DNA from: Porodaedalea pini
Taxonomy: Eukaryota; Basidiomycota; Agaricomycetes; Hymenochaetales; Hymenochaetaceae
Assembly: GCA_002794775.1 (NCBI GenBank)
Contig: NBAY01000092.1
Location: 1-64,000, forward strand
DNA length: 64,000 bases
Reading direction: 5' to 3'
The position numbers and the translations under genes were made by a program. Positions 1-64,000 of this stretch are shown piece after piece (within the stretch, counting starts at the first letter, position 1; every line of letters starts with the position of its first letter). The notes under the pieces were generated by a model, which saw nothing but the letters and a program-made list of their open reading frames with translations, had not been told where the DNA came from and made no database searches.

Positions 1-662
1 CTGCCCAGTCCAAGTCATCTCCTGGACTCCCACCTAACACAGGAGAAGGTACATCGTGCCACAGAATAATACTGTAAACACTCCTAGAGCAGCTGTCAGA
101 TCCATCTGTGCTTCTAAATTCTGTGTGCCATACACAGACCATGCAAAATAGCCTCACAGAAGAGGGCTAGGAAGTATGCTTCAGGGAGAGAGATGGTTGT
201 GATTGCCATTGTCAATAGTATGGCAGGTTTCTGATTACTTTTAAGAGTCTACAACAAGAAGTGCAGACCGGCTAAACTCAAGCTCCAGAGGCTTGAAAAG
301 GGCATCAGAATCTGATAGGTTGATTAGAAGAATGCCGATGAGTGTCCATCCATTTAGTTGAAATGTGTTCATCTGCTAATTATAAGGATTGTATGTGATG
401 ATCTTTTTCAATCGGATAAGTCTAAGTAATCGTCAATCCAAAAGTCTTGTGCTCACACTGAGGCGCTCTTGCATCATATCGACTAGATCATACGAAGATA
501 ACTCAATTCTTCTGATTGATGAAATGCCCCTATGATCTGACTAACAAGTCACTGCAGTGAGCTATATCACCTTCCAGAACCAGGATCAGGTAATTTGAGT
601 CAAGCTTGCTTGCCCTGTTCGCATCTCATTAGACCGAAATGTTGTCTGAATGACCTACTGGC
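1..662. other. Unassigned sequence upstream of the GNAT pseudogene
   Basis: No coding exon, repeat or RNA gene could be supported here. The stretch is AT-rich, and no long frame on either strand resembles a known family. The 5' end of the neighbouring acetyltransferase pseudogene should lie near the right edge, but a TGA at 651-653 closes its reading frame before any in-frame ATG. Confidence 0.4.
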
Positions 663-1618
663 TCTTACATTCATCTTGCGCATCTGTTGGAGTACCAAGA
701 GGCTGCACACGTCATGACTCACGCCTTTGCTTGCAACCCTGTGATGAACTGGTATGGCTGCGTCAAAGAGATGGTTCCAGACTGTAACTCGCAGATACCA
801 CATGCCCTGAGCATGATGAAGCATCTTCATTATTTCCAAAGTGCAATCCTCAAAGTGATGATTCTTGTTGGAGGGTTAGTAGCTGTTGCAGTTATCCTGT
901 TGGCTGACAGCCTGAAAAGCGAAGACCATAAAGATCAACTATGCACTAGAGAAAAAGTAGTTGGTGTTACTCTCTGGCTAAAGCCAGGTCAAACACTAGA
1001 TTTCAACCTGTGCACTCTCATATGATCTGGAATCTACAAAGTGCTTTATGGTTGGGGTGTCAAGGGTGTAAAGGTATGATGCAGAAAGTCTTTTTGGCTA
1101 CTTACTAAGACTCCTCAGAGAGTACTGGTGGAATTTTCACCTGCCATTGAGCATACACTTGAGAATGCATTCAAGGCCCGAAATTTAGACAGACTGGGCT
1201 CATGGCACCTCCTTGAGATGGTTGTTGATCCTGATTATGAAGGAAAAGGTACAGCAGGTCTAGCATCCACTCCACCAGAGAAGAATGACTCAAATAGACA
1301 CTGATGAAAGGATTTTGCTCCATCATGATGGAGGATGGGTTCAGTCGAACTGCACCAAAGCCCATGCATCTCGAGGCTACGAAAACTAGGACACGAGATA
1401 TTTATGCCAGATTTGGCTTTGAGGTGAGTGCGCCTCACCTTCTTTCACTCTCTATTTTCTGAAGAGAAGGCATCTTCAATTATAAGATTGACAAGGAGCA
1501 CCAGTTCAGGAGAGGTAAAGTGGATTCTAATGGGCTGAAAGCTAGCAGTGAGGCTGCAACTGGATATCCAGAATGGATAATGATGAAAGTGTGTCATAAC
1601 TTCTGTCTCAAAACCTAA
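663..1618 (+). pseudogene. GNAT-family N-acetyltransferase, broken by one nonsense codon
   Basis: This is a fungal GNAT-type (acetyl-CoA dependent) N-acetyltransferase with an unknown acceptor substrate. Exons read cleanly at 663-1073, 1119-1248, 1311-1423 and 1487-1618, and every intron keeps phase. Visible blocks are EAAHVMTHAF, VVGVTLWLKPGQ, SWHLLEMVVDPDYEGKG (the acetyl-CoA binding strand and loop), PKPMHLEAT and RDIYARFGFE. Reading from GNAT families, these follow the usual order for the fold. Two defects make it a pseudogene. An in-frame TGA at 1023-1025 is followed by 16 further family-like codons running exactly to the next donor. There is also no in-frame ATG after the TGA at 651-653, so the N-terminus is lost or sits in an unseen exon. 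The TGA probably replaced an Arg codon by a C-to-T change. The TAA at 1616-1618 may be earlier than in intact relatives. Confidence 0.8.
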
Positions 1619-1928
1619 ATTAGCTCTCATAGAAGTTTTTTTGATTATAGTGGACGTACTGAGATACCTTTGACAACCTATGCTCATAGTATCCTGAAGG
1701 AAGTGCTACCATGATGTCGAACCAGTGGGTCATACTCGTCATAATTCATTCTGAAAGAAATTGGGAGTGAACGTTGGCTCTGTTAGTCTGATACTTCACT
1801 CATGGTAAGGTCTGGACTTGTCTGAGGTGATGCCAGTGCATCAGATTGAAGGTAGGCCGTGCAGGCTCAAGTATAAGAAATATTAATATTGGTGCTCATT
1901 TGCCTAAAAAAAGAGTTGATACTAGTGT
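1619..1928. other. Unassigned spacer
   Basis: Nothing recognisable was seen between the acetyltransferase pseudogene and the left arm of the inverted repeat. Short frames on both strands show no family resemblance. Confidence 0.4.
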
Positions 1929-2369
1929 ACAGGCAGATGTAAAAAATCACAGCACACCCATATATAGAAACTTGTTCACATCTCACTTGAAATCTGTCAA
2001 CATCATGCTGCCGACACAAATTTCAGCTCAATAACAGTCCTTTATACACAAAATAATTTACATATAAACAATACAAGCCAGTGGGTATGTCTAGTAGTGG
2101 GTCATGGCACCATCCCTGTCAATAGCCTCCTCTGCAGTCTTCGGCAATCTGAGAATGTGCATGTTGAGTCAAAGAGCTTGGCAGCCTTTAGAAATGATAG
2201 CCCAGCCTTCAGGCCACCAACTATTCAGTTTTTTTTGGGTGTGTCAAGCTGAGTATGGCCCATGAGAGAGGTGATGAACAACAATGATGACATTCTGGGA
2301 AGAATCTACATGGTGATGTGAACAAGTTTCTATATATGGGTGTGCCATGATTTTTTACACCCGCCTGTA
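1929..2369. mobile_element. Small element bounded by ~55-bp inverted repeats
   Basis: The sequence at 1929-1983 returns as its reverse complement at 2315-2369 with only a few mismatches. Both arms contain the core CCCATATATAGAAACTTGTT. The interior is about 330 bp and has no complete gene. The layout is that of a MITE or other non-autonomous element, but no target-site duplication was identified, so the element class is open. A second short inverted repeat, of the sequence TTAGCTCCATGAAT, lies just outside at about 2377-2391 and 2447-2463. Confidence 0.6.
2095..2230 (-). pseudogene. Short coding relic inside the inverted-repeat element
   Basis: On the minus strand, codons in this stretch spell a protein-like segment that includes WWPEGWAIISKG and RLPKTAEEAIDRDGAM, interrupted by one stop. 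The composition looks like real former coding sequence, but I cannot place the family. It lies between the two inverted-repeat arms, so it may be captured gene sequence. Confidence 0.3.
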
Positions 2370-2376
2370 GCCATGA

Positions 2377-2463
2377 ATTAGCTCCATGAATAGCCTTTTC
2401 TGGAAGTTTTACATAAACTTTATGACATAAAATAGCCTTTATAGGTTAATTCATGGAGCTAAC
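2377..2463. repeat. Short inverted repeat (hairpin) beside the element
   Basis: The 14-base sequence TTAGCTCCATGAAT at about 2377-2391 is repeated in reverse complement at about 2447-2463, around a loop of roughly 55 bp. It directly abuts the right arm of the larger inverted repeat. It may be a nested element end or an accidental hairpin. Confidence 0.45.
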
Positions 2464-2888
2464 TCAGGCCTTATTTTCTGTACCGAACAACGTTGGCACG
2501 TGGCGCGTGGCGCGTGCCGCTCTTCGTTTCACTGCCTTTTTGGTGTTTCGCAGCTTTCATCTACTCTGTCTAATCTCCTCTTGTACAACAATGGTCTCAT
2601 TTGCCAGTCATACCATTTTTCATGATCCAACTACCAGAAATGCTACCTGTGACTTCTAGTCGATCACATGGGCTCCGAAGAGTTTTAACCCGTGAAGACG
2701 ATCTCAATTCTTTCCGAATCAGGTCGGCTGTGAAGTACTGCACCCTCGCATCCTTTTGGAAGCCTAAGCAGTAAACAGTGACGCAAGTTGGCTGTATCTC
2801 TCACATTTATGAGATTTATGACAGTCTACGACATACGTTTGACTTTCTATTAGAGACCGAGACAGTACTAGTAGTACTCTAGATCCTG
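2464..2888. other. Unassigned spacer
   Basis: There is a 68-residue frame at 2453-2659, but it resembles no family and has no supporting exon structure. Nothing else was seen. Confidence 0.35.
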
Positions 2889-3880
2889 GTGGGGGTGCAA
2901 ACCTCCCAAAAGAATCGTTGGGTTTACATCCTTACTGAGAGCGTGATTATCGTCAGTGAGCAGTCTGATTTCGCGACAGAAGGTGCATTTGCTCATACGA
3001 CTTCTTCAAATCAATGTTCACTAACCCGAGATGGATCTCAGAGGCTTAGATTTAACCATTCGAAGATACCGTGGCTGGTATTCCGCGTTCGGTATCATCA
3101 GATGGAAGCATCAAGTACTGCAACAGAAAACATGCTAAAAAGAATGACCCTCCAGCTGCAGGAAGTCATATCTTCACCTTGGGATCCTGCAGGCGACCCA
3201 GCATCTCGTCACCGAGGGTTCGTCATTATCGTTGAGATATCGTTTTGCATCTCTGCTAACGTTCTGAAAACGGTCATTTTTTCGATCCAAACATATGGCA
3301 TCTACAACCGAAACGTCCAAGTTATGTTCAGCACCCTCGTAGATTATGCTGACAAGATGGTAAGCCCAATTCAGACGTCAGGGATGATCCTCAGGAATAT
3401 GAGAATTGACCTCTATTGCTAGTGTACTATTCTGACACTCTCCAATCCCATAACGAGCAGGGAATCCTCTGACATAAACCTGTTCTTGATTGCTCATAGT
3501 TTTTAATGAAGTACGCAGAGTTTGCCTTATCTGACTGATGGAAAACAGAAACGCCTGATCCAATTGTACTCGCTCTCACCGTCATATACGGAATATCGGA
3601 AAACCCCCGTAGTATTCCCTCTTGTATAAAACCAGGCTTTAGAATTATTACCCTACTCGCAAACACTGCAGCGGCGAAGCTGACTGCTCACGGAAGAGCA
3701 CCTGAAGCCCATCACGGCGACATTCATCTCTCAGTAAGCATCATATCTTATTTGTGGAATTTGAGCTGATAATAATGCCAGTGTGTGAAGTGCGTGCTTA
3801 TTGGACGTATCGTTCCCAATCTCAAAGTCTCGGGGGCGTCTGACCGATCTATCAAGTCGCAACAAGCGCGTACCTTAGTG
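2889..3880 (+). CDS. Possible unrecognised multi-exon gene
   Basis: An open frame of 177 codons runs from 2889 to 3422 on the plus strand but begins with GTG. The first internal ATG is near 3101. A splice donor-like GTAAGC follows ...ADKM near 3360. A further protein-like exon ends in HHGDIHLS near 3735, and its spliced continuation would be KCVLIGRIVPN near 3790. The piece lies upstream of, and converges on, the FAD monooxygenase. I do not recognise the family, cannot set the start or stop, and cannot exclude that it is a relic. Confidence 0.25.
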
Positions 3881-4048
3881 AGCTGAGTCATGGGGAGGTC
3901 TTGTTTGTAGGGAACGTCGGAAATATGATGGAGGAATCATGAAGGGTTATGTTGCTATATTGCTGCCTAATAAACTCTCGACGACAAAGGGACAAGAAAA
4001 TGTCCTGTTTACAATGTTCTCTCAGATGCTTGACTCCAATACGCAATC

Positions 4049-5879
4049 CTACAGCCTAGATTTATTTGAACCAGGCGCATCGACCAATTCCTTCAGATTC
4101 TGCTCAGCTTTTTTCCACGCTACATCCGGCAACGAACTCCACTGCACCTCCCACTTCTTGTATATAGCCTGTGTCAGCTTGCCAAGATCTATATCCGATC
4201 CAGCGCAGACGCGTGCCTCGTCGATGTCCACAGGCAGCTCATTGAACTCGTACAGGAATCCCGACGCGCGTGAGCGCTCGACGATGTGGTTCCCAAAAGG
4301 CCGGCGGATGGCATCGTAGATTCTTAAAACGGAAGAGAGGTTTGAACTAGTGACACTTGCGGAGGCGAGAAGTTTCCCGAGGATGCAGGCGTCCTTGAGA
4401 AAGACAATAATCAGTTTCTGGACAGTGAAGCTATTGAATGGATTATTTTACCTCGATTGCCTGACCAGCTCCTGCGCCGAGATGAGTCGTCATCGCGTGT
4501 GCCTGCATAATATTCATTCGGTATGAGAGACGGAATTATCGCAATTGGAACAACTTCACCGAGTCTCCTAAGAGTGCAACCAAGCCGTCCACGTATGTGG
4601 GTAGACCGCGGACATGGCTAATTGCCCACCTTGAAGGTCTGTCGACGCACTTGATATACGCCGGGAAACTTTGAGTGTGTGGACTAGAATCGAGACTCAT
4701 AAGAAGATAAGACATACATCGAGAAGTTTTTGAACTTCCGGCTCCCAGCCTTTGTACTGTTCCAGCATCTCCCGCCTAGACACGTCGACGACAGCAGGTC
4801 CATCGAGCTGCTTCCCGTCGCCTCCTGGGATTGTCACGAAAGCGACGATATTCACAAGCCGCCCTTGAGAAATTGGATATGAGACGACGTGCTACTCCGA
4901 TCTCATGAGATCTCTGACACATTCTGAACTCGAGAGAAGTTGGCGTACTTTGTTCTTTCCACAATACTAGACATGCCATTTAGCGATAGCGGGGACTGAT
5001 ATATGCAACAAACGTACCATCATTGGCGTCGATGCAGCTTGGTGGTCTGGGGATGCTTTCAGCAAATTCTCCGTCTCCACGAGCGCGCGATATCCATATG
5101 TTCCTGACCAACTTGCTTGTACGAAATTCTGCAGCTGATTTTTCCGTTCCTTTCCTTCTTCCATCTGACCAGCAAGTGTCGTATACATTGTCGTACGCGT
5201 TGCTGACTTGATGCCATCCGCGCCGACCAGCATGTCTGCCTCGGCGGAAGTGCCATCCGCAAAGTGAAGGGTCACAGAGTTACTTTTAGGTGTATACGTA
5301 ACGAGCCGTTTATTGAAATGCGCATGGAAGATCGAAGGTGGAGGTAAATTGTCTGTGAGTACCTTCAGCATGTCCGCGCGATGAAGGGTAATTGAGCCGT
5401 CTGTATCATTCACGATGAGATGATTACTTGTCGTAAATCTACCACTTCGACACTTACAAGGAACAATCATCCTATTAAAGTTAAATCCTTCATTGTCTTG
5501 ATCACTTTTCCTAAAACAAAATCCCGGTTCTTTCAAGCGATCAGTACACACTGAAGCACGCGGGTCGAAATGACTCACTCAGCTCATCCACGGGCGGCTT
5601 TACTGCCATCTTTCCGAGCGTCGCATCGAGGCCGAGCGCCTGCATGATGAACCATGTTCGCTTCCACACTGAAATGCCTGCGCCGATCTCTGTGAACTGA
5701 GGCAGCGCTTCAAACAGGTTGATATCAATGTCGTTGCAGTGCTTGGCCAGGACTACGGCGAGGGAAAGCCCGCCAATGCCGCCACCGCTGGACAAGCGAA
5801 GATAAGCATATAGTGCCGAAGATGCGAGAAATTGTTACGCGTACCAGATGGCCAGACGGACTCGCGGCTGCGACTGCAT
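4049..5879 (-). CDS. FAD-dependent monooxygenase (salicylate-hydroxylase-like)
   Basis: This is a class A flavoprotein monooxygenase that would hydroxylate an aromatic or related substrate using NAD(P)H and O2. Nine exons splice without a frame break: 5845-5879, 5579-5787, 5458-5550, 5018-5400, 4949-4966, 4718-4891, 4560-4649, 4452-4502 and 4049-4393. The product is 465 residues, which is normal for the family. The dinucleotide-binding GxGxxG is CGGGIGGL at residues 12-19. The DG motif is VGADGIKSATR. The second FAD contact is LLGDSAHAMTTHLGAGAGQAIEDA, split by an intron after GDS. The start is the ATG of MQSQPRV, 11 codons before the GxGxxG. Exon 5 is only 18 nt long and encodes YCGKNK. The true substrate cannot be told. 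The two P450s downstream could be pathway partners, but that is only a guess from proximity. Confidence 0.9.
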
Positions 5880-6440
5880 CTGGGAACCCGAGTTGAGAGA
5901 TGTGGTTGGCAGACAGGCTGATGGGCAGGTACGAGTTCAGGAGAACGTAAACAGTCTTCTGTATTGCTAACGAGTCTGGGAAAGCCATAGAAGACATCGA
6001 TGACGAAGGGATGGCTCTACAGATAGTTCGTTCACATCGTCTCCAAACATAAACCCCCGGCTATTTCAGAGAGGAGATTTTAGACCACTGCAAGCTTACG
6101 GCGAAACTTTCCAATACAAAAATGCATGACCGCCGGGAAAAAGGGCAAGGCATGCGAGGTCAAGGACGTCAGACGTTGGACAACGTAGTGCAGTGAGTGA
6201 CACTGACAAGAACCAGGCTCTGCTTACATCATAAATGTATTACCACGTGGCATTTTACGACCGGCTCGAAAAGTTCACCGGCCGGCATCTCTAGGCGCAA
6301 ACTTTACCTGAATAATGTCTGCATTTTTAATTAACATCAAACAAAATAGTACTAGTACTGCCTACCTCTATGTACAAAGTTAATCGACTGATACATTAGT
6401 ATTTAAGTCGAAGGTTCACTCTAAAATTAATGTATCTGTA
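5880..6440. other. Upstream region of the monooxygenase, AT-rich
   Basis: No coding exon is supported. The monooxygenase promoter should lie at the left edge of this stretch. The long minus-strand frame at 5725-5997 is out of phase with the real monooxygenase exon and is a shadow. Confidence 0.4.
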
Positions 6441-6920
6441 GTTGTGGGTCGACCATCAAACCGAACACGGGTCGGGTCAGAGGTTTGGGTTGAGCTGAAC
6501 CGGGTCGACCCCAGACCCAAACTGCTGACCCAAATTGCTTGATGTAGCCATAATTTTGGGCTTCAGAATTGAGAATTATTGGACTCTGGTTCCTCAAAGT
6601 ATTAGTAGAATTCGACTGGAATATGTGGGTATGAGCCTCACTTTGGTCACTTTCTAGTGGCTGCCGGCTTCAATGCAGCATAAATGGTCCTGTTACAAGC
6701 TCATGAAAAGTTCGTTTGCCTTCTTGCGTGTGAGCCAAATGACTCACATATATCCTTTTGGACACCTTGACTCTTCTTTAGAAGGGCCTAAAGATTTTTG
6801 TAATTTATTTATTGTTTTGTTCTATTTCAGTGAGGTTCAAGGTTCCGCAAACTGAACCGCTGTTCAGGGTCAGCAAAAAGCGGGTCTGACCCGAACCGGC
6901 GTGAACAACCCTCAGTATAC
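6441..6920. mobile_element. Possible hAT-like non-autonomous element
   Basis: Both ends carry clustered variants of GGGTCGGGTC and its complement: about 6445-6530 on the left and 6850-6915 on the right, where the sequence ends in CGTGAACAACCCTC. Fungal and plant hAT elements often have sub-terminal repeats of this kind and a GTTGTTCA-type terminus. The 480-bp interior has no transposase. The two ends match only in parts (for example GGGTCAGA and TGCTGACCC), and no 8-bp target duplication was found, so this is tentative. Confidence 0.4.
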
Positions 6921-9178
6921 CTTTGTCGAGAATAGTGTAAGTAAGTAGATGCTTGCAGAACAAAAAATGCTATAAAGCTAAAGTCCCAATATAATAATTC
7001 TGACATTGTATGCAGTTGTTAGTTGCTCTGCCCCAAGCTTCGGTGGTACGAGCCAGGAAACAGATAATAGTGACAGCCTTTTGAGAGCCTTCATACTGCA
7101 CGTAAACGGAATAATGAAATTGCCTCAGATGCGAATCTACTTACCCAGAATTGTTTGACCTGGCGGAGGCCAGCTTGGTTACATCTGAATCAGGAGGAGC
7201 AGAATGGTATTTACCTCCTTAGCTATCGTAGTCACTTTGAAACTCCTGAGTTCTTCTTTTATTCTCTTGAGCATGCATTATCCATACTTACTGCGTCATA
7301 GACCCAAAAAATGACTGGTGCTTAAAAAATAATACTGGAAGGTAATCATCTCTGAGACCCAAGGAGTCACCTCGCTAAGGACAATAATCATGATGTCGGA
7401 TCAGATGCAGAGCGCCATGGGCAACTTTTTTGGTTATGCGTGAGTCTACTGACGACAAAGAAAACGGTGGCTACGGCTTTGAAATGGCCTGCGCATGGCG
7501 AGAGACACTTGCCACGACCACGACTCAGACTTGACTGATAAAACTCGATCAAATAAGTACGCAATAGATTCAGGAATGGAGGTCCTACCAACGTCCATGA
7601 CGCTGTAACATCGTATGGGGATAGAATCTGTGGTAACATTCGGCTGTGTTTGGTGACCAACAGTTCTGGAGCGTCAATACCTTGCGTTGCTTGAGGACAG
7701 AACACATGATCTAATTAGCACTTTGACAACGATAGACTCAGCGATTGAAGAGCAGAAATATAAGGAGTATAGACTGACTGTCATTTTCTAACCCTTCCGC
7801 GAATTCCGAAGGACTCAAACTAGCGCCTTGGTACACTGGCATGCATGATAGATGATGAAACAGTGTATGTAGTGATCTGGTAAGACAGGAAAGACGGCGA
7901 GATGGGAGAGACAATGAATGTGTCATCCGATCACACAGGTGCCATGCAGTATCTGCAGCAGTGTCAGCAATCCTCAAATATCCAGATCCGTTGGCACAGT
8001 TCGTGATCAAGCTTGCGACCTGCAGGCAGGCAGACAGGTAGTGATCTGGAAGATGTGTGTAGAGGGAAGTGAAACTTGTCTATCGGTAGCGACCCCTAAA
8101 AACGTTGCATGAGAACCAAGGTCAGTGCCCGAGAAGCTGCTCCCAGTCCAGTCCTTTTACCATAAAGGCATAAGACCTCTGATAGATAAATGCATGGAAG
8201 ACTACTTTCTGGCATGGCGAAAACAACGTACGATGGAGTCATCTGTTCTCTAGTACGTATCTCCGTTTTACAAAGCGGGTACTGTGATTCATATCTGCGG
8301 TAAGCGCTGAAGGGCAGATAGATAAATTTAGTATCGCCGTACATACATTGCATGTCGTTCCCTTTGCGGTGTCTACATTTGTCCTCCTCCCTGATAGCCC
8401 GCCACCCCGGCACGGTGGCACGGTGTGCTACTTCGAGAAAAAAACACTGTACGCTTGAGAAACTTACAAATACACAAATTCGGTATAGCTGAGAAGCTGA
8501 AGAAGGTTCCAATGTTGTGGAAATTGGACAGATGATGTTAAGAGGCGATCAATGAACAAAGCTTTCTTGGACTGAGTCACGGAGCCGTGTACAACCGCAT
8601 GTATCAGAAACTTGTCGCATTCAGCATTGAACATGTTCAGATTTAAGCCTCAGGAAAGTAAGAAAAGCCGAGCAAGTGCTGTGCGATAGGTGAGAGCAAT
8701 CGAGACAAGCCAGAGACTCGTTCATAGTTTTCTCACTTACTTTTTATGAGTGGCATTCCCTTTTTGCTGCGACAGATCCTCTTCCCTTCGTTCTCCCATG
8801 CTACTTGGTGCGTCCAATAGTGAAGCAATTCGATTGTTCTAGTAGGAAGCTTTCTATCAATCAACATGTATGTGCTGTAACGATCGAATGTCAAGTGAGT
8901 AACGCTTCTTCGCAATACATATTGCGCACCCTCATATCATTCCCAGCTTCGAAGATCGACCATAACGGACTGCCTCACTATGGTACGGCCCGACTCGTGT
9001 GACTGTGGTCTTCTCGGTCGCATTAATGTATATCCATTTGGGCTTCATTTAAATCTGGAGAAGGTTCTTCTCCGCCGGTTAAGTGCAGCGAATCGTTTGC
9101 TCCTTCTGCCGTTGCGACTGTACATGTATGCGCTGGAAAGTGCCATAAGGCAAGACTTCTTTTTCATCTCGTGAGACC
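6921..9178. other. Long stretch without a recognised gene
   Basis: Minus-strand frames of 105, 90 and 138 codons lie at 7388-7705, 7738-8010 and 8096-8512, but none resembles a known family. A minus-strand segment near 7030-7130 reads QKAVTIICFLARTTEAWGRA, which looks like a membrane segment, so a decayed membrane protein is possible. From about 8930 on, the sequence is part of the unit shared with the second P450 gene; a match to 13858-13884 is visible at 8930-8955. Confidence 0.35.
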
Positions 9179-9200
9179 TTTACATCAGAAATGCTGATGC
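9179..9200. promoter_or_regulatory. Palindromic promoter motif, distal copy, P450-1
   Basis: TTTACATCAG-AAATG-CTGATG forms an inverted repeat of CATCAG around a 5-bp centre. It sits 236 bp before the ATG of P450-1. The same motif sits at almost the same distance before P450-2. A dimeric transcription factor site is the simplest reading, but it is an inference. Confidence 0.5.
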
Positions 9201-9270
9201 AAGGACGATTCTTAGACACTTCTACCATGGCCGTTTTGCCGTTCAACTCTGATCGCACCGTACCTGAGGC

Positions 9271-9292
9271 TTTACATCAGACATGCTGACGG
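9271..9292. promoter_or_regulatory. Palindromic promoter motif, proximal copy, P450-1
   Basis: TTTACATCAGACATGCTGACGG is the second copy of the motif, with one arm imperfect. It lies 144 bp before the ATG. The matching copy before P450-2 lies 145 bp before its ATG. Confidence 0.5.
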
Positions 9293-9367
9293 ATTGACTG
9301 TTTGGGTGAGGTCTTTATTGCTGTTATTCTATATTTTTGTGCTGCTGGGAACAGATCCTTACTCGGC

Positions 9368-9374
9368 TATAAAA
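9368..9374 (+). promoter_or_regulatory. TATA box of P450-1
   Basis: TATAAAA lies 47 bp before the ATG at 9415, so the 5' untranslated leader must be very short. The second gene has a weaker counterpart, TTATTTAAA, near 14296-14304. Confidence 0.5.
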
Positions 9375-9414
9375 GGACTAAGACAGGTCGTCCCTCATCT
9401 CTCAAGGGATCACA

Positions 9415-11826
9415 ATGACTGTCTCTTTCTTTGAAGTGTTCGCATCGACCCTTGGTGCACTCGCGATATGGTTGTACTTGCGATTTTTCCTTGCAAAGTC
9501 CTCACTCTCGAATATCCCTGGCCCTCGCAGCGTGTCTTGGTTTACCGGTACGCGCTTTATCGAAAGTTCAAATAGTGTGCATATCTGTTATCTAAAATCG
9601 AGCTCCTCAGGGAACTTCAAGCAAATCTTCAATTCGTATGGTTGGAGCTTCCATCGAGAGCTCAGAGAGAGTTATGGTGGGATCTGCAAGCTTCATGGCT
9701 TGTTTGGGGTGCGCTCGTTCTCCTTCAAACTTCTCGTTTTGTTAATTCGCTGATATTCTCTAGAGCGAGCAACTTTATGTGTTCGATCCTCTCGCACTCC
9801 ATTGCATTTTTGTGAAGGATCAGAATGTATATGACGAGACGGAAGCGTTTCTAGTGTGCGTTTCAATTTGGAGTTACGTTTCCACGTTGTACCGACTGGT
9901 CCGTACGACTGTAGATCTAACAAGCTCCTCTTTGGGAAAAGCCTTTTGTCGTCTTTTGGTAAAAGTTCTTGACATTTTGCATGCTGATTAGTCGGTGACT
10001 TACTTTACTCTAGGCGAGGATCACAAGAGACAACGGAAGATGCTCAACCCAGTGTTCTCTATCAAGCACATGCGCGAGATGCTTCCTATGCTCTATCCAA
10101 TCGCTCACGAGGCAAGTCGTTTTATAATAGCTTGTGTATCGTTTCAGAAGTAATTTTGCTCCTCGTAGCTTCGGGACAGAATCGCGACTGACGTGCGAAG
10201 CGGAATGGAGTACGTAGATGTTATGGCTTGGGCGTCCCGAGCGGCGCTGGAGTACATTGGCCAGGGAGGTCTTGGCCACTCTTTCTCTTCGCTTGACAAG
10301 AACAAGAAGTCCGACCCGTACAGTGACGCTTTGAAAATGGCATTGTGAGTCGACCTCTTCTATTGGTCTCCCGTAATCTCTATGTGGACGCCACCGCCAT
10401 TCTCCCAATTCATTCTTTCGCTCTATGACTTCATCAACCTGTTCTCAATTTCAACCAGCTTTGATCTCGTAGCTAATATGCCCGAAGTCCCTTGCTATTT
10501 AGGTTATCTCTTTTTCGTGAGCTCACTCCTTGGATGGTCAAGTTTGGTTCATCGGAGTTTCGAAGACGCATTGTGGAATGGCTCCCTGCTGGGCTGGCTA
10601 AAGAGTTTATCAATGTGGTGGACGTGCTGGAGACCTCCTCCCGAAATATCCTTCGGGGAAAGCGAGAGGCACTGAAGAGGGGCGACGAGGCTGTTCTCGC
10701 TCAAGTCGGAAAGGGTAAAGATATCATGAGTATTCTCCGTGAGTGATTCAGTCTTCACTCATAGGCTGCCTATTAAGTCTTCTCTTTTCAGTCAAGGCGA
10801 ACTCGGAAGCCGAACTTGATGAAGCAGAGCTTCTCGGGCATATGAAGTAAGTGCAGCGCATTCAAAGACGAGTGTGACTTTCAAACATTCCTCAATAAAT
10901 TAGCACGTTCATACTTGCTGGTCACGATACTACGACGAGTGCGGTCAGTCGCATTATCCATTGCTTGGCTCAAGATCAGGCTGCGCAGTCGAAACTTCGA
11001 GCAGAGATTACTTCGGCTTGCGAGAAGGCTGGAGACCTCGACTATGACTCACTGCAGGCACTGCCGTATCTGGATGCCGTCTGCCGCGAAACCATGCGTA
11101 AATATTGCCCTGCACCAATGACAGAGCGCGTGTGCGTCTTCCGTTCTTCTTTATATTTAACTACAAAAACAATATTGCTGACGTAGTATGTTGACGGCAG
11201 AGCAACAAAAGAAGTTGTCCTCCCTCTCATGTGGCCCATTAAAGCGACTGACGGAAAGACGGAAATCAAGGAGATTTTAGTTCCAAAAGGGACGAGCATT
11301 ATTGCCTCCATCGTGGGAGCAAACAATAGTAAAGTGATCTGGGGGGAAGACGTGGAGGAGTGGAAACCATCCCGCTGGTTGGAGCCGTTGCCGGAAAGTG
11401 TCACGAAAGCCCGTCTTCCAGGTGTATATTCACAGATGTACGTTCTTCGCGAGTGTCGACTGTCAAATGACCTACTCTGACAAACTCTGCTTCCTTAGGA
11501 TGACGTTTATCGGGGGCTCAAGAGCATGCATGTACGCACCAGGTACTGTATAAGTCGTACAGACCTAATTTCTTGGTTTGCTCGCAGCGGATTTAAATTC
11601 TCTGAAATGGAAATGAGTAAGTCATCTCGGCGTATAACCACTCACATGTCCCTGATCTTTATACCCTAATCAATCAGAGATGGTCCTTTCTGTGCTCATC
11701 AAGGACTTTGTCTTTGAGCCGGGGCCTAGCGTCCACTGGGACTTGGGCTTCGTAACGGCGCCTTTCACGGAATCTTCGACCGATGGTGTTCCTCGGCTCC
11801 CTCTGAAGGTGTCTCTCGTGACGTAG
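9415..11826 (+). CDS. Cytochrome P450 monooxygenase, tandem copy 1
   Basis: This is a microsomal class E P450 of about 540 residues in roughly 13 exons. An N-terminal hydrophobic anchor (residues ~5-28) is followed by the proline hinge NIPGPRS. The I-helix motif is LAGHDTTTS, the K-helix ExxR is ETMR in AVCRETMRK, and the PERF-type element is KPSRW. The haem loop is FIGGSRACI|GFKFSEMEM, with an intron splitting the Ile codon right after the cysteine. The start is the ATG at 9415, 47 bp after a TATA box, and the stop is TAG at 11824-11826. All visible exons splice in frame, so it looks functional. It would need an NADPH-P450 reductase encoded elsewhere. The substrate is unknown and I assign no CYP number. 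A close tandem paralogue lies 4.9 kb downstream. Confidence 0.9.
10249..10388 (+). repeat. Near-identical tract shared by the two P450 genes, copy 1
   Basis: These 140 bp, covering the end of one exon and the first part of the next intron, differ from 15194-15333 at a single base. Both flanks are clearly more diverged, including the rest of the same intron. This is the pattern expected of recent gene conversion. Confidence 0.65.
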
Positions 11827-12319
11827 ATATGTGTAAAGAGTGCAATGATTGAAATGTCTTCGATACATGTACTATGAATGTTCCATGACTACTCAGAAAA
11901 TGCAGAGGCAGTATTTCTGTGATATATCTTCGTGCGTGAAATAAGCATCCATAAGGAGGGCTTAGTTTATATGCCCAAAGACGTTTTTCCGCAATGGCTT
12001 ATTTGGGAAGGGATCGTGTCCCCGCCCGAATAATGCATGCGCTTGGAGCAGCCTGCCGCGCAAGCCTTGAAATGATGTGACGGCGGCAGCTGCAGAATAG
12101 TAGGAAATATATCCAGATCTGCCCTGCACAACTATCAACAAACCTATAGGCGACGAAGAAGTCAGAAAAAAGGAATTATATATATATTACGTAACACATA
12201 CCGCCCACTCAGAACATACCAAATACCTCGACAATCGTCTTAGGGAAGTGTGCCAAGCGAGCACTTAGAGCAAGGTCGTGAGTCATGCCATTGTCTCCAT
12301 ACAGTTAGGTGACGTGATT
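11827..12319. other. Spacer after P450-1
   Basis: This is the 3' flank of P450-1. No gene or repeat is supported. Confidence 0.4.
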
Positions 12320-12769
12320 TCACAGCAATGAACTCTCCAGGGTAGAAAATATGTTTCGTAAGCGCCACGTTACGACGCTAAGTCTGCTAAAATGATCGTA
12401 CTCGGAATACGTCTGCTTGACCTCATATGAGCGTATTGGACGAAGCATAGATAACGAGGGGTATGACAAGAGGATGATATTCCGCACAAATGGGTGCGAC
12501 ACGAGGACTGGGGACCTTATACATGCGAGCATGTTTTGAAATGGCAGAATGGATTGGCTCGCCACACGTCTTAACGCATGGTAGATAGCCTTTGAGGGAC
12601 CTCGCAGTGTGATATGAGTAGGTGACCCGAGGAGCACTTGCACGTTCATGGAAAAAGTCAAGGTTAGCAAGGAGAAAAAAGTAAGTAATTTGACCCAGAC
12701 CTTCTGAAATAACTGGGTTCGGAACGCTGTTGAACTAGATTCAATGATTATGGTTCCCCGCGATAACAT
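12320..12769 (-). CDS. Hypothetical protein, 149 residues, doubtful
   Basis: A single open frame starts with ATG at 12769 and ends at 12320. Residues ~25-48 are hydrophobic (LLTFFSLLTLTF) and could form one membrane segment. I recognise no family. It stands alone between the two P450 genes and its counterpart is not seen near P450-2. It may be a chance frame. Confidence 0.25.
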   Translation of the reverse strand: MLSRGTIIIESSSTAFRTQLFQKVWVKLLTFFSLLTLTFSMNVQVLLGSPTHITLRGPSKAIYHALRRVASQSILPFQNMLACIRSPVLVSHPFVRNIILLSYPSLSMLRPIRSYEVKQTYSEYDHFSRLSVVTWRLRNIFSTLESSLL

Positions 12770-13254
12770 AGAATTAACATAAAAAACTTAGCTGACGTTA
12801 CAGTCCTAATTTCTGATGCAGCCCAACATTTGAAACCTGAGAAGGACCAAAAGCGACACAACCTAATTGGAGATATATTAGCAGGCGGGTATATATATTA
12901 ACAAGGAAATCCAACCTATATCGCTGACTCTGATGCACTGGGCCTAACCGTTCACAACGGAGAGAGAGGTTTGGTGGTAACCAGAGTCAAATACGCTACA
13001 ATCCCAACTAAAAGGCACGACAAAGATACACAACGCTGCGAAGCTCCTTACCAGAAATGAAAAGCATCATTCATAGCCTTCGACGTGCTCTCGACGCTAA
13101 GGATCCATCCAGCTCTTCCAGCCACCCAGACCTTCTTGTCGAAGATTGACTAGAAAACATGCAACATACTTGGGTTTAGGGACGTGGATCTGCTAATGAC
13201 GGGAAACAGGACGTACAGAGAAGGTCTACCAAGAACGACCGGGTCTTCGTTATG
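12770..13254. other. Spacer between P450 copies
   Basis: No gene, repeat or motif shared with the second P450 region was recognised. Confidence 0.35.
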
Positions 13255-13610
13255 CTAACGCGAGGCTTCACGTCTAGATCCCTTGAGTTCGTGGATCGAT
13301 GACGGCAGATTCATAGTCTCAAGCTTATATGAAGCTTCTATCCAGCAAAGTTCGGTTGAGCGCAAAGGAGCTGAGCCTAGGGAAATGGCACCGCGACTGT
13401 TCTGATTAGGAATTCTAGTTAGTGCATACTGTATATCCAAATTTCCACATCCCTGCTCACCGATAGCAAGCAGTCCCTCTTCATACATACTGCTATGAGC
13501 TGATGGGAAGTAGAAGATAGGGAATTCGACAAAACCACTGTGCTGGTAGTTCAACGAGAGGCGCGTTGACGATCCTGGCCGCCGTTTCGAAAGTCATTAT
13601 GTAAGTTCGT
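13255..13610 (-). CDS. Unrecognised minus-strand frame between the P450 genes
   Basis: The frame at 13255-13554 reads as protein-like sequence (for example YEEGLLAIGEQG and TELCWIEASYK) but opens with TTG, not ATG. An overlapping frame that begins with ATG near 13595 (MTFETAARIVN) stops within about 35 codons. Either a small gene has been frameshifted or an intron boundary was missed. The family is unknown. Confidence 0.3.
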
Positions 13611-14107
13611 GTAACTCGTTCCGAGATCCGGTATTCGCACGCGTGCTCACTGCTGTAAGTCCTAACGTAATTTGCTCGTTACTTTTGCTTTACTTCGTTC
13701 TTCCATGGCGCTGAACACACGCGGCGAAGCATTCGCATTTGCAAACTCTGTTGGTAAAGAACTTTGGACTATCTCAGCAAACCCAGATGGAAAATACTAG
13801 CATTGTCCTTCAGCATAGGATATCTGGATTGTCAGTGCTTTTCCGCAGCATACTTGAGCACTCTCATATCATTTCCAGCTTCGAAAAAAAACACTGTGCT
13901 ATCTGACTCGCGTTGCTGCAACTCTTTCGATGTCATTTTCGTATCGTCTATTACAAACTATTTGAGATTATAAGGAGGTTCTTTCTCCCGCTCAATCACG
14001 GCCATCCTTTTCCAGACTATTGAGCCCTACTTGTGCCGTTCCTTGACGGGAACTGACACTTACATGCTACGCTACAAGGCAAGACTTCTCCTTCACGTCG
14101 TGAGACT
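13611..14107. other. Upstream region of P450-2; start of the duplicated unit
   Basis: Similarity to the sequence before P450-1 becomes visible at 13858-13884 (CTCATATCATTTCCAGCTTC) and continues to the gene. This places the left edge of the tandem duplication at or before this point. No gene is supported. Confidence 0.45.
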
Positions 14108-14128
14108 TTTACATCAGAAATGCTGATG
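14108..14128. promoter_or_regulatory. Palindromic promoter motif, distal copy, P450-2
   Basis: TTTACATCAGAAATGCTGATG is identical to the distal motif before P450-1 and lies 240 bp before the ATG. Confidence 0.5.
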
Positions 14129-14202
14129 CAAAGATGTTTTGCAGGCACTTCTAGCATGGCCGCTGCGCCGTGAAGCTCAACAAATAGCACTGTACCTGCA
14201 AA

Positions 14203-14224
14203 TTTACATCAGGCATGCTGACGG
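14203..14224. promoter_or_regulatory. Palindromic promoter motif, proximal copy, P450-2
   Basis: TTTACATCAGGCATGCTGACGG lies 145 bp before the ATG. It matches the proximal motif of P450-1 except at one central base. Confidence 0.5.
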
Positions 14225-14347
14225 AACACTGTAAGTACGAAGTCTTCGTTGCAGCTGTATGCTATTTTTTTCGCTGAAAGCAAGTTATCGACCGCTTATT
14301 TAAAGACAGAGACAGGCCGCCTTATTCATCTCTCAAGCAGATCTCCA

Positions 14348-16790
14348 ATGGCTGTCTCTCTCTTCGAAGTACTCGCAACAACCCTCGGTGCTCTTTTGCT
14401 GTGGCTTTGCCTGCGAACTGTCCTTGCAAATTCTCCGCTATCTAACATACCTGGCCCTCGCAGTGCATCTTGGTTGACAGGTACGGATTTTCTTGAGGTT
14501 CATACGAGGCCGGCGCAGTTAACTGACTTTAAGCCCTTCAGGAAACTTTAGACAACTCTATGATTCGAATGGCTGGAGCTTCCACCGAGAGCTCAGGGAA
14601 ACTTATGGAGGGGTCTGCAAGCTTCATGGCCTGTTTGGTGTGCGTTCTTTCACTTTCAAATTTCTCGTTTCTTATACTCTCAGACACCATCTAGAGCGAG
14701 CAACTCTATACATTCGACCCTCTAGCACTACACAATATTTTTATCAAAGATCAGAACATCTTCGAAGAGACACAAACATTCCTAGTGTGCGTCTTAATCT
14801 GGTGTCCTATTTTCAGTCCTAATCTCACATTACGCTAACTGGTTCGCATGTCTGCAGGGCCAATAAGCTGCTTTTTGGCAGTAGCCTTCTATCCTCCCTT
14901 GGTAACCATCGACGCCATTTCATTAAAATGGTTTTATGGCTTACTTTGATTTAGGTGACGATCATAAGAGGCAGCGGAAGATGCTCAACCCAGTGTTCTC
15001 TATCAAGCACATGCGTGACATGCTTCCCATGCTCTATCCAATCGCTTATGAGGCAAATACAAATAGTTCCTCCACGTTTTATTTGCTTTTTCTGACAATA
15101 TCATTTTTCTTAGCTTCGGGATGGAATCGCGAATGATGTGAGAAACGGTACAGAATATGTCGACATTCTGGCCTGGGCGTCCCGCGCTGCTCTGGAGTAC
15201 ATTGGCCAGGGAGGTCTTGGCCACTCTTTCTCTTCGCTTGACAAGAACAAGAAGTCCGACCCGTACAGTGACGCTTTGAAAATGGCATTGTGAGTCGACC
15301 CCTTCTATTGGTCTCCCGTAATCTCTATGTGGAAGCAGTCGCTATCCTTCCAATTTAATTTCGCTTCATGACTTCGTTAACCTGTTCACGACTTCAACTG
15401 GCTTTAATCTCGCAGCTAATTTTCCCGAAGTCCCTTGCTGTTTAGGTTATCTCTTATCCGCGAGCTCACTCCCTGGATGGTCAAGTTTGGTTCATCGGAG
15501 TTTCGAAGACGCATTGTGGATATGACCCCTGCTGGTTTGGCTAAGGAGCTCATCAATGTCTCGGACGTGTTGGAGGCTTCCTCTCAGGATATTCTTCGGG
15601 GAAAGCGAGAGGCACTGAAGAGGGGCGACGATGCTGTCGTTGCTCAGGTCGGGAAGGGCAAAGATATCATGAGTATTCTTCGTAAGTGCTTCTTTGTCCG
15701 GTCGCACGTCTTGTTGGTTTATTTTACTTTATAGTTAAGGCGAACTCGGAAGCTTCTCTGGACGAGGCAGAACTTCTTGGGCATATGAAGTGCGTACAAT
15801 ACCTCCCGAAGCAAGTGTATTTGTCTCAATAATTCTTGGATAACGTAGCACATTTGTCCTTGCTGGCCATGATACTACGACGAGCGCAGTCAGCCGCACC
15901 GTCCATTGCTTGGCTCAAGATCAGGCTGCGCAGTCGAAGCTTCGAGCGGAAGTCACGTCGGCTTACGAGAATGTGAAAGGAGGAGACCTGGACTACGACA
16001 CACTGCAGGCACTTCCATTCCTCGACGCTGTCTGTCGTGAGACCTTGCGCAAATATGCGCCTGTAGCGATGGCCGACCGCATGTGCGTCTCTTATTTTCT
16101 TTCATCCTAAGGCCTTATTGCATCTACCTATTACTGATTCAGTTGAAAACTATAGAGCATTAAAAGACGTCATGCTTCCTCTCATGTGGCCGATCAAAGC
16201 GACTGACGGAAAGACTGAGATCAAGGAGATTTTAGTCCCAAAGGGCACAAGTGTCGTCTCGTCCATCTTGGGTGCAAACCAGAGTAAGATGATTTGGGGG
16301 GAAGACGCAGAAGAGTGGAAGCCATCGCGCTGGATCGATCCTTTGCCGGAGAGTGTCACGAAAGCCCGTCTGCCAGGTGTATATTCACAGATGTAAGTTC
16401 TTCAGCATACGTATCCCGATCGTTAAACGCCTCTCTGACCACTGGTGTTTCATTAGGATGACCTTCGTCGGAGGTTCAAGGGCATGCATGTACGTGGCAG
16501 GCCCCAAGCTGATTGTTGATAACTAACATCTTGCTTCACCGCTACAGTGGCTTTAAATTCTCTGAGATGGAAATGAGTCAGTCACTTCGACTAAATTTCA
16601 TTTATATGTTCCTAACACCCCCCCCCTCTCTGATTTATTAGAAATAGTCCTTTCCGTGCTTATCAGAGACTTCGTTTTCGAGACAGGTCCTAGCGTTCGT
16701 TGGCACTTGGGTTTCATATCGACGCCTCATCCGGAATCTTCCACGGATGGCGTCCCTCGCCTTCCTCTGAAGGTGTCTCTCGTGAAGTAA
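14348..16790 (+). CDS. Cytochrome P450 monooxygenase, tandem copy 2
   Basis: This paralogue of the P450 at 9.4-11.8 kb has the same exon pattern and about 540 residues. It keeps the membrane anchor and NIPGPRS hinge, the I-helix LAGHDTTTS, ExxR as ETLR, KPSRW, and the haem loop FVGGSRACI|GFKFSEMEM with the same intron after the cysteine. The start is the ATG at 14348 and the stop is TAA at 16788-16790. I see no disrupting change. Differences from copy 1 cluster in the F-G region (DMTPAGLAKELINVSDVLE versus EWLPAGLAKEFINVVDVLE) and before the haem loop. Substrate preference may therefore have moved. The promoter motifs are kept, suggesting the same control. The substrate is unknown. Confidence 0.9.
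15194..15333 (+). repeat. Near-identical tract shared by the two P450 genes, copy 2
   Basis: This is the partner of 10249-10388. It differs at one base in 140, although about a third of it is intron. Confidence 0.65.
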
Positions 16791-17457
16791 ACATATGTTG
16801 AAGAATGCGATGACGAATTATGTCTCTCATGTGGTAGAACATTGTTGATCATCCTGTGCAAGTTGCGAACCTTATAAAGTTGGTTATTTCTGTACATGTG
16901 CGAGGAAGGGGCCACAGAGAGCGCATCGACGATCATGCTCCGTTAGCAAAAAAATGTCATTCGACGAGAAGTTGAGCTACACAGCAGTATACCGCCATGA
17001 TACCATTATCACTTGCATCTGCTCCTGGATGATTGAGAAACTGCCTGGGCCTGAGTCGAATGCGCCTTCAGGAGAGCGTCGAGTACTGTTTGCTTAGACA
17101 GCGAGACTTGCGGCTCTCATCTTCCCTCTGCCATACTGCTTATAAGCGTTTTTGCTCATGCCTGTAAAGGAGTTTCTTGATCATGGCCAGTTCACTGCCT
17201 ACAATATCTATCGTGAAGCTCGTTGAAATGAGCTCCAGTGCCTTGCGCGGTGTGGACCGAGTACTTTCCCTCATTGTCCCTTCTTTGACCGCCTATCCGT
17301 GGTGCTCTAACTGGACGTCAATTTGGATCATATGGAGTGATACCTTGGCTTATTTTATAGAGTAGTTTCGAGGCAGATTTGTGGTCGGATGCGCGACGGT
17401 GTGATTGTGAATGTGGTCTTTCAGAAGCGTCTTTATACATTTCGGACAACGCCTCAT
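16791..17457. other. Spacer between P450-2 and kinase cluster 1
   Basis: No gene, repeat or regulatory motif could be supported. Confidence 0.4.
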
Positions 17458-17871
17458 CTAGTATCTTTCAATTCTTCCTTCTTTGATTTTGGAAATTGTA
17501 GATATGAGTGCTTGTATCACTCGCAGACAGTCATCCACCGCACCGCTTTCTCTATCTGAACGGCAGCTGAACGGCAACCACAAAGTAGTCTCGTAAATAC
17601 ACAGAATTATCCTGATCTTGTCGATACACGAGCGTTCTTTGGGATTGACGATCAGTTGCATTGGCTCAAACATACTAAATGAATTTCCACAACCGAATCT
17701 TCCGTGCTTAGTCGTTGGTCCCGTCGTAGGCACAATAACAACGTCCTGATTAACTTCATATGTATCTAGAAAGCGATTATGTGTATCTTCCCTAGCTTTG
17801 TAGAATATGTGACAGGTTTGGAACAATGTTCTGAAGAGCTTTGGATTAAATACAGAAAGATACAACAGCAA
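17458..17871 (-). CDS. Hypothetical protein, 137 residues, doubtful
   Basis: An open minus-strand frame lies immediately downstream of the HeLo-like pseudokinase gene and in the same direction. The sequence (for example TKHGRFGCGNSF and RVIQALISTISKIKEG) resembles no family I know, and there is no counterpart after the second pseudokinase gene. It could be a small gene, a relic, or 3' untranslated sequence of its neighbour. Confidence 0.25.
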   Translation of the reverse strand: MLLYLSVFNPKLFRTLFQTCHIFYKAREDTHNRFLDTYEVNQDVVIVPTTGPTTKHGRFGCGNSFSMFEPMQLIVNPKERSCIDKIRIILCIYETTLWLPFSCRSDRESGAVDDCLRVIQALISTISKIKEGRIERY

Positions 17872-17878
17872 GTATAGA

Positions 17879-19627
17879 TCACGAGAAGTTAAGGCTACGA
17901 AGTTTGGTCAGGACATTCTGCACGAATATCACACTTTCATCGCGTGCCTGGTATTCTGACTCTGTGACCTTCAGGACAGACTCGCTCAGAGTTGGCTTGG
18001 CTGGTTCCCCAAACATCAAGCAGGACACAACGACGTCTTTGAATTTCGTACCCATAATGACCGGGATCTCCCTCTCCGCCAGTTCGATCAAGTCCCACTG
18101 CACCAACCATCCTCTATTCCGGTACTCTGGCTGACCCATCTCTGTAAAAATCTTTTTATACTTCTCTATTGAGAAATCAAACCAAGAAAAATCAGCATCG
18201 TAACATTCCCTGTCGACCGACCAAGAAAACAGCGATCTCCAAAGTCCAACCTCGATGAGTACGACTCCAAGGCTGTAGATGTCATCGCGCATCTCATATC
18301 GAACGTGCTCCGCGGATGTGGTGTGTACAGGGTGTGTGTAGACCGTTCTCATGTGCGCCGAAAATTTGAAGGGATTAATGACAGTGTCGGCGTCATCGGA
18401 ACGCGCGCGATCGAAGTTGGCAAGATAAGGAGAGCCGAGCTTGTTTGGGAACAAGTCGTCGTCTTTAGCTCTGAGCGGTTCGAAGACAAGTATGGAATCT
18501 GGTCGTATGTCTTTGTGCACAACCTTTAGGGAATGGACGATAAGAACGGAAGTCGCGAGCTGGATAGAAAACTGGAGACGTGCATCCAGTGAATGGCGAG
18601 GCGCACCATCAAGGAGGAGCATGCGCAAGGTGCGCGGACGACGCGATCCCGGTGGTGGTCTGAAAACCAGATCGTGCTCTGTGCTTAAGAATTTGGACGA
18701 CGTCTCTGCCCACCCGCAGCAGGGCAGGATCCCAACACTAGCGGAAGACGCGATAGTCGCTGTCCCTGAACGTTCTTCAGCGAAGAGCCTGGCAATTTGA
18801 TCCGTCTCGTTGACCGCCTGATCGCCTTTCTCCTCTGCATAAAGGTAGTTCACGTCGCGCCTATCAATAATGCATCCCATATACCGGCCCTCCTCTATCA
18901 TGAAGAAGCCGGTTGGATGAGTGAAGTCGAGATCTTTGTATGAACTGATCTCTGAAGCTTCGATACGCTGTACGGGTAAGTTGCGGTCCGTACGCTCTTT
19001 GGCCCGAGCAATGAACAGGACATCATCAGCAATGTCCTTAATGAGGTTCGGGTCCATGTGCAAATACGGGTCCCTGACATATCTCAGCTCCTGGGAAGAC
19101 AGAAGAATGTCCCGCAAATTTCCAGTCCATCTCTCGAGCGTCTCCATAGCATCGTTGATTTGGCGACAGCCCATCGCAAGATATGCAATCTCTGTGGTTA
19201 GTTTTCCGATTGCAGAGCGGTTGAAACGCGTCAGAGTAACGCCATTTTTGCTTCGCATAAGTTTCTCTGCAATTGCGGCGGCAAGACGAGCCATGAACAG
19301 CCTCCCACTCGTTGCTGTATCAATTCGCAACCGCACCGTCCAATTCTCCACAACACACGCCATCGTCAACATAGCATCGGATGCGTGGAACAAAGCTTCT
19401 TCAAGCAGCTGTTGCCGCTGAGATTCTGTGGTTGCTGGACCAGCTTGAGCTTTGACATCGATAAAACCGACGTAATAGGCAAGCTTTCGTGTCCCGAAGA
19501 CAGCTTGATTGACCGCCAATGTGTGATTGGCCTGCAGGTTACGGTACTCCTGAACTGTTTTGCAAGTTTTGACGATGCCCTCGACGATCGCAGGAAAACC
19601 CAAGACTAGAGACACGAAGTCCGTCAT
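17879..19627 (-). CDS. HeLo/SesA-like helical domain fused to a pseudokinase (cluster 1)
   Basis: This intronless gene encodes 582 residues, with the ATG at 19627; a longer frame upstream opens with TTG. The N-terminus, MTDFVSLVLGFPAIVEG, is a hydrophobic or amphipathic segment. A helical region to about residue 200 has the layout of HeLo/SesA-type domains. The C-terminal half is kinase-like. The catalytic-loop equivalent is VVHKDIRPDSILV (Asp at ~373), with Ser where Asn is expected. The DFG site reads NFD, so the metal-binding Asp is not in place, and I see no glycine-rich loop. MRDDIYSLGVVLIEVGLW matches the kinase F-helix region. It is therefore a pseudokinase by motif. It lies downstream of the RPGW kinase in the same direction. 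Fungal HeLo-domain proteins act in programmed cell death, but a role here is inferred. A paralogue is at 48163-50001. Confidence 0.75.
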   Translation of the reverse strand: MTDFVSLVLGFPAIVEGIVKTCKTVQEYRNLQANHTLAVNQAVFGTRKLAYYVGFIDVKAQAGPATTESQRQQLLEEALFHASDAMLTMACVVENWTVRLRIDTATSGRLFMARLAAAIAEKLMRSKNGVTLTRFNRSAIGKLTTEIAYLAMGCRQINDAMETLERWTGNLRDILLSSQELRYVRDPYLHMDPNLIKDIADDVLFIARAKERTDRNLPVQRIEASEISSYKDLDFTHPTGFFMIEEGRYMGCIIDRRDVNYLYAEEKGDQAVNETDQIARLFAEERSGTATIASSASVGILPCCGWAETSSKFLSTEHDLVFRPPPGSRRPRTLRMLLLDGAPRHSLDARLQFSIQLATSVLIVHSLKVVHKDIRPDSILVFEPLRAKDDDLFPNKLGSPYLANFDRARSDDADTVINPFKFSAHMRTVYTHPVHTTSAEHVRYEMRDDIYSLGVVLIEVGLWRSLFSWSVDRECYDADFSWFDFSIEKYKKIFTEMGQPEYRNRGWLVQWDLIELAEREIPVIMGTKFKDVVVSCLMFGEPAKPTLSESVLKVTESEYQARDESVIFVQNVLTKLRSLNFS

Positions 19628-20039
19628 GTTGAAGTATGCCAACTGGCCTTTTGTCGGCGAAAAAGATTCTTCAGGCTATAAAGACAGATCGGATGAACTT
19701 GAAGTTTTGTCGATCAAGCTTGGAGCCGAACTAGCAATTGCCATTCTGGCGAATATTAATAGGCTCAAAGATCGTCAGATTCCACTCTATCTAATAAGTC
19801 TTCCAGAATTCTTTTGTTTACTGTAAATTCTTACGCCCTGTTTGATACATATTATACCAGAATTAAAGAAAACAGTTTAATTATGCAGGCAGAGCACGAG
19901 CGGATTGAAATGCTAGGTTCCATAGTTTCCGAATATTGCACACAAATAAGAATACGAATAGTAAATGCATGAGAGAGGACAGACAAATCTAGCTAGTCCA
20001 ACGAGATGACCCTGATCAGAGAGTCAGGCATAGAATTAG

Positions 20040-21355
20040 TCAAGGGTTCAAAATATGGGCACCAGACGCACCGAGTAAAGATTTTAAGATGTGAAAACAT
20101 TCCCGACGAACTGACCCAACATCCTGAACGAAGGATGCCAGCTTTCCTTTCCCAATGTCTCGGAGCCGCCACCTTTGCGCATATCCCGGAACACCAGAAA
20201 CTAGTCCATTAAACTGTGCTAACGCATCACTGATGGAAGGACGCTCCGTTGCTTCACGCTGCGTCATACTTTCAACGAGAGGAGTTAAGAACTTTGTATT
20301 CGTAAACTTCTGTCTGATAAATCAGCGGCAGGCCAACAAATAGAGAATAGTTCGTACCTCTGTAAAGTTTCGCTTGAAGACATTTCCGAGTATGAAAATA
20401 TCAACTGCAAACGGATCGTACATGTCGAAACCCGAGAGTTCAGGGACTTCTTGGTCTAGACCATCGCCCCCCCTTACCAACCGCGATTCTCCTTCCTTAA
20501 ATTGACTCGACAACCCGAAGTCCGTGAAGTAATATCTAACCGAATGAGCATCTCTTCGACGAATGGGATAGGCCGGCATGCCAGTCGCATCGAGATTCCA
20601 GACACTTGCATGGAAACCTTTGGGGAACATTCCCGCTGCGTCGAACATAATATTGCTATCTGAGCAATCTCTTCAAGGCTTGAAACGTCAGTTTAATATC
20701 AAGGCCACGGTAGATTGTAGTCTCTCACCTGTGCGCAACACCCAACCTATGCATAAATGCCAATCCCTGTCCGTGGTTCCTTATAGTGATGTTTGTGGAC
20801 AGATAGTCAAAAGACAAACCTCCAAAGCTTGTTTCATGAAGTCTAGTACTTCCTCAACGCTGAAAAAAGGGGGGTCGTTGAAAGGTCGAAGAAGTGGCAT
20901 AACGAGAAATTCGAGAGACGGCAGTGATTCGTCCCTAATGATCTGCAGGACAGGGATGCAATGGTTCGTCGGGTCTTCTACCTGAGCCCCAGATGAAAGA
21001 AAAGAGGCGATATTCGTCTCTGTTGAGTTCCGTTTGACAGCTTTGATGACGACTTGCGTCCCATCGGACAAGCGCTTGGCATCGATGAGCATGGGCAACT
21101 GTTCTTGAGCTTAGCAATTGTGACTTATCGGGTTATGCAGAGACGCACGGGGTTGTACAGCGAGTCTTCGCAGAGTAGGACCTTCTTGTCGGTATTCAAC
21201 CAAGAAGGAATCCACTCAGGTCGAAAACGTGGGCGTAGGAGATATCCGTGACGCTCGAGCATCTTCTGCCGATCTCTCCATACCATCTCACCGGGCGTAA
21301 GGTCGAACTTGATTTTGACATTTTCTTTCCGCCATGCAGGACTTTCATCAGACAT
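20040..21355 (-). CDS. Divergent protein kinase, 'RPGW' type (cluster 1)
   Basis: This kinase-like protein has its ATG at 21355. The N-terminal block LLRPRFRPEWIPSW is shared with the paralogues at 45.8 and 62.3 kb. The order is then VVIK (Lys of the VAIK motif, without a recognisable glycine-rich loop), an LVMPLLRPF hinge segment, GVAHR|DCSDSNIMF (catalytic loop, with an intron exactly between Arg and Asp), YYFTDFGLSSQF (DFG), QEVPELS in place of APE, and DPFAVDIFILGNVF (F-helix). Catalytic Lys, Asp, Asn and DFG are all present, so activity is plausible. The stop is read at 20040; if a last intron is used, as in the paralogues, the end would be near 19993. It is head-to-head with a TKL kinase, 155 bp away. 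Substrates are unknown. Confidence 0.8.
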
Positions 21356-21509
21356 CGAGTAAAGAGTAGGATGCAGAAAATTTGATGGGGATAGATGCAG
21401 AACAAGACGCAGGGCCAACATGAGATGTACAAGTTGATGGGATTTTGTTACCTAATGCAGTTTTATTGTTTCCAAGATTTGCAATATTTTCGTTGTTCTC
21501 TTTAGCACG
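21356..21509. promoter_or_regulatory. Shared divergent promoter, cluster 1
   Basis: Only 154 bp separate the start codons of the RPGW kinase (-) and the TKL1 kinase (+). The same head-to-head pair occurs in clusters 2 and 3, so a bidirectional promoter is likely. I saw no conserved motif by eye. Confidence 0.5.
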
Positions 21510-24500
21510 ATGTGGTTATTCTGGTCCCACGCGCACCTTGGCAACGGCGTCGGCGACTTTTGTCCTACGTTGTCCACGTTCGAACCTATAAGTCCCAGTG
21601 CAGGTGATAGCGTTGCTCTTACTTTTGACTTCCGAAGCCCGCAACCCCGGGTGTCTCTTCTGACTCCACACAAGTGTCTGAAATCTTCAAAGCCCTGGAT
21701 ACTAAATGCCGGCCTCAGAGCGTACTCAGGTATGTATTATCATCTGTAACCATTTTTGACATTTCCTTCCAGACAGACCAATATTGTTTTCTAAACATTT
21801 GTAGAATAAAAAAATGGTCAGAGGGCTCCAAAAACTTGATCTCACTCGTAGAGAGATAGAGTCGTCAGTCATGTTCGGCGGTGAAGATCCGACGGACAAG
21901 ATATGTGCCGATCTCAGACTCCAATACAATGAGTTAAGCCTTTTCTTTTCTCTTCCGGTCTCACGTTATTAACCTGTCGTGTGCCATTGTTATATAGGTC
22001 AAGGGCAGAAACAGAGCTCCTATGCAATTCACATAGAGGCAGCTTCTTGCGTAGAGCCCTGAGCCGACTGCCGTGCAAATCAGATGCGGATATGACTGAG
22101 AGAGTTATCCTATTAGGCAGGTTACAACGAATTGAAATGGGCTATAAGGTATGGGAGTTACTGTATCTACTATTTTCCAATAACTCACTAGTCCCTCGAA
22201 GAACTCATCAAAGGTCCGATTATCTTTCGAAGTAATCACTACGCTTGCTTTCATGAAGTCGCCACCAGTTCCGACCGACACATACCGCCATGTTGCATCC
22301 ACTAAATGGGCGCCGACCTTCAAATGTGAGTTGCTCTTGATGAATCATGTGATGACTCGAGATTCTAATTCACTACTTTGTAGTACTTCAGTTATCGGAT
22401 CCATCCGTCTGGAAAGTGTTAGGATATGTTGACAGCGATTTTCAGGCCTGGTGGAGGTCACGACAGAGTTTTGCTGAACTAAAAGACACAGGTCGATTCA
22501 TTAATTCCTTTCCAGACCATTGTTGAGCCTCTAATATCGCAATTCTAGTTGAACAAGAATGGAAGGATATGAAGGCTCTATGTGGAGGCATAGTATTTCT
22601 ACTTGAGTATGCGGTCTCCTCTGTGAGTTCCCATGTCACCTCTTTAATCAAATGTCAATTAATGCGACATACAGGAGCTATCTGGAACATCACTAGATCC
22701 CTACTTCAATGATCTTTCTTACAAATTTCGTCTGCTAGGGTGCAACCTTTTTCAGCTCATTGAGTATCCCGAGCACTTTGCTTCGGTCTCAGAGCTATTT
22801 GGATATTCTGCCCCGTAAGTATTTCAGGCGTGACAGCTGGTGCTGTACCATGACTCACGTGTACTGGCATAGTATTGTCCATGTCGCACTTAAATGCCTG
22901 GAAGAATTACGCGCTTCATTTGACGAAGAGCGACGATCAGGCATAAGTAACTTACATCTGGCAGCGAAGTTTTATAAGCGACAGGTCGTCTGCCTGATTC
23001 GCCTTATCGATGCACTGCTGGGGAAGAGCGAGGTTCGTCAATGCCTTCTCTCGATAAGACTGTGGTGCTGAAGGATTTTCAGGATCTTCTCCTTAAGGCA
23101 GACTCGTCACTCAAGGACTCGACCACCGAGTCGGGCTCCCTAAAGACAATAACTGGTCTCTCAATAACCAGCCTGCATGGCACCGAAGATATCGAATCGC
23201 AACGAGCAGCACTGTCTCTAAGTTCGTTAACAGCGTACAATCTCGAAGGTGTGATTGCAATTATGATCCCGTCCCCGCTTTCATCTCTGAGTGGTATGTG
23301 TAGCTCTTAAAGACCTTGGATTACAGGAAGTTCAGTTATCTGCTCATAAGGGGCGCCAGATCGGCTTTGGTTCTTTCTCAATTGTCTTTGAGAGGGTTAC
23401 ACCTGACGGAACACGCCGGGTAAGTGATCGCCTACCTGGCTGGGTTGGCTGACTTAAACTTCACTGCTTAGTTTGCCGTCAAGGAACCTACCGGAAAGGA
23501 TGGACTTGATCATGATGCAATATGGAATGTAAGTCTTCAGAATTACTCCTCCGGAAAACAGTATTTACGCAATTTCTGCATGGTGCAGAGAGTCGCAAGA
23601 GAAGCACAGATATGGAGACTCTTGAAGCACGAGAATATACATCCACTGCATGGGGTTTGCTTACTTCCCGATGACCTTCCTGCGCTTGTGATGGATCCCT
23701 GTCACTGGAATCTCAAAGAGTTTATCCAGATGTGCCCTGCGACTACCGAGAAGAAAAAGTTGGAGCTAGTAAGTTCCGGTTTGTGCAACAATATGCTAGT
23801 GTTGACACACTTGCAGCTTCGTGGGGTCGCTTGCGGACTTGCCCACAGTGCGTGTCATTGATCGGTGTCCCGTTGTTGGAGGAAGCTAACCAAGTCCTCT
23901 AGTACATTCGCAGAAAATTGCTCACGGAGATTTACGTGCCGTAAGTCCCAGAATAGCGTAGACATTCGAATGCTGACACTAGGAACTAATACAGAGCAAT
24001 GTCCTCGTGAAAGAAAATGATGCGAATTCCGCTCATAAAGCCGTACTGATCGACTTTGGTATCGCATACTTTGTGGATGGCGGATCTGACCCTGTGCTTT
24101 CAAGCCCTATGTTTGAAACAACCCTTGGGCAAGTGGGAAATCCCAATTGGCTTTCTCCTGAGCTCCTGAGAAAGGCAGGCTCCCGAGATAGGGGAGATGC
24201 TGCAAAACAGGACCGTGTGTGCATCTCGATTCCAGGTGACATTTACTCCTTCGGGTGTGTTTTTTTAGAAGTAAGTTCATATTTGGAGCGAAATGAGCGT
24301 ATTGATTGGATAAACTGTAGGTTATCTTTGAGCGGGATCCTCATCAGTCTTTCCATACTGAAGAGCAGAAGAAGGCGAAAAAACTTAGAGGACACTTGCC
24401 GGCGACGCTAGAAGAAACTAATGCAACTTACTTCCCCTTTCTTTGTTCTTTATGGAATCCTGATCCAAATTGCCGGCCCTCCGCAGTATCTGTCATACGC

Positions 24501-24536
24501 CAATTAGACGATTTCTTAGAAGAATTTACACCCTAG
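21510..24536 (+). CDS. TKL1-type protein kinase with helical N-terminal region (cluster 1)
   Basis: This is a gene of many short exons. The proposed start is the ATG at 21510, joined by an intron to VSEIFKALDTK near 21675. Exons at about 22000-23270 encode a charged helical N-terminal region with the landmark blocks FQAWWRSRQSF and EWKDMKALCGGIVFLLEY. Both recur in the cluster 2 and 3 paralogues. The kinase domain follows: IGFGSFSIVFERV (glycine-rich loop), FAVKEP (VAIK Lys), REAQIWRLLKHENIHPLHGVC, HSQKIAHGDLRA|SNVLV (HRD as HGD), LIDFGIAYF, NPNWLSPELL (APE) and PGDIYSFGCVFLE. The stop is TAG at 24534-24536. All catalytic residues are present, so it is probably an active Ser/Thr or dual-specificity kinase. 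The exact first exons are uncertain. Confidence 0.8.
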
Positions 24537-24955
24537 TTTACTCTTTCCATGGATTACTGAACATATTAACGAAGATCCCTATTTCTATATACTACTTCAC
24601 AGTCATTTCATGTATTTTGTCTGAAGAGTCGTTCAATGATGGTATGGAAGAGATTCTTGCCGTGAAAATGGTCGTGATTGAACCCTTGAACTTACAGGGT
24701 TTGAACCGCCGAGGAATGCTAAAATAACTCGTAGCTAGCTTGTAGAGCTATAGAGTTATCTATCTGTCTGCGAGCTCGGACTAAGATGTTTAAAACCGAT
24801 TTTCGATGAACTCAGAATTGGAGTATGTATTTCTTACATGCTTATCTATCATATTAATTCAATTCTTGAATCAGACAGTCCGTCTCATACAGACAAAGCA
24901 ATTAAAGCTTAGATAGGTATACCTCATATAAATGATACACAAGTAGCACGAGCAG
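24537..24955. other. Spacer between convergent kinase genes
   Basis: This 3' to 3' spacer lies between TKL1 and TKL2 of cluster 1. It is AT-rich and shows no gene. Confidence 0.5.
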
Positions 24956-26316
24956 TCATTCTAATAGACGCTCGATGGCTAGAAGGTGTTTAATGAGTTG
25001 ACTCGCGCCATGCCTCTTCACAGGATCCGCAAACCAGCAGACAAGCATCACATTCCAGCAGTTATCATCAACGAGGCAATTCTCGGGCTTCGGAGGATGT
25101 TTTCGCTCTAACAACTCCTTTTCGATGGCATACCCATCCCATGGGTTAGCGCTACGGAGCACCTTTCAGACATAGGCTAAGCTCGATCACCGTCTCAAAA
25201 CTTGCAAACAATTACCTCAAGAAATGTACAACTGAAGGACCAGATGTCCCCCGCAGTGGTAGGATGCGTGTAATCGATCATTGGCTTTTTCGTCCAGCTT
25301 GATACCTTAACATATTCCGGCGGGGTCCACGAGAAAGTGACGGGCGCTGACGTTCCGCCAGTAACCTGGATATCAGTCTCCACCTCCGCCAGTTTTGTAG
25401 AGCCAAAATCTGCAATACGAGCATTGTATCGCGTACCGTCAAGTATCTCTATGACAATGTTGCTCTATAAAATGGGGAAATCGTAAATAAGACGTTCTGT
25501 ATGAAGGGAGGAGGGCTTACGGCCTTTATATCACGATGAATGGCGGGAGGGTTAAACGAATGCACTGTAGGTACATTAATGTGGCTGAAAGACGAAGCAG
25601 GACATGCTACGGCGTACTGTGCTTCAATCCGGATGCGACATCCCGCATCTGCCGTATTGAGTGAAACTTTAAGGCATATATTTCGGATCGATATCGCAGA
25701 CACCTACTAGCTTAACCTTCCCTTTCAGACTGATCTTGTACTGAGATACAAACATACGCAGATTTCTCCCTTCATAATAAGGCATAATCAAGGCAGGAAA
25801 AGCTTCCATTTGTAAGGGACGGACAAATCCCAGGAGAGGAGCGATGTTCGGATGGTCTCCGAGAGCCCTCCAAATTCGGCATTCACGCTTAAAGTACTGG
25901 GATCGAAGAGGATTAGTGAGAAAGTCCAAGTTTATAATTGTGTACTTAACAGCTTACTTCGATGAGAAGTCTGAGTCGTTTTTTCGGATCGCTCGATTGT
26001 GCAGAATAGTCCGTGTTGACGATCTTGATAGCCACGTACCACTAGCATTTACAGCATAAGACTGGAAGTGCTCAAAAGAGACCCTGCGAAGGACCACCTA
26101 CCGTGACATTTCCTTCAGCAGTGTGCGTTCCCTTGAGAATTCCGGTTCGTCTTCCGCCTTTAATCGCACGAAGTCGAACGATACTCCTTTCGCTGAACTC
26201 CGGAACTCGCCACTCATTTAGTACTGCTCCAGACTATCATTATCTCTCAGTTATGCGCGTCTAAGGCTTGAGCACTCACATTGAGGAATATAAGTTCTAA
26301 TGTTGACCCTGTCCAT
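24956..26316 (-). CDS. TKL2-type protein kinase (cluster 1)
   Basis: This is a short TKL kinase gene in several exons. Exon 1 starts at the ATG at 26316 (MDRVNIRTYIPQ) and joins in phase to LLNEWRVPEFSERSIVRL. Kinase motifs in order are TGILKGTHTAEGNV (loop region), VAIKIVNTD (Lys), YFKRECRIWRALGDHPNIAPLLGF, PAIHRDIKA|SNIVI (HRD), ARIADFGSTKL (DFG), FSWTPPEYV (APE-type PPE) and AGDIWSFSCTFLE. The product ends after LLAIERLLE with its stop at 24956. The catalytic residues are complete. Paralogues lie at 50.1 and 57.2 kb. It converges on the TKL1 gene. Substrates are unknown. Confidence 0.8.
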
Positions 26317-27439
26317 TAGATTGTAGAGATGTCGGCAATGGAGTTGCAGAGGTTGAGTTAGTAAATTCGCATCGAACAAAGCGAGAGAAACGAGACTGCT
26401 TGTACGCAGTAGGTCGAGAAGTAGCTAAAGCCTGCCTTACTAAAAAGCACTTTGCTATAGCGAGATTGACTGTTGCTCAGGCATGTTATTGTGCAGTAGG
26501 CGCGCGCCTTTTGAACAGCTTGTTCTCTGAAAAGCGACCACGCGAACGATCGTCTTCGTACTTTCATGAATAGAATAGAGTCTGGGGCCTCTCCTGTTGA
26601 CGATTTGACTGTGGAGTCCGTGGATGAACGTGATTGCTTCTTCGAGAGAAATAAACAAAGACGAGAGCAACAGACCTGTCCGCGAGATGCAACGATAACT
26701 AGGGTTTTATCGCGGCAGTTGATCAACGCGTTCGACAACAAAGGGAACACTATTTGAGGCCACTGCGTGCCGGGTTGCCAAGCGGATTACAAGGGACCCA
26801 TGAGGACCACCAATATTACGTTCCCTTTGTCTTCAAATTACGTAGACCCACCTACCGTTACTTTACCTCTTGGTGCTCTTGTTATAATTATTGTCTCACA
26901 TTTTTGGTCTCAGCACTTTCCGGAGACCCTAGGCCTGCCTTTCGCTCGTACCTTTCACATCACCAACGGAAGCTTCCTGACAAGATATCATTTTCTATTT
27001 ACGTACACAAGGAGTGGGATCTACTACAAGACGTAAAGCCAAAAAAGGATGGTTCCAATTCGAAAGCAGTATGGAAATCTCTGCAAGGGCAACACGAGCC
27101 CAAGTAGAAGAGAGTCCAGGAAGAACTGGGACCAACAGAACAAAGCAAAAGATTATTGAAATAGACATATAAAGTTGCGAGTTGAGCTAGAGGAATTGGG
27201 TGATGGGGCGTGAAATAAACGCAGCGGAATTTGAGAATATGGTAGTGAAAAGGAGCAGGAGCACAAGAAGATAGACATACGATAACCAGCTTGAAATTGA
27301 TTCTGGATAATGAAGGGTGGAAGGTTCAGAACAAACAAATCTCACTAGACGCTCAAGATCGCGTGCAGACAAGCAGCCAACTGACTGTCAGCAAATGTAG
27401 TCACATCAGATATATATCAGAGGATAATAAGTAAGTCAG
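26317..27439. other. Spacer with unplaced frames
   Basis: A minus-strand segment near 26580-26650 reads EEAITFIHGLHSQIVNR, which is protein-like but too short to place. Plus-strand frames at 26754-27107 look coding in part (LGLPFARTFHITNG) without a known family. Around 27240-27320 there is patchy similarity to the 3' flank of the large gene near 32480-32540, supporting a duplicated and decayed origin. Confidence 0.35.
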
Positions 27440-27960
27440 AACGAGACGCACCTCTTTTCTACAAGCAGCCCAAGTACTCGACTTGCCAGCATCACCCTTT
27501 TCACATCTCCAACCCGGATCCCATTCTCCTCAACCGTGTGAGGCGTGAACACGTCTCTACATCACTGATGCGCACACACAGGCCCCTCGTTAGTTCCCTC
27601 GCTCTCGATGATGACTGTCCCGAACCGACTCGGGTCGGCACGAGTTAAGATGGGCATGCTCGTGTAAAGTTTCAGGGAGAGGTGGAAGTTGGAGCGGCAG
27701 GTCAGACGCATGTCAAGCGGTGGCCACCTCAAAGACGGCGAAGACCGTGATAGACATGCGCCTTCACTTTGATACGTACGGCAGGTAAGGTCGGATGACA
27801 CGTAGGGTCGCCTGACTTCTGGATTCTGCCGGGCAAGTATGGGGGAGGGAAGGACAATATATGCGACTCTCGGGATATGTCGCCCATTCGCGAGTACAAT
27901 ATTCCATATCTTGAGCAGATTAGTCAACAAGTTCAGAGAATGAATTCGAGAAAGACGTGC
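27440..27960 (-). pseudogene. Truncated, decayed copy of the 3' end of the large gene at 32.6-37.4 kb
   Basis: The minus strand keeps FGTVIIESEGTNEG at ~27580-27620, matching FGTVIIEIEGTNEG in the large gene. Upstream exons align around TYSRTGEAPQYLHTLSFPPSY and the RIKAET donor with many substitutions, several of them C-to-T or G-to-A. The N-terminal three quarters of the gene are missing. It cannot give a functional protein. Confidence 0.7.
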
Positions 27961-28774
27961 CTACGGTGAGGCAAGTCCCCCAAGTCATCTACCTGTCGTT
28001 CGCCTCTTCTTCGACTGCCATCTCTTATATGACATAATGGGATGATGCTTGCGCGCTTGAAATCCATGCGACTCGATACTCGGGACACACATGCACAGTG
28101 ATGGCACCTGTCCGAGAGGACAGCAGTGAGTTGGCTACCCGTTGAGCAACTTACATTCCTTTGTCATCGCTGATAGAGAAGTGCAAATCCCGCATTATTC
28201 AAAGCCTGATATCGTGACAGATCTGTATATGCATGTGTTTCAGGGTATGCCCTTCGGCTGAAAAGATTCGTTTGACGAGTGACTGACCATCCTCAGAACC
28301 ATCCTCTCCGAAAGACGCAGCTGACAGAGGAGAGTCGGTCGCTTTGATGCTATGTTCCTATGACAGAAGCCTCCACGGTGCAAGGCCTCTCTGTCGCTTG
28401 TCGAGTTCTGCTTCCTGGGCATGACTGAAGTTGTATGTACGTGTCAACTAGTGTTTGATAGTAAATGCCATTTTAGAACGGCTCTGAATCGCGAACGGTA
28501 AACCGCTTGTACTATTCAGGTAATTTACTCTCACGATAAAGAACTTTATTCTGATGAGTCAGCAGATGTACTGGTTTATTTTCAACAGACTCTTTGTTAG
28601 GTATTCATTGTGCTATCGTCTCACTCAGCTCTTGACTTATGTTCAATTGGTGGATGCCACGGGAATGTCGGGTGGTAAAATCGGGTTCGCTTAGCAAACT
28701 CTAGGAAGGGCTCTAGCAAAAGCATTAGTAGCTTTGTGCTATCCTCGGGAGACAAGCTGCAGGCGAAGGAAACC
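27961..28774. other. Spacer
   Basis: Between the truncated large-gene copy and the first APH copy I see no gene or repeat that I can support. Confidence 0.4.
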
Positions 28775-29740
28775 ATGCTAGACTCCCTTCTCCAGCTTCT
28801 TGAGGCAGCTGCTACTCGCTCAAGAGAACCCTTGTCAATTAAGGTGAGTTTTCCAGAGGACCTACTCTATCCGAGTTTGGTAACAAGAGCGTGAGCTTTA
28901 TAGGCCGAGCGAGGTGAGCTTGATGAGCGGACTGATGCCCAAATCGTCGAACTGCGCCGGACTGCACCAAAGCTTATGACGATCCTTGACTGGCCTGATA
29001 GTCTACAACTACCATTCCGAATGCTTGCTCCGAACATCATCTGCAAATCAGGATACGATGTTTGTGCATGGGAAGCACAGACGATGGAATTGGTCCGCAG
29101 TCAAACGACTATCCTGGTTCCCCGAGTGTTGCAATTCTTCTCTGTTGAAGATGATTATGATCTCATCATGGAATTCATCAGAGGGTATCTCCTTAGAGAC
29201 TGCTGGTCGGACCTTACCCTCTGACGGAAACTCATAATTGCTTGGGGACTCCGCGGTTACATTCGAACTCCTCAGATTGATGCCCAGGTTCCCGGCCCGT
29301 ACACAGAGGATCTAACCAAGCCCATACGGTGCTCCGGACCTTTGCTAGGTGAATACGACGCTGGTCCGTTCGCGTCCGTGGTAGAATTAGCCGCGTGGTA
29401 CAGTCTCGCACACCAGCACGCCATGCATCTGAATCTGCACCATCGACAGGCCCTTCCTTTCGACGACTTTGAGTCCCTCGTTCTCACTCGTGAAGATCTG
29501 GCAACGCGGAATCTTATAGCGGGAAGTTATGAGTCATCGACTGGGGCGCCTCGGGTGTCTATCCACGGTGGTTCGAGATGTGTGCGATGCTCACTTGTAG
29601 CCCGCCGCTGTCTTGGAAGTGGGCGAGCCGATTTGCTGCTGGATGGTATAGATCGCAGGAGATTGTTTTCTCTGTGGTGTATAACTCTCTTTCGGTGTTG
29701 GGCGGCACCGCCTTTCCCCAGACTAATACTTCAGTATAGG
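28775..29740 (+). pseudogene. APH-family phosphotransferase-like gene, copy 1, frameshifted
   Basis: The fold family is aminoglycoside phosphotransferase/choline kinase-like. The first exon (MLDSLLQLLEAAATRS, from 28775) splices to a long exon with WPDSLQLPFRML, FSVEDDYDLIMEFI, LRGYIRTPQIDAQVPGPY and GPFASVVELAAWYS. Three defects are seen against copy 2 (31.1-32.2 kb). A TGA at 29222-29224 is shared by both copies. The catalytic-loop HGDL is changed to REDL. A deletion of about 10 bp near 29515-29525 throws the DWG (metal-binding) segment out of frame. The gene is dead. Confidence 0.8.
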
Positions 29741-29949
29741 AGCTTGATCCAAAGGACAAAGGATGAGGGTAAGGGTTACATAAGCCCGAGGTGCTATAAG
29801 AAAAAGATGCCCTTTCCTGTGCACTTTGTTTGGTAACGAGATGAGTTCGAATTCGCTGACTACTATCATTACACGTTGCGCTGAAATAATCCTTGTCATT
29901 TCAGATCTCTCATCCAACCGATGCTGCTCCTTGTCATCTTTCTTCAATG

Positions 29950-30660
29950 GGGGGATGCGAAGGACATCAGATTGATCTTAGAAGCGACGTTAGAAGCAGG
30001 CTCCAGATAACGTATGTTTCATCCGTATTCGTGCCCGCTGTCACTTAATCGTGGGTTTCTTTCCATTGTAAGTTCAAGTGGGTTCAGGTGGTGATGGCTG
30101 TTCCACTCCACAATAAGCCAAAAATGTCGATTAAGCAAGTTCTCGAACTACAAAAGGGAAACACCAAGATCTTGGTTATTATCGACACCCATTCCATGGG
30201 TTCCAACGGCAACTTCATCTATTGCGGAGATCTTATGTATTGGAGGGGTGAGCTGCAGATTGCAACCACTCAGTGCTGTACATCTATGTACATGTATATC
30301 ATCTGTACCCTTTTGTTGTATCACTGATTTGCCTTCAGATATTGCAAAAACTATCTCCCAGTGGAGCTCCGGAAGGCTATGAAAAAGACCTGTCAGGCCT
30401 TATGGTCGTTGCTTGCGGTTCCGTTCTCATGGCTTCTAGCGCTTTCAGAGATCACAAAGGCCAGGTCACCGAGTGAGTCTGTTCTGCACAGCCCATTTCT
30501 TTATACTTAAACTAATCCGCCCGTGGTGAAGGATTTGACTATGCCATTGCCTTCGCAGCAGCAAGTTGAGTTCCTATCAACATTTATACTCCGTCTCATG
30601 AAAACCGCGGCCAAATGTTATAGTCGAGGCTTGAATGCTATTCAAGCATTCGTGACTAGC
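29950..30660 (+). pseudogene. Decayed member of an unclassified mushroom protein family
   Basis: Two exons read as protein: one through VVMAVPLHNKPKMSIKQVLELQ and ILVIIDTHSMGSNGNFIYCGD (30088-30250), and one through KDLSGLMVVACGSVLMASSAF (30345-30475). The next piece, FDYAIAFAAAS near 30536, runs into a stop, and the likely continuation is in another frame. The DTHS and VACG blocks recall a family repeated in agaricomycete genomes, but I cannot name it. It has no catalytic assignment. It sits between the two APH copies. Confidence 0.45.
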
Positions 30661-30954
30661 TTTAGCGGGGACCCTATGGCTGTTGATCACACCCCACCCG
30701 TCATAAATTCTCATAATAACCCTCACCTCTGGTCCTTCAACAACGAAGCCTTGGGGATTTCCTCTGCCTTGTTGTCGCTGTCCTTCAGAAGTCTAATGTC
30801 TAGACTGGATGAATTAATTATAGTGTTTTTGTCTGATCACCCACTCATATTTCAGATATCATCTCTTCAATCGCTGCATTTTATGATCGGGCTTTCCCAC
30901 TCAGTTTAAGTAGAATTGCCTAATAAAGATACATTAATCTACAAACTAGTATTT
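30661..30954. other. Spacer
   Basis: A 128-codon frame passes through here (30523-30909), but its right half resembles no family. Nothing else was seen. Confidence 0.35.
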
Positions 30955-31030
30955 CTGAGGTTCGGTTCGAACCCGAACCGAACCGCGCGGCTTCAACTTG
31001 TTTTGAACGCGGTTCGAACGCGAGGCCGCT
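30955..31030. repeat. GGTTCGAACC-rich palindromic cluster
   Basis: Overlapping copies of GGTTCGAAC and its complement form a self-complementary block (around GGTTCGGTTCGAACCCGAACC), followed by further variants to about 31025. It recalls sub-terminal repeats of DNA transposons, like the block at 6.4-6.9 kb, but no partner end was found. It is not a tRNA, because no cloverleaf fits. Confidence 0.5.
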
Positions 31031-31099
31031 GCCGCCACTGCACGGCCAGCTCGGACACGCGTGTATCTACTATAAGTAGCTTATAAACGCTTTCATAAA

Positions 31100-32189
31100 C
31101 CTCACTCTCAGACCTGTGGTCTTCTGAGTCCTACGACTCCCTTTTTAAGCTCCTCAAGTCAGCTGTTACTCGCTCGAGAGAACCCGTGTCAACCAAGGTA
31201 AGTTTTCCAGAGGACCTGCTTTATTCAAGTTTGATATCAAGAACGCGATTTTTTATACTAAATTAAAGGTCAAACGCGAACTGGCTGAACTTGACGAGCT
31301 ATCTAATGCTCAAATCGTCGAACTGCGCCGGACTGCGCCAAAGCTAATGACAATCCTTGACTGGCCTGACAGCCTACAACCTCCATTCCGGATGCTTACT
31401 CCGAACATCATCTGCAAATCAGGATACGATGTTTGTGCATGGGAAGCGCAGACGATGGAATTGGTCCGCAGTCAAACGAACATCCCGGTTCCCCGAGTGT
31501 TGCAATTCTTCTCTGTTGAAGATGATTATGACCTCATCATGGAATTCATCAGAGGGCGTCTCCTCAGAGACTGCTGGTCGGACCTTATCCTCTGACGGAA
31601 ACTCATAATTGCTTGGGGACTCCGCGGTTACATTCGAACTCCTCAGATTGATGCCCAGGTTCCCGGCCCGTACACAGAGGATCTAACCAAGCCCATACGG
31701 TGCTCCGGACCTTTGCTAGGTGAATATGACGCTGGTCCCTTCGCTTCTATGGCAGAATTGGCCGCGTGGTACAATCTCGCGCACCAGCACGCCATACATC
31801 TGAATCCACACCATCGGCCCGCTCTTCCCTTCGACGACTCTGAGCCCCTCGTGCTCACTCATGGAGATCTGACGATGCGGAATCTTATACTGGGTGATGA
31901 CGGGAAGTTATGGGTCATCGACTGGGGCGCCTCAGGTGTCTATCCACGGTGGTTCGAGGTGTGTGCGATGCTTACTTATAGCCCGCCGCTGTCTTGGAAG
32001 TGGGCGAGCAGATTTGCTGCCGGATGGTACAGATCGCAAGAGGTTTTCTTCTCTGTGGTGTATAACTCTCTTTCAGTGTTGGGTGGTCTCACCTTGCCCC
32101 AGACTGATCCTTCAGTCTGGGAGCTTGACCCTAAGGACTGGAAGGTTTTTAGTTTCACTCCGGCAGAGAACACTCTTGCAGATACTTGA
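31100..32189 (+). CDS. APH-family phosphotransferase-like gene, copy 2, with in-frame TGA
   Basis: This is the less damaged copy. A first exon near 31115-31196 (SLFKLLKSAVTRSREP) splices to a long exon from about 31270. Motifs are FSVEDDYDLIMEFIRGRLL, LRGYIRTPQIDAQVPG, LTHGDLTMRNLIL (catalytic loop with Asp and Asn) and LWVIDWGASGVYPRW (DxG-type metal site). The product ends in ENTLADT with the TGA at 32187-32189. The reading is open except for a TGA at 31593-31595, between SDLIL and RKLIIAW, where relatives appear to have a Trp or Arg codon. No splice pair removes it. It is therefore either a pseudogene with one lesion or a readthrough case. No clear ATG for exon 1 was found. The substrate of fungal APH-like proteins is generally unknown. 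Confidence 0.65.
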
Positions 32190-32580
32190 TTGATTGGTTT
32201 TTGTATCAACGTTCACAATGCATTCATTCTACTACGACATTGTCAGTCCAGAGAGAACAGCGAGTCATTTTGGGGAGCAATAAGGAAACATGGATCGAGT
32301 GTACGGGTGAGAAAAGACAGGAAATCCATAAGGAACAACAGTGGTAAACATAACAGCAGTAGAGTCTTGAATAAACGATGACAAGTTAAAAGTAGTCAGA
32401 GGCTTCCAAGAAGAAAGGTATGAGTTATACGATTCGAAGGTATCGCAGTGAAATATGAAGGTATGATGGTAATGAAAGTAAACAGGAGCACAAGGAGCAT
32501 AGCGAGACAGGCAGACGATAAGGTAGAAGGTCCCGGATAAACGGAATCGAGGAAAGTCCAAGACAGAAACAGAACAGAAA
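32190..32580. other. Convergent 3' spacer
   Basis: This lies between the end of APH copy 2 and the end of the large minus-strand gene. No gene is supported. Confidence 0.5.
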
Positions 32581-35500
32581 TTACAGCAGGCGTTCTTTAT
32601 CGCGGACAGCACGTAACCAGATCTCCCCAGGTCGACTGTCGCATCAATCACGATCGCGTCAGAGACAGAGTGCCAACTGAAGAAGGGCAAAAAGAAAGAA
32701 ACGCACCTCCGTTCCCTAAGTAGCCTAAAAACTCTACTCGCCGGTTTCATCCTCGTCGCATTCCCATTCTCACCACCAACTGCACGTGGAGGGAACCCCG
32801 ACCGACATCTCTGCTGCAGATCTGCGAGCCCCTCATTTGTGCCTTCGATCTCGATGATGACCGTCCCGAACCACCCAGGATCCACAGCGAGGCTCGTGTC
32901 CGGAATCGCGATAGGTGCGTTTGTGTATGGGTTTGGCCGGATGCGGAACTTGGAGCGGTGGATCCAGCGCACGACCGTATGGTGTCCACCTTGGGGGCTA
33001 TTCGCACAATTGCAGATCAGCGATAAGAACGGTAAGATATGGTAATGAAGAATGACTTACGTCTCGGCTTTGATACGATCTTGCAGGAGCTGTAAGTTGG
33101 CCGCGATCTCCTCGCCCCAGGGTGATATATCAATATAGCAGATAGGATTGCCCGACGTGCGAATGACGCGGTGGAAGTACGAGGGCGGGAAGGACAACGT
33201 GTGGAGGTACTGCGGCGCCTCGCCCGTGCGCGAGTAAGTGTAGTCCAGGTCCTATACGACAGGTAAACCAATAAACTCTCTCAGAAAGACAAATTGACAG
33301 AAAAGGCACTTACTATGAGGTAATTCCCATCCCAGACCATCCGCCCGACGTTTCCCTCATCACCGACGGCGATGTCCCACACGACGTCCCCAACGCGTAG
33401 CAGCGGGACGATGCCCGCGCGCTTCAGCTCCCTCTCACACTCAAGGACGCTTGCGTCAGACAGCCAGACTCCCTCGGGGCTCGGCACGCACACGCGCAGG
33501 CACGGCGCGTGGCCCAGACGGAACAGCGGAGACCGGAAGCGAGGGCCTAAGGCAGCGAGCGCAGCGCGTTCATACCTGTTCACTTTCGTGTGACCATTGC
33601 TGTTGCCGTTGAGATGGTGCCCATGCTGCGAGTGCGAGATGGACGACGCAGCCGGGGACGCTGGACGACTTGGCGTGCCCGTGCGCACACGCGATACCGA
33701 ACGATGCGCCTGCATCTGTACCTGCGCGTGCGCCTTTGCATTGACGGAAGTCGTCGACTGCGGCGGCGTAAACTGATACACCGGCTCCTCCACTTCCCCA
33801 TCCCTTTCAATAGCCTCCGCTTGTGCGCGCAGCCGCAGCACAACACGCGAGTAGGCGCGACATGACGATGCCAACAAACTCTTCTGCGCGGTCGCAGCCT
33901 TGAGATTAAATTTGATGTATTCATCCGCGGGAAGCTTCTGTGCCTGTTGCTTCGCGTCGAGCCATGCCTTTCCGTAGACTGCGTATTGGTGCGAGGGAAT
34001 TGAGACACCGCGCATATAGGAGTTGAGATCCTATGTGTGTTTTTCCATTAGCCTATGCTACCGAAGTAAAGGAGCAAGAGTCAGAGACATACCCGGAAAG
34101 TCAACATGATATGTTCCTTCGTCGACCACCTCCACCGCATATATCCAACCATACGCAGAAAATGCTCGAGCACGGCCTCACGCAGCTCGCGCTTGTGCTC
34201 GACCGCGCGTCGCATAGCGTCATTCACCGCAACTAGCGCGCACCAGTCGCGGAACACGAGGTGGGGCAGCAGCGCAGCAAGCAGGTCTGCATGCATCAGG
34301 TGCTTTTCAAGTGGGTAGAACGTCGGCTCCGCCGGTTCGGGTTCAGGCTCCAGTTCCATCTGTTCATCTCCCCCAACTGCAGAGCCAGAGACGATGGGTC
34401 GCGGCGTCTCCTCGCCCTCCATCCCCTCACGCATGTTCGCAAGAGCCTGCGCCGTCTCCCGGGGCTTCGCATCCAGACGCTCGCCTCTCCTTCGCGCACG
34501 CGATGAGAAATAATCACCAGAACTCGCAGGACTGGGCGGACCCGAGGTCGTCCCCGATCCTTGCGCGAATGGCGGAACGGGCGGCGTCATCGATCCTACC
34601 GACGCAGAGGCAGCCATAGCTTCCCCCGCCAACGGCGTGCGCACTATCTCATCCTTCGCGAACGGGTCCGCATCGACGAGCATGTCCACATTTTCAGACG
34701 ATTCAGTTATCTGGCGCTGATGCTGATGCCGATACTGTTCAGCTACGCTTGCACCCTCCGTCATTATGCGCGCCGAGAGAGGTGGTGTCTTCGTCAGCTT
34801 CCGAGGACTTGAGTTTCCAGAACTAGAAGAAAATGAGACGAGAGCCGAGAGAGCGGAGGGCGAGCGCCCGGGACCGTCAGAAGAGGACGCGGATGAGGGC
34901 GGCACGTAGTTTTGACTATGCACACTCGAGCCCGTACCCGGTCTGTTGGATCGCGTACGCGATTTACTGCGCGCACGCGAGCGGGATTGTGATGGCGAAA
35001 GCGCGGGAGCGAGAGGTTGAGGCGGTGACTGCGGCGGGGAGAGCGGCGCGTGGTGCTGGCCTTGGTGAACGTGATGGGAGTTGACGAGCGAGGGGAGGTC
35101 CTGAGTGTGTACCTTCGGCGTGGGCTTGCCCTGCATTCTGTAAACAACATCCGCGCTAGAAGACGAAGACGAAGCAGACATGGAAGGCGGGAGCGTAGTT
35201 CGCTCGGCCATCTCGCTCGAGATGATGTCACCGTGCGATTCTCCTTGTCTTGCGCGGCCGTTCGCCTCTGCGTCGGCCGAAGGCAAGGACAAGAAGTCGG
35301 GGATCAGACGGCGGGCGGAACTCGTTTTATGGACGCGTCTGCTGTCTAGGGAGGAGGAAGAAGGAACGTCGGGACTGCGCTCTCCTTCGAGAACGCTGGC
35401 GATGGTCAGACGCTGGTTCTGTCCGTGTCCATCAACAGATGTCGGTGGTGTCGGAATCTGACCCCGCATCACTGTCGGCGGCGTCTGCGGCTGATTCTGT

Positions 35501-37385
35501 TGGACAGTCGGCATACTGGGCACGTCTTCATCGCCAAATTTCGTGTACACCGTCGCCCGCCTTCGCGCGCTCCCCGCACTTGACGCACTTGCGGACCTTT
35601 TCCTCCCAAGTTCGTTTTCTCCACTTTCCTTCTCCGAATCGTGAAGCATTGATGGCTGAGGGGCAGGCGGCGAGGGCGGGGTCGGGGGCATCTCTACCTC
35701 CATCTTCGCGGGAGAGACTACGGTTGCCACGCGGCCGCTCCTCTCCCTCGTCCTGACCTTTATACGGTCTCCTTCCTCTTCCCTGCCTGCATCAGTTCTT
35801 GCACCGAGGAAGGCCGTCCGCCCATTTGAAGGCATTACAGCGGTGACATTCCTTAGACTTCTGTTGTTCGGTTCCCCCATCGGCTGTAGCTTCGGCTTGA
35901 CATGAGTCCCCATGCCATTGCCGTCATCCTGTCCATGTTCTTCGCTGGAACGTGCGCCGAAGCCAGCACCGAACAGCGGCGAATGAAACGTCTCCAGCTC
36001 GTCTGCGCCCAGTCCGACACGCAGCTCGACCGATGCTGTCTTCAACGGCTGTTGCGGTCAAAACAATTATCCGTTTTTAAGCATGGTTTAATTTGTATTT
36101 CATTTCATTTCAGCAATTGAATGTAAAAATACAAGGGAAAGACGAACCTGGAGGGAAGCATGCCGGTCCGAGTTGGTGAACGAGTCGAAGGACGGACGGC
36201 CCGCTGACAGATCCGGAGCTGGGTCGGGAACCGGAGCCGAATCGGGCTGTGTAAAATCCAAATCCGGGGTCAGTCTGAATTTAAATACTCATCGAAACCA
36301 GTAGATTAAACACATACAGGGTAAGATGAATTGATAGTACTAGTGAAGGTGGGAACGGTAGGCGAGGCGACAGACGTCGTCGGCTTGGGCGGCGTAGGCG
36401 GCGGTGCATCTTGCGAGGTAGGTATAGAAGAGGAAGAGCCTGTCGATGCCGACATGGATGCGGATGGGCCAAAGGCGGCGAGCGGTGAGTACTTCGTCTT
36501 GCGTGGGCCATGCCGCGTCTCGAGCGAGTTGCCAAGGCTCGGCGAGCTCTTCAGTGTGCTCCCACCGGAGAGGAGACCGGATTCATCGGTAGTTGGGGAA
36601 GAGGGCGAGGGCGAAGGACGAGCGAACGAGGAGGGCGGAGGAGGGACAGCTGCTGAGCGGAGAGGTGTACTGGATGGTGACGGCAAAGGCATTGAGCCAA
36701 GGAGGGAGTCAGACGTTGATGAATTGGTCGGTGGTGGTGATGGTGGAGTCAGCATCCTCGATAATTGCGTGTCCACTCTCTCTGCCTTGACAACTGTGCG
36801 AGGTACGCTCATCTTCTCCGGCTCACGCTCCCGAATTACACGATTACTTTTGCTGAGCAGACGCGTTGGCGGCGGCGGGTCGTCAAGCGCGTGTTCATCT
36901 ACGTTCGGCATCGGCCTCCGGTCCAGGTTCGGAGCTGCGTTTGCCCTAGGGAGGGTCGGCGACGTGGGCGGGGACAGCTGCTGCTGATGTCGATGCTGCG
37001 CAAACCGGGAGTTCTCTTCCCGCGACGGAATACTATTTCCCGATCCCGCGCGCTCTTCGGCCCTCGATGCTTGAGCTCCAGATTTCCCGGCACCGTGTTG
37101 TTGAAGCCGTTGTCCACCGTACTCTTGCCGTACCTCCGATCTCTTCATCGAGCCCTCTCCGTCCGCCAGCCGTGTCCGCGCACTCGACGCGCTCCTCCTT
37201 GCTGGTCCTGCCACCATGCTGACGTTCGTGTTGGTCGTCTTTGCGAACCGCTCGTACAGTGGTGCCGCTGATGGAGATAATGGCGGGTGCGGCGCCTGCG
37301 CCGCGATGCGCATCGGTCCCGAGATGCTTATGGCGGCCGTCCCGCGCTGCGCGATGTCCGTTGTCGACTTTTTGCGACGGAACAT
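32581..37385 (-). CDS. Large Ser/Pro-rich protein with conserved C-terminal region
   Basis: The start is the ATG at 37385 (MFRRKKSTTD). Exons cover ~36322-37385, ~36150-36250, ~34095-36060, ~33315-34030, ~33060-33255 and ~32725-33000, with a last small exon ending in KERLL at 32581. The first ~1,000 residues are low-complexity: Pro, Ser and Arg-rich with polar tracts such as SRSRARSKSRTRS. The C-terminal part is ordered. It contains HLMHADLLAALLPHLVFRDWCALVAVN, which looks F-box-like (LxxLxFxDWxxLxxVN), then PSHQYAVYGKAWLDAK, and a region ending in FGTVIIEIEGTNEG and RPGEIWLRAVRDK. GC content is higher than in the kinase clusters, as in a long-resident gene. I do not recognise a named family. 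A truncated copy lies at 27.4-28.0 kb. Confidence 0.75.
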
Positions 37386-39687
37386 TCTCTCCTGGGCCGG
37401 GTTGCGTTATGCGTAGTATGTGCAAGGAAATGAAGGAGGGGATTGGGGAGAGGCAGACACGTTGACGAGAGCTCAAGTGTCGAATTTTGTTTCCAGCGAG
37501 CGAGAGACACGTCGAGTAAAGAGTAGCTTCAAGCTTCGGTTCGAGAGCGAAGAAAGAAAAGATGAGAAGGGAAGACGGTGCGAGTGGAATGGAGAGGAGG
37601 GTGTAGCAACGCAAATTGAGCTAAAGTTATGTGCAGGGTTGATCATTGACGTGCATCTACCGACGTCGAGCCGGGTGCAATGCTCTTCTCGATCGTCGTC
37701 GTCGTCTTCGATGTTGAAGGCAGATTTCTCTGCTGCCGTCGCCGTTGTTGAGAGCGTCGAGGTCGTCAAAATTAGTGAGCAAGTGAAGGTTGGAACGGAC
37801 GAACCTCCGAGTCGCTGAAGCCCGTCGATGAGCACAAGCACACAATAAATCAGCACGTGTGCCTTACATAAAACAATCCTGTGCCTGATTTGCATTCGCC
37901 TTTCTAAGCGACGGCGATCGGCTCAGCCGAGTCGAGTTTCGTTCCCCTTGTACTTCTCATCTTCTGCTCGTCTCGCTTCACATAGGACTCGCATGCTGGG
38001 CCTTTGAATCCCAGTCTACGAAAGTTAAAGGCAAGAAAGAGCAGACTGTCGCACGACTCCGGTCTCTGCAGGAAACGACGGCACCGCAGTAATATTAATG
38101 CCGACGGGTTCGCACTCAATCTGCCTATCCATGACCCTCGTTTTTCGTACTGATTGATCACGGAATGGAGGGCCGAGGCCTGAGCTCACAGCCAGCGGGT
38201 ACAATTAGACAAGTTTGGCATTGAAGGCACCTCTTCAGTCGTTCGGGCGCGATATAAAAGGAAGGTGGATCGCCAATTCGTCCCAGTATTCAGCAAAAGT
38301 ACCGCCCGCGTGTGTATCAGCGTCAACATGCTAATGACTACCTGTTGGAGTCGTGATGAAGTCTATGGTGGATGCTCCCTTCCCTTCCTTGTCACAGACA
38401 AACTGACGTCAAAGATGCGGACTGAGTCAATCAACCATTATTCGCAGAATGCTTATTCATGATCTCTGCCTTCCTTGACAGCAATGGATGTCCAAGGCAG
38501 CTAATGAATCAACCAGACTTGAGGCATGTAATATACCCTTTTTCTATATCACTATAAAGTTGGTGAACAGACCTTCTGTGCACGTGTAGCAGAGCCCCAC
38601 TACCGTTCAATAGCTGCGAGGAGGTGAAATTAACAGATATTGTTTCACTCATAGTTATGCGGCTTCTTTAATCTGTCAACAAATTAAAACGTCTTCAAGT
38701 GTTCTCGCCGCCGAGAACATACACAGGTTACACCTATGCGAGGGAAACCTTTAGGATGGAGATGAGCCATGTCGTCCGGGAAAGTAGCAAGGTACGGCGC
38801 GGTACAACGTTCATTCCCCAGCGAATGCTGGGACCGGGCTCAAAGACGAATATCCTGATCAGTACAGAGAGGGCCATTTTCCTTGAAGTATTTGTTAGAG
38901 ATCAATCTAGATGGTGTTGAATGAAGACGACTGACATCTAGGGGCTAACTAGGATCGACCGACACACGCTCGAAGAGCAAGTTAATCAAAGAAGTGAAAG
39001 AGGTTCAGAAGCAAGACAAGAAGACAGGGGCCTCAACTTAGGAATGGACGTGCAAATGCACAGTATTCGGATCCATATCTGGATTATAAAACGCGGTATG
39101 CATTTCTCAATGGCTCGGAGACACTTAGGGAGGGAAGACTTTCCTCCATCCAGTTATACTGCCTCGAATTGCAAAGCACGGTTCCTCTCTCGAGACTTGA
39201 GTCACAAAAGGCGCATATTTTGGGGCTGTTATCGGACCTTATGTCGCGGGTAGTAGGGCCTGCTTTTGGCTTGATTGACCCACAAACTGCTCGGACACCA
39301 GGACATAACAGACGAAACACGTCGCAAGGATCATTTTTGCACCAGTCAAAGCGTCGGCCAAAGATCACCAAGGGTAGTTTCCCTCTCCCTTTTACTTCTC
39401 TCGCCCGTACACGCTCCATTGGCTCAAGCTAGAAATTAGATTGTAATTTAACGCGCTTCATCTCTTATTAGAAAGTCAAATGAGGCTCAGTGACGGTCCC
39501 GAGCTCGCTCGGACCCATTTGTCTGTCAATATGACTCTAGGTTCGCGAAGATTTTGACATCATATGACGAGCTTCGGGTGTATTTAAGCAGATGTGCGAA
39601 AGATATCAATATTGTAGCTGAGCAATCTTCACTCTCCCATCGAGATTGAAGAGAACAGACTTCGCGAGCATAGTCAACCACTTCGAC
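37386..39687. other. Upstream region of the large gene and unassigned sequence
   Basis: The promoter of the large gene should lie at 37386-38000. Frames of 60-140 codons occur on both strands, but none has family resemblance or exon structure. At about 39577-39687 there is a TATA-like GTATTTAAG followed by pyrimidine-rich sequence leading to an ATG at 39688. Confidence 0.4.
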
Positions 39688-40057
39688 GATGCGTCAAGCT
39701 CCGGCAGTACCTGAGCTCTCGATTACCATTCATGCGATTCCTCAGTGGTTTTCTGTCTTCATGCCAGGAAATACCACGAGCTCGTGGAGTCAAGGGTTGA
39801 AAACATAGAGGTGAAAGCATTCTTCTTATGCGTTTGAATAGCAGGACACTGCAGCCAACGTCTTTAGGGTTGGCTCCTTATATTGCTGTAATCCCTGATC
39901 CTTTATGTTTTAGGAAATGTTGAGGGAAATAGCAGAGGCCTTCCATGATCTCAGCGAAGATGACAGTCGAAAGATACAAGCGTGTCTCGAAGTGGAACGA
40001 TTAAATTTGTCACGGATACTAGCTTGCAGAGATGGGTACCTTAGCCTTCGTCAATAA
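39688..40057 (+). CDS. Possible small helical protein, exon structure unresolved
   Basis: A TATA-like box lies about 100 bp upstream of the ATG at 39688. A segment ending in ESRVENIE (to ~39811) can be spliced across a GTGAAAG...TTTTAG intron to EMLREIAEAFHDLSEDDSRKIQ and on to a TAA near 40057. These residues would form a charged helical protein. The ATG at 39688 is in another frame, so an extra intron is needed that I could not place. The family is unknown. Confidence 0.3.
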
Positions 40058-42521
40058 GCAAAGTAAGATGAGATATCCATGGTACGTGAGCAAGGAAACG
40101 GCCAGTGGCTGACTTGACGACTAGGATAGGAAGAAGTTTTTGAGCCAAGCACGAAGGTAGGTGAATTTGTGGCGGACCCTTTGGGCACTCTCGGAAACCA
40201 AAGCCGATGCATATATAAATCAATCTGATCGCATATATGCAAAGGGATTTGGGTTCGAAGTCGCTATCCCAATGACGGGCGAAATGGAGATGGACAAACA
40301 GGCGTCGGTCGACTGTATGCGAGCAGCAAGTAGTCAACTGTGACCAGGCCTTTATAACATTTATAAAGAAAAATGAAAGCAGAACAACAAGTCATGGGAG
40401 AGGAAAGAGTTTGTGGATGATAAGTGAACGTCCTTTAGGGGTTTGGGAAGGGGGGAGGCAGATCTTAGAAACACTCACATCATCGCCCATCCAAGCACAA
40501 GACTATCATTAAAACCTTCATAATTCCAAACCAAGTCTTCTTCCCTTCTAACCCTATGTCAGAACTGAGCTTGAAGTTCATGTGAATGTGCCCCGCAGAG
40601 GGGAATGGCGAGAAAGCAATGCATTGCTCGAGGCTCGGAGACACGAGTCCTTCCCCAAAGCAGCAGCTCCACCGGTAGCAGATAGCAGTCCAGCCAGCAC
40701 GAGATTCCTTGCAGGCTCAGGGAGAGCGGGTATCAGCGTCTATGAATATTACGGCAGAGGGGAGGTGAGAAACGCTGTCAACATCATAGGAGCCACGTTG
40801 GTTCTTCTTGTCTGTCTCAGATACCCCTTTTGGACACAATGTTCATTCTAGTTTCCCACCATACTGATCAGGTCCGAAAATAGCGGCGAAGGATCGTCAA
40901 CACATCTCAACCGACCACCAACACAATGCTGTCGTCAAACCTTCCACGTTATCACCGGCTCTTTTTTTGTTGTGAGGCATGGCCGCTTTTATTTGGTGGG
41001 CACAGGACCCATCGAAATATGCTATAGGCATTGACCAGTGTTCCTACTTAGAATTATCATGGCACCTACATGCCTAGAGTCAGCACCTCTGCGCTCTAGC
41101 TAAACTTTGCTGGATAGAAGCTTTAAATAGGCCGTAGTTGCCTACCAACTCTATGGAAACTGTCTCGTGACCTCAAGGGATTTGGAGTTGAATCTTTGCG
41201 TCAGCACAAGAAAGACGTGACGAACCATACTGTATGCCCTGTTTCCTGCCGTTAATAAGTTTACGCCTCTGGTCCTCAGTAACGCCACAAATTCGACAAC
41301 CGACTTTCCACAAGAAAATGTGGACGGTACGAAGAGCTGGATGGACTTTTGCTGTTGAGAAGGACATGTCGAAGGCGACGAACGGTGCTTGCCGTGTCTG
41401 TAATGCGCTGCAGAGTGTTGTAAGTTTTTGCTGCGCTCTAGATACAACGTGGTGGGAATCTGAGATTGACCAGGATATAGAATGCAACCAATAGCTCTCA
41501 TTGTTTCTGCTGAAACAATCCAGCTCTGTCGCCCTCTATGCAAAGGGAAAAAAGACAAGAATACGGGCCACGATCATCTGCCACCGGCTAGGTCATGTCA
41601 ACTATAGCCCGTTCCAACATCTGACTCCTTGGAGACCTATGCGTCAAAGGCCAGACATTTCGCCTGCATCTTTGTGATTAGCTGTATAAACTGATACTAG
41701 TTCGACATTGTTCTGGATCTAGATTATTGACTCTTCTGGGTGTACCATATAGAAATATGGTGATGTGGAATATGCTGTCGCACAATTGTATGTGTTCGTC
41801 TTTTCTCCTCACTTCTTTGGATATGTTCTGACGCTCGGACCAGAACTGCTTGTTTTGAATCTCGTCATTCGCGGCCGCTCCTTTAGACCAGTTACTCATC
41901 TGATTTCACCTACGCGTTTCCGAACATGTCTTTGCTAGCATGAGAGCAAATGTCTTGGGAGCCTCGACATTGGCCTGAGCTCGTACCGCAATGTGACGTA
42001 TAAATGGGCCTCGGATACATTGCTTGCTACAGCGAGCTGAGTCTCTCGAAATTTCCACTTCTATTCGCACAACAACAACGATGTGTTGTGCGGGCTCGTT
42101 TGAGGTGCTCCGATGACCCGCTCCTCTTAGGCCACTTTTGAGCTGTAGCTTCAGCTCCTGTCGACTTCGGTGAGTGCTACGTAATCTTCTTCTCTCGTTA
42201 CTTGCACTATTCTTGACATCGCTACTTTTGATAAGCTCTGTAGTGCGGAGGCCGTATCAACCTATTCCAGCCTTCGAGCAAGGAGCCCGTCAGGGAGTTG
42301 CTCTCAGGCCGTCGCGAGTAGTCGGAGCATTTGCTTGGCTTTGCGACAGAGTGAGCTTTGGCAATGTATGAATAGAACATTTCATATCACGCTTGACTTT
42401 GTACTTACAATCCTCTATTGCCCAGCTTTCTTTGACTTGAGTCCTCCGAAAAGTTATGTATAGGATGAATTGCGATAACGAAGACATGGATGTGCATACA
42501 ACAGCTTAATTATGTTGGCTT
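40058..42521. other. Region without a recognised gene
   Basis: Frames at 40582-40851 (+) and 41151-41558 (-) have no recognised domain. TATA-like GTATAAAT near 41999 and a pyrimidine-rich leader hint at a transcription start, but no following coding sequence could be supported. Confidence 0.35.
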
Positions 42522-45500
42522 TCAAAAGTCCGAATGATAGAGGAGATTACCAAGCTTAGATAAAACCCAACTTGAAGTCGCCCTTTGGTTCCTCTCATAT
42601 TTCCAGCACTCCTCCACGATCGGCCAGAACTTGTCATTCACGTCAGCTCTCTTCGCGGGTAGACCTCCAGCTAACTTAATATCCCTAACTGTGTTGAGAT
42701 GGTACAAAGCGTAAGGCTTTTTTCCAAACATGACCTGGAAATGTCATTAAAATCATAAATGTGTGGAACCTGAACGAATCGCACCTCAAGGATCACACAA
42801 CCAAACGCATACATATCACCCTCTTTGCTCACTCGTACGACAATACTTTCATGAGCGAAAAGTAGCTCAGGAGCTAACCAGTTATCGCAAGTCCTCTGCT
42901 CTGCGGATTGCTGGTACAGCCGTTCCTTCACTTCTATGGTGATATCAGAGATCCCAAAGTCACAAAGTACCGCACGAGTCTCTCCAGATTCGAGCCTTTG
43001 AACCAGAATGTTCGCCTGCAGAGTTATAAAGGTAAAACAGATGACGGAGTGGGAAAGCAGAAGGTGATTGAACTGACAGCGCGAAGGTCGCCGTGAGCAA
43101 CATCCTCGGAATGGACTAGATTGTTTCTTGAATATACAAAGTGGGTACGGAATTGCGACACTCACGATGTTGTATGCCAGATGCCACATCATGAAGCTTT
43201 ACAAAGGCGAAAGAAGGAAGTCAGCTCTTCACTCTGGTAGTGTCTACCGGATAACTCACGAAACTCAGCTTCTTCTTTTCAGACGAGGATGGGTGTTCCT
43301 TCAGAAAGCGTTCTAGGTTTTTATCGAGACAAGCTGGAGTAACAAGCGAAGGAAAAGTATCCTGAGGGAGTATACAGTATCCAAGAAGAGGTAGAACATT
43401 GTCATGCTTCAGATTGACCCAGATAGAGGATTCTCGTTTTACGAGCTGTGATTAATCAGAGAGTCGAGTTACGAAGAATTATGGATACGACTCACGTTTC
43501 CTATAGCTGAAGTTTTCTTCTTATAACTCTTCACGGCATACTGGATGAAACGATCTCAGTGTATAGAACCAGATAAAATTGGACAAAGTTAGTACGTACG
43601 AGCTCGGAACCATCTTTCGAATTACGAGCAGAGACGACAGAGAACGCTCCTGACCCAAGTATTTTCAATGGCTTAGGCTGGACATCTATCTTCTTCAGCC
43701 CGGACTGCTTCAGTCCTAAATTACAACTTGTGTTATCTTCTTGCGACGTGACCAACGTTTTGGATATACCTTCGAAATCGAACTCAAAATCTGCCTCGTC
43801 ACAGTTCGTTGCAATGATCTCAGCAGCCTTCGTAGATTCCATTTTTTGGATGTCGCTACAGGCATAATCAAGATCGGACTCGCATTCTAGTAGCCTTGAG
43901 TCCAGAACTAAGGCCCTCGCTTTCGCCGAAAAGTCTTTTGGATCAATATCAAACAGCTGCGATACCGCAGGCTTCGGTACGTCTTACAACCATCATTATA
44001 ACGCGCTCGTTATAGAGAAATGAAGACTGACTCACAGCTGGACTGTGCCTTGTCCTCCTTTGCGGCGATCAAGTAAGGATCAGCCAAGAGCACACCACCG
44101 AAGGCCTGTGCAAAGCATCGCTGTCTTAGTACCTTGGTTGTAAGAGAAATGAATTGTGTGAGTCACCGAAACTAGGCGTTGGATATCCTCCATCAAATTC
44201 TCTAGTTCCACCAAAGCGGTCGATAGGATGTCGGAAGCGAGGTTTTGTATGGTTGCGCTATCGTTGTATACACCCTTCGCCTTTTCTGTCGTTTTCCATA
44301 GTGAGAAAACAATACTTAACGCAAAAGTTAGTTTGCATCAAAAGTATGACAATCAGTAACGACGCACGGAACGGTGAGACCGAAAAGCATTGAAATACCG
44401 TAATCCTGATCAGGATGCTTTGCGTGGAGACGAACAAGTTCGACGGCAACTATTCTGGCCTTGTCAGCAATATTTGAAAGGCGGCCAACGGAAGGAAATC
44501 GTTCTAAGTACTAGAATGTTCCCTGTCACCCATAGTTTGTTTATTGAAACTAGTTGAACACGCACCTCAGAGGTAAGGTCATCAAACACGTATACGACGC
44601 ACTTACATAGCGTTTTTAGGTCTGCCCAGGCATCGGCACCTGAAGATATTATTTACAAGTAAGAAAGTAGAATATATCGAAAATTGATATCGATCGCGCA
44701 CCATGGCATTTTGATGGACGCTTCTCCATCCACCAGGTCTGGAACTGTGCCTCTGAGTATTCCAAGCTAGTTACCCACGTCATCCTCGAGTTTGCAGTTG
44801 CAAGTACTAGAGACAGAGATGTACACATTAGACACGTCTTTGTACAAGGAGAGCTCTGCTTACGGTTAAATTCTACGCTCCATGGCTCGGAAGAGGTTGA
44901 AGCAATCCCGGAAGAGCGTAAGAAAGGCTCTTCTGTCCGAAAGGCGTAATTACTGACATCAATGTATTTCTCTCTTTTAGCGGTAGACCTCTGAACTTCA
45001 GCGTTAGAACACCGTCGAGACACAAAGATTGGACAAACCTCTATGTCAAGCTTGACAAGAAATATATTTTCTAGCGCTATCCTTCTTGTTTTTATAGCAG
45101 ACAGGATTGGCGGAAGAGGTACTTTTCGAGCTATTCGAATGAAGAAGTTTTTGCTGTTCGTGGGGGCGGTCAAGAGATCATACGTTTCCCTTGCACTAGA
45201 GATACGTTCATCAACAACACGCAAGAGTTCGAATATAGATACGCACTCCTGGATTGCTTCTTTTACGCTTTGAGTCTGCCTATCACTATTATCCTCCGCT
45301 TCCATGTATTTTCCCATCCTACTCTCTACCTCGGCTTCAAGGCTGCCCATCTCCTTCGCAAGCAATTTATTCTGTAAGCTCAATAATGTCATTTCTGAAT
45401 CAACTTCAATCTTAACCATGACTCGCCATTGTGCGAACGGATAGAAAGAAAATTCGCCCTCTCTCTTCAAGTGACATTTCGTTTCCTTTGTGCATTTAGC

Positions 45501-45571
45501 GGTGAAACCAGTTCGAGGAGCTTTGAGGGATGCCAGTTGATCGAGACTTGCGAATGAGGTCGAGCTGCCAT
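42522..45571 (-). CDS. TKL1-type protein kinase with helical N-terminal region (cluster 2)
   Basis: This is the paralogue of the genes at 21.5-24.5 and 59.1-62.0 kb. The N-terminal exons (~44650-45440) encode a helical, charged region with coiled-coil-like stretches (LLSLQNKLLAKEMGSLEAEVESR). Downstream are the shared blocks FQTWWMEKRPS and ADAWADLKTLCKCVVYVFDDL. The kinase domain has ILGSGAFSVVSAR (glycine-rich loop), YAVKSYKKK (VAIK Lys), HNVLPLLGYCILP preceded by KRESSIWVNLKHD, HGDLRA|ANILV (HRD as HGD), VLCDFGISD (DFG), NWLAPELL (APE) and GDMYAFGCVILE. It ends after LLYHSDF at 42522. The start is uncertain; an ATG at 45571 is the nearest candidate, 194 bp from the divergent RPGW kinase. 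Catalytic residues are intact. Confidence 0.75.
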
Positions 45572-45764
45572 TTGATCTATATGAGTACAACGGATTGTCC
45601 TTGACGACAGGAAAGCAAGTAGTGTGTGAGGGCTGTTCAATTGTAAACAATTGTTTTTGGCTCGCCTTGTTTGAGTTTCTTCGACGTTGTCGTCATGATG
45701 AATCCGACTTATGTAATCGATCAACGTGAATGTCCGCACGACACTTCTCCGAGTCATACTGATA
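45572..45764. promoter_or_regulatory. Shared divergent promoter, cluster 2
   Basis: About 190 bp separate the candidate start of TKL1 (-) from the ATG of the RPGW kinase (+). The arrangement is the same as at 21356-21509 and 62018-62274. Confidence 0.45.
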
Positions 45765-47146
45765 ATGGCGGCCACAACATCAAGTACGAGCAAGACCGAC
45801 AAACCATTAAAGCGCGATCCTTATTCGCTTAGAGAAGATGAGCGATGGTGGCGCGATCAATATGAGCTGCTATTAAAACACGGGTACAAACTTCGTCCAC
45901 GATTCCGACCAGGATGGACACCTTCATGGACTATAAGAAAGAAAGCCCCAGAGCTCTGCGAGGACGGGCATGCAAATCGCGTATGTGATGCATTTATTCT
46001 GTTAAAATAGGTCATTTTCTCACTGGCAACGTCGTGCAGCATCCGAAAACCATTGATGCGAGACGCGTTTCCGACGGCAAACGCGTGAAGATCAAGAAAC
46101 TTGTCAAGGGCAGCAAAGAAGTGGAGCTCGCACTATTTCTTTCAAGTGAATCGCTTCTGAAAGATCCTCGAAATCACTGTGTTCCTGTCCTCGATGTGTT
46201 CAGCGAGGAGAACGATCGCTTGGAATTTGTGGTTATGCCTCTGTTGATAACGTATAAGAGGCCACCGTTCTCCTCCGTCGACGAAGTTATGGATTTTATG
46301 AAACAAACACTTGAAGTTTGTCTCATATTTTCTTGTCAACGAGCCCTGAAATTAACGTCGTTGTCCAGGGCTTGTCATTTATACATGATCAAGGAGTAGC
46401 GCACAGGTAGACCCTCGCCCTTCTGTCTATCACTTTATTTGTTAATGATCGTGTACCTAGGGATTGCTCTGTTCTCAATATCATGATGGATGGAGAACCT
46501 TTATACCCTAAAGGGTTCCATCCTAGTATGCCGCTGCTTGATGCATCTGGAAAAACTGCTAGCCCACGTCGACGTCGCGATGTTTCCGGTGTGACTTATT
46601 ACTTCACGGACTTCGGAATTTCTACTCGCTTTGACGGCACTGAGCAGACTCGACTGGTGACCGGTGAGGACGGACAGGACCAGGAAGTTCCCGAACTTCA
46701 TCGACCTGAGCCATACGACCCCTTTCCCGTCGATGTTTTCATTCTTGGGAATCTTTTCCGAAAGGAGTTTATGAAAGTATGGATCATCATTCTTTTCCCT
46801 GACAGTATGATTGATACATTTTACGTAGGTGTATGAAAACTTCAGCTTTCTCGAGCCGCTCATTGAAAGAATGACGCAACAAGACCCGAAGGATCGCCCG
46901 ACTATCCAGGAAGCGCTGCAACTGTTCAATGACATCGTTGGGAAACAGCCCCCTCGGTCATTACGGTGGGCTCTTGTTTACTATGACGGCAGCAGGTTCG
47001 AAAGATTTATTTGGAATGCCGACTCCGTGAGGCGTGAAGCTATGCTCTTGGCAAGGACCTTTCTACGTGAGTGAAATTGACACAGTCCAGATATAGCGAT
47101 AAATCATATTTTTCCAATAGCCTTGACATCGAAAAGGGGCCGATAG
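45765..47146 (+). CDS. Divergent protein kinase, 'RPGW' type (cluster 2)
   Basis: The start is the ATG at 45765. The N-terminal block KLRPRFRPGWTPSW is followed by VKIKKL (Lys), HCVPVLDVF, VVMPLLITYKRPPFSSVDEVMDFMKQTLE, GVAHR|DCSVLNIMMD (catalytic loop split by an intron between Arg and Asp), YYFTDFGISTRF, QEVPELH and DPFPVDVFILGNLF. A final intron after TFL leads to PLTSKRGR and a TAG at 47144-47146; the C-terminal PL...R ending matches the cluster 3 paralogue. No glycine-rich loop is visible. Catalytic residues are otherwise complete. The HeLo-like pseudokinase gene follows 1 kb downstream on the same strand. Partners and substrates are unknown. Confidence 0.82.
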
Positions 47147-48162
47147 AGAGCGTGTGCTAGGCTCTACTGGGCTCAGTGGGACTCTTTCCTCTTCAGCTCA
47201 TTCTTCGTGCTAAGTCAAAGTTATTAGGCATACTATTTTGTTATTTTCTACATACTCGGAAAACGGAATGTTTTGGTGCGCGGGATACGGATTAATGGTG
47301 CCGGCCTCACTGCAATTATACAGAATACTTTTGAGCTAGAGTCTGCTCATACTCAGAGCTTGCCGAAGAGACGAATGCCATACTTGAGTGAAACAACCCT
47401 CAGAACTTGGCACATGACACGATACCGAATAAGAGACACAGTATACGAAACGGGAAGTGTCAGGCATGTACCAATATGTCTACCGCACTGGCTACAGAAA
47501 GCAAATTGACTATTCTGCAATTGTGTGGGCAGTCTTGTTATGCAGCAAGCGGACGTGCCAGTCCCAATAGTGTGGCACGATGTTTGAAAATATTAATGAA
47601 CGGCCTTAGGAAACCTGATAAGGTTCTCGAGGGCCAATACGCATGCAACTTGCGAACCAATGGTTAATAACACCGACGATTTCAACAACACTTTTCGATC
47701 TTTGTTGGAAACGAGGCGACCTTGTTGAGCATTAAAAATAGAACATTGTGATACCCCTAGCTCCGTAGCAATCCCCGAAGACAAGCTGTCAAAAGAACAA
47801 AAGCTCTGCGGCTATCCGGGCTGATCGGCGATCGAATAAAGTTCAAAGCTTAGTACGTAAGATCCTCTGTGGGATGTTATGTTCGTTTATGAGTCCACCC
47901 GCCTGCTTTGCGGTCTCGTCTATCGATCCAGCCAACTCATCGCAATTCTGCAGAGAATCAGGTTAGTTAACGCACTTATGTTCTACCTACTTCTCACTCA
48001 TAGTCTATGCATAGTTATCATTTTGATCCACCCCCCCTTCAAGATTTGTTTTGTCGAACTTCTATCTGTAAAGTTTTCTGAATCATAGTGAGCTCGCTAC
48101 TGTCGCTACTAGATTCGCTGCTGACCATGTGCTTTTTCAAAGCTACCTCAAACAGTCTCGCC
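47147..48162. other. Spacer between RPGW kinase and HeLo-like pseudokinase, cluster 2
   Basis: In cluster 1 the equivalent spacer is about 400 bp, and here it is about 1 kb. Small frames at 47273-47667 have no recognised family. No repeat was recognised that would explain the extra length. Confidence 0.4.
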
Positions 48163-50001
48163 ATGTCTGACCTTGTGGCTCTGGTCGTCGGAATACCAGG
48201 CATTGTTGAAGGTTTCGTGAAGACATGCCGGACCATCGAAAGTTACAAAGGCGTGGAGCAGAAGCATCGAGAGACCATCGCCGACGCGGTCCATTACTCT
48301 AAAAAGCTCGAGTACTATGCTCACTTTGTCGATCAATCTCCCTTAAAGGAAAACGGAATGCAGGCCGGGTCGGAAGGTACGAAAGAAACCACGTCCGACG
48401 TATCACAGGCAGCGGATACTGCGAGTATGGAAGTTGGAGACCGTATGGCGATTCTGCGAGACTCTCATCAGCTTTTAACCGACCTCTTCGAAAAGTCTCT
48501 CATGTCTCTCAGTACTGCTAGGAAGGTTGTCGATGAATGGACCCTGCGCCTTGGATTGGACGTAGATGATCAGAGTCACAGCCGCCTTTACATCGCAAAG
48601 CTTGCGCTGGCGATTTGTGATCGCTTGACTGGGAAAGATCGTTCCACAGGTCATAGAAAAGAAAATGGGCCGCTCTCTAATTTCCGCAGCAAGACGGCGC
48701 TCCTGGTTATCGGGTGTCAACAGATCGAGGACGCGATGGGTAGACTGAAACACTGGCTGCGCGAATTACATGACATACTCATGGCTTCACCAGCACTGCG
48801 CCATCATCTTCCAAAGCTGGAAGCTGTCGTCTTGGAGCACGGAAAAGGAACTAATGATGATGTTCTATTTGTCGCAGTGGCCAGAGAGAGGGAGGGTGGT
48901 ACGCAGACGATGGAGACTGTTAAGCCTGATTTGATATCATCACTTCGTCCGCTGGATGACCGGAAAGCACATAACTTTATGCTCGTCGACTCGCAGGATA
49001 GTCCATACCATGGCTGTCTTGTGGACCGCAGAAACGTTCTTCGTCTTTTGCAAGAGGGAAAGGAGAGTCAGGCTGTTAAGGATACCGAGCTCATCGCTCG
49101 CCTTTTTGCTGAGGAACGTGACGAACTCGGACATGACATTTCGGCAAGTGTAGGCGTCCTCCCGTGCTGCGGCTTCGCGAGACCTATTCGCGAGCACCAC
49201 GATCTCGTCTTCCGCCTTCCTGAGAATACTCGACGGCCACGCACCCTCCGCAGTCTTCTTTTGCAAGGAAATCCCCGACATTCCCTAAACGATCGCCTCG
49301 ACTTTTCTATCAAGCTTGCGACCACCGTCCTAATTGTACATTCACTAAAGCTTGTCCACAAGGATATCCGCCCGGATTCTATCATTGTTCTTGAGCGGTT
49401 TAGTACGCTCTCTGAGGCATTTGATAGCCCTCGAACCCTTGGTGAACCCTACCTCGTCGCTTTCAACGAGTCACGATCGCTGGACTCAGCTACAGTTCCT
49501 ATAACAGAGGCTCAAGACGATGAGGTCCGCTGGGCGTCTTTATATCGCCACCCGCGACATCTTGCAAGCCATCTTCATCGCCCTTTTGAGATGCGCGACG
49601 ACATTTACAGCCTAGGCATTTGCCTGCTTGAGGTTGCAATATGGAACTCGCTCTTTTCCTGGGACGAGACGCGGAAGATTTACGTCAATAACACTTCCGT
49701 ATGTGACCTTTCCGAAGAAAGGTATGACAGGATGCTTGAAGAAATGGGCGAGGATGTGAATCGTAGCCAGGCGTGGTTCAGACAACTGGATCTGGAGAAA
49801 CTCGCCGAGGAAAAGGTCGCTGTGACTATGGGAAATGCTTTCAAAGACGTTGTCGTCGAATGCCTCACTTTTGGAACGGGAAAGAAGTCGCTGAAAGAGG
49901 TACTTGAAGGGAAAGACCTGGGTCGGACTCATCTCCAAAATCAGAGTGTCGCATTCATAAATAACATTCTGTCTAAACTTCGTAGTCTAAAACTGTCTTA
50001 G
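48163..50001 (+). CDS. HeLo/SesA-like helical domain fused to a pseudokinase (cluster 2)
   Basis: This intronless gene encodes 612 residues, starting at the ATG of MSDLVALVVG (48163). An upstream extension of 25 codons opens with a non-ATG codon. The N-terminal segment LVALVVGIPGIVEGFVKTCR and the helices to about residue 220 match the cluster 1 paralogue. The kinase-like half has LVHKDIRPDSIIV (His 399, Asp 401; Ser in place of Asn), LVAFNESRSLD at the DFG position (Asp lost), and MRDDIYSLGICLLEVAIW. No glycine-rich loop or VAIK Lys is visible. It is a pseudokinase by motif. The layout of a helical bundle followed by a pseudokinase is like animal MLKL, and HeLo-type domains are known membrane-active death effectors in fungi. 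Function here is inferred only. Confidence 0.78.
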   Translation: MSDLVALVVGIPGIVEGFVKTCRTIESYKGVEQKHRETIADAVHYSKKLEYYAHFVDQSPLKENGMQAGSEGTKETTSDVSQAADTASMEVGDRMAILRDSHQLLTDLFEKSLMSLSTARKVVDEWTLRLGLDVDDQSHSRLYIAKLALAICDRLTGKDRSTGHRKENGPLSNFRSKTALLVIGCQQIEDAMGRLKHWLRELHDILMASPALRHHLPKLEAVVLEHGKGTNDDVLFVAVAREREGGTQTMETVKPDLISSLRPLDDRKAHNFMLVDSQDSPYHGCLVDRRNVLRLLQEGKESQAVKDTELIARLFAEERDELGHDISASVGVLPCCGFARPIREHHDLVFRLPENTRRPRTLRSLLLQGNPRHSLNDRLDFSIKLATTVLIVHSLKLVHKDIRPDSIIVLERFSTLSEAFDSPRTLGEPYLVAFNESRSLDSATVPITEAQDDEVRWASLYRHPRHLASHLHRPFEMRDDIYSLGICLLEVAIWNSLFSWDETRKIYVNNTSVCDLSEERYDRMLEEMGEDVNRSQAWFRQLDLEKLAEEKVAVTMGNAFKDVVVECLTFGTGKKSLKEVLEGKDLGRTHLQNQSVAFINNILSKLRSLKLS

Positions 50002-50080
50002 TACTTACTATGAATGCAATACCATCTCGCTGCTAAATGCTGAGTCTGTCGGGAAAACGGGTCGATTTGAAGGTAACAGG

Positions 50081-51438
50081 TTAATCTAAAAGCATATTCA
50101 TATAAAGTGCAATGCCAGACGCATCAATACGTGCTTCAGGTTCGTCATTCCAGCAGTGTTCCATAATAGACCAAACGGCATCATCAATGACTAACTCTGA
50201 CGGTCTTGGCGGATGTCTCCGTGCCTTGAGTCGAGATAGAGTTCTGTCATCCTGTCCCCAAGGGTCGCTTCCTTTCAGCGTCTGCAAGTAAGATTGCCGA
50301 TCTGTGAGTACAAATATACGAAGCTAAGAAAGAGACATACAATTCACCTCAAGCAGAGTACAACCGAACGACCATATATCACCGTAGGGAGTTGGGTTGG
50401 TATAGCTGGGCTGCCCATTTATGATAAACTCTGGCGGGGTCCATTGTATTGAGGTCATCATTGTTGTGTATGCCATGTCTATTCCAGTTTGGTCTAGGAA
50501 CTTTGCGGAGCCAAAATCCGAGATGCAGGCGATGAATGTCTTGCCACTCTCTTTCACAAGTATATTAGACTGAAGAAGCCAAAACTGTCAGATGCTATGA
50601 AAAAGCAGATCAGTTGATCCACGTACGCCTTTGATGTCTCTATGAACCACTTGCGGAGTAAGCGAATGCACTAAATGATGGAAAGTCAAGTCATGTTACA
50701 AAATCAACTTTGAGCGCGTACGGTACTCTAGTCCACGTGCGACATCTCGTGTCTGAACATAGGAGCAATCAGCTTAGAAAAGCATTACTGCACGAGACGA
50801 AATATCATCGTACTAGGCTCAGGCGAATCGCAACGGTTATACTCCTATCATTCTCAACAAATCGACGCAGATCCCTTCGTGGATAATAGGGCGAAACTGT
50901 AGCTGGCAGAATACTTCCATTGAAGCTCTCCATGAATGCAGAAATTCCCGCAATGTTCGGGTGGCTGCCGATCTTGCGCCAAATGCCAGCCTCGCGCTTA
51001 AAATACTGAATAACACTTTTTATATCAGAATACCGTGTGTCATAGAAGATAAAGGTTTTACCAGAAGCAACTTTTTCTTCCTCTCTTCATCATTGAGAGC
51101 TTGCTTGGCAGTATCCGAGTTGAAGGTCTTTACTACAACGGTCCTCTTAAAGAAAGAAGTTAGTAAGAGCTATTGCTACGAGTTAAAGAGCACCTACCGG
51201 ACTGTGGTCAAGCTCGGATTGGGATGCCATCGATGCTAGGATGATGTGTGAACGCCATCCATGTGTAAGAGTATCGATATGCGTAAGCTGAGACTCTTTA
51301 AATTCGGGAACGGCCCACTCCTCGCGGATACCTGAAGAAGAAAAGACCTGAGTAGGGTCAAAACACTGCACCTTTTCACGCACCTGAAAGGATTTTTTGT
51401 TTCACTTCTTCTACGGATGCCGAAGTATCTGATGACAT
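50081..51438 (-). CDS. TKL2-type protein kinase (cluster 2)
   Basis: The start is the ATG at 51438 (MSSDTSASVEEVKQKIL), joined by an intron to GIREEWAVPEFKESQLTHID. The kinase motifs are VVVKTFNSD (Lys), YFKREAGIWRKIGSHPNIAGISAF, PYYPRRDLRRF (hinge), QVVHRDIKG|SNILV (HRD), ACISDFGSAKF (DFG), IQWTPPEFI (PPE) and YGDIWSFGCTLLE. The product ends after YMNMLLD, with TAA at 50081-50083. The catalytic residues are complete. The gene is convergent with the HeLo-like pseudokinase, whose stop is only 80 bp away. It is closest in pattern to the TKL2 genes at 25.0 and 57.2 kb. Confidence 0.82.
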
Positions 51439-52229
51439 CTCAAAGAGCCAACCGGGAGTAAGAATATTGATATTACGAGGCGAGATGTGGGGCTGTCTCA
51501 GCCAGCCGATTATATAGCGTATGAAGCGGTGGCAAGGAGTGGGAAGCACTACCAAATGTCATAGAACCCGTTAAACGTCATGGGCGGTGCGTGAAGTCCT
51601 TCAGGATGGGAAGTGATAAGATACGGTGGTTGAGAGGCTTCACTACGTGAAGCCACGTGTGAACCAACGAGGTATCACAGGCATAGCATAGTCATAAATA
51701 GTGATACACTTCTTGATCGAGAACAATTGACAGCTTGTGACCAGCGGACTCGAACGGAAGAATTTCCAGAATGTTCATCTATTCATCATAGAGAATTGAA
51801 ACAGATGGGGCTTGAACAAAATAGCACCAGTCTTACGATAATCAATATCGAAGGAGTGGTATTGAAGATTAATTATATGCGGCTGAGAAGAGATAGGCCG
51901 CGAGATGCACACAAATTTGATAGATAGACGTCTACAAGGGGAAACAACTGAAAGTGGAACATGAGAGAGATCGATGTAACTTGAAGCCGATGTGCGACCC
52001 GCAACACGATGTTCGCATCAGCGTCGGAGAACTGTCTAGCGCTGAGTGGCCGTTTGCCTTGTTAAAATCCGATTGACGCATTGACGTACAGCTCTTTGGC
52101 TGCGCACGTCTGTCCGGAATGGATTATGTGTAAACGTGCGGTGTATGAGCTTGTCAGGCGACTCGGCCTAGCGTCGTACTGAATCTGCGTACTAGAGACA
52201 GGTGAACTGAAAATAAGAGACTGCGAAAA
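51439..52229. other. Upstream region of TKL2, unassigned
   Basis: This should hold the promoter of the cluster 2 TKL2 gene. No other gene or repeat is supported. Confidence 0.4.
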
Positions 52230-53200
52230 CCGGTACCTTTGAATAGGATCAATAAACACTCGGACACGGAAGGCACACCCGGGGTCCCTGACTAGAGGCC
52301 ACCGCGGCTGTCGCATGTCGCTGAGTTCCCCGATCAAAGGAATTAATACAAGGCCCTCATTTTTATTTTTGTTTTTGAGTTTCGCGTCCTTACTTTGTGC
52401 GACGGCAACTGAGAGTTCACTGAGTCAATTCCGGGGATGAAGTCACGCGTCGGCAGAGATTTGCACGCTTTCCATATTGGGCGCAAAGTTCGTGCCAGGT
52501 CCCCGTCCGGATCCCTTTGTTCTCGACTCTCCCTTTGGCATTGCCAAACCCATGTCTTTTGCCTCCGTATCGCGGCCTGGTTTTTAATTTACGTGCGTGA
52601 GCAGTAGCCTTTCAGGCGATTATGCGCATGTATACCAATGACGATTTTAATGCAGGCGCGTCGACGATGTTGGTCTCGTACGACTCCCTTGGAAGTCTAC
52701 TGAACGCGTTCCGTTTGCGAGCTTGACCTCCCGTCGGTCGGGATACCAAATAAAAACAAACCTATGTTCATTTTGTACGTGAATGAGCGTTGTTACCTTA
52801 TCCCGCACAGACTAAATTTTAATATTTCCTGAGCAGAGTGTCGCTTGAGGTGGCAAAATGGTGCCCTAAAGCTTTCACCGTACAAGCACTGCGGTCGGCA
52901 CATCGTTGTTCATCGTGTCCGACATCGATGTCATTACAGTCGAGTTACTAGGTCGCCTATATTCGTACCAGAACTGTAAGTCGATATCAATTCTCCAAGT
53001 ACTCGGTGGCGATGAATTTACATTGTACTTAGTGCCGATGGTAGTCCGGTGCCAGTTACCGACCCCGTCAACCAGACGCTCTATCACCTTGCTTAGACTC
53101 CAGTCTCAACACTATCACGTTCCACATCTTCTGCTCAATTTGGAATCCATGGAAGGGAGAAGTTCTTGTTGCCATGCCGAGTAGCGGACTCAATCTTCGG
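52230..53200. repeat. Direct repeat, copy A (~0.95 kb)
   Basis: This segment aligns to 54640-55460 and then, after a gap, to 56360-56590. The best-conserved core, about 52490-52580, is nearly unchanged in the second copy at about 54895-54985 (for example GTCCCCGTCCGGATCCCTTT). No recognisable gene lies inside. A 92-codon frame at 52906-53184 has no family. The nature of the unit (old transposon, gene remnant or promoter block) is unclear. Confidence 0.65.
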
Positions 53201-54639
53201 TGAGAAGCCTGTTATGGTCAATGTGTGTCTTTGAGTCGCTAACTGTTACCAGTGCGTGATGAAATTCCTTGACTACTTAGGAGACGGCCGTCGCTCTGGA
53301 TAGAATTCAGGTCGTTGTAGTATATATTTTGCTTTCCAGTACGCCTCATTCGCCTTTGCTAAGTAACCACTCATTTGACGACTCGTTTCAGCTTTTGCAG
53401 ACTTCCATCAGCGCGATCGGGCACAACATATCTTCATCACCTTTCTAGCACTCAAATATGAAGCTCCATATCGGGATCCATTTTTGAACCGCGCCCTCTT
53501 GCTGAGCTAACTGTACACTGCATATGGTGGAGCAAATTCTCAATAAACTGCACATTCCGCATGCGTTGTATTTCTCTGAATACGGCTTATATTTGCTTAG
53601 AAGATGGGACTCTGGCATTGGCTGGCTGCACGTCCGGTAGACATTTAGTCGACCTGGAATTAATGATCATGAGGTTCCTCGCCTCCGAGAACGCCAGGTC
53701 GCCACGACCTAGTCCGACGTTGATCGGGATCGCGAAGAAAGAATCGTCCCTGTTACTGTTGATAAGTCATTTTCATGTCACCCAAACGGAGGCCTTCTTG
53801 TGCGAAAGCTTTGCAATGACAAAAGGATGGACAAGCATTGCACTTTGGCAGAACCGAATTCTTGTCGTCTATGATTAGCTCATAATGAGCATTTGCAAAT
53901 TGGGCCTGTCCGTGAGCCGCAAGCTACTGAAGCAGGTCGTCAAGCGTCAAGACTCTGACAGTTATCGTTCTGTCACTGTGTCAGGTCTCAATTGTCCTTG
54001 TGCGTTTGCGCGATCGCGGATCGCGGAAGCAAATCTCTGTAGTGGACCCCGGACACTCGAACCTTGTGGGACGGCATAGGTCCATAATGGTCCTACGCGG
54101 GTGCCACCGCCAAGGTTGGTTTGTCATTCTGCTTGTCCTCCCATCTGCCGTTGCAAAGCCTGCACAAGCTTAAGGAGCGTTTTCGAGAAGCTGGTCTTAG
54201 CAGCCGAGGAAGCAATGAGCGTTGGGGGTCATGCATTAGGATAGACATGCATGGCTAGATCCTGGCAATTATAAAAAAAGGCTCGCAAAGAGCAGAAACA
54301 GCGAAGAATTAGTCATACAGAAGGTCCGAAACTCCGATATCACGATTTCTGTCCATAGAACTTAGAAGTCCGTATACGGTATAGATCCTGATCAACTTAC
54401 TTCCTCAACAGCACTCAACATTTCTCCATTCTGAGATGACGTGCGGCTATGAATACTATCGCCGGGGGAGCTTGCTTTGCTACTTGTGCTGGCATTGAAG
54501 CTTCGTGCTCGAGGCCCTACAGGCCTGTGAATGCGCAGTAGCTGACTAGGTCCCTAGGAGCTCTCCGCGTCGATGATGAGAGGTTCCCGTTTCATGCACT
54601 CGGAGGTCCATCGGGCCACACGTTCTCAGGCACCGGTGG
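53201..54639. other. Sequence between the direct repeats
   Basis: The longest frame, 105 codons at 53561-53878, has no recognised domain. There is no reverse transcriptase, integrase or gag-like sequence, so the flanking repeats are not the LTRs of an intact element. Confidence 0.45.
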
Positions 54640-56590
54640 TACACTCTGCGTGAGTCCGATCGATAGACACTCGGACGCGGATGGCAGCCACCGCGGCTGT
54701 AGGCCTGTCAGTGTCATGTCCGTGGACGTTCGTTACTCTGGCTGAGTTCCCCGATCAAAGGAAATAATACAGGGCCCTCGTTTTTATTTTTATTTTGAGT
54801 TTCGCGTCAATACATTGTGCGGACGGCAACTGAGTGTTCAATTCCGGGAATGAAGTCACGCGGCGGCAGAGATTTGCGTGCTTTCCATACTGGGCGCGAA
54901 GTCCGTGCCAGGTCCCCGTCCGGATCCCTTTGTTCTCGACTCTCCCTTTGGCATTGCCAAACCCATGTCTTTTGCCTCCGTATCGCGGCCTGGTCCTTGA
55001 TTTACATGCGTGCGTAGTAACATTTCAGACAATTATCCATGTATTCCAATGACAATTTTAATGCAAGCGCGTCGACGATGTTGGTCTCGTACGACGACTC
55101 CTTTGGAAGTCTATCGAACACGTTCTTTTTGTGAACTTGACCTCCTGTCAGTTGGGATATCAAATACAAACAAGCCTATGTTCATTTTGTACGTGAATAA
55201 GCCTCGTCGCCGCCTCATGTATACATGAGAATTTTAGCATTCTCTGACCAGAGTGCCGCTGGAGACTCGGACGACAAAAAGGTGCTCTAAGGCTTTCAAT
55301 GTACGTCGTGTTCTTATCAATGTGAAGTATTCGTTTTCTGACTTTATAGATAAAATATTTGAAGGAGTGTTGCAACATGTGCGAACAATGCCGTTGGTAC
55401 GGCGGTGTGAATCGCGTTCGGTGTCGATGTCATTGCAATTCATGCCAGAAATGTGAGTCGACACAGAATTGAGAATATAGATTTTTTCACGGTCCGTATA
55501 CATATAGGCTGTACGTGATACTATCGCCTGGTCACCGCTAAACTTCCGGCGGAGAAACCAGTCCATGGGCTTTCATCCTTCTTCCTCCCACCATCATACC
55601 ACCCCTCACGCTCGTCACCCACGACCTAGTGTGCGCCGTTAGTTTTGTCGAAGGAGGGTTTGGAAACATGATCGCACTTAGTTGGAAGGTGTCTCAAGCG
55701 AGGCAAGCGGGTTGTACCGAGATTTCTGTACGTCTGATAATCCACGCTATTCCTGCCTTCGCCCCTTTCTTCTTCTCATCACAACATCCACGACAGACAG
55801 CAGCTAAGGGCCATTCCCGACCAGCGCATTTGATGTTGTTCGCGTCGATACGTTACATTTCTACAAGAACATCCACTGCCGCAAGTCTTGCTCGCACTGC
55901 AAAGCACTTTGCTGCCCCCCCCCCCCCCAACCGTTCTCTTAACTACACCTCGTCCATCTCAAACGTTCCTTGCACAACTCTCGCTTGGTTTAAAGCTCTT
56001 TATTTTCTGCTCCGACTTCTATAAATTGGCGGTAGTATCATCTTTTCATTGCTCAGATACCGTGATAGATGTGTAGCACGTGAAAGTGCCGTGGCTATTC
56101 TACTCCTATATCTTCTCAGATTGTCTTCTTGCAAAGGACACTGCAATGCGGGATAGTTGCTGCAGGTTCAAATACATCGAGCACATCGTCTGGCGCCTCT
56201 TCACGTCCCCTTCATCTACCATCTCTAACCGTTTCAAACCTCCCTCAATCGATGCGAACAGCATCAGTTTCTCCTTCACCTTCAAGCACTGGCACATCCC
56301 CGGTATCATTCTCCCCGTCTTCCACTATGGCAATTTCACAGAAACAGCAATTTACGACGCCTAGATTGCACCGTACTTAGTGCCGTTGGTTCTCTAGCAC
56401 CGGTAACAAAGCTCCATCGCCGGCCCCGTCACCAAGACCCTCTGGTCGTGCCGTCTCCGTGCTTAGACTACACAGTCTCATCGCTTTCATTGGCTGCCGT
56501 ATCTACATGAATTGAAAGTCATGGAGGAGAAAAGTGTGCGTCGTCGAGTCGAGCAATGGCTTCGACTTCCTAACTGATTACACGAAGGTG
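54640..56590. repeat. Direct repeat, copy B, split by ~0.9 kb of extra sequence
   Basis: Similarity to copy A runs from about 54640 to 55460 and resumes at about 56360 through 56590. The 55460-56360 stretch is absent from copy A and is either an insertion here or a deletion there. It contains a run of about 15 C near 55915-55929. A plus-strand frame from ~55832 begins MLFASIRYISTRTST, with the look of a mitochondrial presequence, but no gene could be completed. Confidence 0.6.
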
Positions 56591-57228
56591 GTGTCACTGC
56601 AAATTCTTGCTCGGTCGGCGCCTTCCTCTCAGTTCCTCGTTGAGACAATTGGCTTTCTTTGTAGCTGGTGGTATGTAATACATAAATCATTATTGCTCGC
56701 TGTCTGACTTTCTGTACAGTGATGGTCTGTGGCCTATTGAAGTTTACTGTGAACAGAGCTAAATTCCTGGTCGTGCATCAGACCTAATATGATTGTTATT
56801 TAGGAGGACTACGTTCATTTTTGCGAGTAGGCCTCCCATCAGAAAAAGTTTGCGTTTGGTGTTTCTGTAGCGTCTACTGTTGAGGAGGGAAATGGTTCGC
56901 CTGGCGTTTTGCGAATCGTTTATACATGTATCTCTTACGAAAGCGGTTATCGCTCTCTTGATGCCGGGGCGGAATGATTCTAAGGGTGTTTCTACGTCTA
57001 GCGGTCTAACGTTGTTTTTTGCTCGTTCGAGGTATTCGATAGCCATGTATAGTGAGAAATAAACTTCTTAAATCACTTCATCTGGTTGCACCAAGTGAAA
57101 AGATTATGCACGTCTGATAGACTATCGTCTCTCGGATCGACCCACCAGTGTGCCGGCATCCTTTCATATAAGCAAGGAGAATTGACCCAAAGAGATCAAA
57201 CACTATGCTACGCAGTCTCACCGATACG
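56591..57228. other. Spacer before kinase cluster 3
   Basis: Overlapping frames on both strands at 56759-57062 have no recognised family. Nothing else is supported. Confidence 0.4.
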
Positions 57229-58573
57229 TCATTTCTCCTCCGTAATGAATCGATCCAGGCATGCCACGACTTTCTCTGTAGGATACCGTGACGTTGGGCG
57301 TAGCTTCCAACATCCTTGAAGGAACTTCCAGTGCTCATCCTTGAGCTCTACGTCGCGAGGTCGTGGGGGGTGGTGCCCTTTCTCAAGTTCGCGAAACACA
57401 TCAAGATTCGTGGGCCATGGATCACTTCCAGTCAGGACCTATTAAATCGAGCTCAGTAATGAGTCAAATCCAAATACAGTAGGAATGCTTACTTCTAGAA
57501 AAACGCAGCCGAATGACCATATATCGCCGGACGGCTTCGGGTTCGTATAGCTTTCCAGAAATGTCTTCGATTTCACATACTCTGGGGGCTCCCAGGCAAA
57601 GCTGCACGATTTTGAAGAGCTGTACACAACATTCACAGCCGGGTCCATCAACTTGGCAGAGCCAAAATCGTTTATGCAAGCGATAATCCTCGTTGGGATA
57701 ACTTTCAGAAGAACATTTGACTGGAGACCCTTAATAAGAAAAGCGTCGTTTTCTCCATTTTAACACAAAATACGAACCGCGGTCAAGTCTCTATGCACGA
57801 TAGGGGGCTGAAGGCTGTGTACTTGGATGGACATTAGTGATGTTGCTACTTCAGAAGAGGGACACTCTTACAATGCTCCAAACCGCATGCGATGTCTCGA
57901 AGCTACGAAAATCTTAGAACTGTTTCCAAAACAGACACTGTTCTCTCAGGTACTCACAAACTGTAGCTTTGTCTTGTCGTTTGCATCGGCACCCTCGTTT
58001 GTAATGTAGTATCTCAGGTCACCCATCGGAAAGAAGTGGAATACGAGTACCGGAAAGGTATCGTCTCCAAAGGAAGGCATGAAGCCCATAATCCCCGCTA
58101 TGTTTGGATGGCTGCTGGCACGCATCCAAATATCAGCCTCTCTTGTGAAGTACTTTCCGGAGAAATGGTTCGTCAGACATGGGTCGTCTAAATTCGATGG
58201 TATCCACATACCGCGAGTAATTTATCTTTGTACTTTTGCGTCTTCATTTCCTCCAGTCTTCCAACTGCGAAAGCTTTGTTGAGAGATTTGACGACAACGC
58301 TCTTAGAAAAGTAAGGCGCGTAAGCTCTCGTGGAAGCTGAAGCGTCTAACATGGTACACTCACGACTTTTCCAGCCTCTCGCGTTGCAAGTATACCCTCG
58401 GTTAGAGTTGATCGACCGGAATTATGAAAAACACGTTTTGAAGCTGTAAACTGAACGTCTCTGTATTCCGGAACCTTTGCGACGCGGAACTCTTTCGAAT
58501 TCAAGTGGATCAGTTGTCGCGATCATGATCAATTAAGAGAGTGCCACTGACTTTCAATAATTGATGTATTCAT
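57229..58573 (-). CDS. TKL2-type protein kinase (cluster 3)
   Basis: The start is the ATG at 58573 (MNTSIIE), joined in phase to KFRVAKVPEYRDVQF. The motifs are TEGILATREAGKV (loop region), VVVKSLNKA (Lys), YFTREADIWMRASSHPNIAGIMGF, HFFPMGDLRYYI (hinge), PIVHRDLTA (HRD) and then SNVLLKVIP after an intron, ACINDFGSAKL (DFG), FAWEPPEYV (PPE) and SGDIWSFGCVFLE. The C-terminal lobe runs from VLTGSDPWP to a TGA at 57229-57231. Catalytic residues are complete. Its sequence is nearest to the TKL2 genes of clusters 1 and 2. Here it lies downstream of TKL1 in the same direction. Confidence 0.8.
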
Positions 58574-59111
58574 AGCCACGGACATCGTTAGAAATGTTGT
58601 ACCTCGAAAACCTTCAAGAATTGTCAACGATAGCAGTCGATGAGGTGGGTTAAATGGGCTGTTGTAGATGAATGAAGCAGTGCTTAAAAGGCTTCACGGA
58701 CGATGGTTCGTGTCATGCTAGGACCCCAAGTCCTTGCCGATAGCAACAGACTGCAAAAGTATAGCCTCTCTGTTTATTGAGCACAAGGCAGAGATAAGTC
58801 ATCTTGTCGCGAGAACCAAGCCGGATGCGGTGAATACAAAGGGACAGGTCGCTGCTAAGCGCTAAGGCCTCTTGAGTTACGTACACCTGGTGCCAGCCAG
58901 CTCATCATAAGCTAAGTCAGACCGAACGCGCGTACCAACAAGCTCAACAATTTTTTTTTCCAGCATCTCGGTTCTCTATAGGATGGGACGTTGCATTTTT
59001 GTGCATTCAGAGACATTCCAGAGATTAAAATTGTCGGGGACACTACGTGCATTGCCATAGAGTGTAAAGACAAATGGTACAGACAAAACGGATAAACAAA
59101 GATAATCGGGA
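58574..59111. other. Spacer between TKL2 and TKL1 of cluster 3
   Basis: This holds the TKL2 promoter region and the 3' flank of TKL1. No gene is supported. Confidence 0.45.
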
Positions 59112-62017
59112 CTAAGAGACATGCGAGAGTCGGCTTGCTACGACAAGCTCTGCTAGAGTACTACGTACGACAGACGCATTAGGACGCCTATCTGGCCTGG
59201 CGTTCCACAGCCTGCGTAGCAAAAGCCAATGCTTTGTGTTAGTAACCTTGTCCGATGCAACGGGAAATACACCGTCTTCCTTGAGCTTCCTCAGTGGCTC
59301 CTGCACGTTATTGTAGAGGAGAGAGCCATATACAATCTATGACAATTGCATTGGGATAAAGCAATGTGAAGTAAAGAAAAACTCACTTCAGTGAAAACAC
59401 AACCGAAAGCATAAATGTCTGCCTCCTTTGAAACCATTATCGTACTGCTTGGTCGGTTGGTGTAGAACTCAGGTGCGCGATACGCTTCCGGGGCCCTTTG
59501 GCCGTCTGTTCTCATAGAAATGCGGTTGAAAGTGCTCTCCGTCGCATCAGCAAGGCCGAAGTCGGTTAAAACTGCGATATCACGATCAGGGACTTGCGAC
59601 TTTTTGATGAGAATATTTTCCTAGAGTATGGATTAGATAACAAAGGTCAACATCGTTGCAAGTATCACTGACTGGTCTGAGGTCCCCATGTGCGCATTTA
59701 TTGTCGTGGACTGTAAGGTTTTGAACTGTGTGTACGTGACGTAGGATTAACAACAACTTACGGTACTCAAGACCAGAGGCTACATCGCAAATCTGAAAGT
59801 GAAGAGTCGAGTCATAAATAAAGTCATACTCCATGCGGAGCTATACTCACGAGATTGAGCCTATCTTCGATCCCTAATGTCCTTGCGCTGCAATAGTCGA
59901 TAAGATTGTCCTCACAAACGTCCATGACCAGACCTGGGTACACGGAATCCTCAAATGTACAGAAACCGACTAGCTTGTTGATATTTTTATGGTCCGCCTT
60001 GTTCCAGAACTCAGCTTCACGTATTATACGCTTCAGACGAAAATAAGTGAGCTTCAAATTCTGGTGCAGTAAGCCAAGGAAAGCTCACATTCCAATGTCG
60101 CTTTTCGTCAAAATTCGTGTTACTGAGCTTGAAAATCTTCACAGCATACTATATATGCAATGTCATGAGTCACAGGTAATCGTTGCTAACGTGAAAACTG
60201 ACCTGTCCACTGCGATCATACGAGTTGTACCTTTTGACAAAAGCAGAAGATCCCGATCCAAGTACTCCGCAATGCTCTCGTTCGAGCTCAATTTTGTCCA
60301 ATTGAAATCGTTTCAGCTCTGTTAGAATTTGTTCATCATTCAAGCAAGCTATCTAACAACTGGAATAATCACCTTGGACTGAGAGAACAGATGTATCTCG
60401 CTCTCTTCGCCTCGCGATGATTTCGCACGCCTTCACGGAGATGTCATCGTCTACTCTTTTCAAAGATTCATCAAGTTCCAAAGAGTCCCGAATAAGACCA
60501 GATGCCATTAACGCGAGTCTCCCTTGTTCAGAAATCGAGCGAACAGCATCTGCATCTAAGACCGCAACAGAGCTCAATAAAGAAGCCGAGTGAAGAGCTC
60601 TCTAGACACTCGCCTTCAGTCAGATCACTGCCTTGCGCAAGTACATTCGAGTGCTGACCTGCCATAAGTTTTCCGCCCAAGTTCTGTGAAACAGAAGAGT
60701 AAGAGATAAATTTATCAATGCAAAGGTGATAACGAGAAACAGATGATCACATCAACAAAGTTCTTCAAGTCAATGACAATATGGCCAATTACGTCGAGTA
60801 CTTCAGATCGACGAGCTTTCAGAACTCTAGTACATTCGGAAAGAATGAAAAGTACTCTGTGTTGGTTAAGCAGGTAAAAAAATCATGAAATGATGCGGAA
60901 AAAACAATTGGACGTACGGAATAAAAAGCTCCATTGAGGGTCGTATTTTCTCGACTTTGTCTGGGTATCGATCAACGAGCCTTATGATGGCTATTGCGAT
61001 CCTCTGTCCCTCTGCAGTACAATCACTTATGATATCGAGGTCCGGTTCTGCCAAATTCTCCTGAGATGACGAGTATTGTAAGAAACGTAACACTCAGAAC
61101 CAGCCGTAGAAACACACTCACGTCATCAGCACAGTAATCCAACATGAAGACCATTTTTCTGGCCATCGCCCTCATATCATTCCAGATAACAGTTTCTGCG
61201 AGACGAAGTAGCTTTCAGAATGCTTCTACAGAACATGCTTAATAGAAATAAGACCTCGACTACGCTTGTCTAGATGATGGTCACGCCACCAGTCGAAGAG
61301 AGCATGATCTGCAAGGCCGAATTCTGCCAAGAGGGAAGCGATGGCTTTAGGAATCGCATCTTCCCCAGTAGTACGAATCGAATCAGTCGCCAGCTTTCTC
61401 GAGGCGTTGCATCCTTGATTGAGGTTGATTATCCAGCTTTCCGTGAAATAATAGGCAGTCGCCAGCTCGTCAATTGAGGCGAGACTCGGATGAAAAGCGA
61501 GCGGAGACAGAATTTTGTGCTCTATGCGTTGATGAGTCGTTTTCTGAGCAGTACAAACCTCAGTAAGAGTATAGTCCCAGATGTTCTGAAACTTACTATA
61601 AGGAGGGACATAACCTCTGCAATGTCCTTAGCAAGCTGCTTCGCCTGGAGCTTTATGCCACTCCTCCCTGCTAGACGTCTAAGCCTTGCAGTCGCGCTCG
61701 ACTTGCACGAGACCAAGTAACAATTATAATCTAATTCAACTCTGGACATATATGTAAATGCCTCATAAGTAGCTGCTCGGCAGGGGCAGACTGTGGGGCT
61801 CACTTTTGGAGACGGCTGACTAGCAGCTTGGTCTTCGGATCATTCGAATCAACCAGGAGTTTGTCGATTGCGATGCCTTCTGCTTTTTCGCGAAGGCTTA
61901 TCAGCTGTTCATATTGTTCGAATGCCAGATCCTCATTACTCTAAGAGAAGACATGAATATCAGTGAAAGCATCATCGTATAGCTTAACACACGTACAGTG
62001 CCGAGTTTCATAGGCAT
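59112..62017 (-). CDS. TKL1-type protein kinase with helical N-terminal region (cluster 3)
   Basis: Many short exons run from the ATG at 62017 (MPMKLGT) to the stop at 59112. The N-terminal region begins SNEDLAFEQYEQLISLREKAEG and includes FDWWRDHHLDK and VIWNDMRAMARKMVFMLDYC, matching the FxxWW and WxDxK/R blocks of the other TKL1 proteins. The kinase domain has GVLGSGSSAFVKRY (glycine-rich loop), YAVKIFKLS (Lys), REAEFWNKADHKNINKLVGFC, AHGDLRP|ENILI (HRD as HGD), VLTDFGLAD (DFG), EAYRAPEFY (APE) and EADIYAFGCVFTE. Catalytic residues are intact. A few N-terminal exon joins are uncertain. It is head-to-head with the RPGW kinase at 62275, across 257 bp. Confidence 0.77.
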
Positions 62018-62274
62018 TGTCCTTGGGACACTATGCTAGGGCGGAGGTGGAGAGGGACGCACTTTCTGCAGGTATAGGGAACAAAGGGAAGGCATTGAGT
62101 TTTATACAAACGCTGTATCAGATAGCAGAAGAAGCTAACGCCGACAGAACAAGGAGGTGCTTATTGTCCTTTGGACAGCGTGAGAGTGTGTACATCACGT
62201 GGAGAAAGTGATATTTGCTTGAAGTTTGGCGACGCGCACCGACTTCACTTTAGTCTTTACCGCCTTGCCTCTCC
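62018..62274. promoter_or_regulatory. Shared divergent promoter, cluster 3
   Basis: 257 bp separate the ATGs of TKL1 (-) and the RPGW kinase (+), the third example of the same divergent pair. Confidence 0.5.
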
Positions 62275-63683
62275 ATGACTGACGACCTGGTCCCCAAAGA
62301 AAATTCCATGCAAGCCACATATGGAGATCAAGATGATCTCATCGAGTCTGAAAAGTGGTGGAGAGATCATTACAACCTGCTGGAATCACACGGCTATCGT
62401 CTACGCCCTCGGTATCGTCCAGGCTGGACACCGCCATGGAAAGTCACGGGGAAAAGCCGAATGCTCTACGAGGACCGCATCTATAGCAAAGTATGGTGGC
62501 TTCTTCCTTTTGTGTATATTCGCTGTACATAACATCTTAGGTGGATTATGTTATGGACGCGACTCGGATTTCAGATGATACAGTCGTCTCCATCAAGCGC
62601 ATCAGCATGAGATCTCAAGAACTGTCCATTGCGCTATTCCTTTCCAACAACGAAGACTCGGATGAAGCCATGAATCACTGCGTCCCAGTTCTAGACCATT
62701 TCAGCGATGCAATTCTACCCCAGTTTTCGTTCCTCGTTATGCCTCTATTGCGTTGGTTTGATGACCCACCGTTTTTTTCTGTTGATGAGGTTCTTGAGTT
62801 TTTTCAACAGACGTTAGAGGTTAGAATTTCGTCTTTCACTGGCAATCTTTATACTCACATGCTCTAAAAGGGTCTCTCGTACATGCATAGTCGAGGCGTG
62901 GCTCATAGGCGAGTCTATGATCACTTTTTATTTACTCCACCTTTACATCTAACAAATCTACAGGGACTGCGCTGCGCTCAATATCATGCTAGATGCCTCC
63001 TCACTATATCCACAAGGCTTTCACCCCGTTGCTAAGACGCTGGACCCATCGGGAACAAAGAGCGCGCCCGTTCGGCGACGTCGCGATGTGAAGGGTGTCA
63101 AATACTACTTCATTGACTTCGGCATTTCTTCTCGCTTTGAGAAGGACGTGAAGGCAGAGGATAGATTGGTGACTGGAATCGATGGCCAAGATCGTGATGT
63201 CCCAGAACTCTCTGCTCACCTCTCATATGATCCATTTGCAGTCGACGTTTTCATACTTGGAAACGTGTATCGAAAAGTATTTCTCGATGTTCGTGAGCCC
63301 ATATATCCACCACCTGTCTCCAATGGCTGACCTTCCCATTATCACTAACAGGTCTACACCAACCTCGCATTTCTTTCAAGCCTTGTAGAGTCCATGACAG
63401 CCCCTATACCTGAGGATCGGCCATCTGCTGATAAAGCGCTTGCTCAATTTCGCGACCTTATTGCTGACCAACATGGTGTTCGACTTCGGTGGAGACTGAA
63501 GAAAAAAGACTCAGGAATAGTGTTGCGTGTTCTGCAGGATATCGGATCTATTGCGCGAGAGGGAGCTTACGTGTCGACGAAGATTATTAGTAAGATACTT
63601 TGTCGTCAATCGAGTATTCACACCTGACTCATTTTGTACTACTTTGTCTTCCAGAGCTCCCTTTAGGATTGCTGCGGAAGTAA
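62275..63683 (+). CDS. Divergent protein kinase, 'RPGW' type (cluster 3)
   Basis: The start is the ATG at 62275 (MTDDLVPKEN), and the product is roughly 390 residues in six exons. The N-terminal block RLRPRYRPGWTPPW is followed by VVSIKRIS (Lys), HCVPVLDHF, LVMPLLRWFDDPPFFSVDEV, GVAHR|DCAALNIML (intron between Arg and Asp), YYFIDFGISSRF, RDVPELS and DPFAVDVFILGNVY. A last intron after KII leads to KLPLGLLRK and TAA at 63681-63683. Like its paralogues it has no obvious glycine-rich loop, but the other catalytic residues are present. By analogy with the other clusters, a HeLo-like pseudokinase gene should follow beyond the window. Confidence 0.82.
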
Positions 63684-64000
63684 ACATGCATACTCTTTTA
63701 GGTACTCAGGATGGATGTTTTTGCTTTGTTTTCTTACACTTATGGTATCGATGGTCCTTTTTTTGCGTGGAAGCATGTAATCGTTTCTACGTGCCCAGTA
63801 AGAAGAAATGTATGCGCCAGTGGCGATAAGGCCCAGCTTTCTCGTACGCCTTCTCGTTGTCAAAAGATTCTTGACTGCAATCGCTACATATCTGTTGACG
63901 TGTTGACACCTTATTTCACGTCGCGTCAGGTACTGAGTTTCATGACTCTGAGGCCAAAGCTTGACTGATCTCGTTGGCTGGGCGCGTCGTCTCCCCTATT
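63684..64000. other. Window edge after RPGW kinase 3
   Basis: No coding exon is supported in these last 317 bp. In clusters 1 and 2 the pseudokinase gene begins 0.4-1.0 kb after the RPGW kinase, so its absence here is not informative. Confidence 0.4.

What the first reader, a model, noticed from the sequence alone, without database searches (positions are those of the whole stretch)
17879..63683. A four-part kinase module repeated three times
Three clusters (17.9-26.3, 42.5-51.4 and 57.2-63.7 kb) are built from the same gene types: TKL1 with a helical N-terminus, a divergent RPGW kinase, a HeLo-like pseudokinase and a short TKL2 kinase. TKL1 and the RPGW kinase are head-to-head in all three. 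The pseudokinase follows the RPGW kinase in the same direction in both complete clusters. Cluster 1 is inverted relative to cluster 2. Retention of the whole set despite clear sequence divergence suggests the products work together. A signalling, allorecognition or immune role is an inference. I know of no description of this gene set as a unit.
Basis: partly seen in the sequence, partly recalled or inferred. Interest (0 to 1): 0.9.

Follow-up and report, generated by a model that had tools for sequence, protein, structure and literature searches.

The report
Repeated fungal kinase set, recognition-like polymorphism
A mushroom-type fungus carries a repeated set of four neighbouring genes (three kinases and a look-alike of an animal cell-death protein) in which one back-to-back kinase pair often differs strongly between the two genome copies while its neighbours are nearly identical, the pattern expected of self/non-self recognition genes, which are poorly known in mushrooms.

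Summary
Contig C92 holds six copies of the module: A (helical bundle + pseudokinase), B (RPGW kinase), C (TKL1), D (TKL2). The third copy, cut by the window edge, is complete at 57-66 kb; a seventh complete copy lies on C29. C and B are head-to-head and A follows B in 7 of 7 complete modules. Trees of A, B and C, and partly D, fit block duplication. Six B lineages have relatives in Sanghuangporus or Fomitiporia, so the set is old.

The unexpected result is allelic. In 3 of 6 modules (2, 5, 6) the two assembled haplotypes are only about 55-82% identical across the C-B pair (B dS 0.9-1.5), while A beside them is 90-100% and D2, D6 99-100% identical. In module 2 the divergent block is C's N-terminal half, the intergenic region and B; C's kinase half is 99.7% identical.

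Best reading: a non-self recognition module with C-B as balanced-polymorphic recognition pair and A as MLKL-like executor. Function is inferred; HeLo identity is compatible, not proven; one individual was seen.

The parts
17879..19627 (-). A1: single-exon helical bundle + pseudokinase, 582 aa
   Evidence: haplotype copy on C19 99.7% identical aa
20060..21360 (-). B1: RPGW kinase, multi-exon; ends approximate
   Evidence: C19 allele 99.7% aa
22253..24536 (+). C1: TKL kinase with helical N-terminal part; predicted in two pieces, 5' end uncertain
24956..26316 (-). D1: short TKL kinase
42522..45419 (-). C2: TKL kinase with helical N-terminal part; N-terminal half hyperdivergent between haplotypes (215 of 313 aligned aa identical), kinase half 327 of 328 identical
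43751..47250 (.). hyperdivergent haplotype block of module 2: C2 N-terminal half, C/B intergenic region and B2 (60-91% nt identity per 250 bp, next windows 99%)
45765..47074 (+). B2: RPGW kinase; alleles 88.2% aa identical, dS 1.05; 5' end approximate
48163..50001 (+). A2: helical bundle + pseudokinase, 612 aa (an upstream in-frame ATG at 48,127)
   Evidence: alleles 99.3% aa, dS 0.009
50081..51438 (-). D2: short TKL kinase; alleles 99.7% aa
57229..58585 (-). D3: short TKL kinase
59112..62011 (-). C3: TKL kinase with helical N-terminal part
62200..63683 (+). B3: RPGW kinase, ends approximate; its partner A3 lies at 64,326-66,053 of contig C92, beyond the window

Best explanation
A repeated four-gene non-self recognition / regulated-cell-death module of Hymenochaetaceae-type fungi. 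SHOWN: six modules on one contig plus one elsewhere, kept as gene sets; C and D carry the catalytic kinase motifs where these could be read, B (on C92) has Lys, HRD and DFG but lacks the HRDxK lysine, A has lost DFG (and in A3, A5, A6 the catalytic Asp too) and joins a helical bundle to a pseudokinase; in 3 of 6 modules the two haplotypes are deeply diverged over the C-B pair, with only a milder rise in A6. INFERRED: C (variable helical N-terminus + active TKL kinase) and B are a co-inherited recognition pair expressed from one shared promoter region. Products of one haplotype match each other and their targets; when foreign cytoplasm brings an unmatched C or B, the phosphorylation state of the pseudokinase A changes (C or D as writer, A as reader), its N-terminal bundle is released, as in MLKL, and permeabilises the membrane of the fusion cell.
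Against: No cell death, interaction or expression data. One heterozygous individual only; no allele frequencies, no alleles shared across species; phase and allelism rest on the assembly. Modules 1 and 4 are nearly identical in both haplotypes and module 3 only mildly diverged, its lowest window being at the 5' end of A3, not at C-B. The left boundary of block 5 is not established: D5 lies about 15 kb from C5 on C65. The bundle's fold matches are no better than unrelated helical bundles and no Pfam HeLo-type domain was hit. A5 is broken in both haplotypes although C5-B5 alleles are deeply diverged. Divergent alleles coexist in one individual, so simple allelic killing is excluded. In S. baumii the A1 orthologue (gene 3782) is numbered next to a B2-type gene (3783) and ten away from B1-type genes (3792, 3793), so A-B pairing may not be fixed, if numbers follow position. 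Only one control haplotig pair was measured.
Confidence: 0.5

Rival explanations
1. Xenorecognition: the C-B pairs sense competitors, bacteria or mycoviruses, and polymorphism is held by host-parasite selection, as in plant resistance genes; A still kills the cell.
For: The same alleles, executor-like A and repeated expansion fit equally; a heterozygous healthy mycelium is no problem. PMC10197012 (passages) notes that allo- and xenorecognition can act on the same genes.
Against: No pathogen-binding domain was recognised in the few proteins scanned; in module 2 divergence peaks around the intergenic region of a gene pair, more typical of matched pairs.
Confidence: 0.22
2. Mating or nuclear-pairing sensor: like homeodomain mating loci, head-to-head pairs must differ between nuclei, and heterozygosity signals a proper dikaryon.
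For: Head-to-head pair with divergent promoter-proximal parts and several subloci is the geometry of HD loci (recalled); Trichaptum, in the same order as the relatives found here, has long-lived mating alleles (PMC8970355, passages).
Against: Kinases, not homeodomain genes; 2 of 6 modules are practically homozygous and one only mildly diverged, so heterozygosity is not required module by module.
Confidence: 0.08
3. Ordinary tandem-duplicated TKL signalling genes; the divergent blocks come from introgression or an unsampled paralogue by conversion, without recognition function.
For: B is a widespread family (200 proteins at E<=0.001, 120 listed; those with a species name are Agaricomycetes by my recall); a large TKL number was reported in Laccaria (PMC2838846, passages).
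Against: Three separate blocks hit the same gene pair, with near-identical DNA next to blocks 2 and 6 on both sides; alleles group by module; low dN/dS between B alleles.
Confidence: 0.15
4. Selfish killer element: C-B is a poison-antidote or drive pair carried on one haplotype.
For: Haplotype-specific divergent linked genes.
Against: Homologous intact-looking genes on both haplotypes, B lineages of many modules found in other genera.
Confidence: 0.05

Closest known systems
MLKL (animal necroptosis executor) and plant MLKLs
   Same: Order of parts: N-terminal helical bundle, then TKL-type pseudokinase without DFG; the bundle aligns with the MLKL executioner domain and the kinase part with MLKL.
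   Different: The bundle match is within the noise for helical bundles; genomic partners are three kinases in a repeated cluster; activation by a RIPK-like kinase not tested.
Fungal HeLo/HELL proteins, including HELL-kinase fusions mentioned in PMC12881547 (section 18 and passages read)
   Same: Executor-like N-terminal bundle fused to a kinase-type domain; A has full-length relatives of this build, several named as Ascomycota species (HHalign probability 100%).
   Different: No Pfam HeLo-type hit in the 16 A1-alignment members (E<=10); of 24 relatives one has a weak PigL_N hit (E 0.15; PigL_N as HeLo-type is recalled). No search was made for NLR or amyloid partners.
Podospora het-V writer-reader locus (via PMC8229728 passages)
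   Same: Linked modifying enzyme and MLKL-type executor; allelic difference tolerated inside a heterokaryon.
   Different: Methyltransferase and Tudor-type reader versus kinases and pseudokinase; presence/absence versus diverged alleles.
HD1-HD2 mating-type pairs (recalled)
   Same: Divergent gene pair whose promoter-proximal parts are the most diverged between haplotypes (here seen in module 2).
   Different: Different proteins; homozygous modules occur.
Ascomycete het loci with narrow footprints of balancing selection (PMC11138114, listing and start of abstract only)
   Same: Short, sharply bounded deep divergence between haplotypes.
   Different: Seen here within one individual, without population data; gene families not compared.

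Membership tests
MLKL-type executor (A) | C-terminal pseudokinase of TKL fold lacking DFG | tested here: met
MLKL-type executor (A) | N-terminal four-helix bundle homologous to 4HB/HeLo | tested here: inconclusive
HeLo (Pfam-type sequence family) | Match to a Pfam HeLo-type profile | tested here: not met
   0 of 16 A1-alignment members at E<=10 (one row cut at a locus end, two are partial proteins); among 24 more distant relatives one weak PigL_N hit, E 0.15, below cut-off
MLKL-type executor (A) | Membrane killing after phosphorylation by a partner kinase | not testable with these tools
   needs expression assays
Fungal allorecognition (het) locus | Deeply diverged, intact-looking alleles with a narrow footprint | tested here: met
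   3 of 6 modules (2, 5, 6); open exons checked in modules 2 and 6; one individual only
Fungal allorecognition (het) locus | Balanced allele frequencies or trans-species alleles | tested here: inconclusive
   B alleles of this genome group together, not with other genera; no population sample
Fungal allorecognition (het) locus | Incompatibility on fusion of unlike genotypes | not testable with these tools
   needs confrontations
TKL kinase, catalytically competent (C, D) | Catalytic Asp (HRD/HGD) and DFG | tested here: met
   C: DFG in 8 of 8 rows, GD motif readable and present in 6 of 8. D: DFG in 8 of 9 (NFG on C25), HRD readable and present in 7 of 9; D6 HRDIRASN is in the gene model. The VAIK-type Lys was readable in few rows
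FunK1 / Pkinase_fungal (B) | PF17667 above its cut-off | tested here: not met
   B6 E 0.1 (11.8 bits, cut-off 24.1); P0040 E 0.065 (12.4 bits); P0037 no hit
HD mating-type locus | Homeodomain proteins | tested here: not met
   C2 and B6, scanned as examples of the C-B pair, gave kinase hits and no homeodomain; the other C and B proteins were not scanned

The most novel reading that the evidence does not exclude
The C-B pairs are the multi-allelic somatic-incompatibility loci of a mushroom-forming fungus, and with A they form a phosphorylation-based writer-reader cell-death system: a necroptosis-like pathway in which specificity is encoded by a co-inherited head-to-head kinase pair and execution by a conserved MLKL-like pseudokinase.
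Probability: 0.35. Interest if true: 0.96.

Novelty: new variant of a known kind. Interest (0 to 1): 0.86.

Why it matters
According to PMC8229728 (abstract, outline sections 12 and 13, passages) current models of somatic incompatibility rest on ascomycete genetics, the process is poorly understood in basidiomycetes, and limited genetic studies suggest 3-5 loci, some perhaps highly polymorphic. This locus offers concrete candidate genes with the expected signature, and a concrete way for one mycelium to carry two alleles. It would also place a kinase / pseudokinase-executor pathway resembling RIPK-MLKL in mushrooms, with a testable specificity region (C N-terminal half plus B).

Tried and rejected
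De novo gene finding alone failed on the intron-rich kinases; paralogue-guided models were used, so exon ends and N-termini of B, C and D are approximate.

Per-gene haplotype numbers for C3 (71.7%), C4 (93.5%) and D5 (28.7%) are artefacts of exon mapping or of too short a fetched stretch, and the C5 and C6 numbers share the first weakness: DNA windows are 91-99% for C3 and 99-100% for C4, and the D5 allele lies at C65:36.2-36.9 kb, outside what had been fetched. It was in this way that I first took D5 to be missing on C65 (the notebook entry says so and is wrong): about 15 kb separate it from C5 there.

Search with C for relatives gave 4 remote kinases only. Pfam gave no name for the helical part of C2. 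Foldseek with A's bundle gave nothing at E<=0.001; the MLKL and NRC4 rows come from the second look and do not stand out. Rfam: no match. Gene conversion between known modules as source of the divergent B alleles was rejected by the tree. Linkage to a mating locus was not tested; 6 neighbouring ORFs of the window gave no homeodomain hit.

The B tree used 44 of the 120 listed proteins, picked as Hymenochaetales (one, P0052, Somion, is not, by recall); three Schizopora rows (P0065, P0089, P0138) and the unnamed rows were left out.

Print: the rows listed by searches (open-licence PMC only, lists capped at 6-20 rows) show no title or abstract start describing this gene set as a unit; that is weak evidence of absence.
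Full report
What the window is. Protein similarity points to Hymenochaetaceae (family name recalled): among named relatives of A1 the best are Fomitiporia mediterranea FOMMEDRAFT_160243 (72%) and Sanghuangporus proteins. C19:533,605-602,897 is the collinear second haplotype of C92:1-66,949, C65 that of C92:67.1-77.1 kb and 109.3-112.4 kb and, much diverged, of 103.9-108.7 kb, and C170 that of 114.6-124.5 kb and 129-133 kb, where C93 matches equally.

The module. Type A is a single-exon protein of about 560-610 aa; B a small multi-exon kinase with the RPGW motif; C a TKL kinase with a long helical N-terminal part; D a short TKL kinase. On C92: module 1 at 17.9-26.3 kb (inverted), 2 at 42.5-51.4, 3 at 57.2-66.05, 4 at 68.1-76.6, 5 at 102.2-111.4, 6 at 116.2-124.6, and a B relic at 125.5. 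C29:458.2-466.4 has D+ C- B+ A+. C21:115.0-120.7 has B+ A+ D-, no C found in the 3.9 kb fetched before it. C25:70.7-77.0 has D- C- B+, with A pieces at 55.8 and 95.6 kb. Lone B genes sit at C21:42.2-43.5 and C21:510.8-512.0, with no other module type in the fetched 9 and 8 kb. In total 8 of 11 non-allelic A loci (counting one fragment at C25:47.5) have B within 2.5 kb upstream on the same strand, and 8 of 11 non-allelic B loci have C head-to-head. Dropped before these counts: the B relic at C92:125.5 and a generic kinase hit on C4 (E 3e-4). A D query finds first the D genes of the modules, before other kinases begin to mix in.

History. Query-anchored alignments gave pairwise identities and maximum-likelihood trees for nine module loci. 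Modules 3, 5 and C25 form a clade in B, C and D (100%, with 3 and C25 paired at 97-98%), and A3, A5 and the two C25 A pieces group at 100%. Modules 2 and 4 pair in A (100), B (100) and C (77), not in D. Mantel p values are 0.0004-0.003; the rank correlations are weaker (0.21-0.61) because most other modules are about equally distant, so the signal rests mainly on these two groups. A tree of B with 44 of the 120 listed relatives, picked as Hymenochaetales, places B1, B2, B3/B5, B4, B6 and the C29 B each with Sanghuangporus or Fomitiporia proteins at 92-100%. The array had therefore diversified before these lineages split. Gene numbers in Sanghuangporus put A and several B types within a few dozen genes; taken as positions they also suggest that A1 is not next to B1 in S. 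baumii.

The haplotype result. Over C92:1-66,949 against C19, 130 of 133 windows of 500 bp align over at least 60%; median identity is 99.0%, and 7 fall below 85%: six contiguous at 44,001-47,000 and one at a repeat edge at 31,001. At 250-bp scale: module 2 drops from 99-100% to 60-91% between 43,751 and 47,250; module 6 drops to 55-77% between 118,001 and 122,250, between D6 (99-100%) and A6 (91-98%); module 5 is 55-79% from 104.0 to 108.75 kb, with A5 at 90-100% on the right. On the left D5 exists on C65 at 36.2-36.9 kb, about 15 kb away, so the left boundary of block 5 is not established. Modules 1 and 4 are 97-100% identical throughout; module 3 is 88-100%, its lowest window lying at the 5' end of A3, not at C-B. 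Codon comparison: B2, B5, B6 alleles 88.2, 76.8, 81.5% identical, dS 1.05, 1.47, 0.86, dN/dS 0.06-0.13; A2 99.3% and dS 0.009; D2 99.7% and dS 0.010; D6 99.3% and dS 0.010; A6 94.8% and dS 0.15. For scale, B1 and its Fomitiporia relative are 73% identical, so the B5 alleles of one individual differ nearly as much. C2 shows a sharp internal switch: 215 of 313 aligned N-terminal residues identical against 327 of 328 in the linker and kinase (on predicted, trimmed proteins). Predicted C and B exons stay open in both haplotypes of modules 2 and 6 (C6 models cover the kinase part only, some B models came out in two pieces), and B2, B5, B6 of the second haplotype keep the kinase motifs; module 5 alleles were not modelled. 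In the B tree each allele pair is monophyletic (98-100%), which argues against conversion from another module and also means that no trans-species allele is shown. The one control haplotig pair measured, C66/C111, chosen for equal kinase hits, is 99.8% identical over 6 kb.

How it most likely works. Shown: the set travels together; the C-B pair is the polymorphic part, A and D the more constant part. Inferred: linkage around a shared promoter region keeps matched C-B alleles together; the variable helical half of C and B set specificity; the constant C kinase (module 2) and D act on a constant effector; A executes. Auxier and colleagues (PMC8229728; abstract, outline sections 12 and 13 and passages read) argued on theoretical grounds that basidiomycete non-self recognition could be a reader-writer system based on post-translational modification, tolerant of heterozygosity within a heterokaryon and with multi-allelic loci. 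A kinase-pseudokinase module with a polymorphic kinase pair fits that outline. Reviews (PMC12881547 section 18 and passages; PMC10197012 passages) describe fungal HeLo/HELL executors, some fused to kinase or pseudokinase domains, so the executor type alone is not new.

Limits. One individual; predicted gene models; the assembly alone is evidence for phase; A5 is broken in both haplotypes; C's helical part has no named domain; the genome-wide rank of the C-B divergence was not measured. The recognition reading would fail if population data show no balanced haplotypes. The rows listed by the paper searches show no report of this gene set, in an open-licence library and with capped lists only.

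Noticed in passing
window 9,413-11,848 and 14,345-16,813: Two direct copies of a ~2.5-kb element about 76% identical; C19 carries about 4 kb extra next to it, so the haplotypes differ here by a large indel.
   Followed up: no
window 28,781-29,758 and 31,135-32,139: Duplicated gene fragments, the second with an APH/choline-kinase-like domain; about 29.8-31.1 kb has no counterpart in C19.
   Followed up: no
window 32,265-37,385 (-): Large GC-rich gene, predicted 1,587 aa; 3 ORFs from it gave no Pfam hit at E<=0.01.
   Followed up: no
window 4,049-5,879 (-): Intron-rich gene, perhaps an FAD-dependent monooxygenase (weak FAD_binding_3 hit, E 0.006, on one ORF).
   Followed up: no
C92:80.9-96.9 kb (L002-L004), outside the window: Probably multi-copy retroelements between modules 4 and 5; a 2.6-kb piece has 43 listed matches in the genome, itself included (element type by eye).
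   Followed up: no
C25:55.8 and 95.6 kb (L022, L023): Two nearly identical A pieces in opposite directions on either side of a D-C-B set without A: a module apparently taken apart by rearrangement.
   Followed up: partly
C92:109,659-111,390 (L015) and C65:61,278-62,996: A5 carries a stop in C92 and a stop in C65, and C92 a further frame break, beside deeply diverged C5-B5 alleles.
   Followed up: partly
P0037-P0156: The B kinase family is found in many Agaricomycetes (class recalled) and often in neighbouring gene numbers (Cerrena, Jaapia, Peniophora, Schizopora), so similar arrays may exist, perhaps without A.
   Followed up: no
P0013-P0036: More distant, partly ascomycete-named relatives of A have GFE in place of DFG in the family consensus, the same letters as recalled for human MLKL; possibly convergence.
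   Followed up: partly
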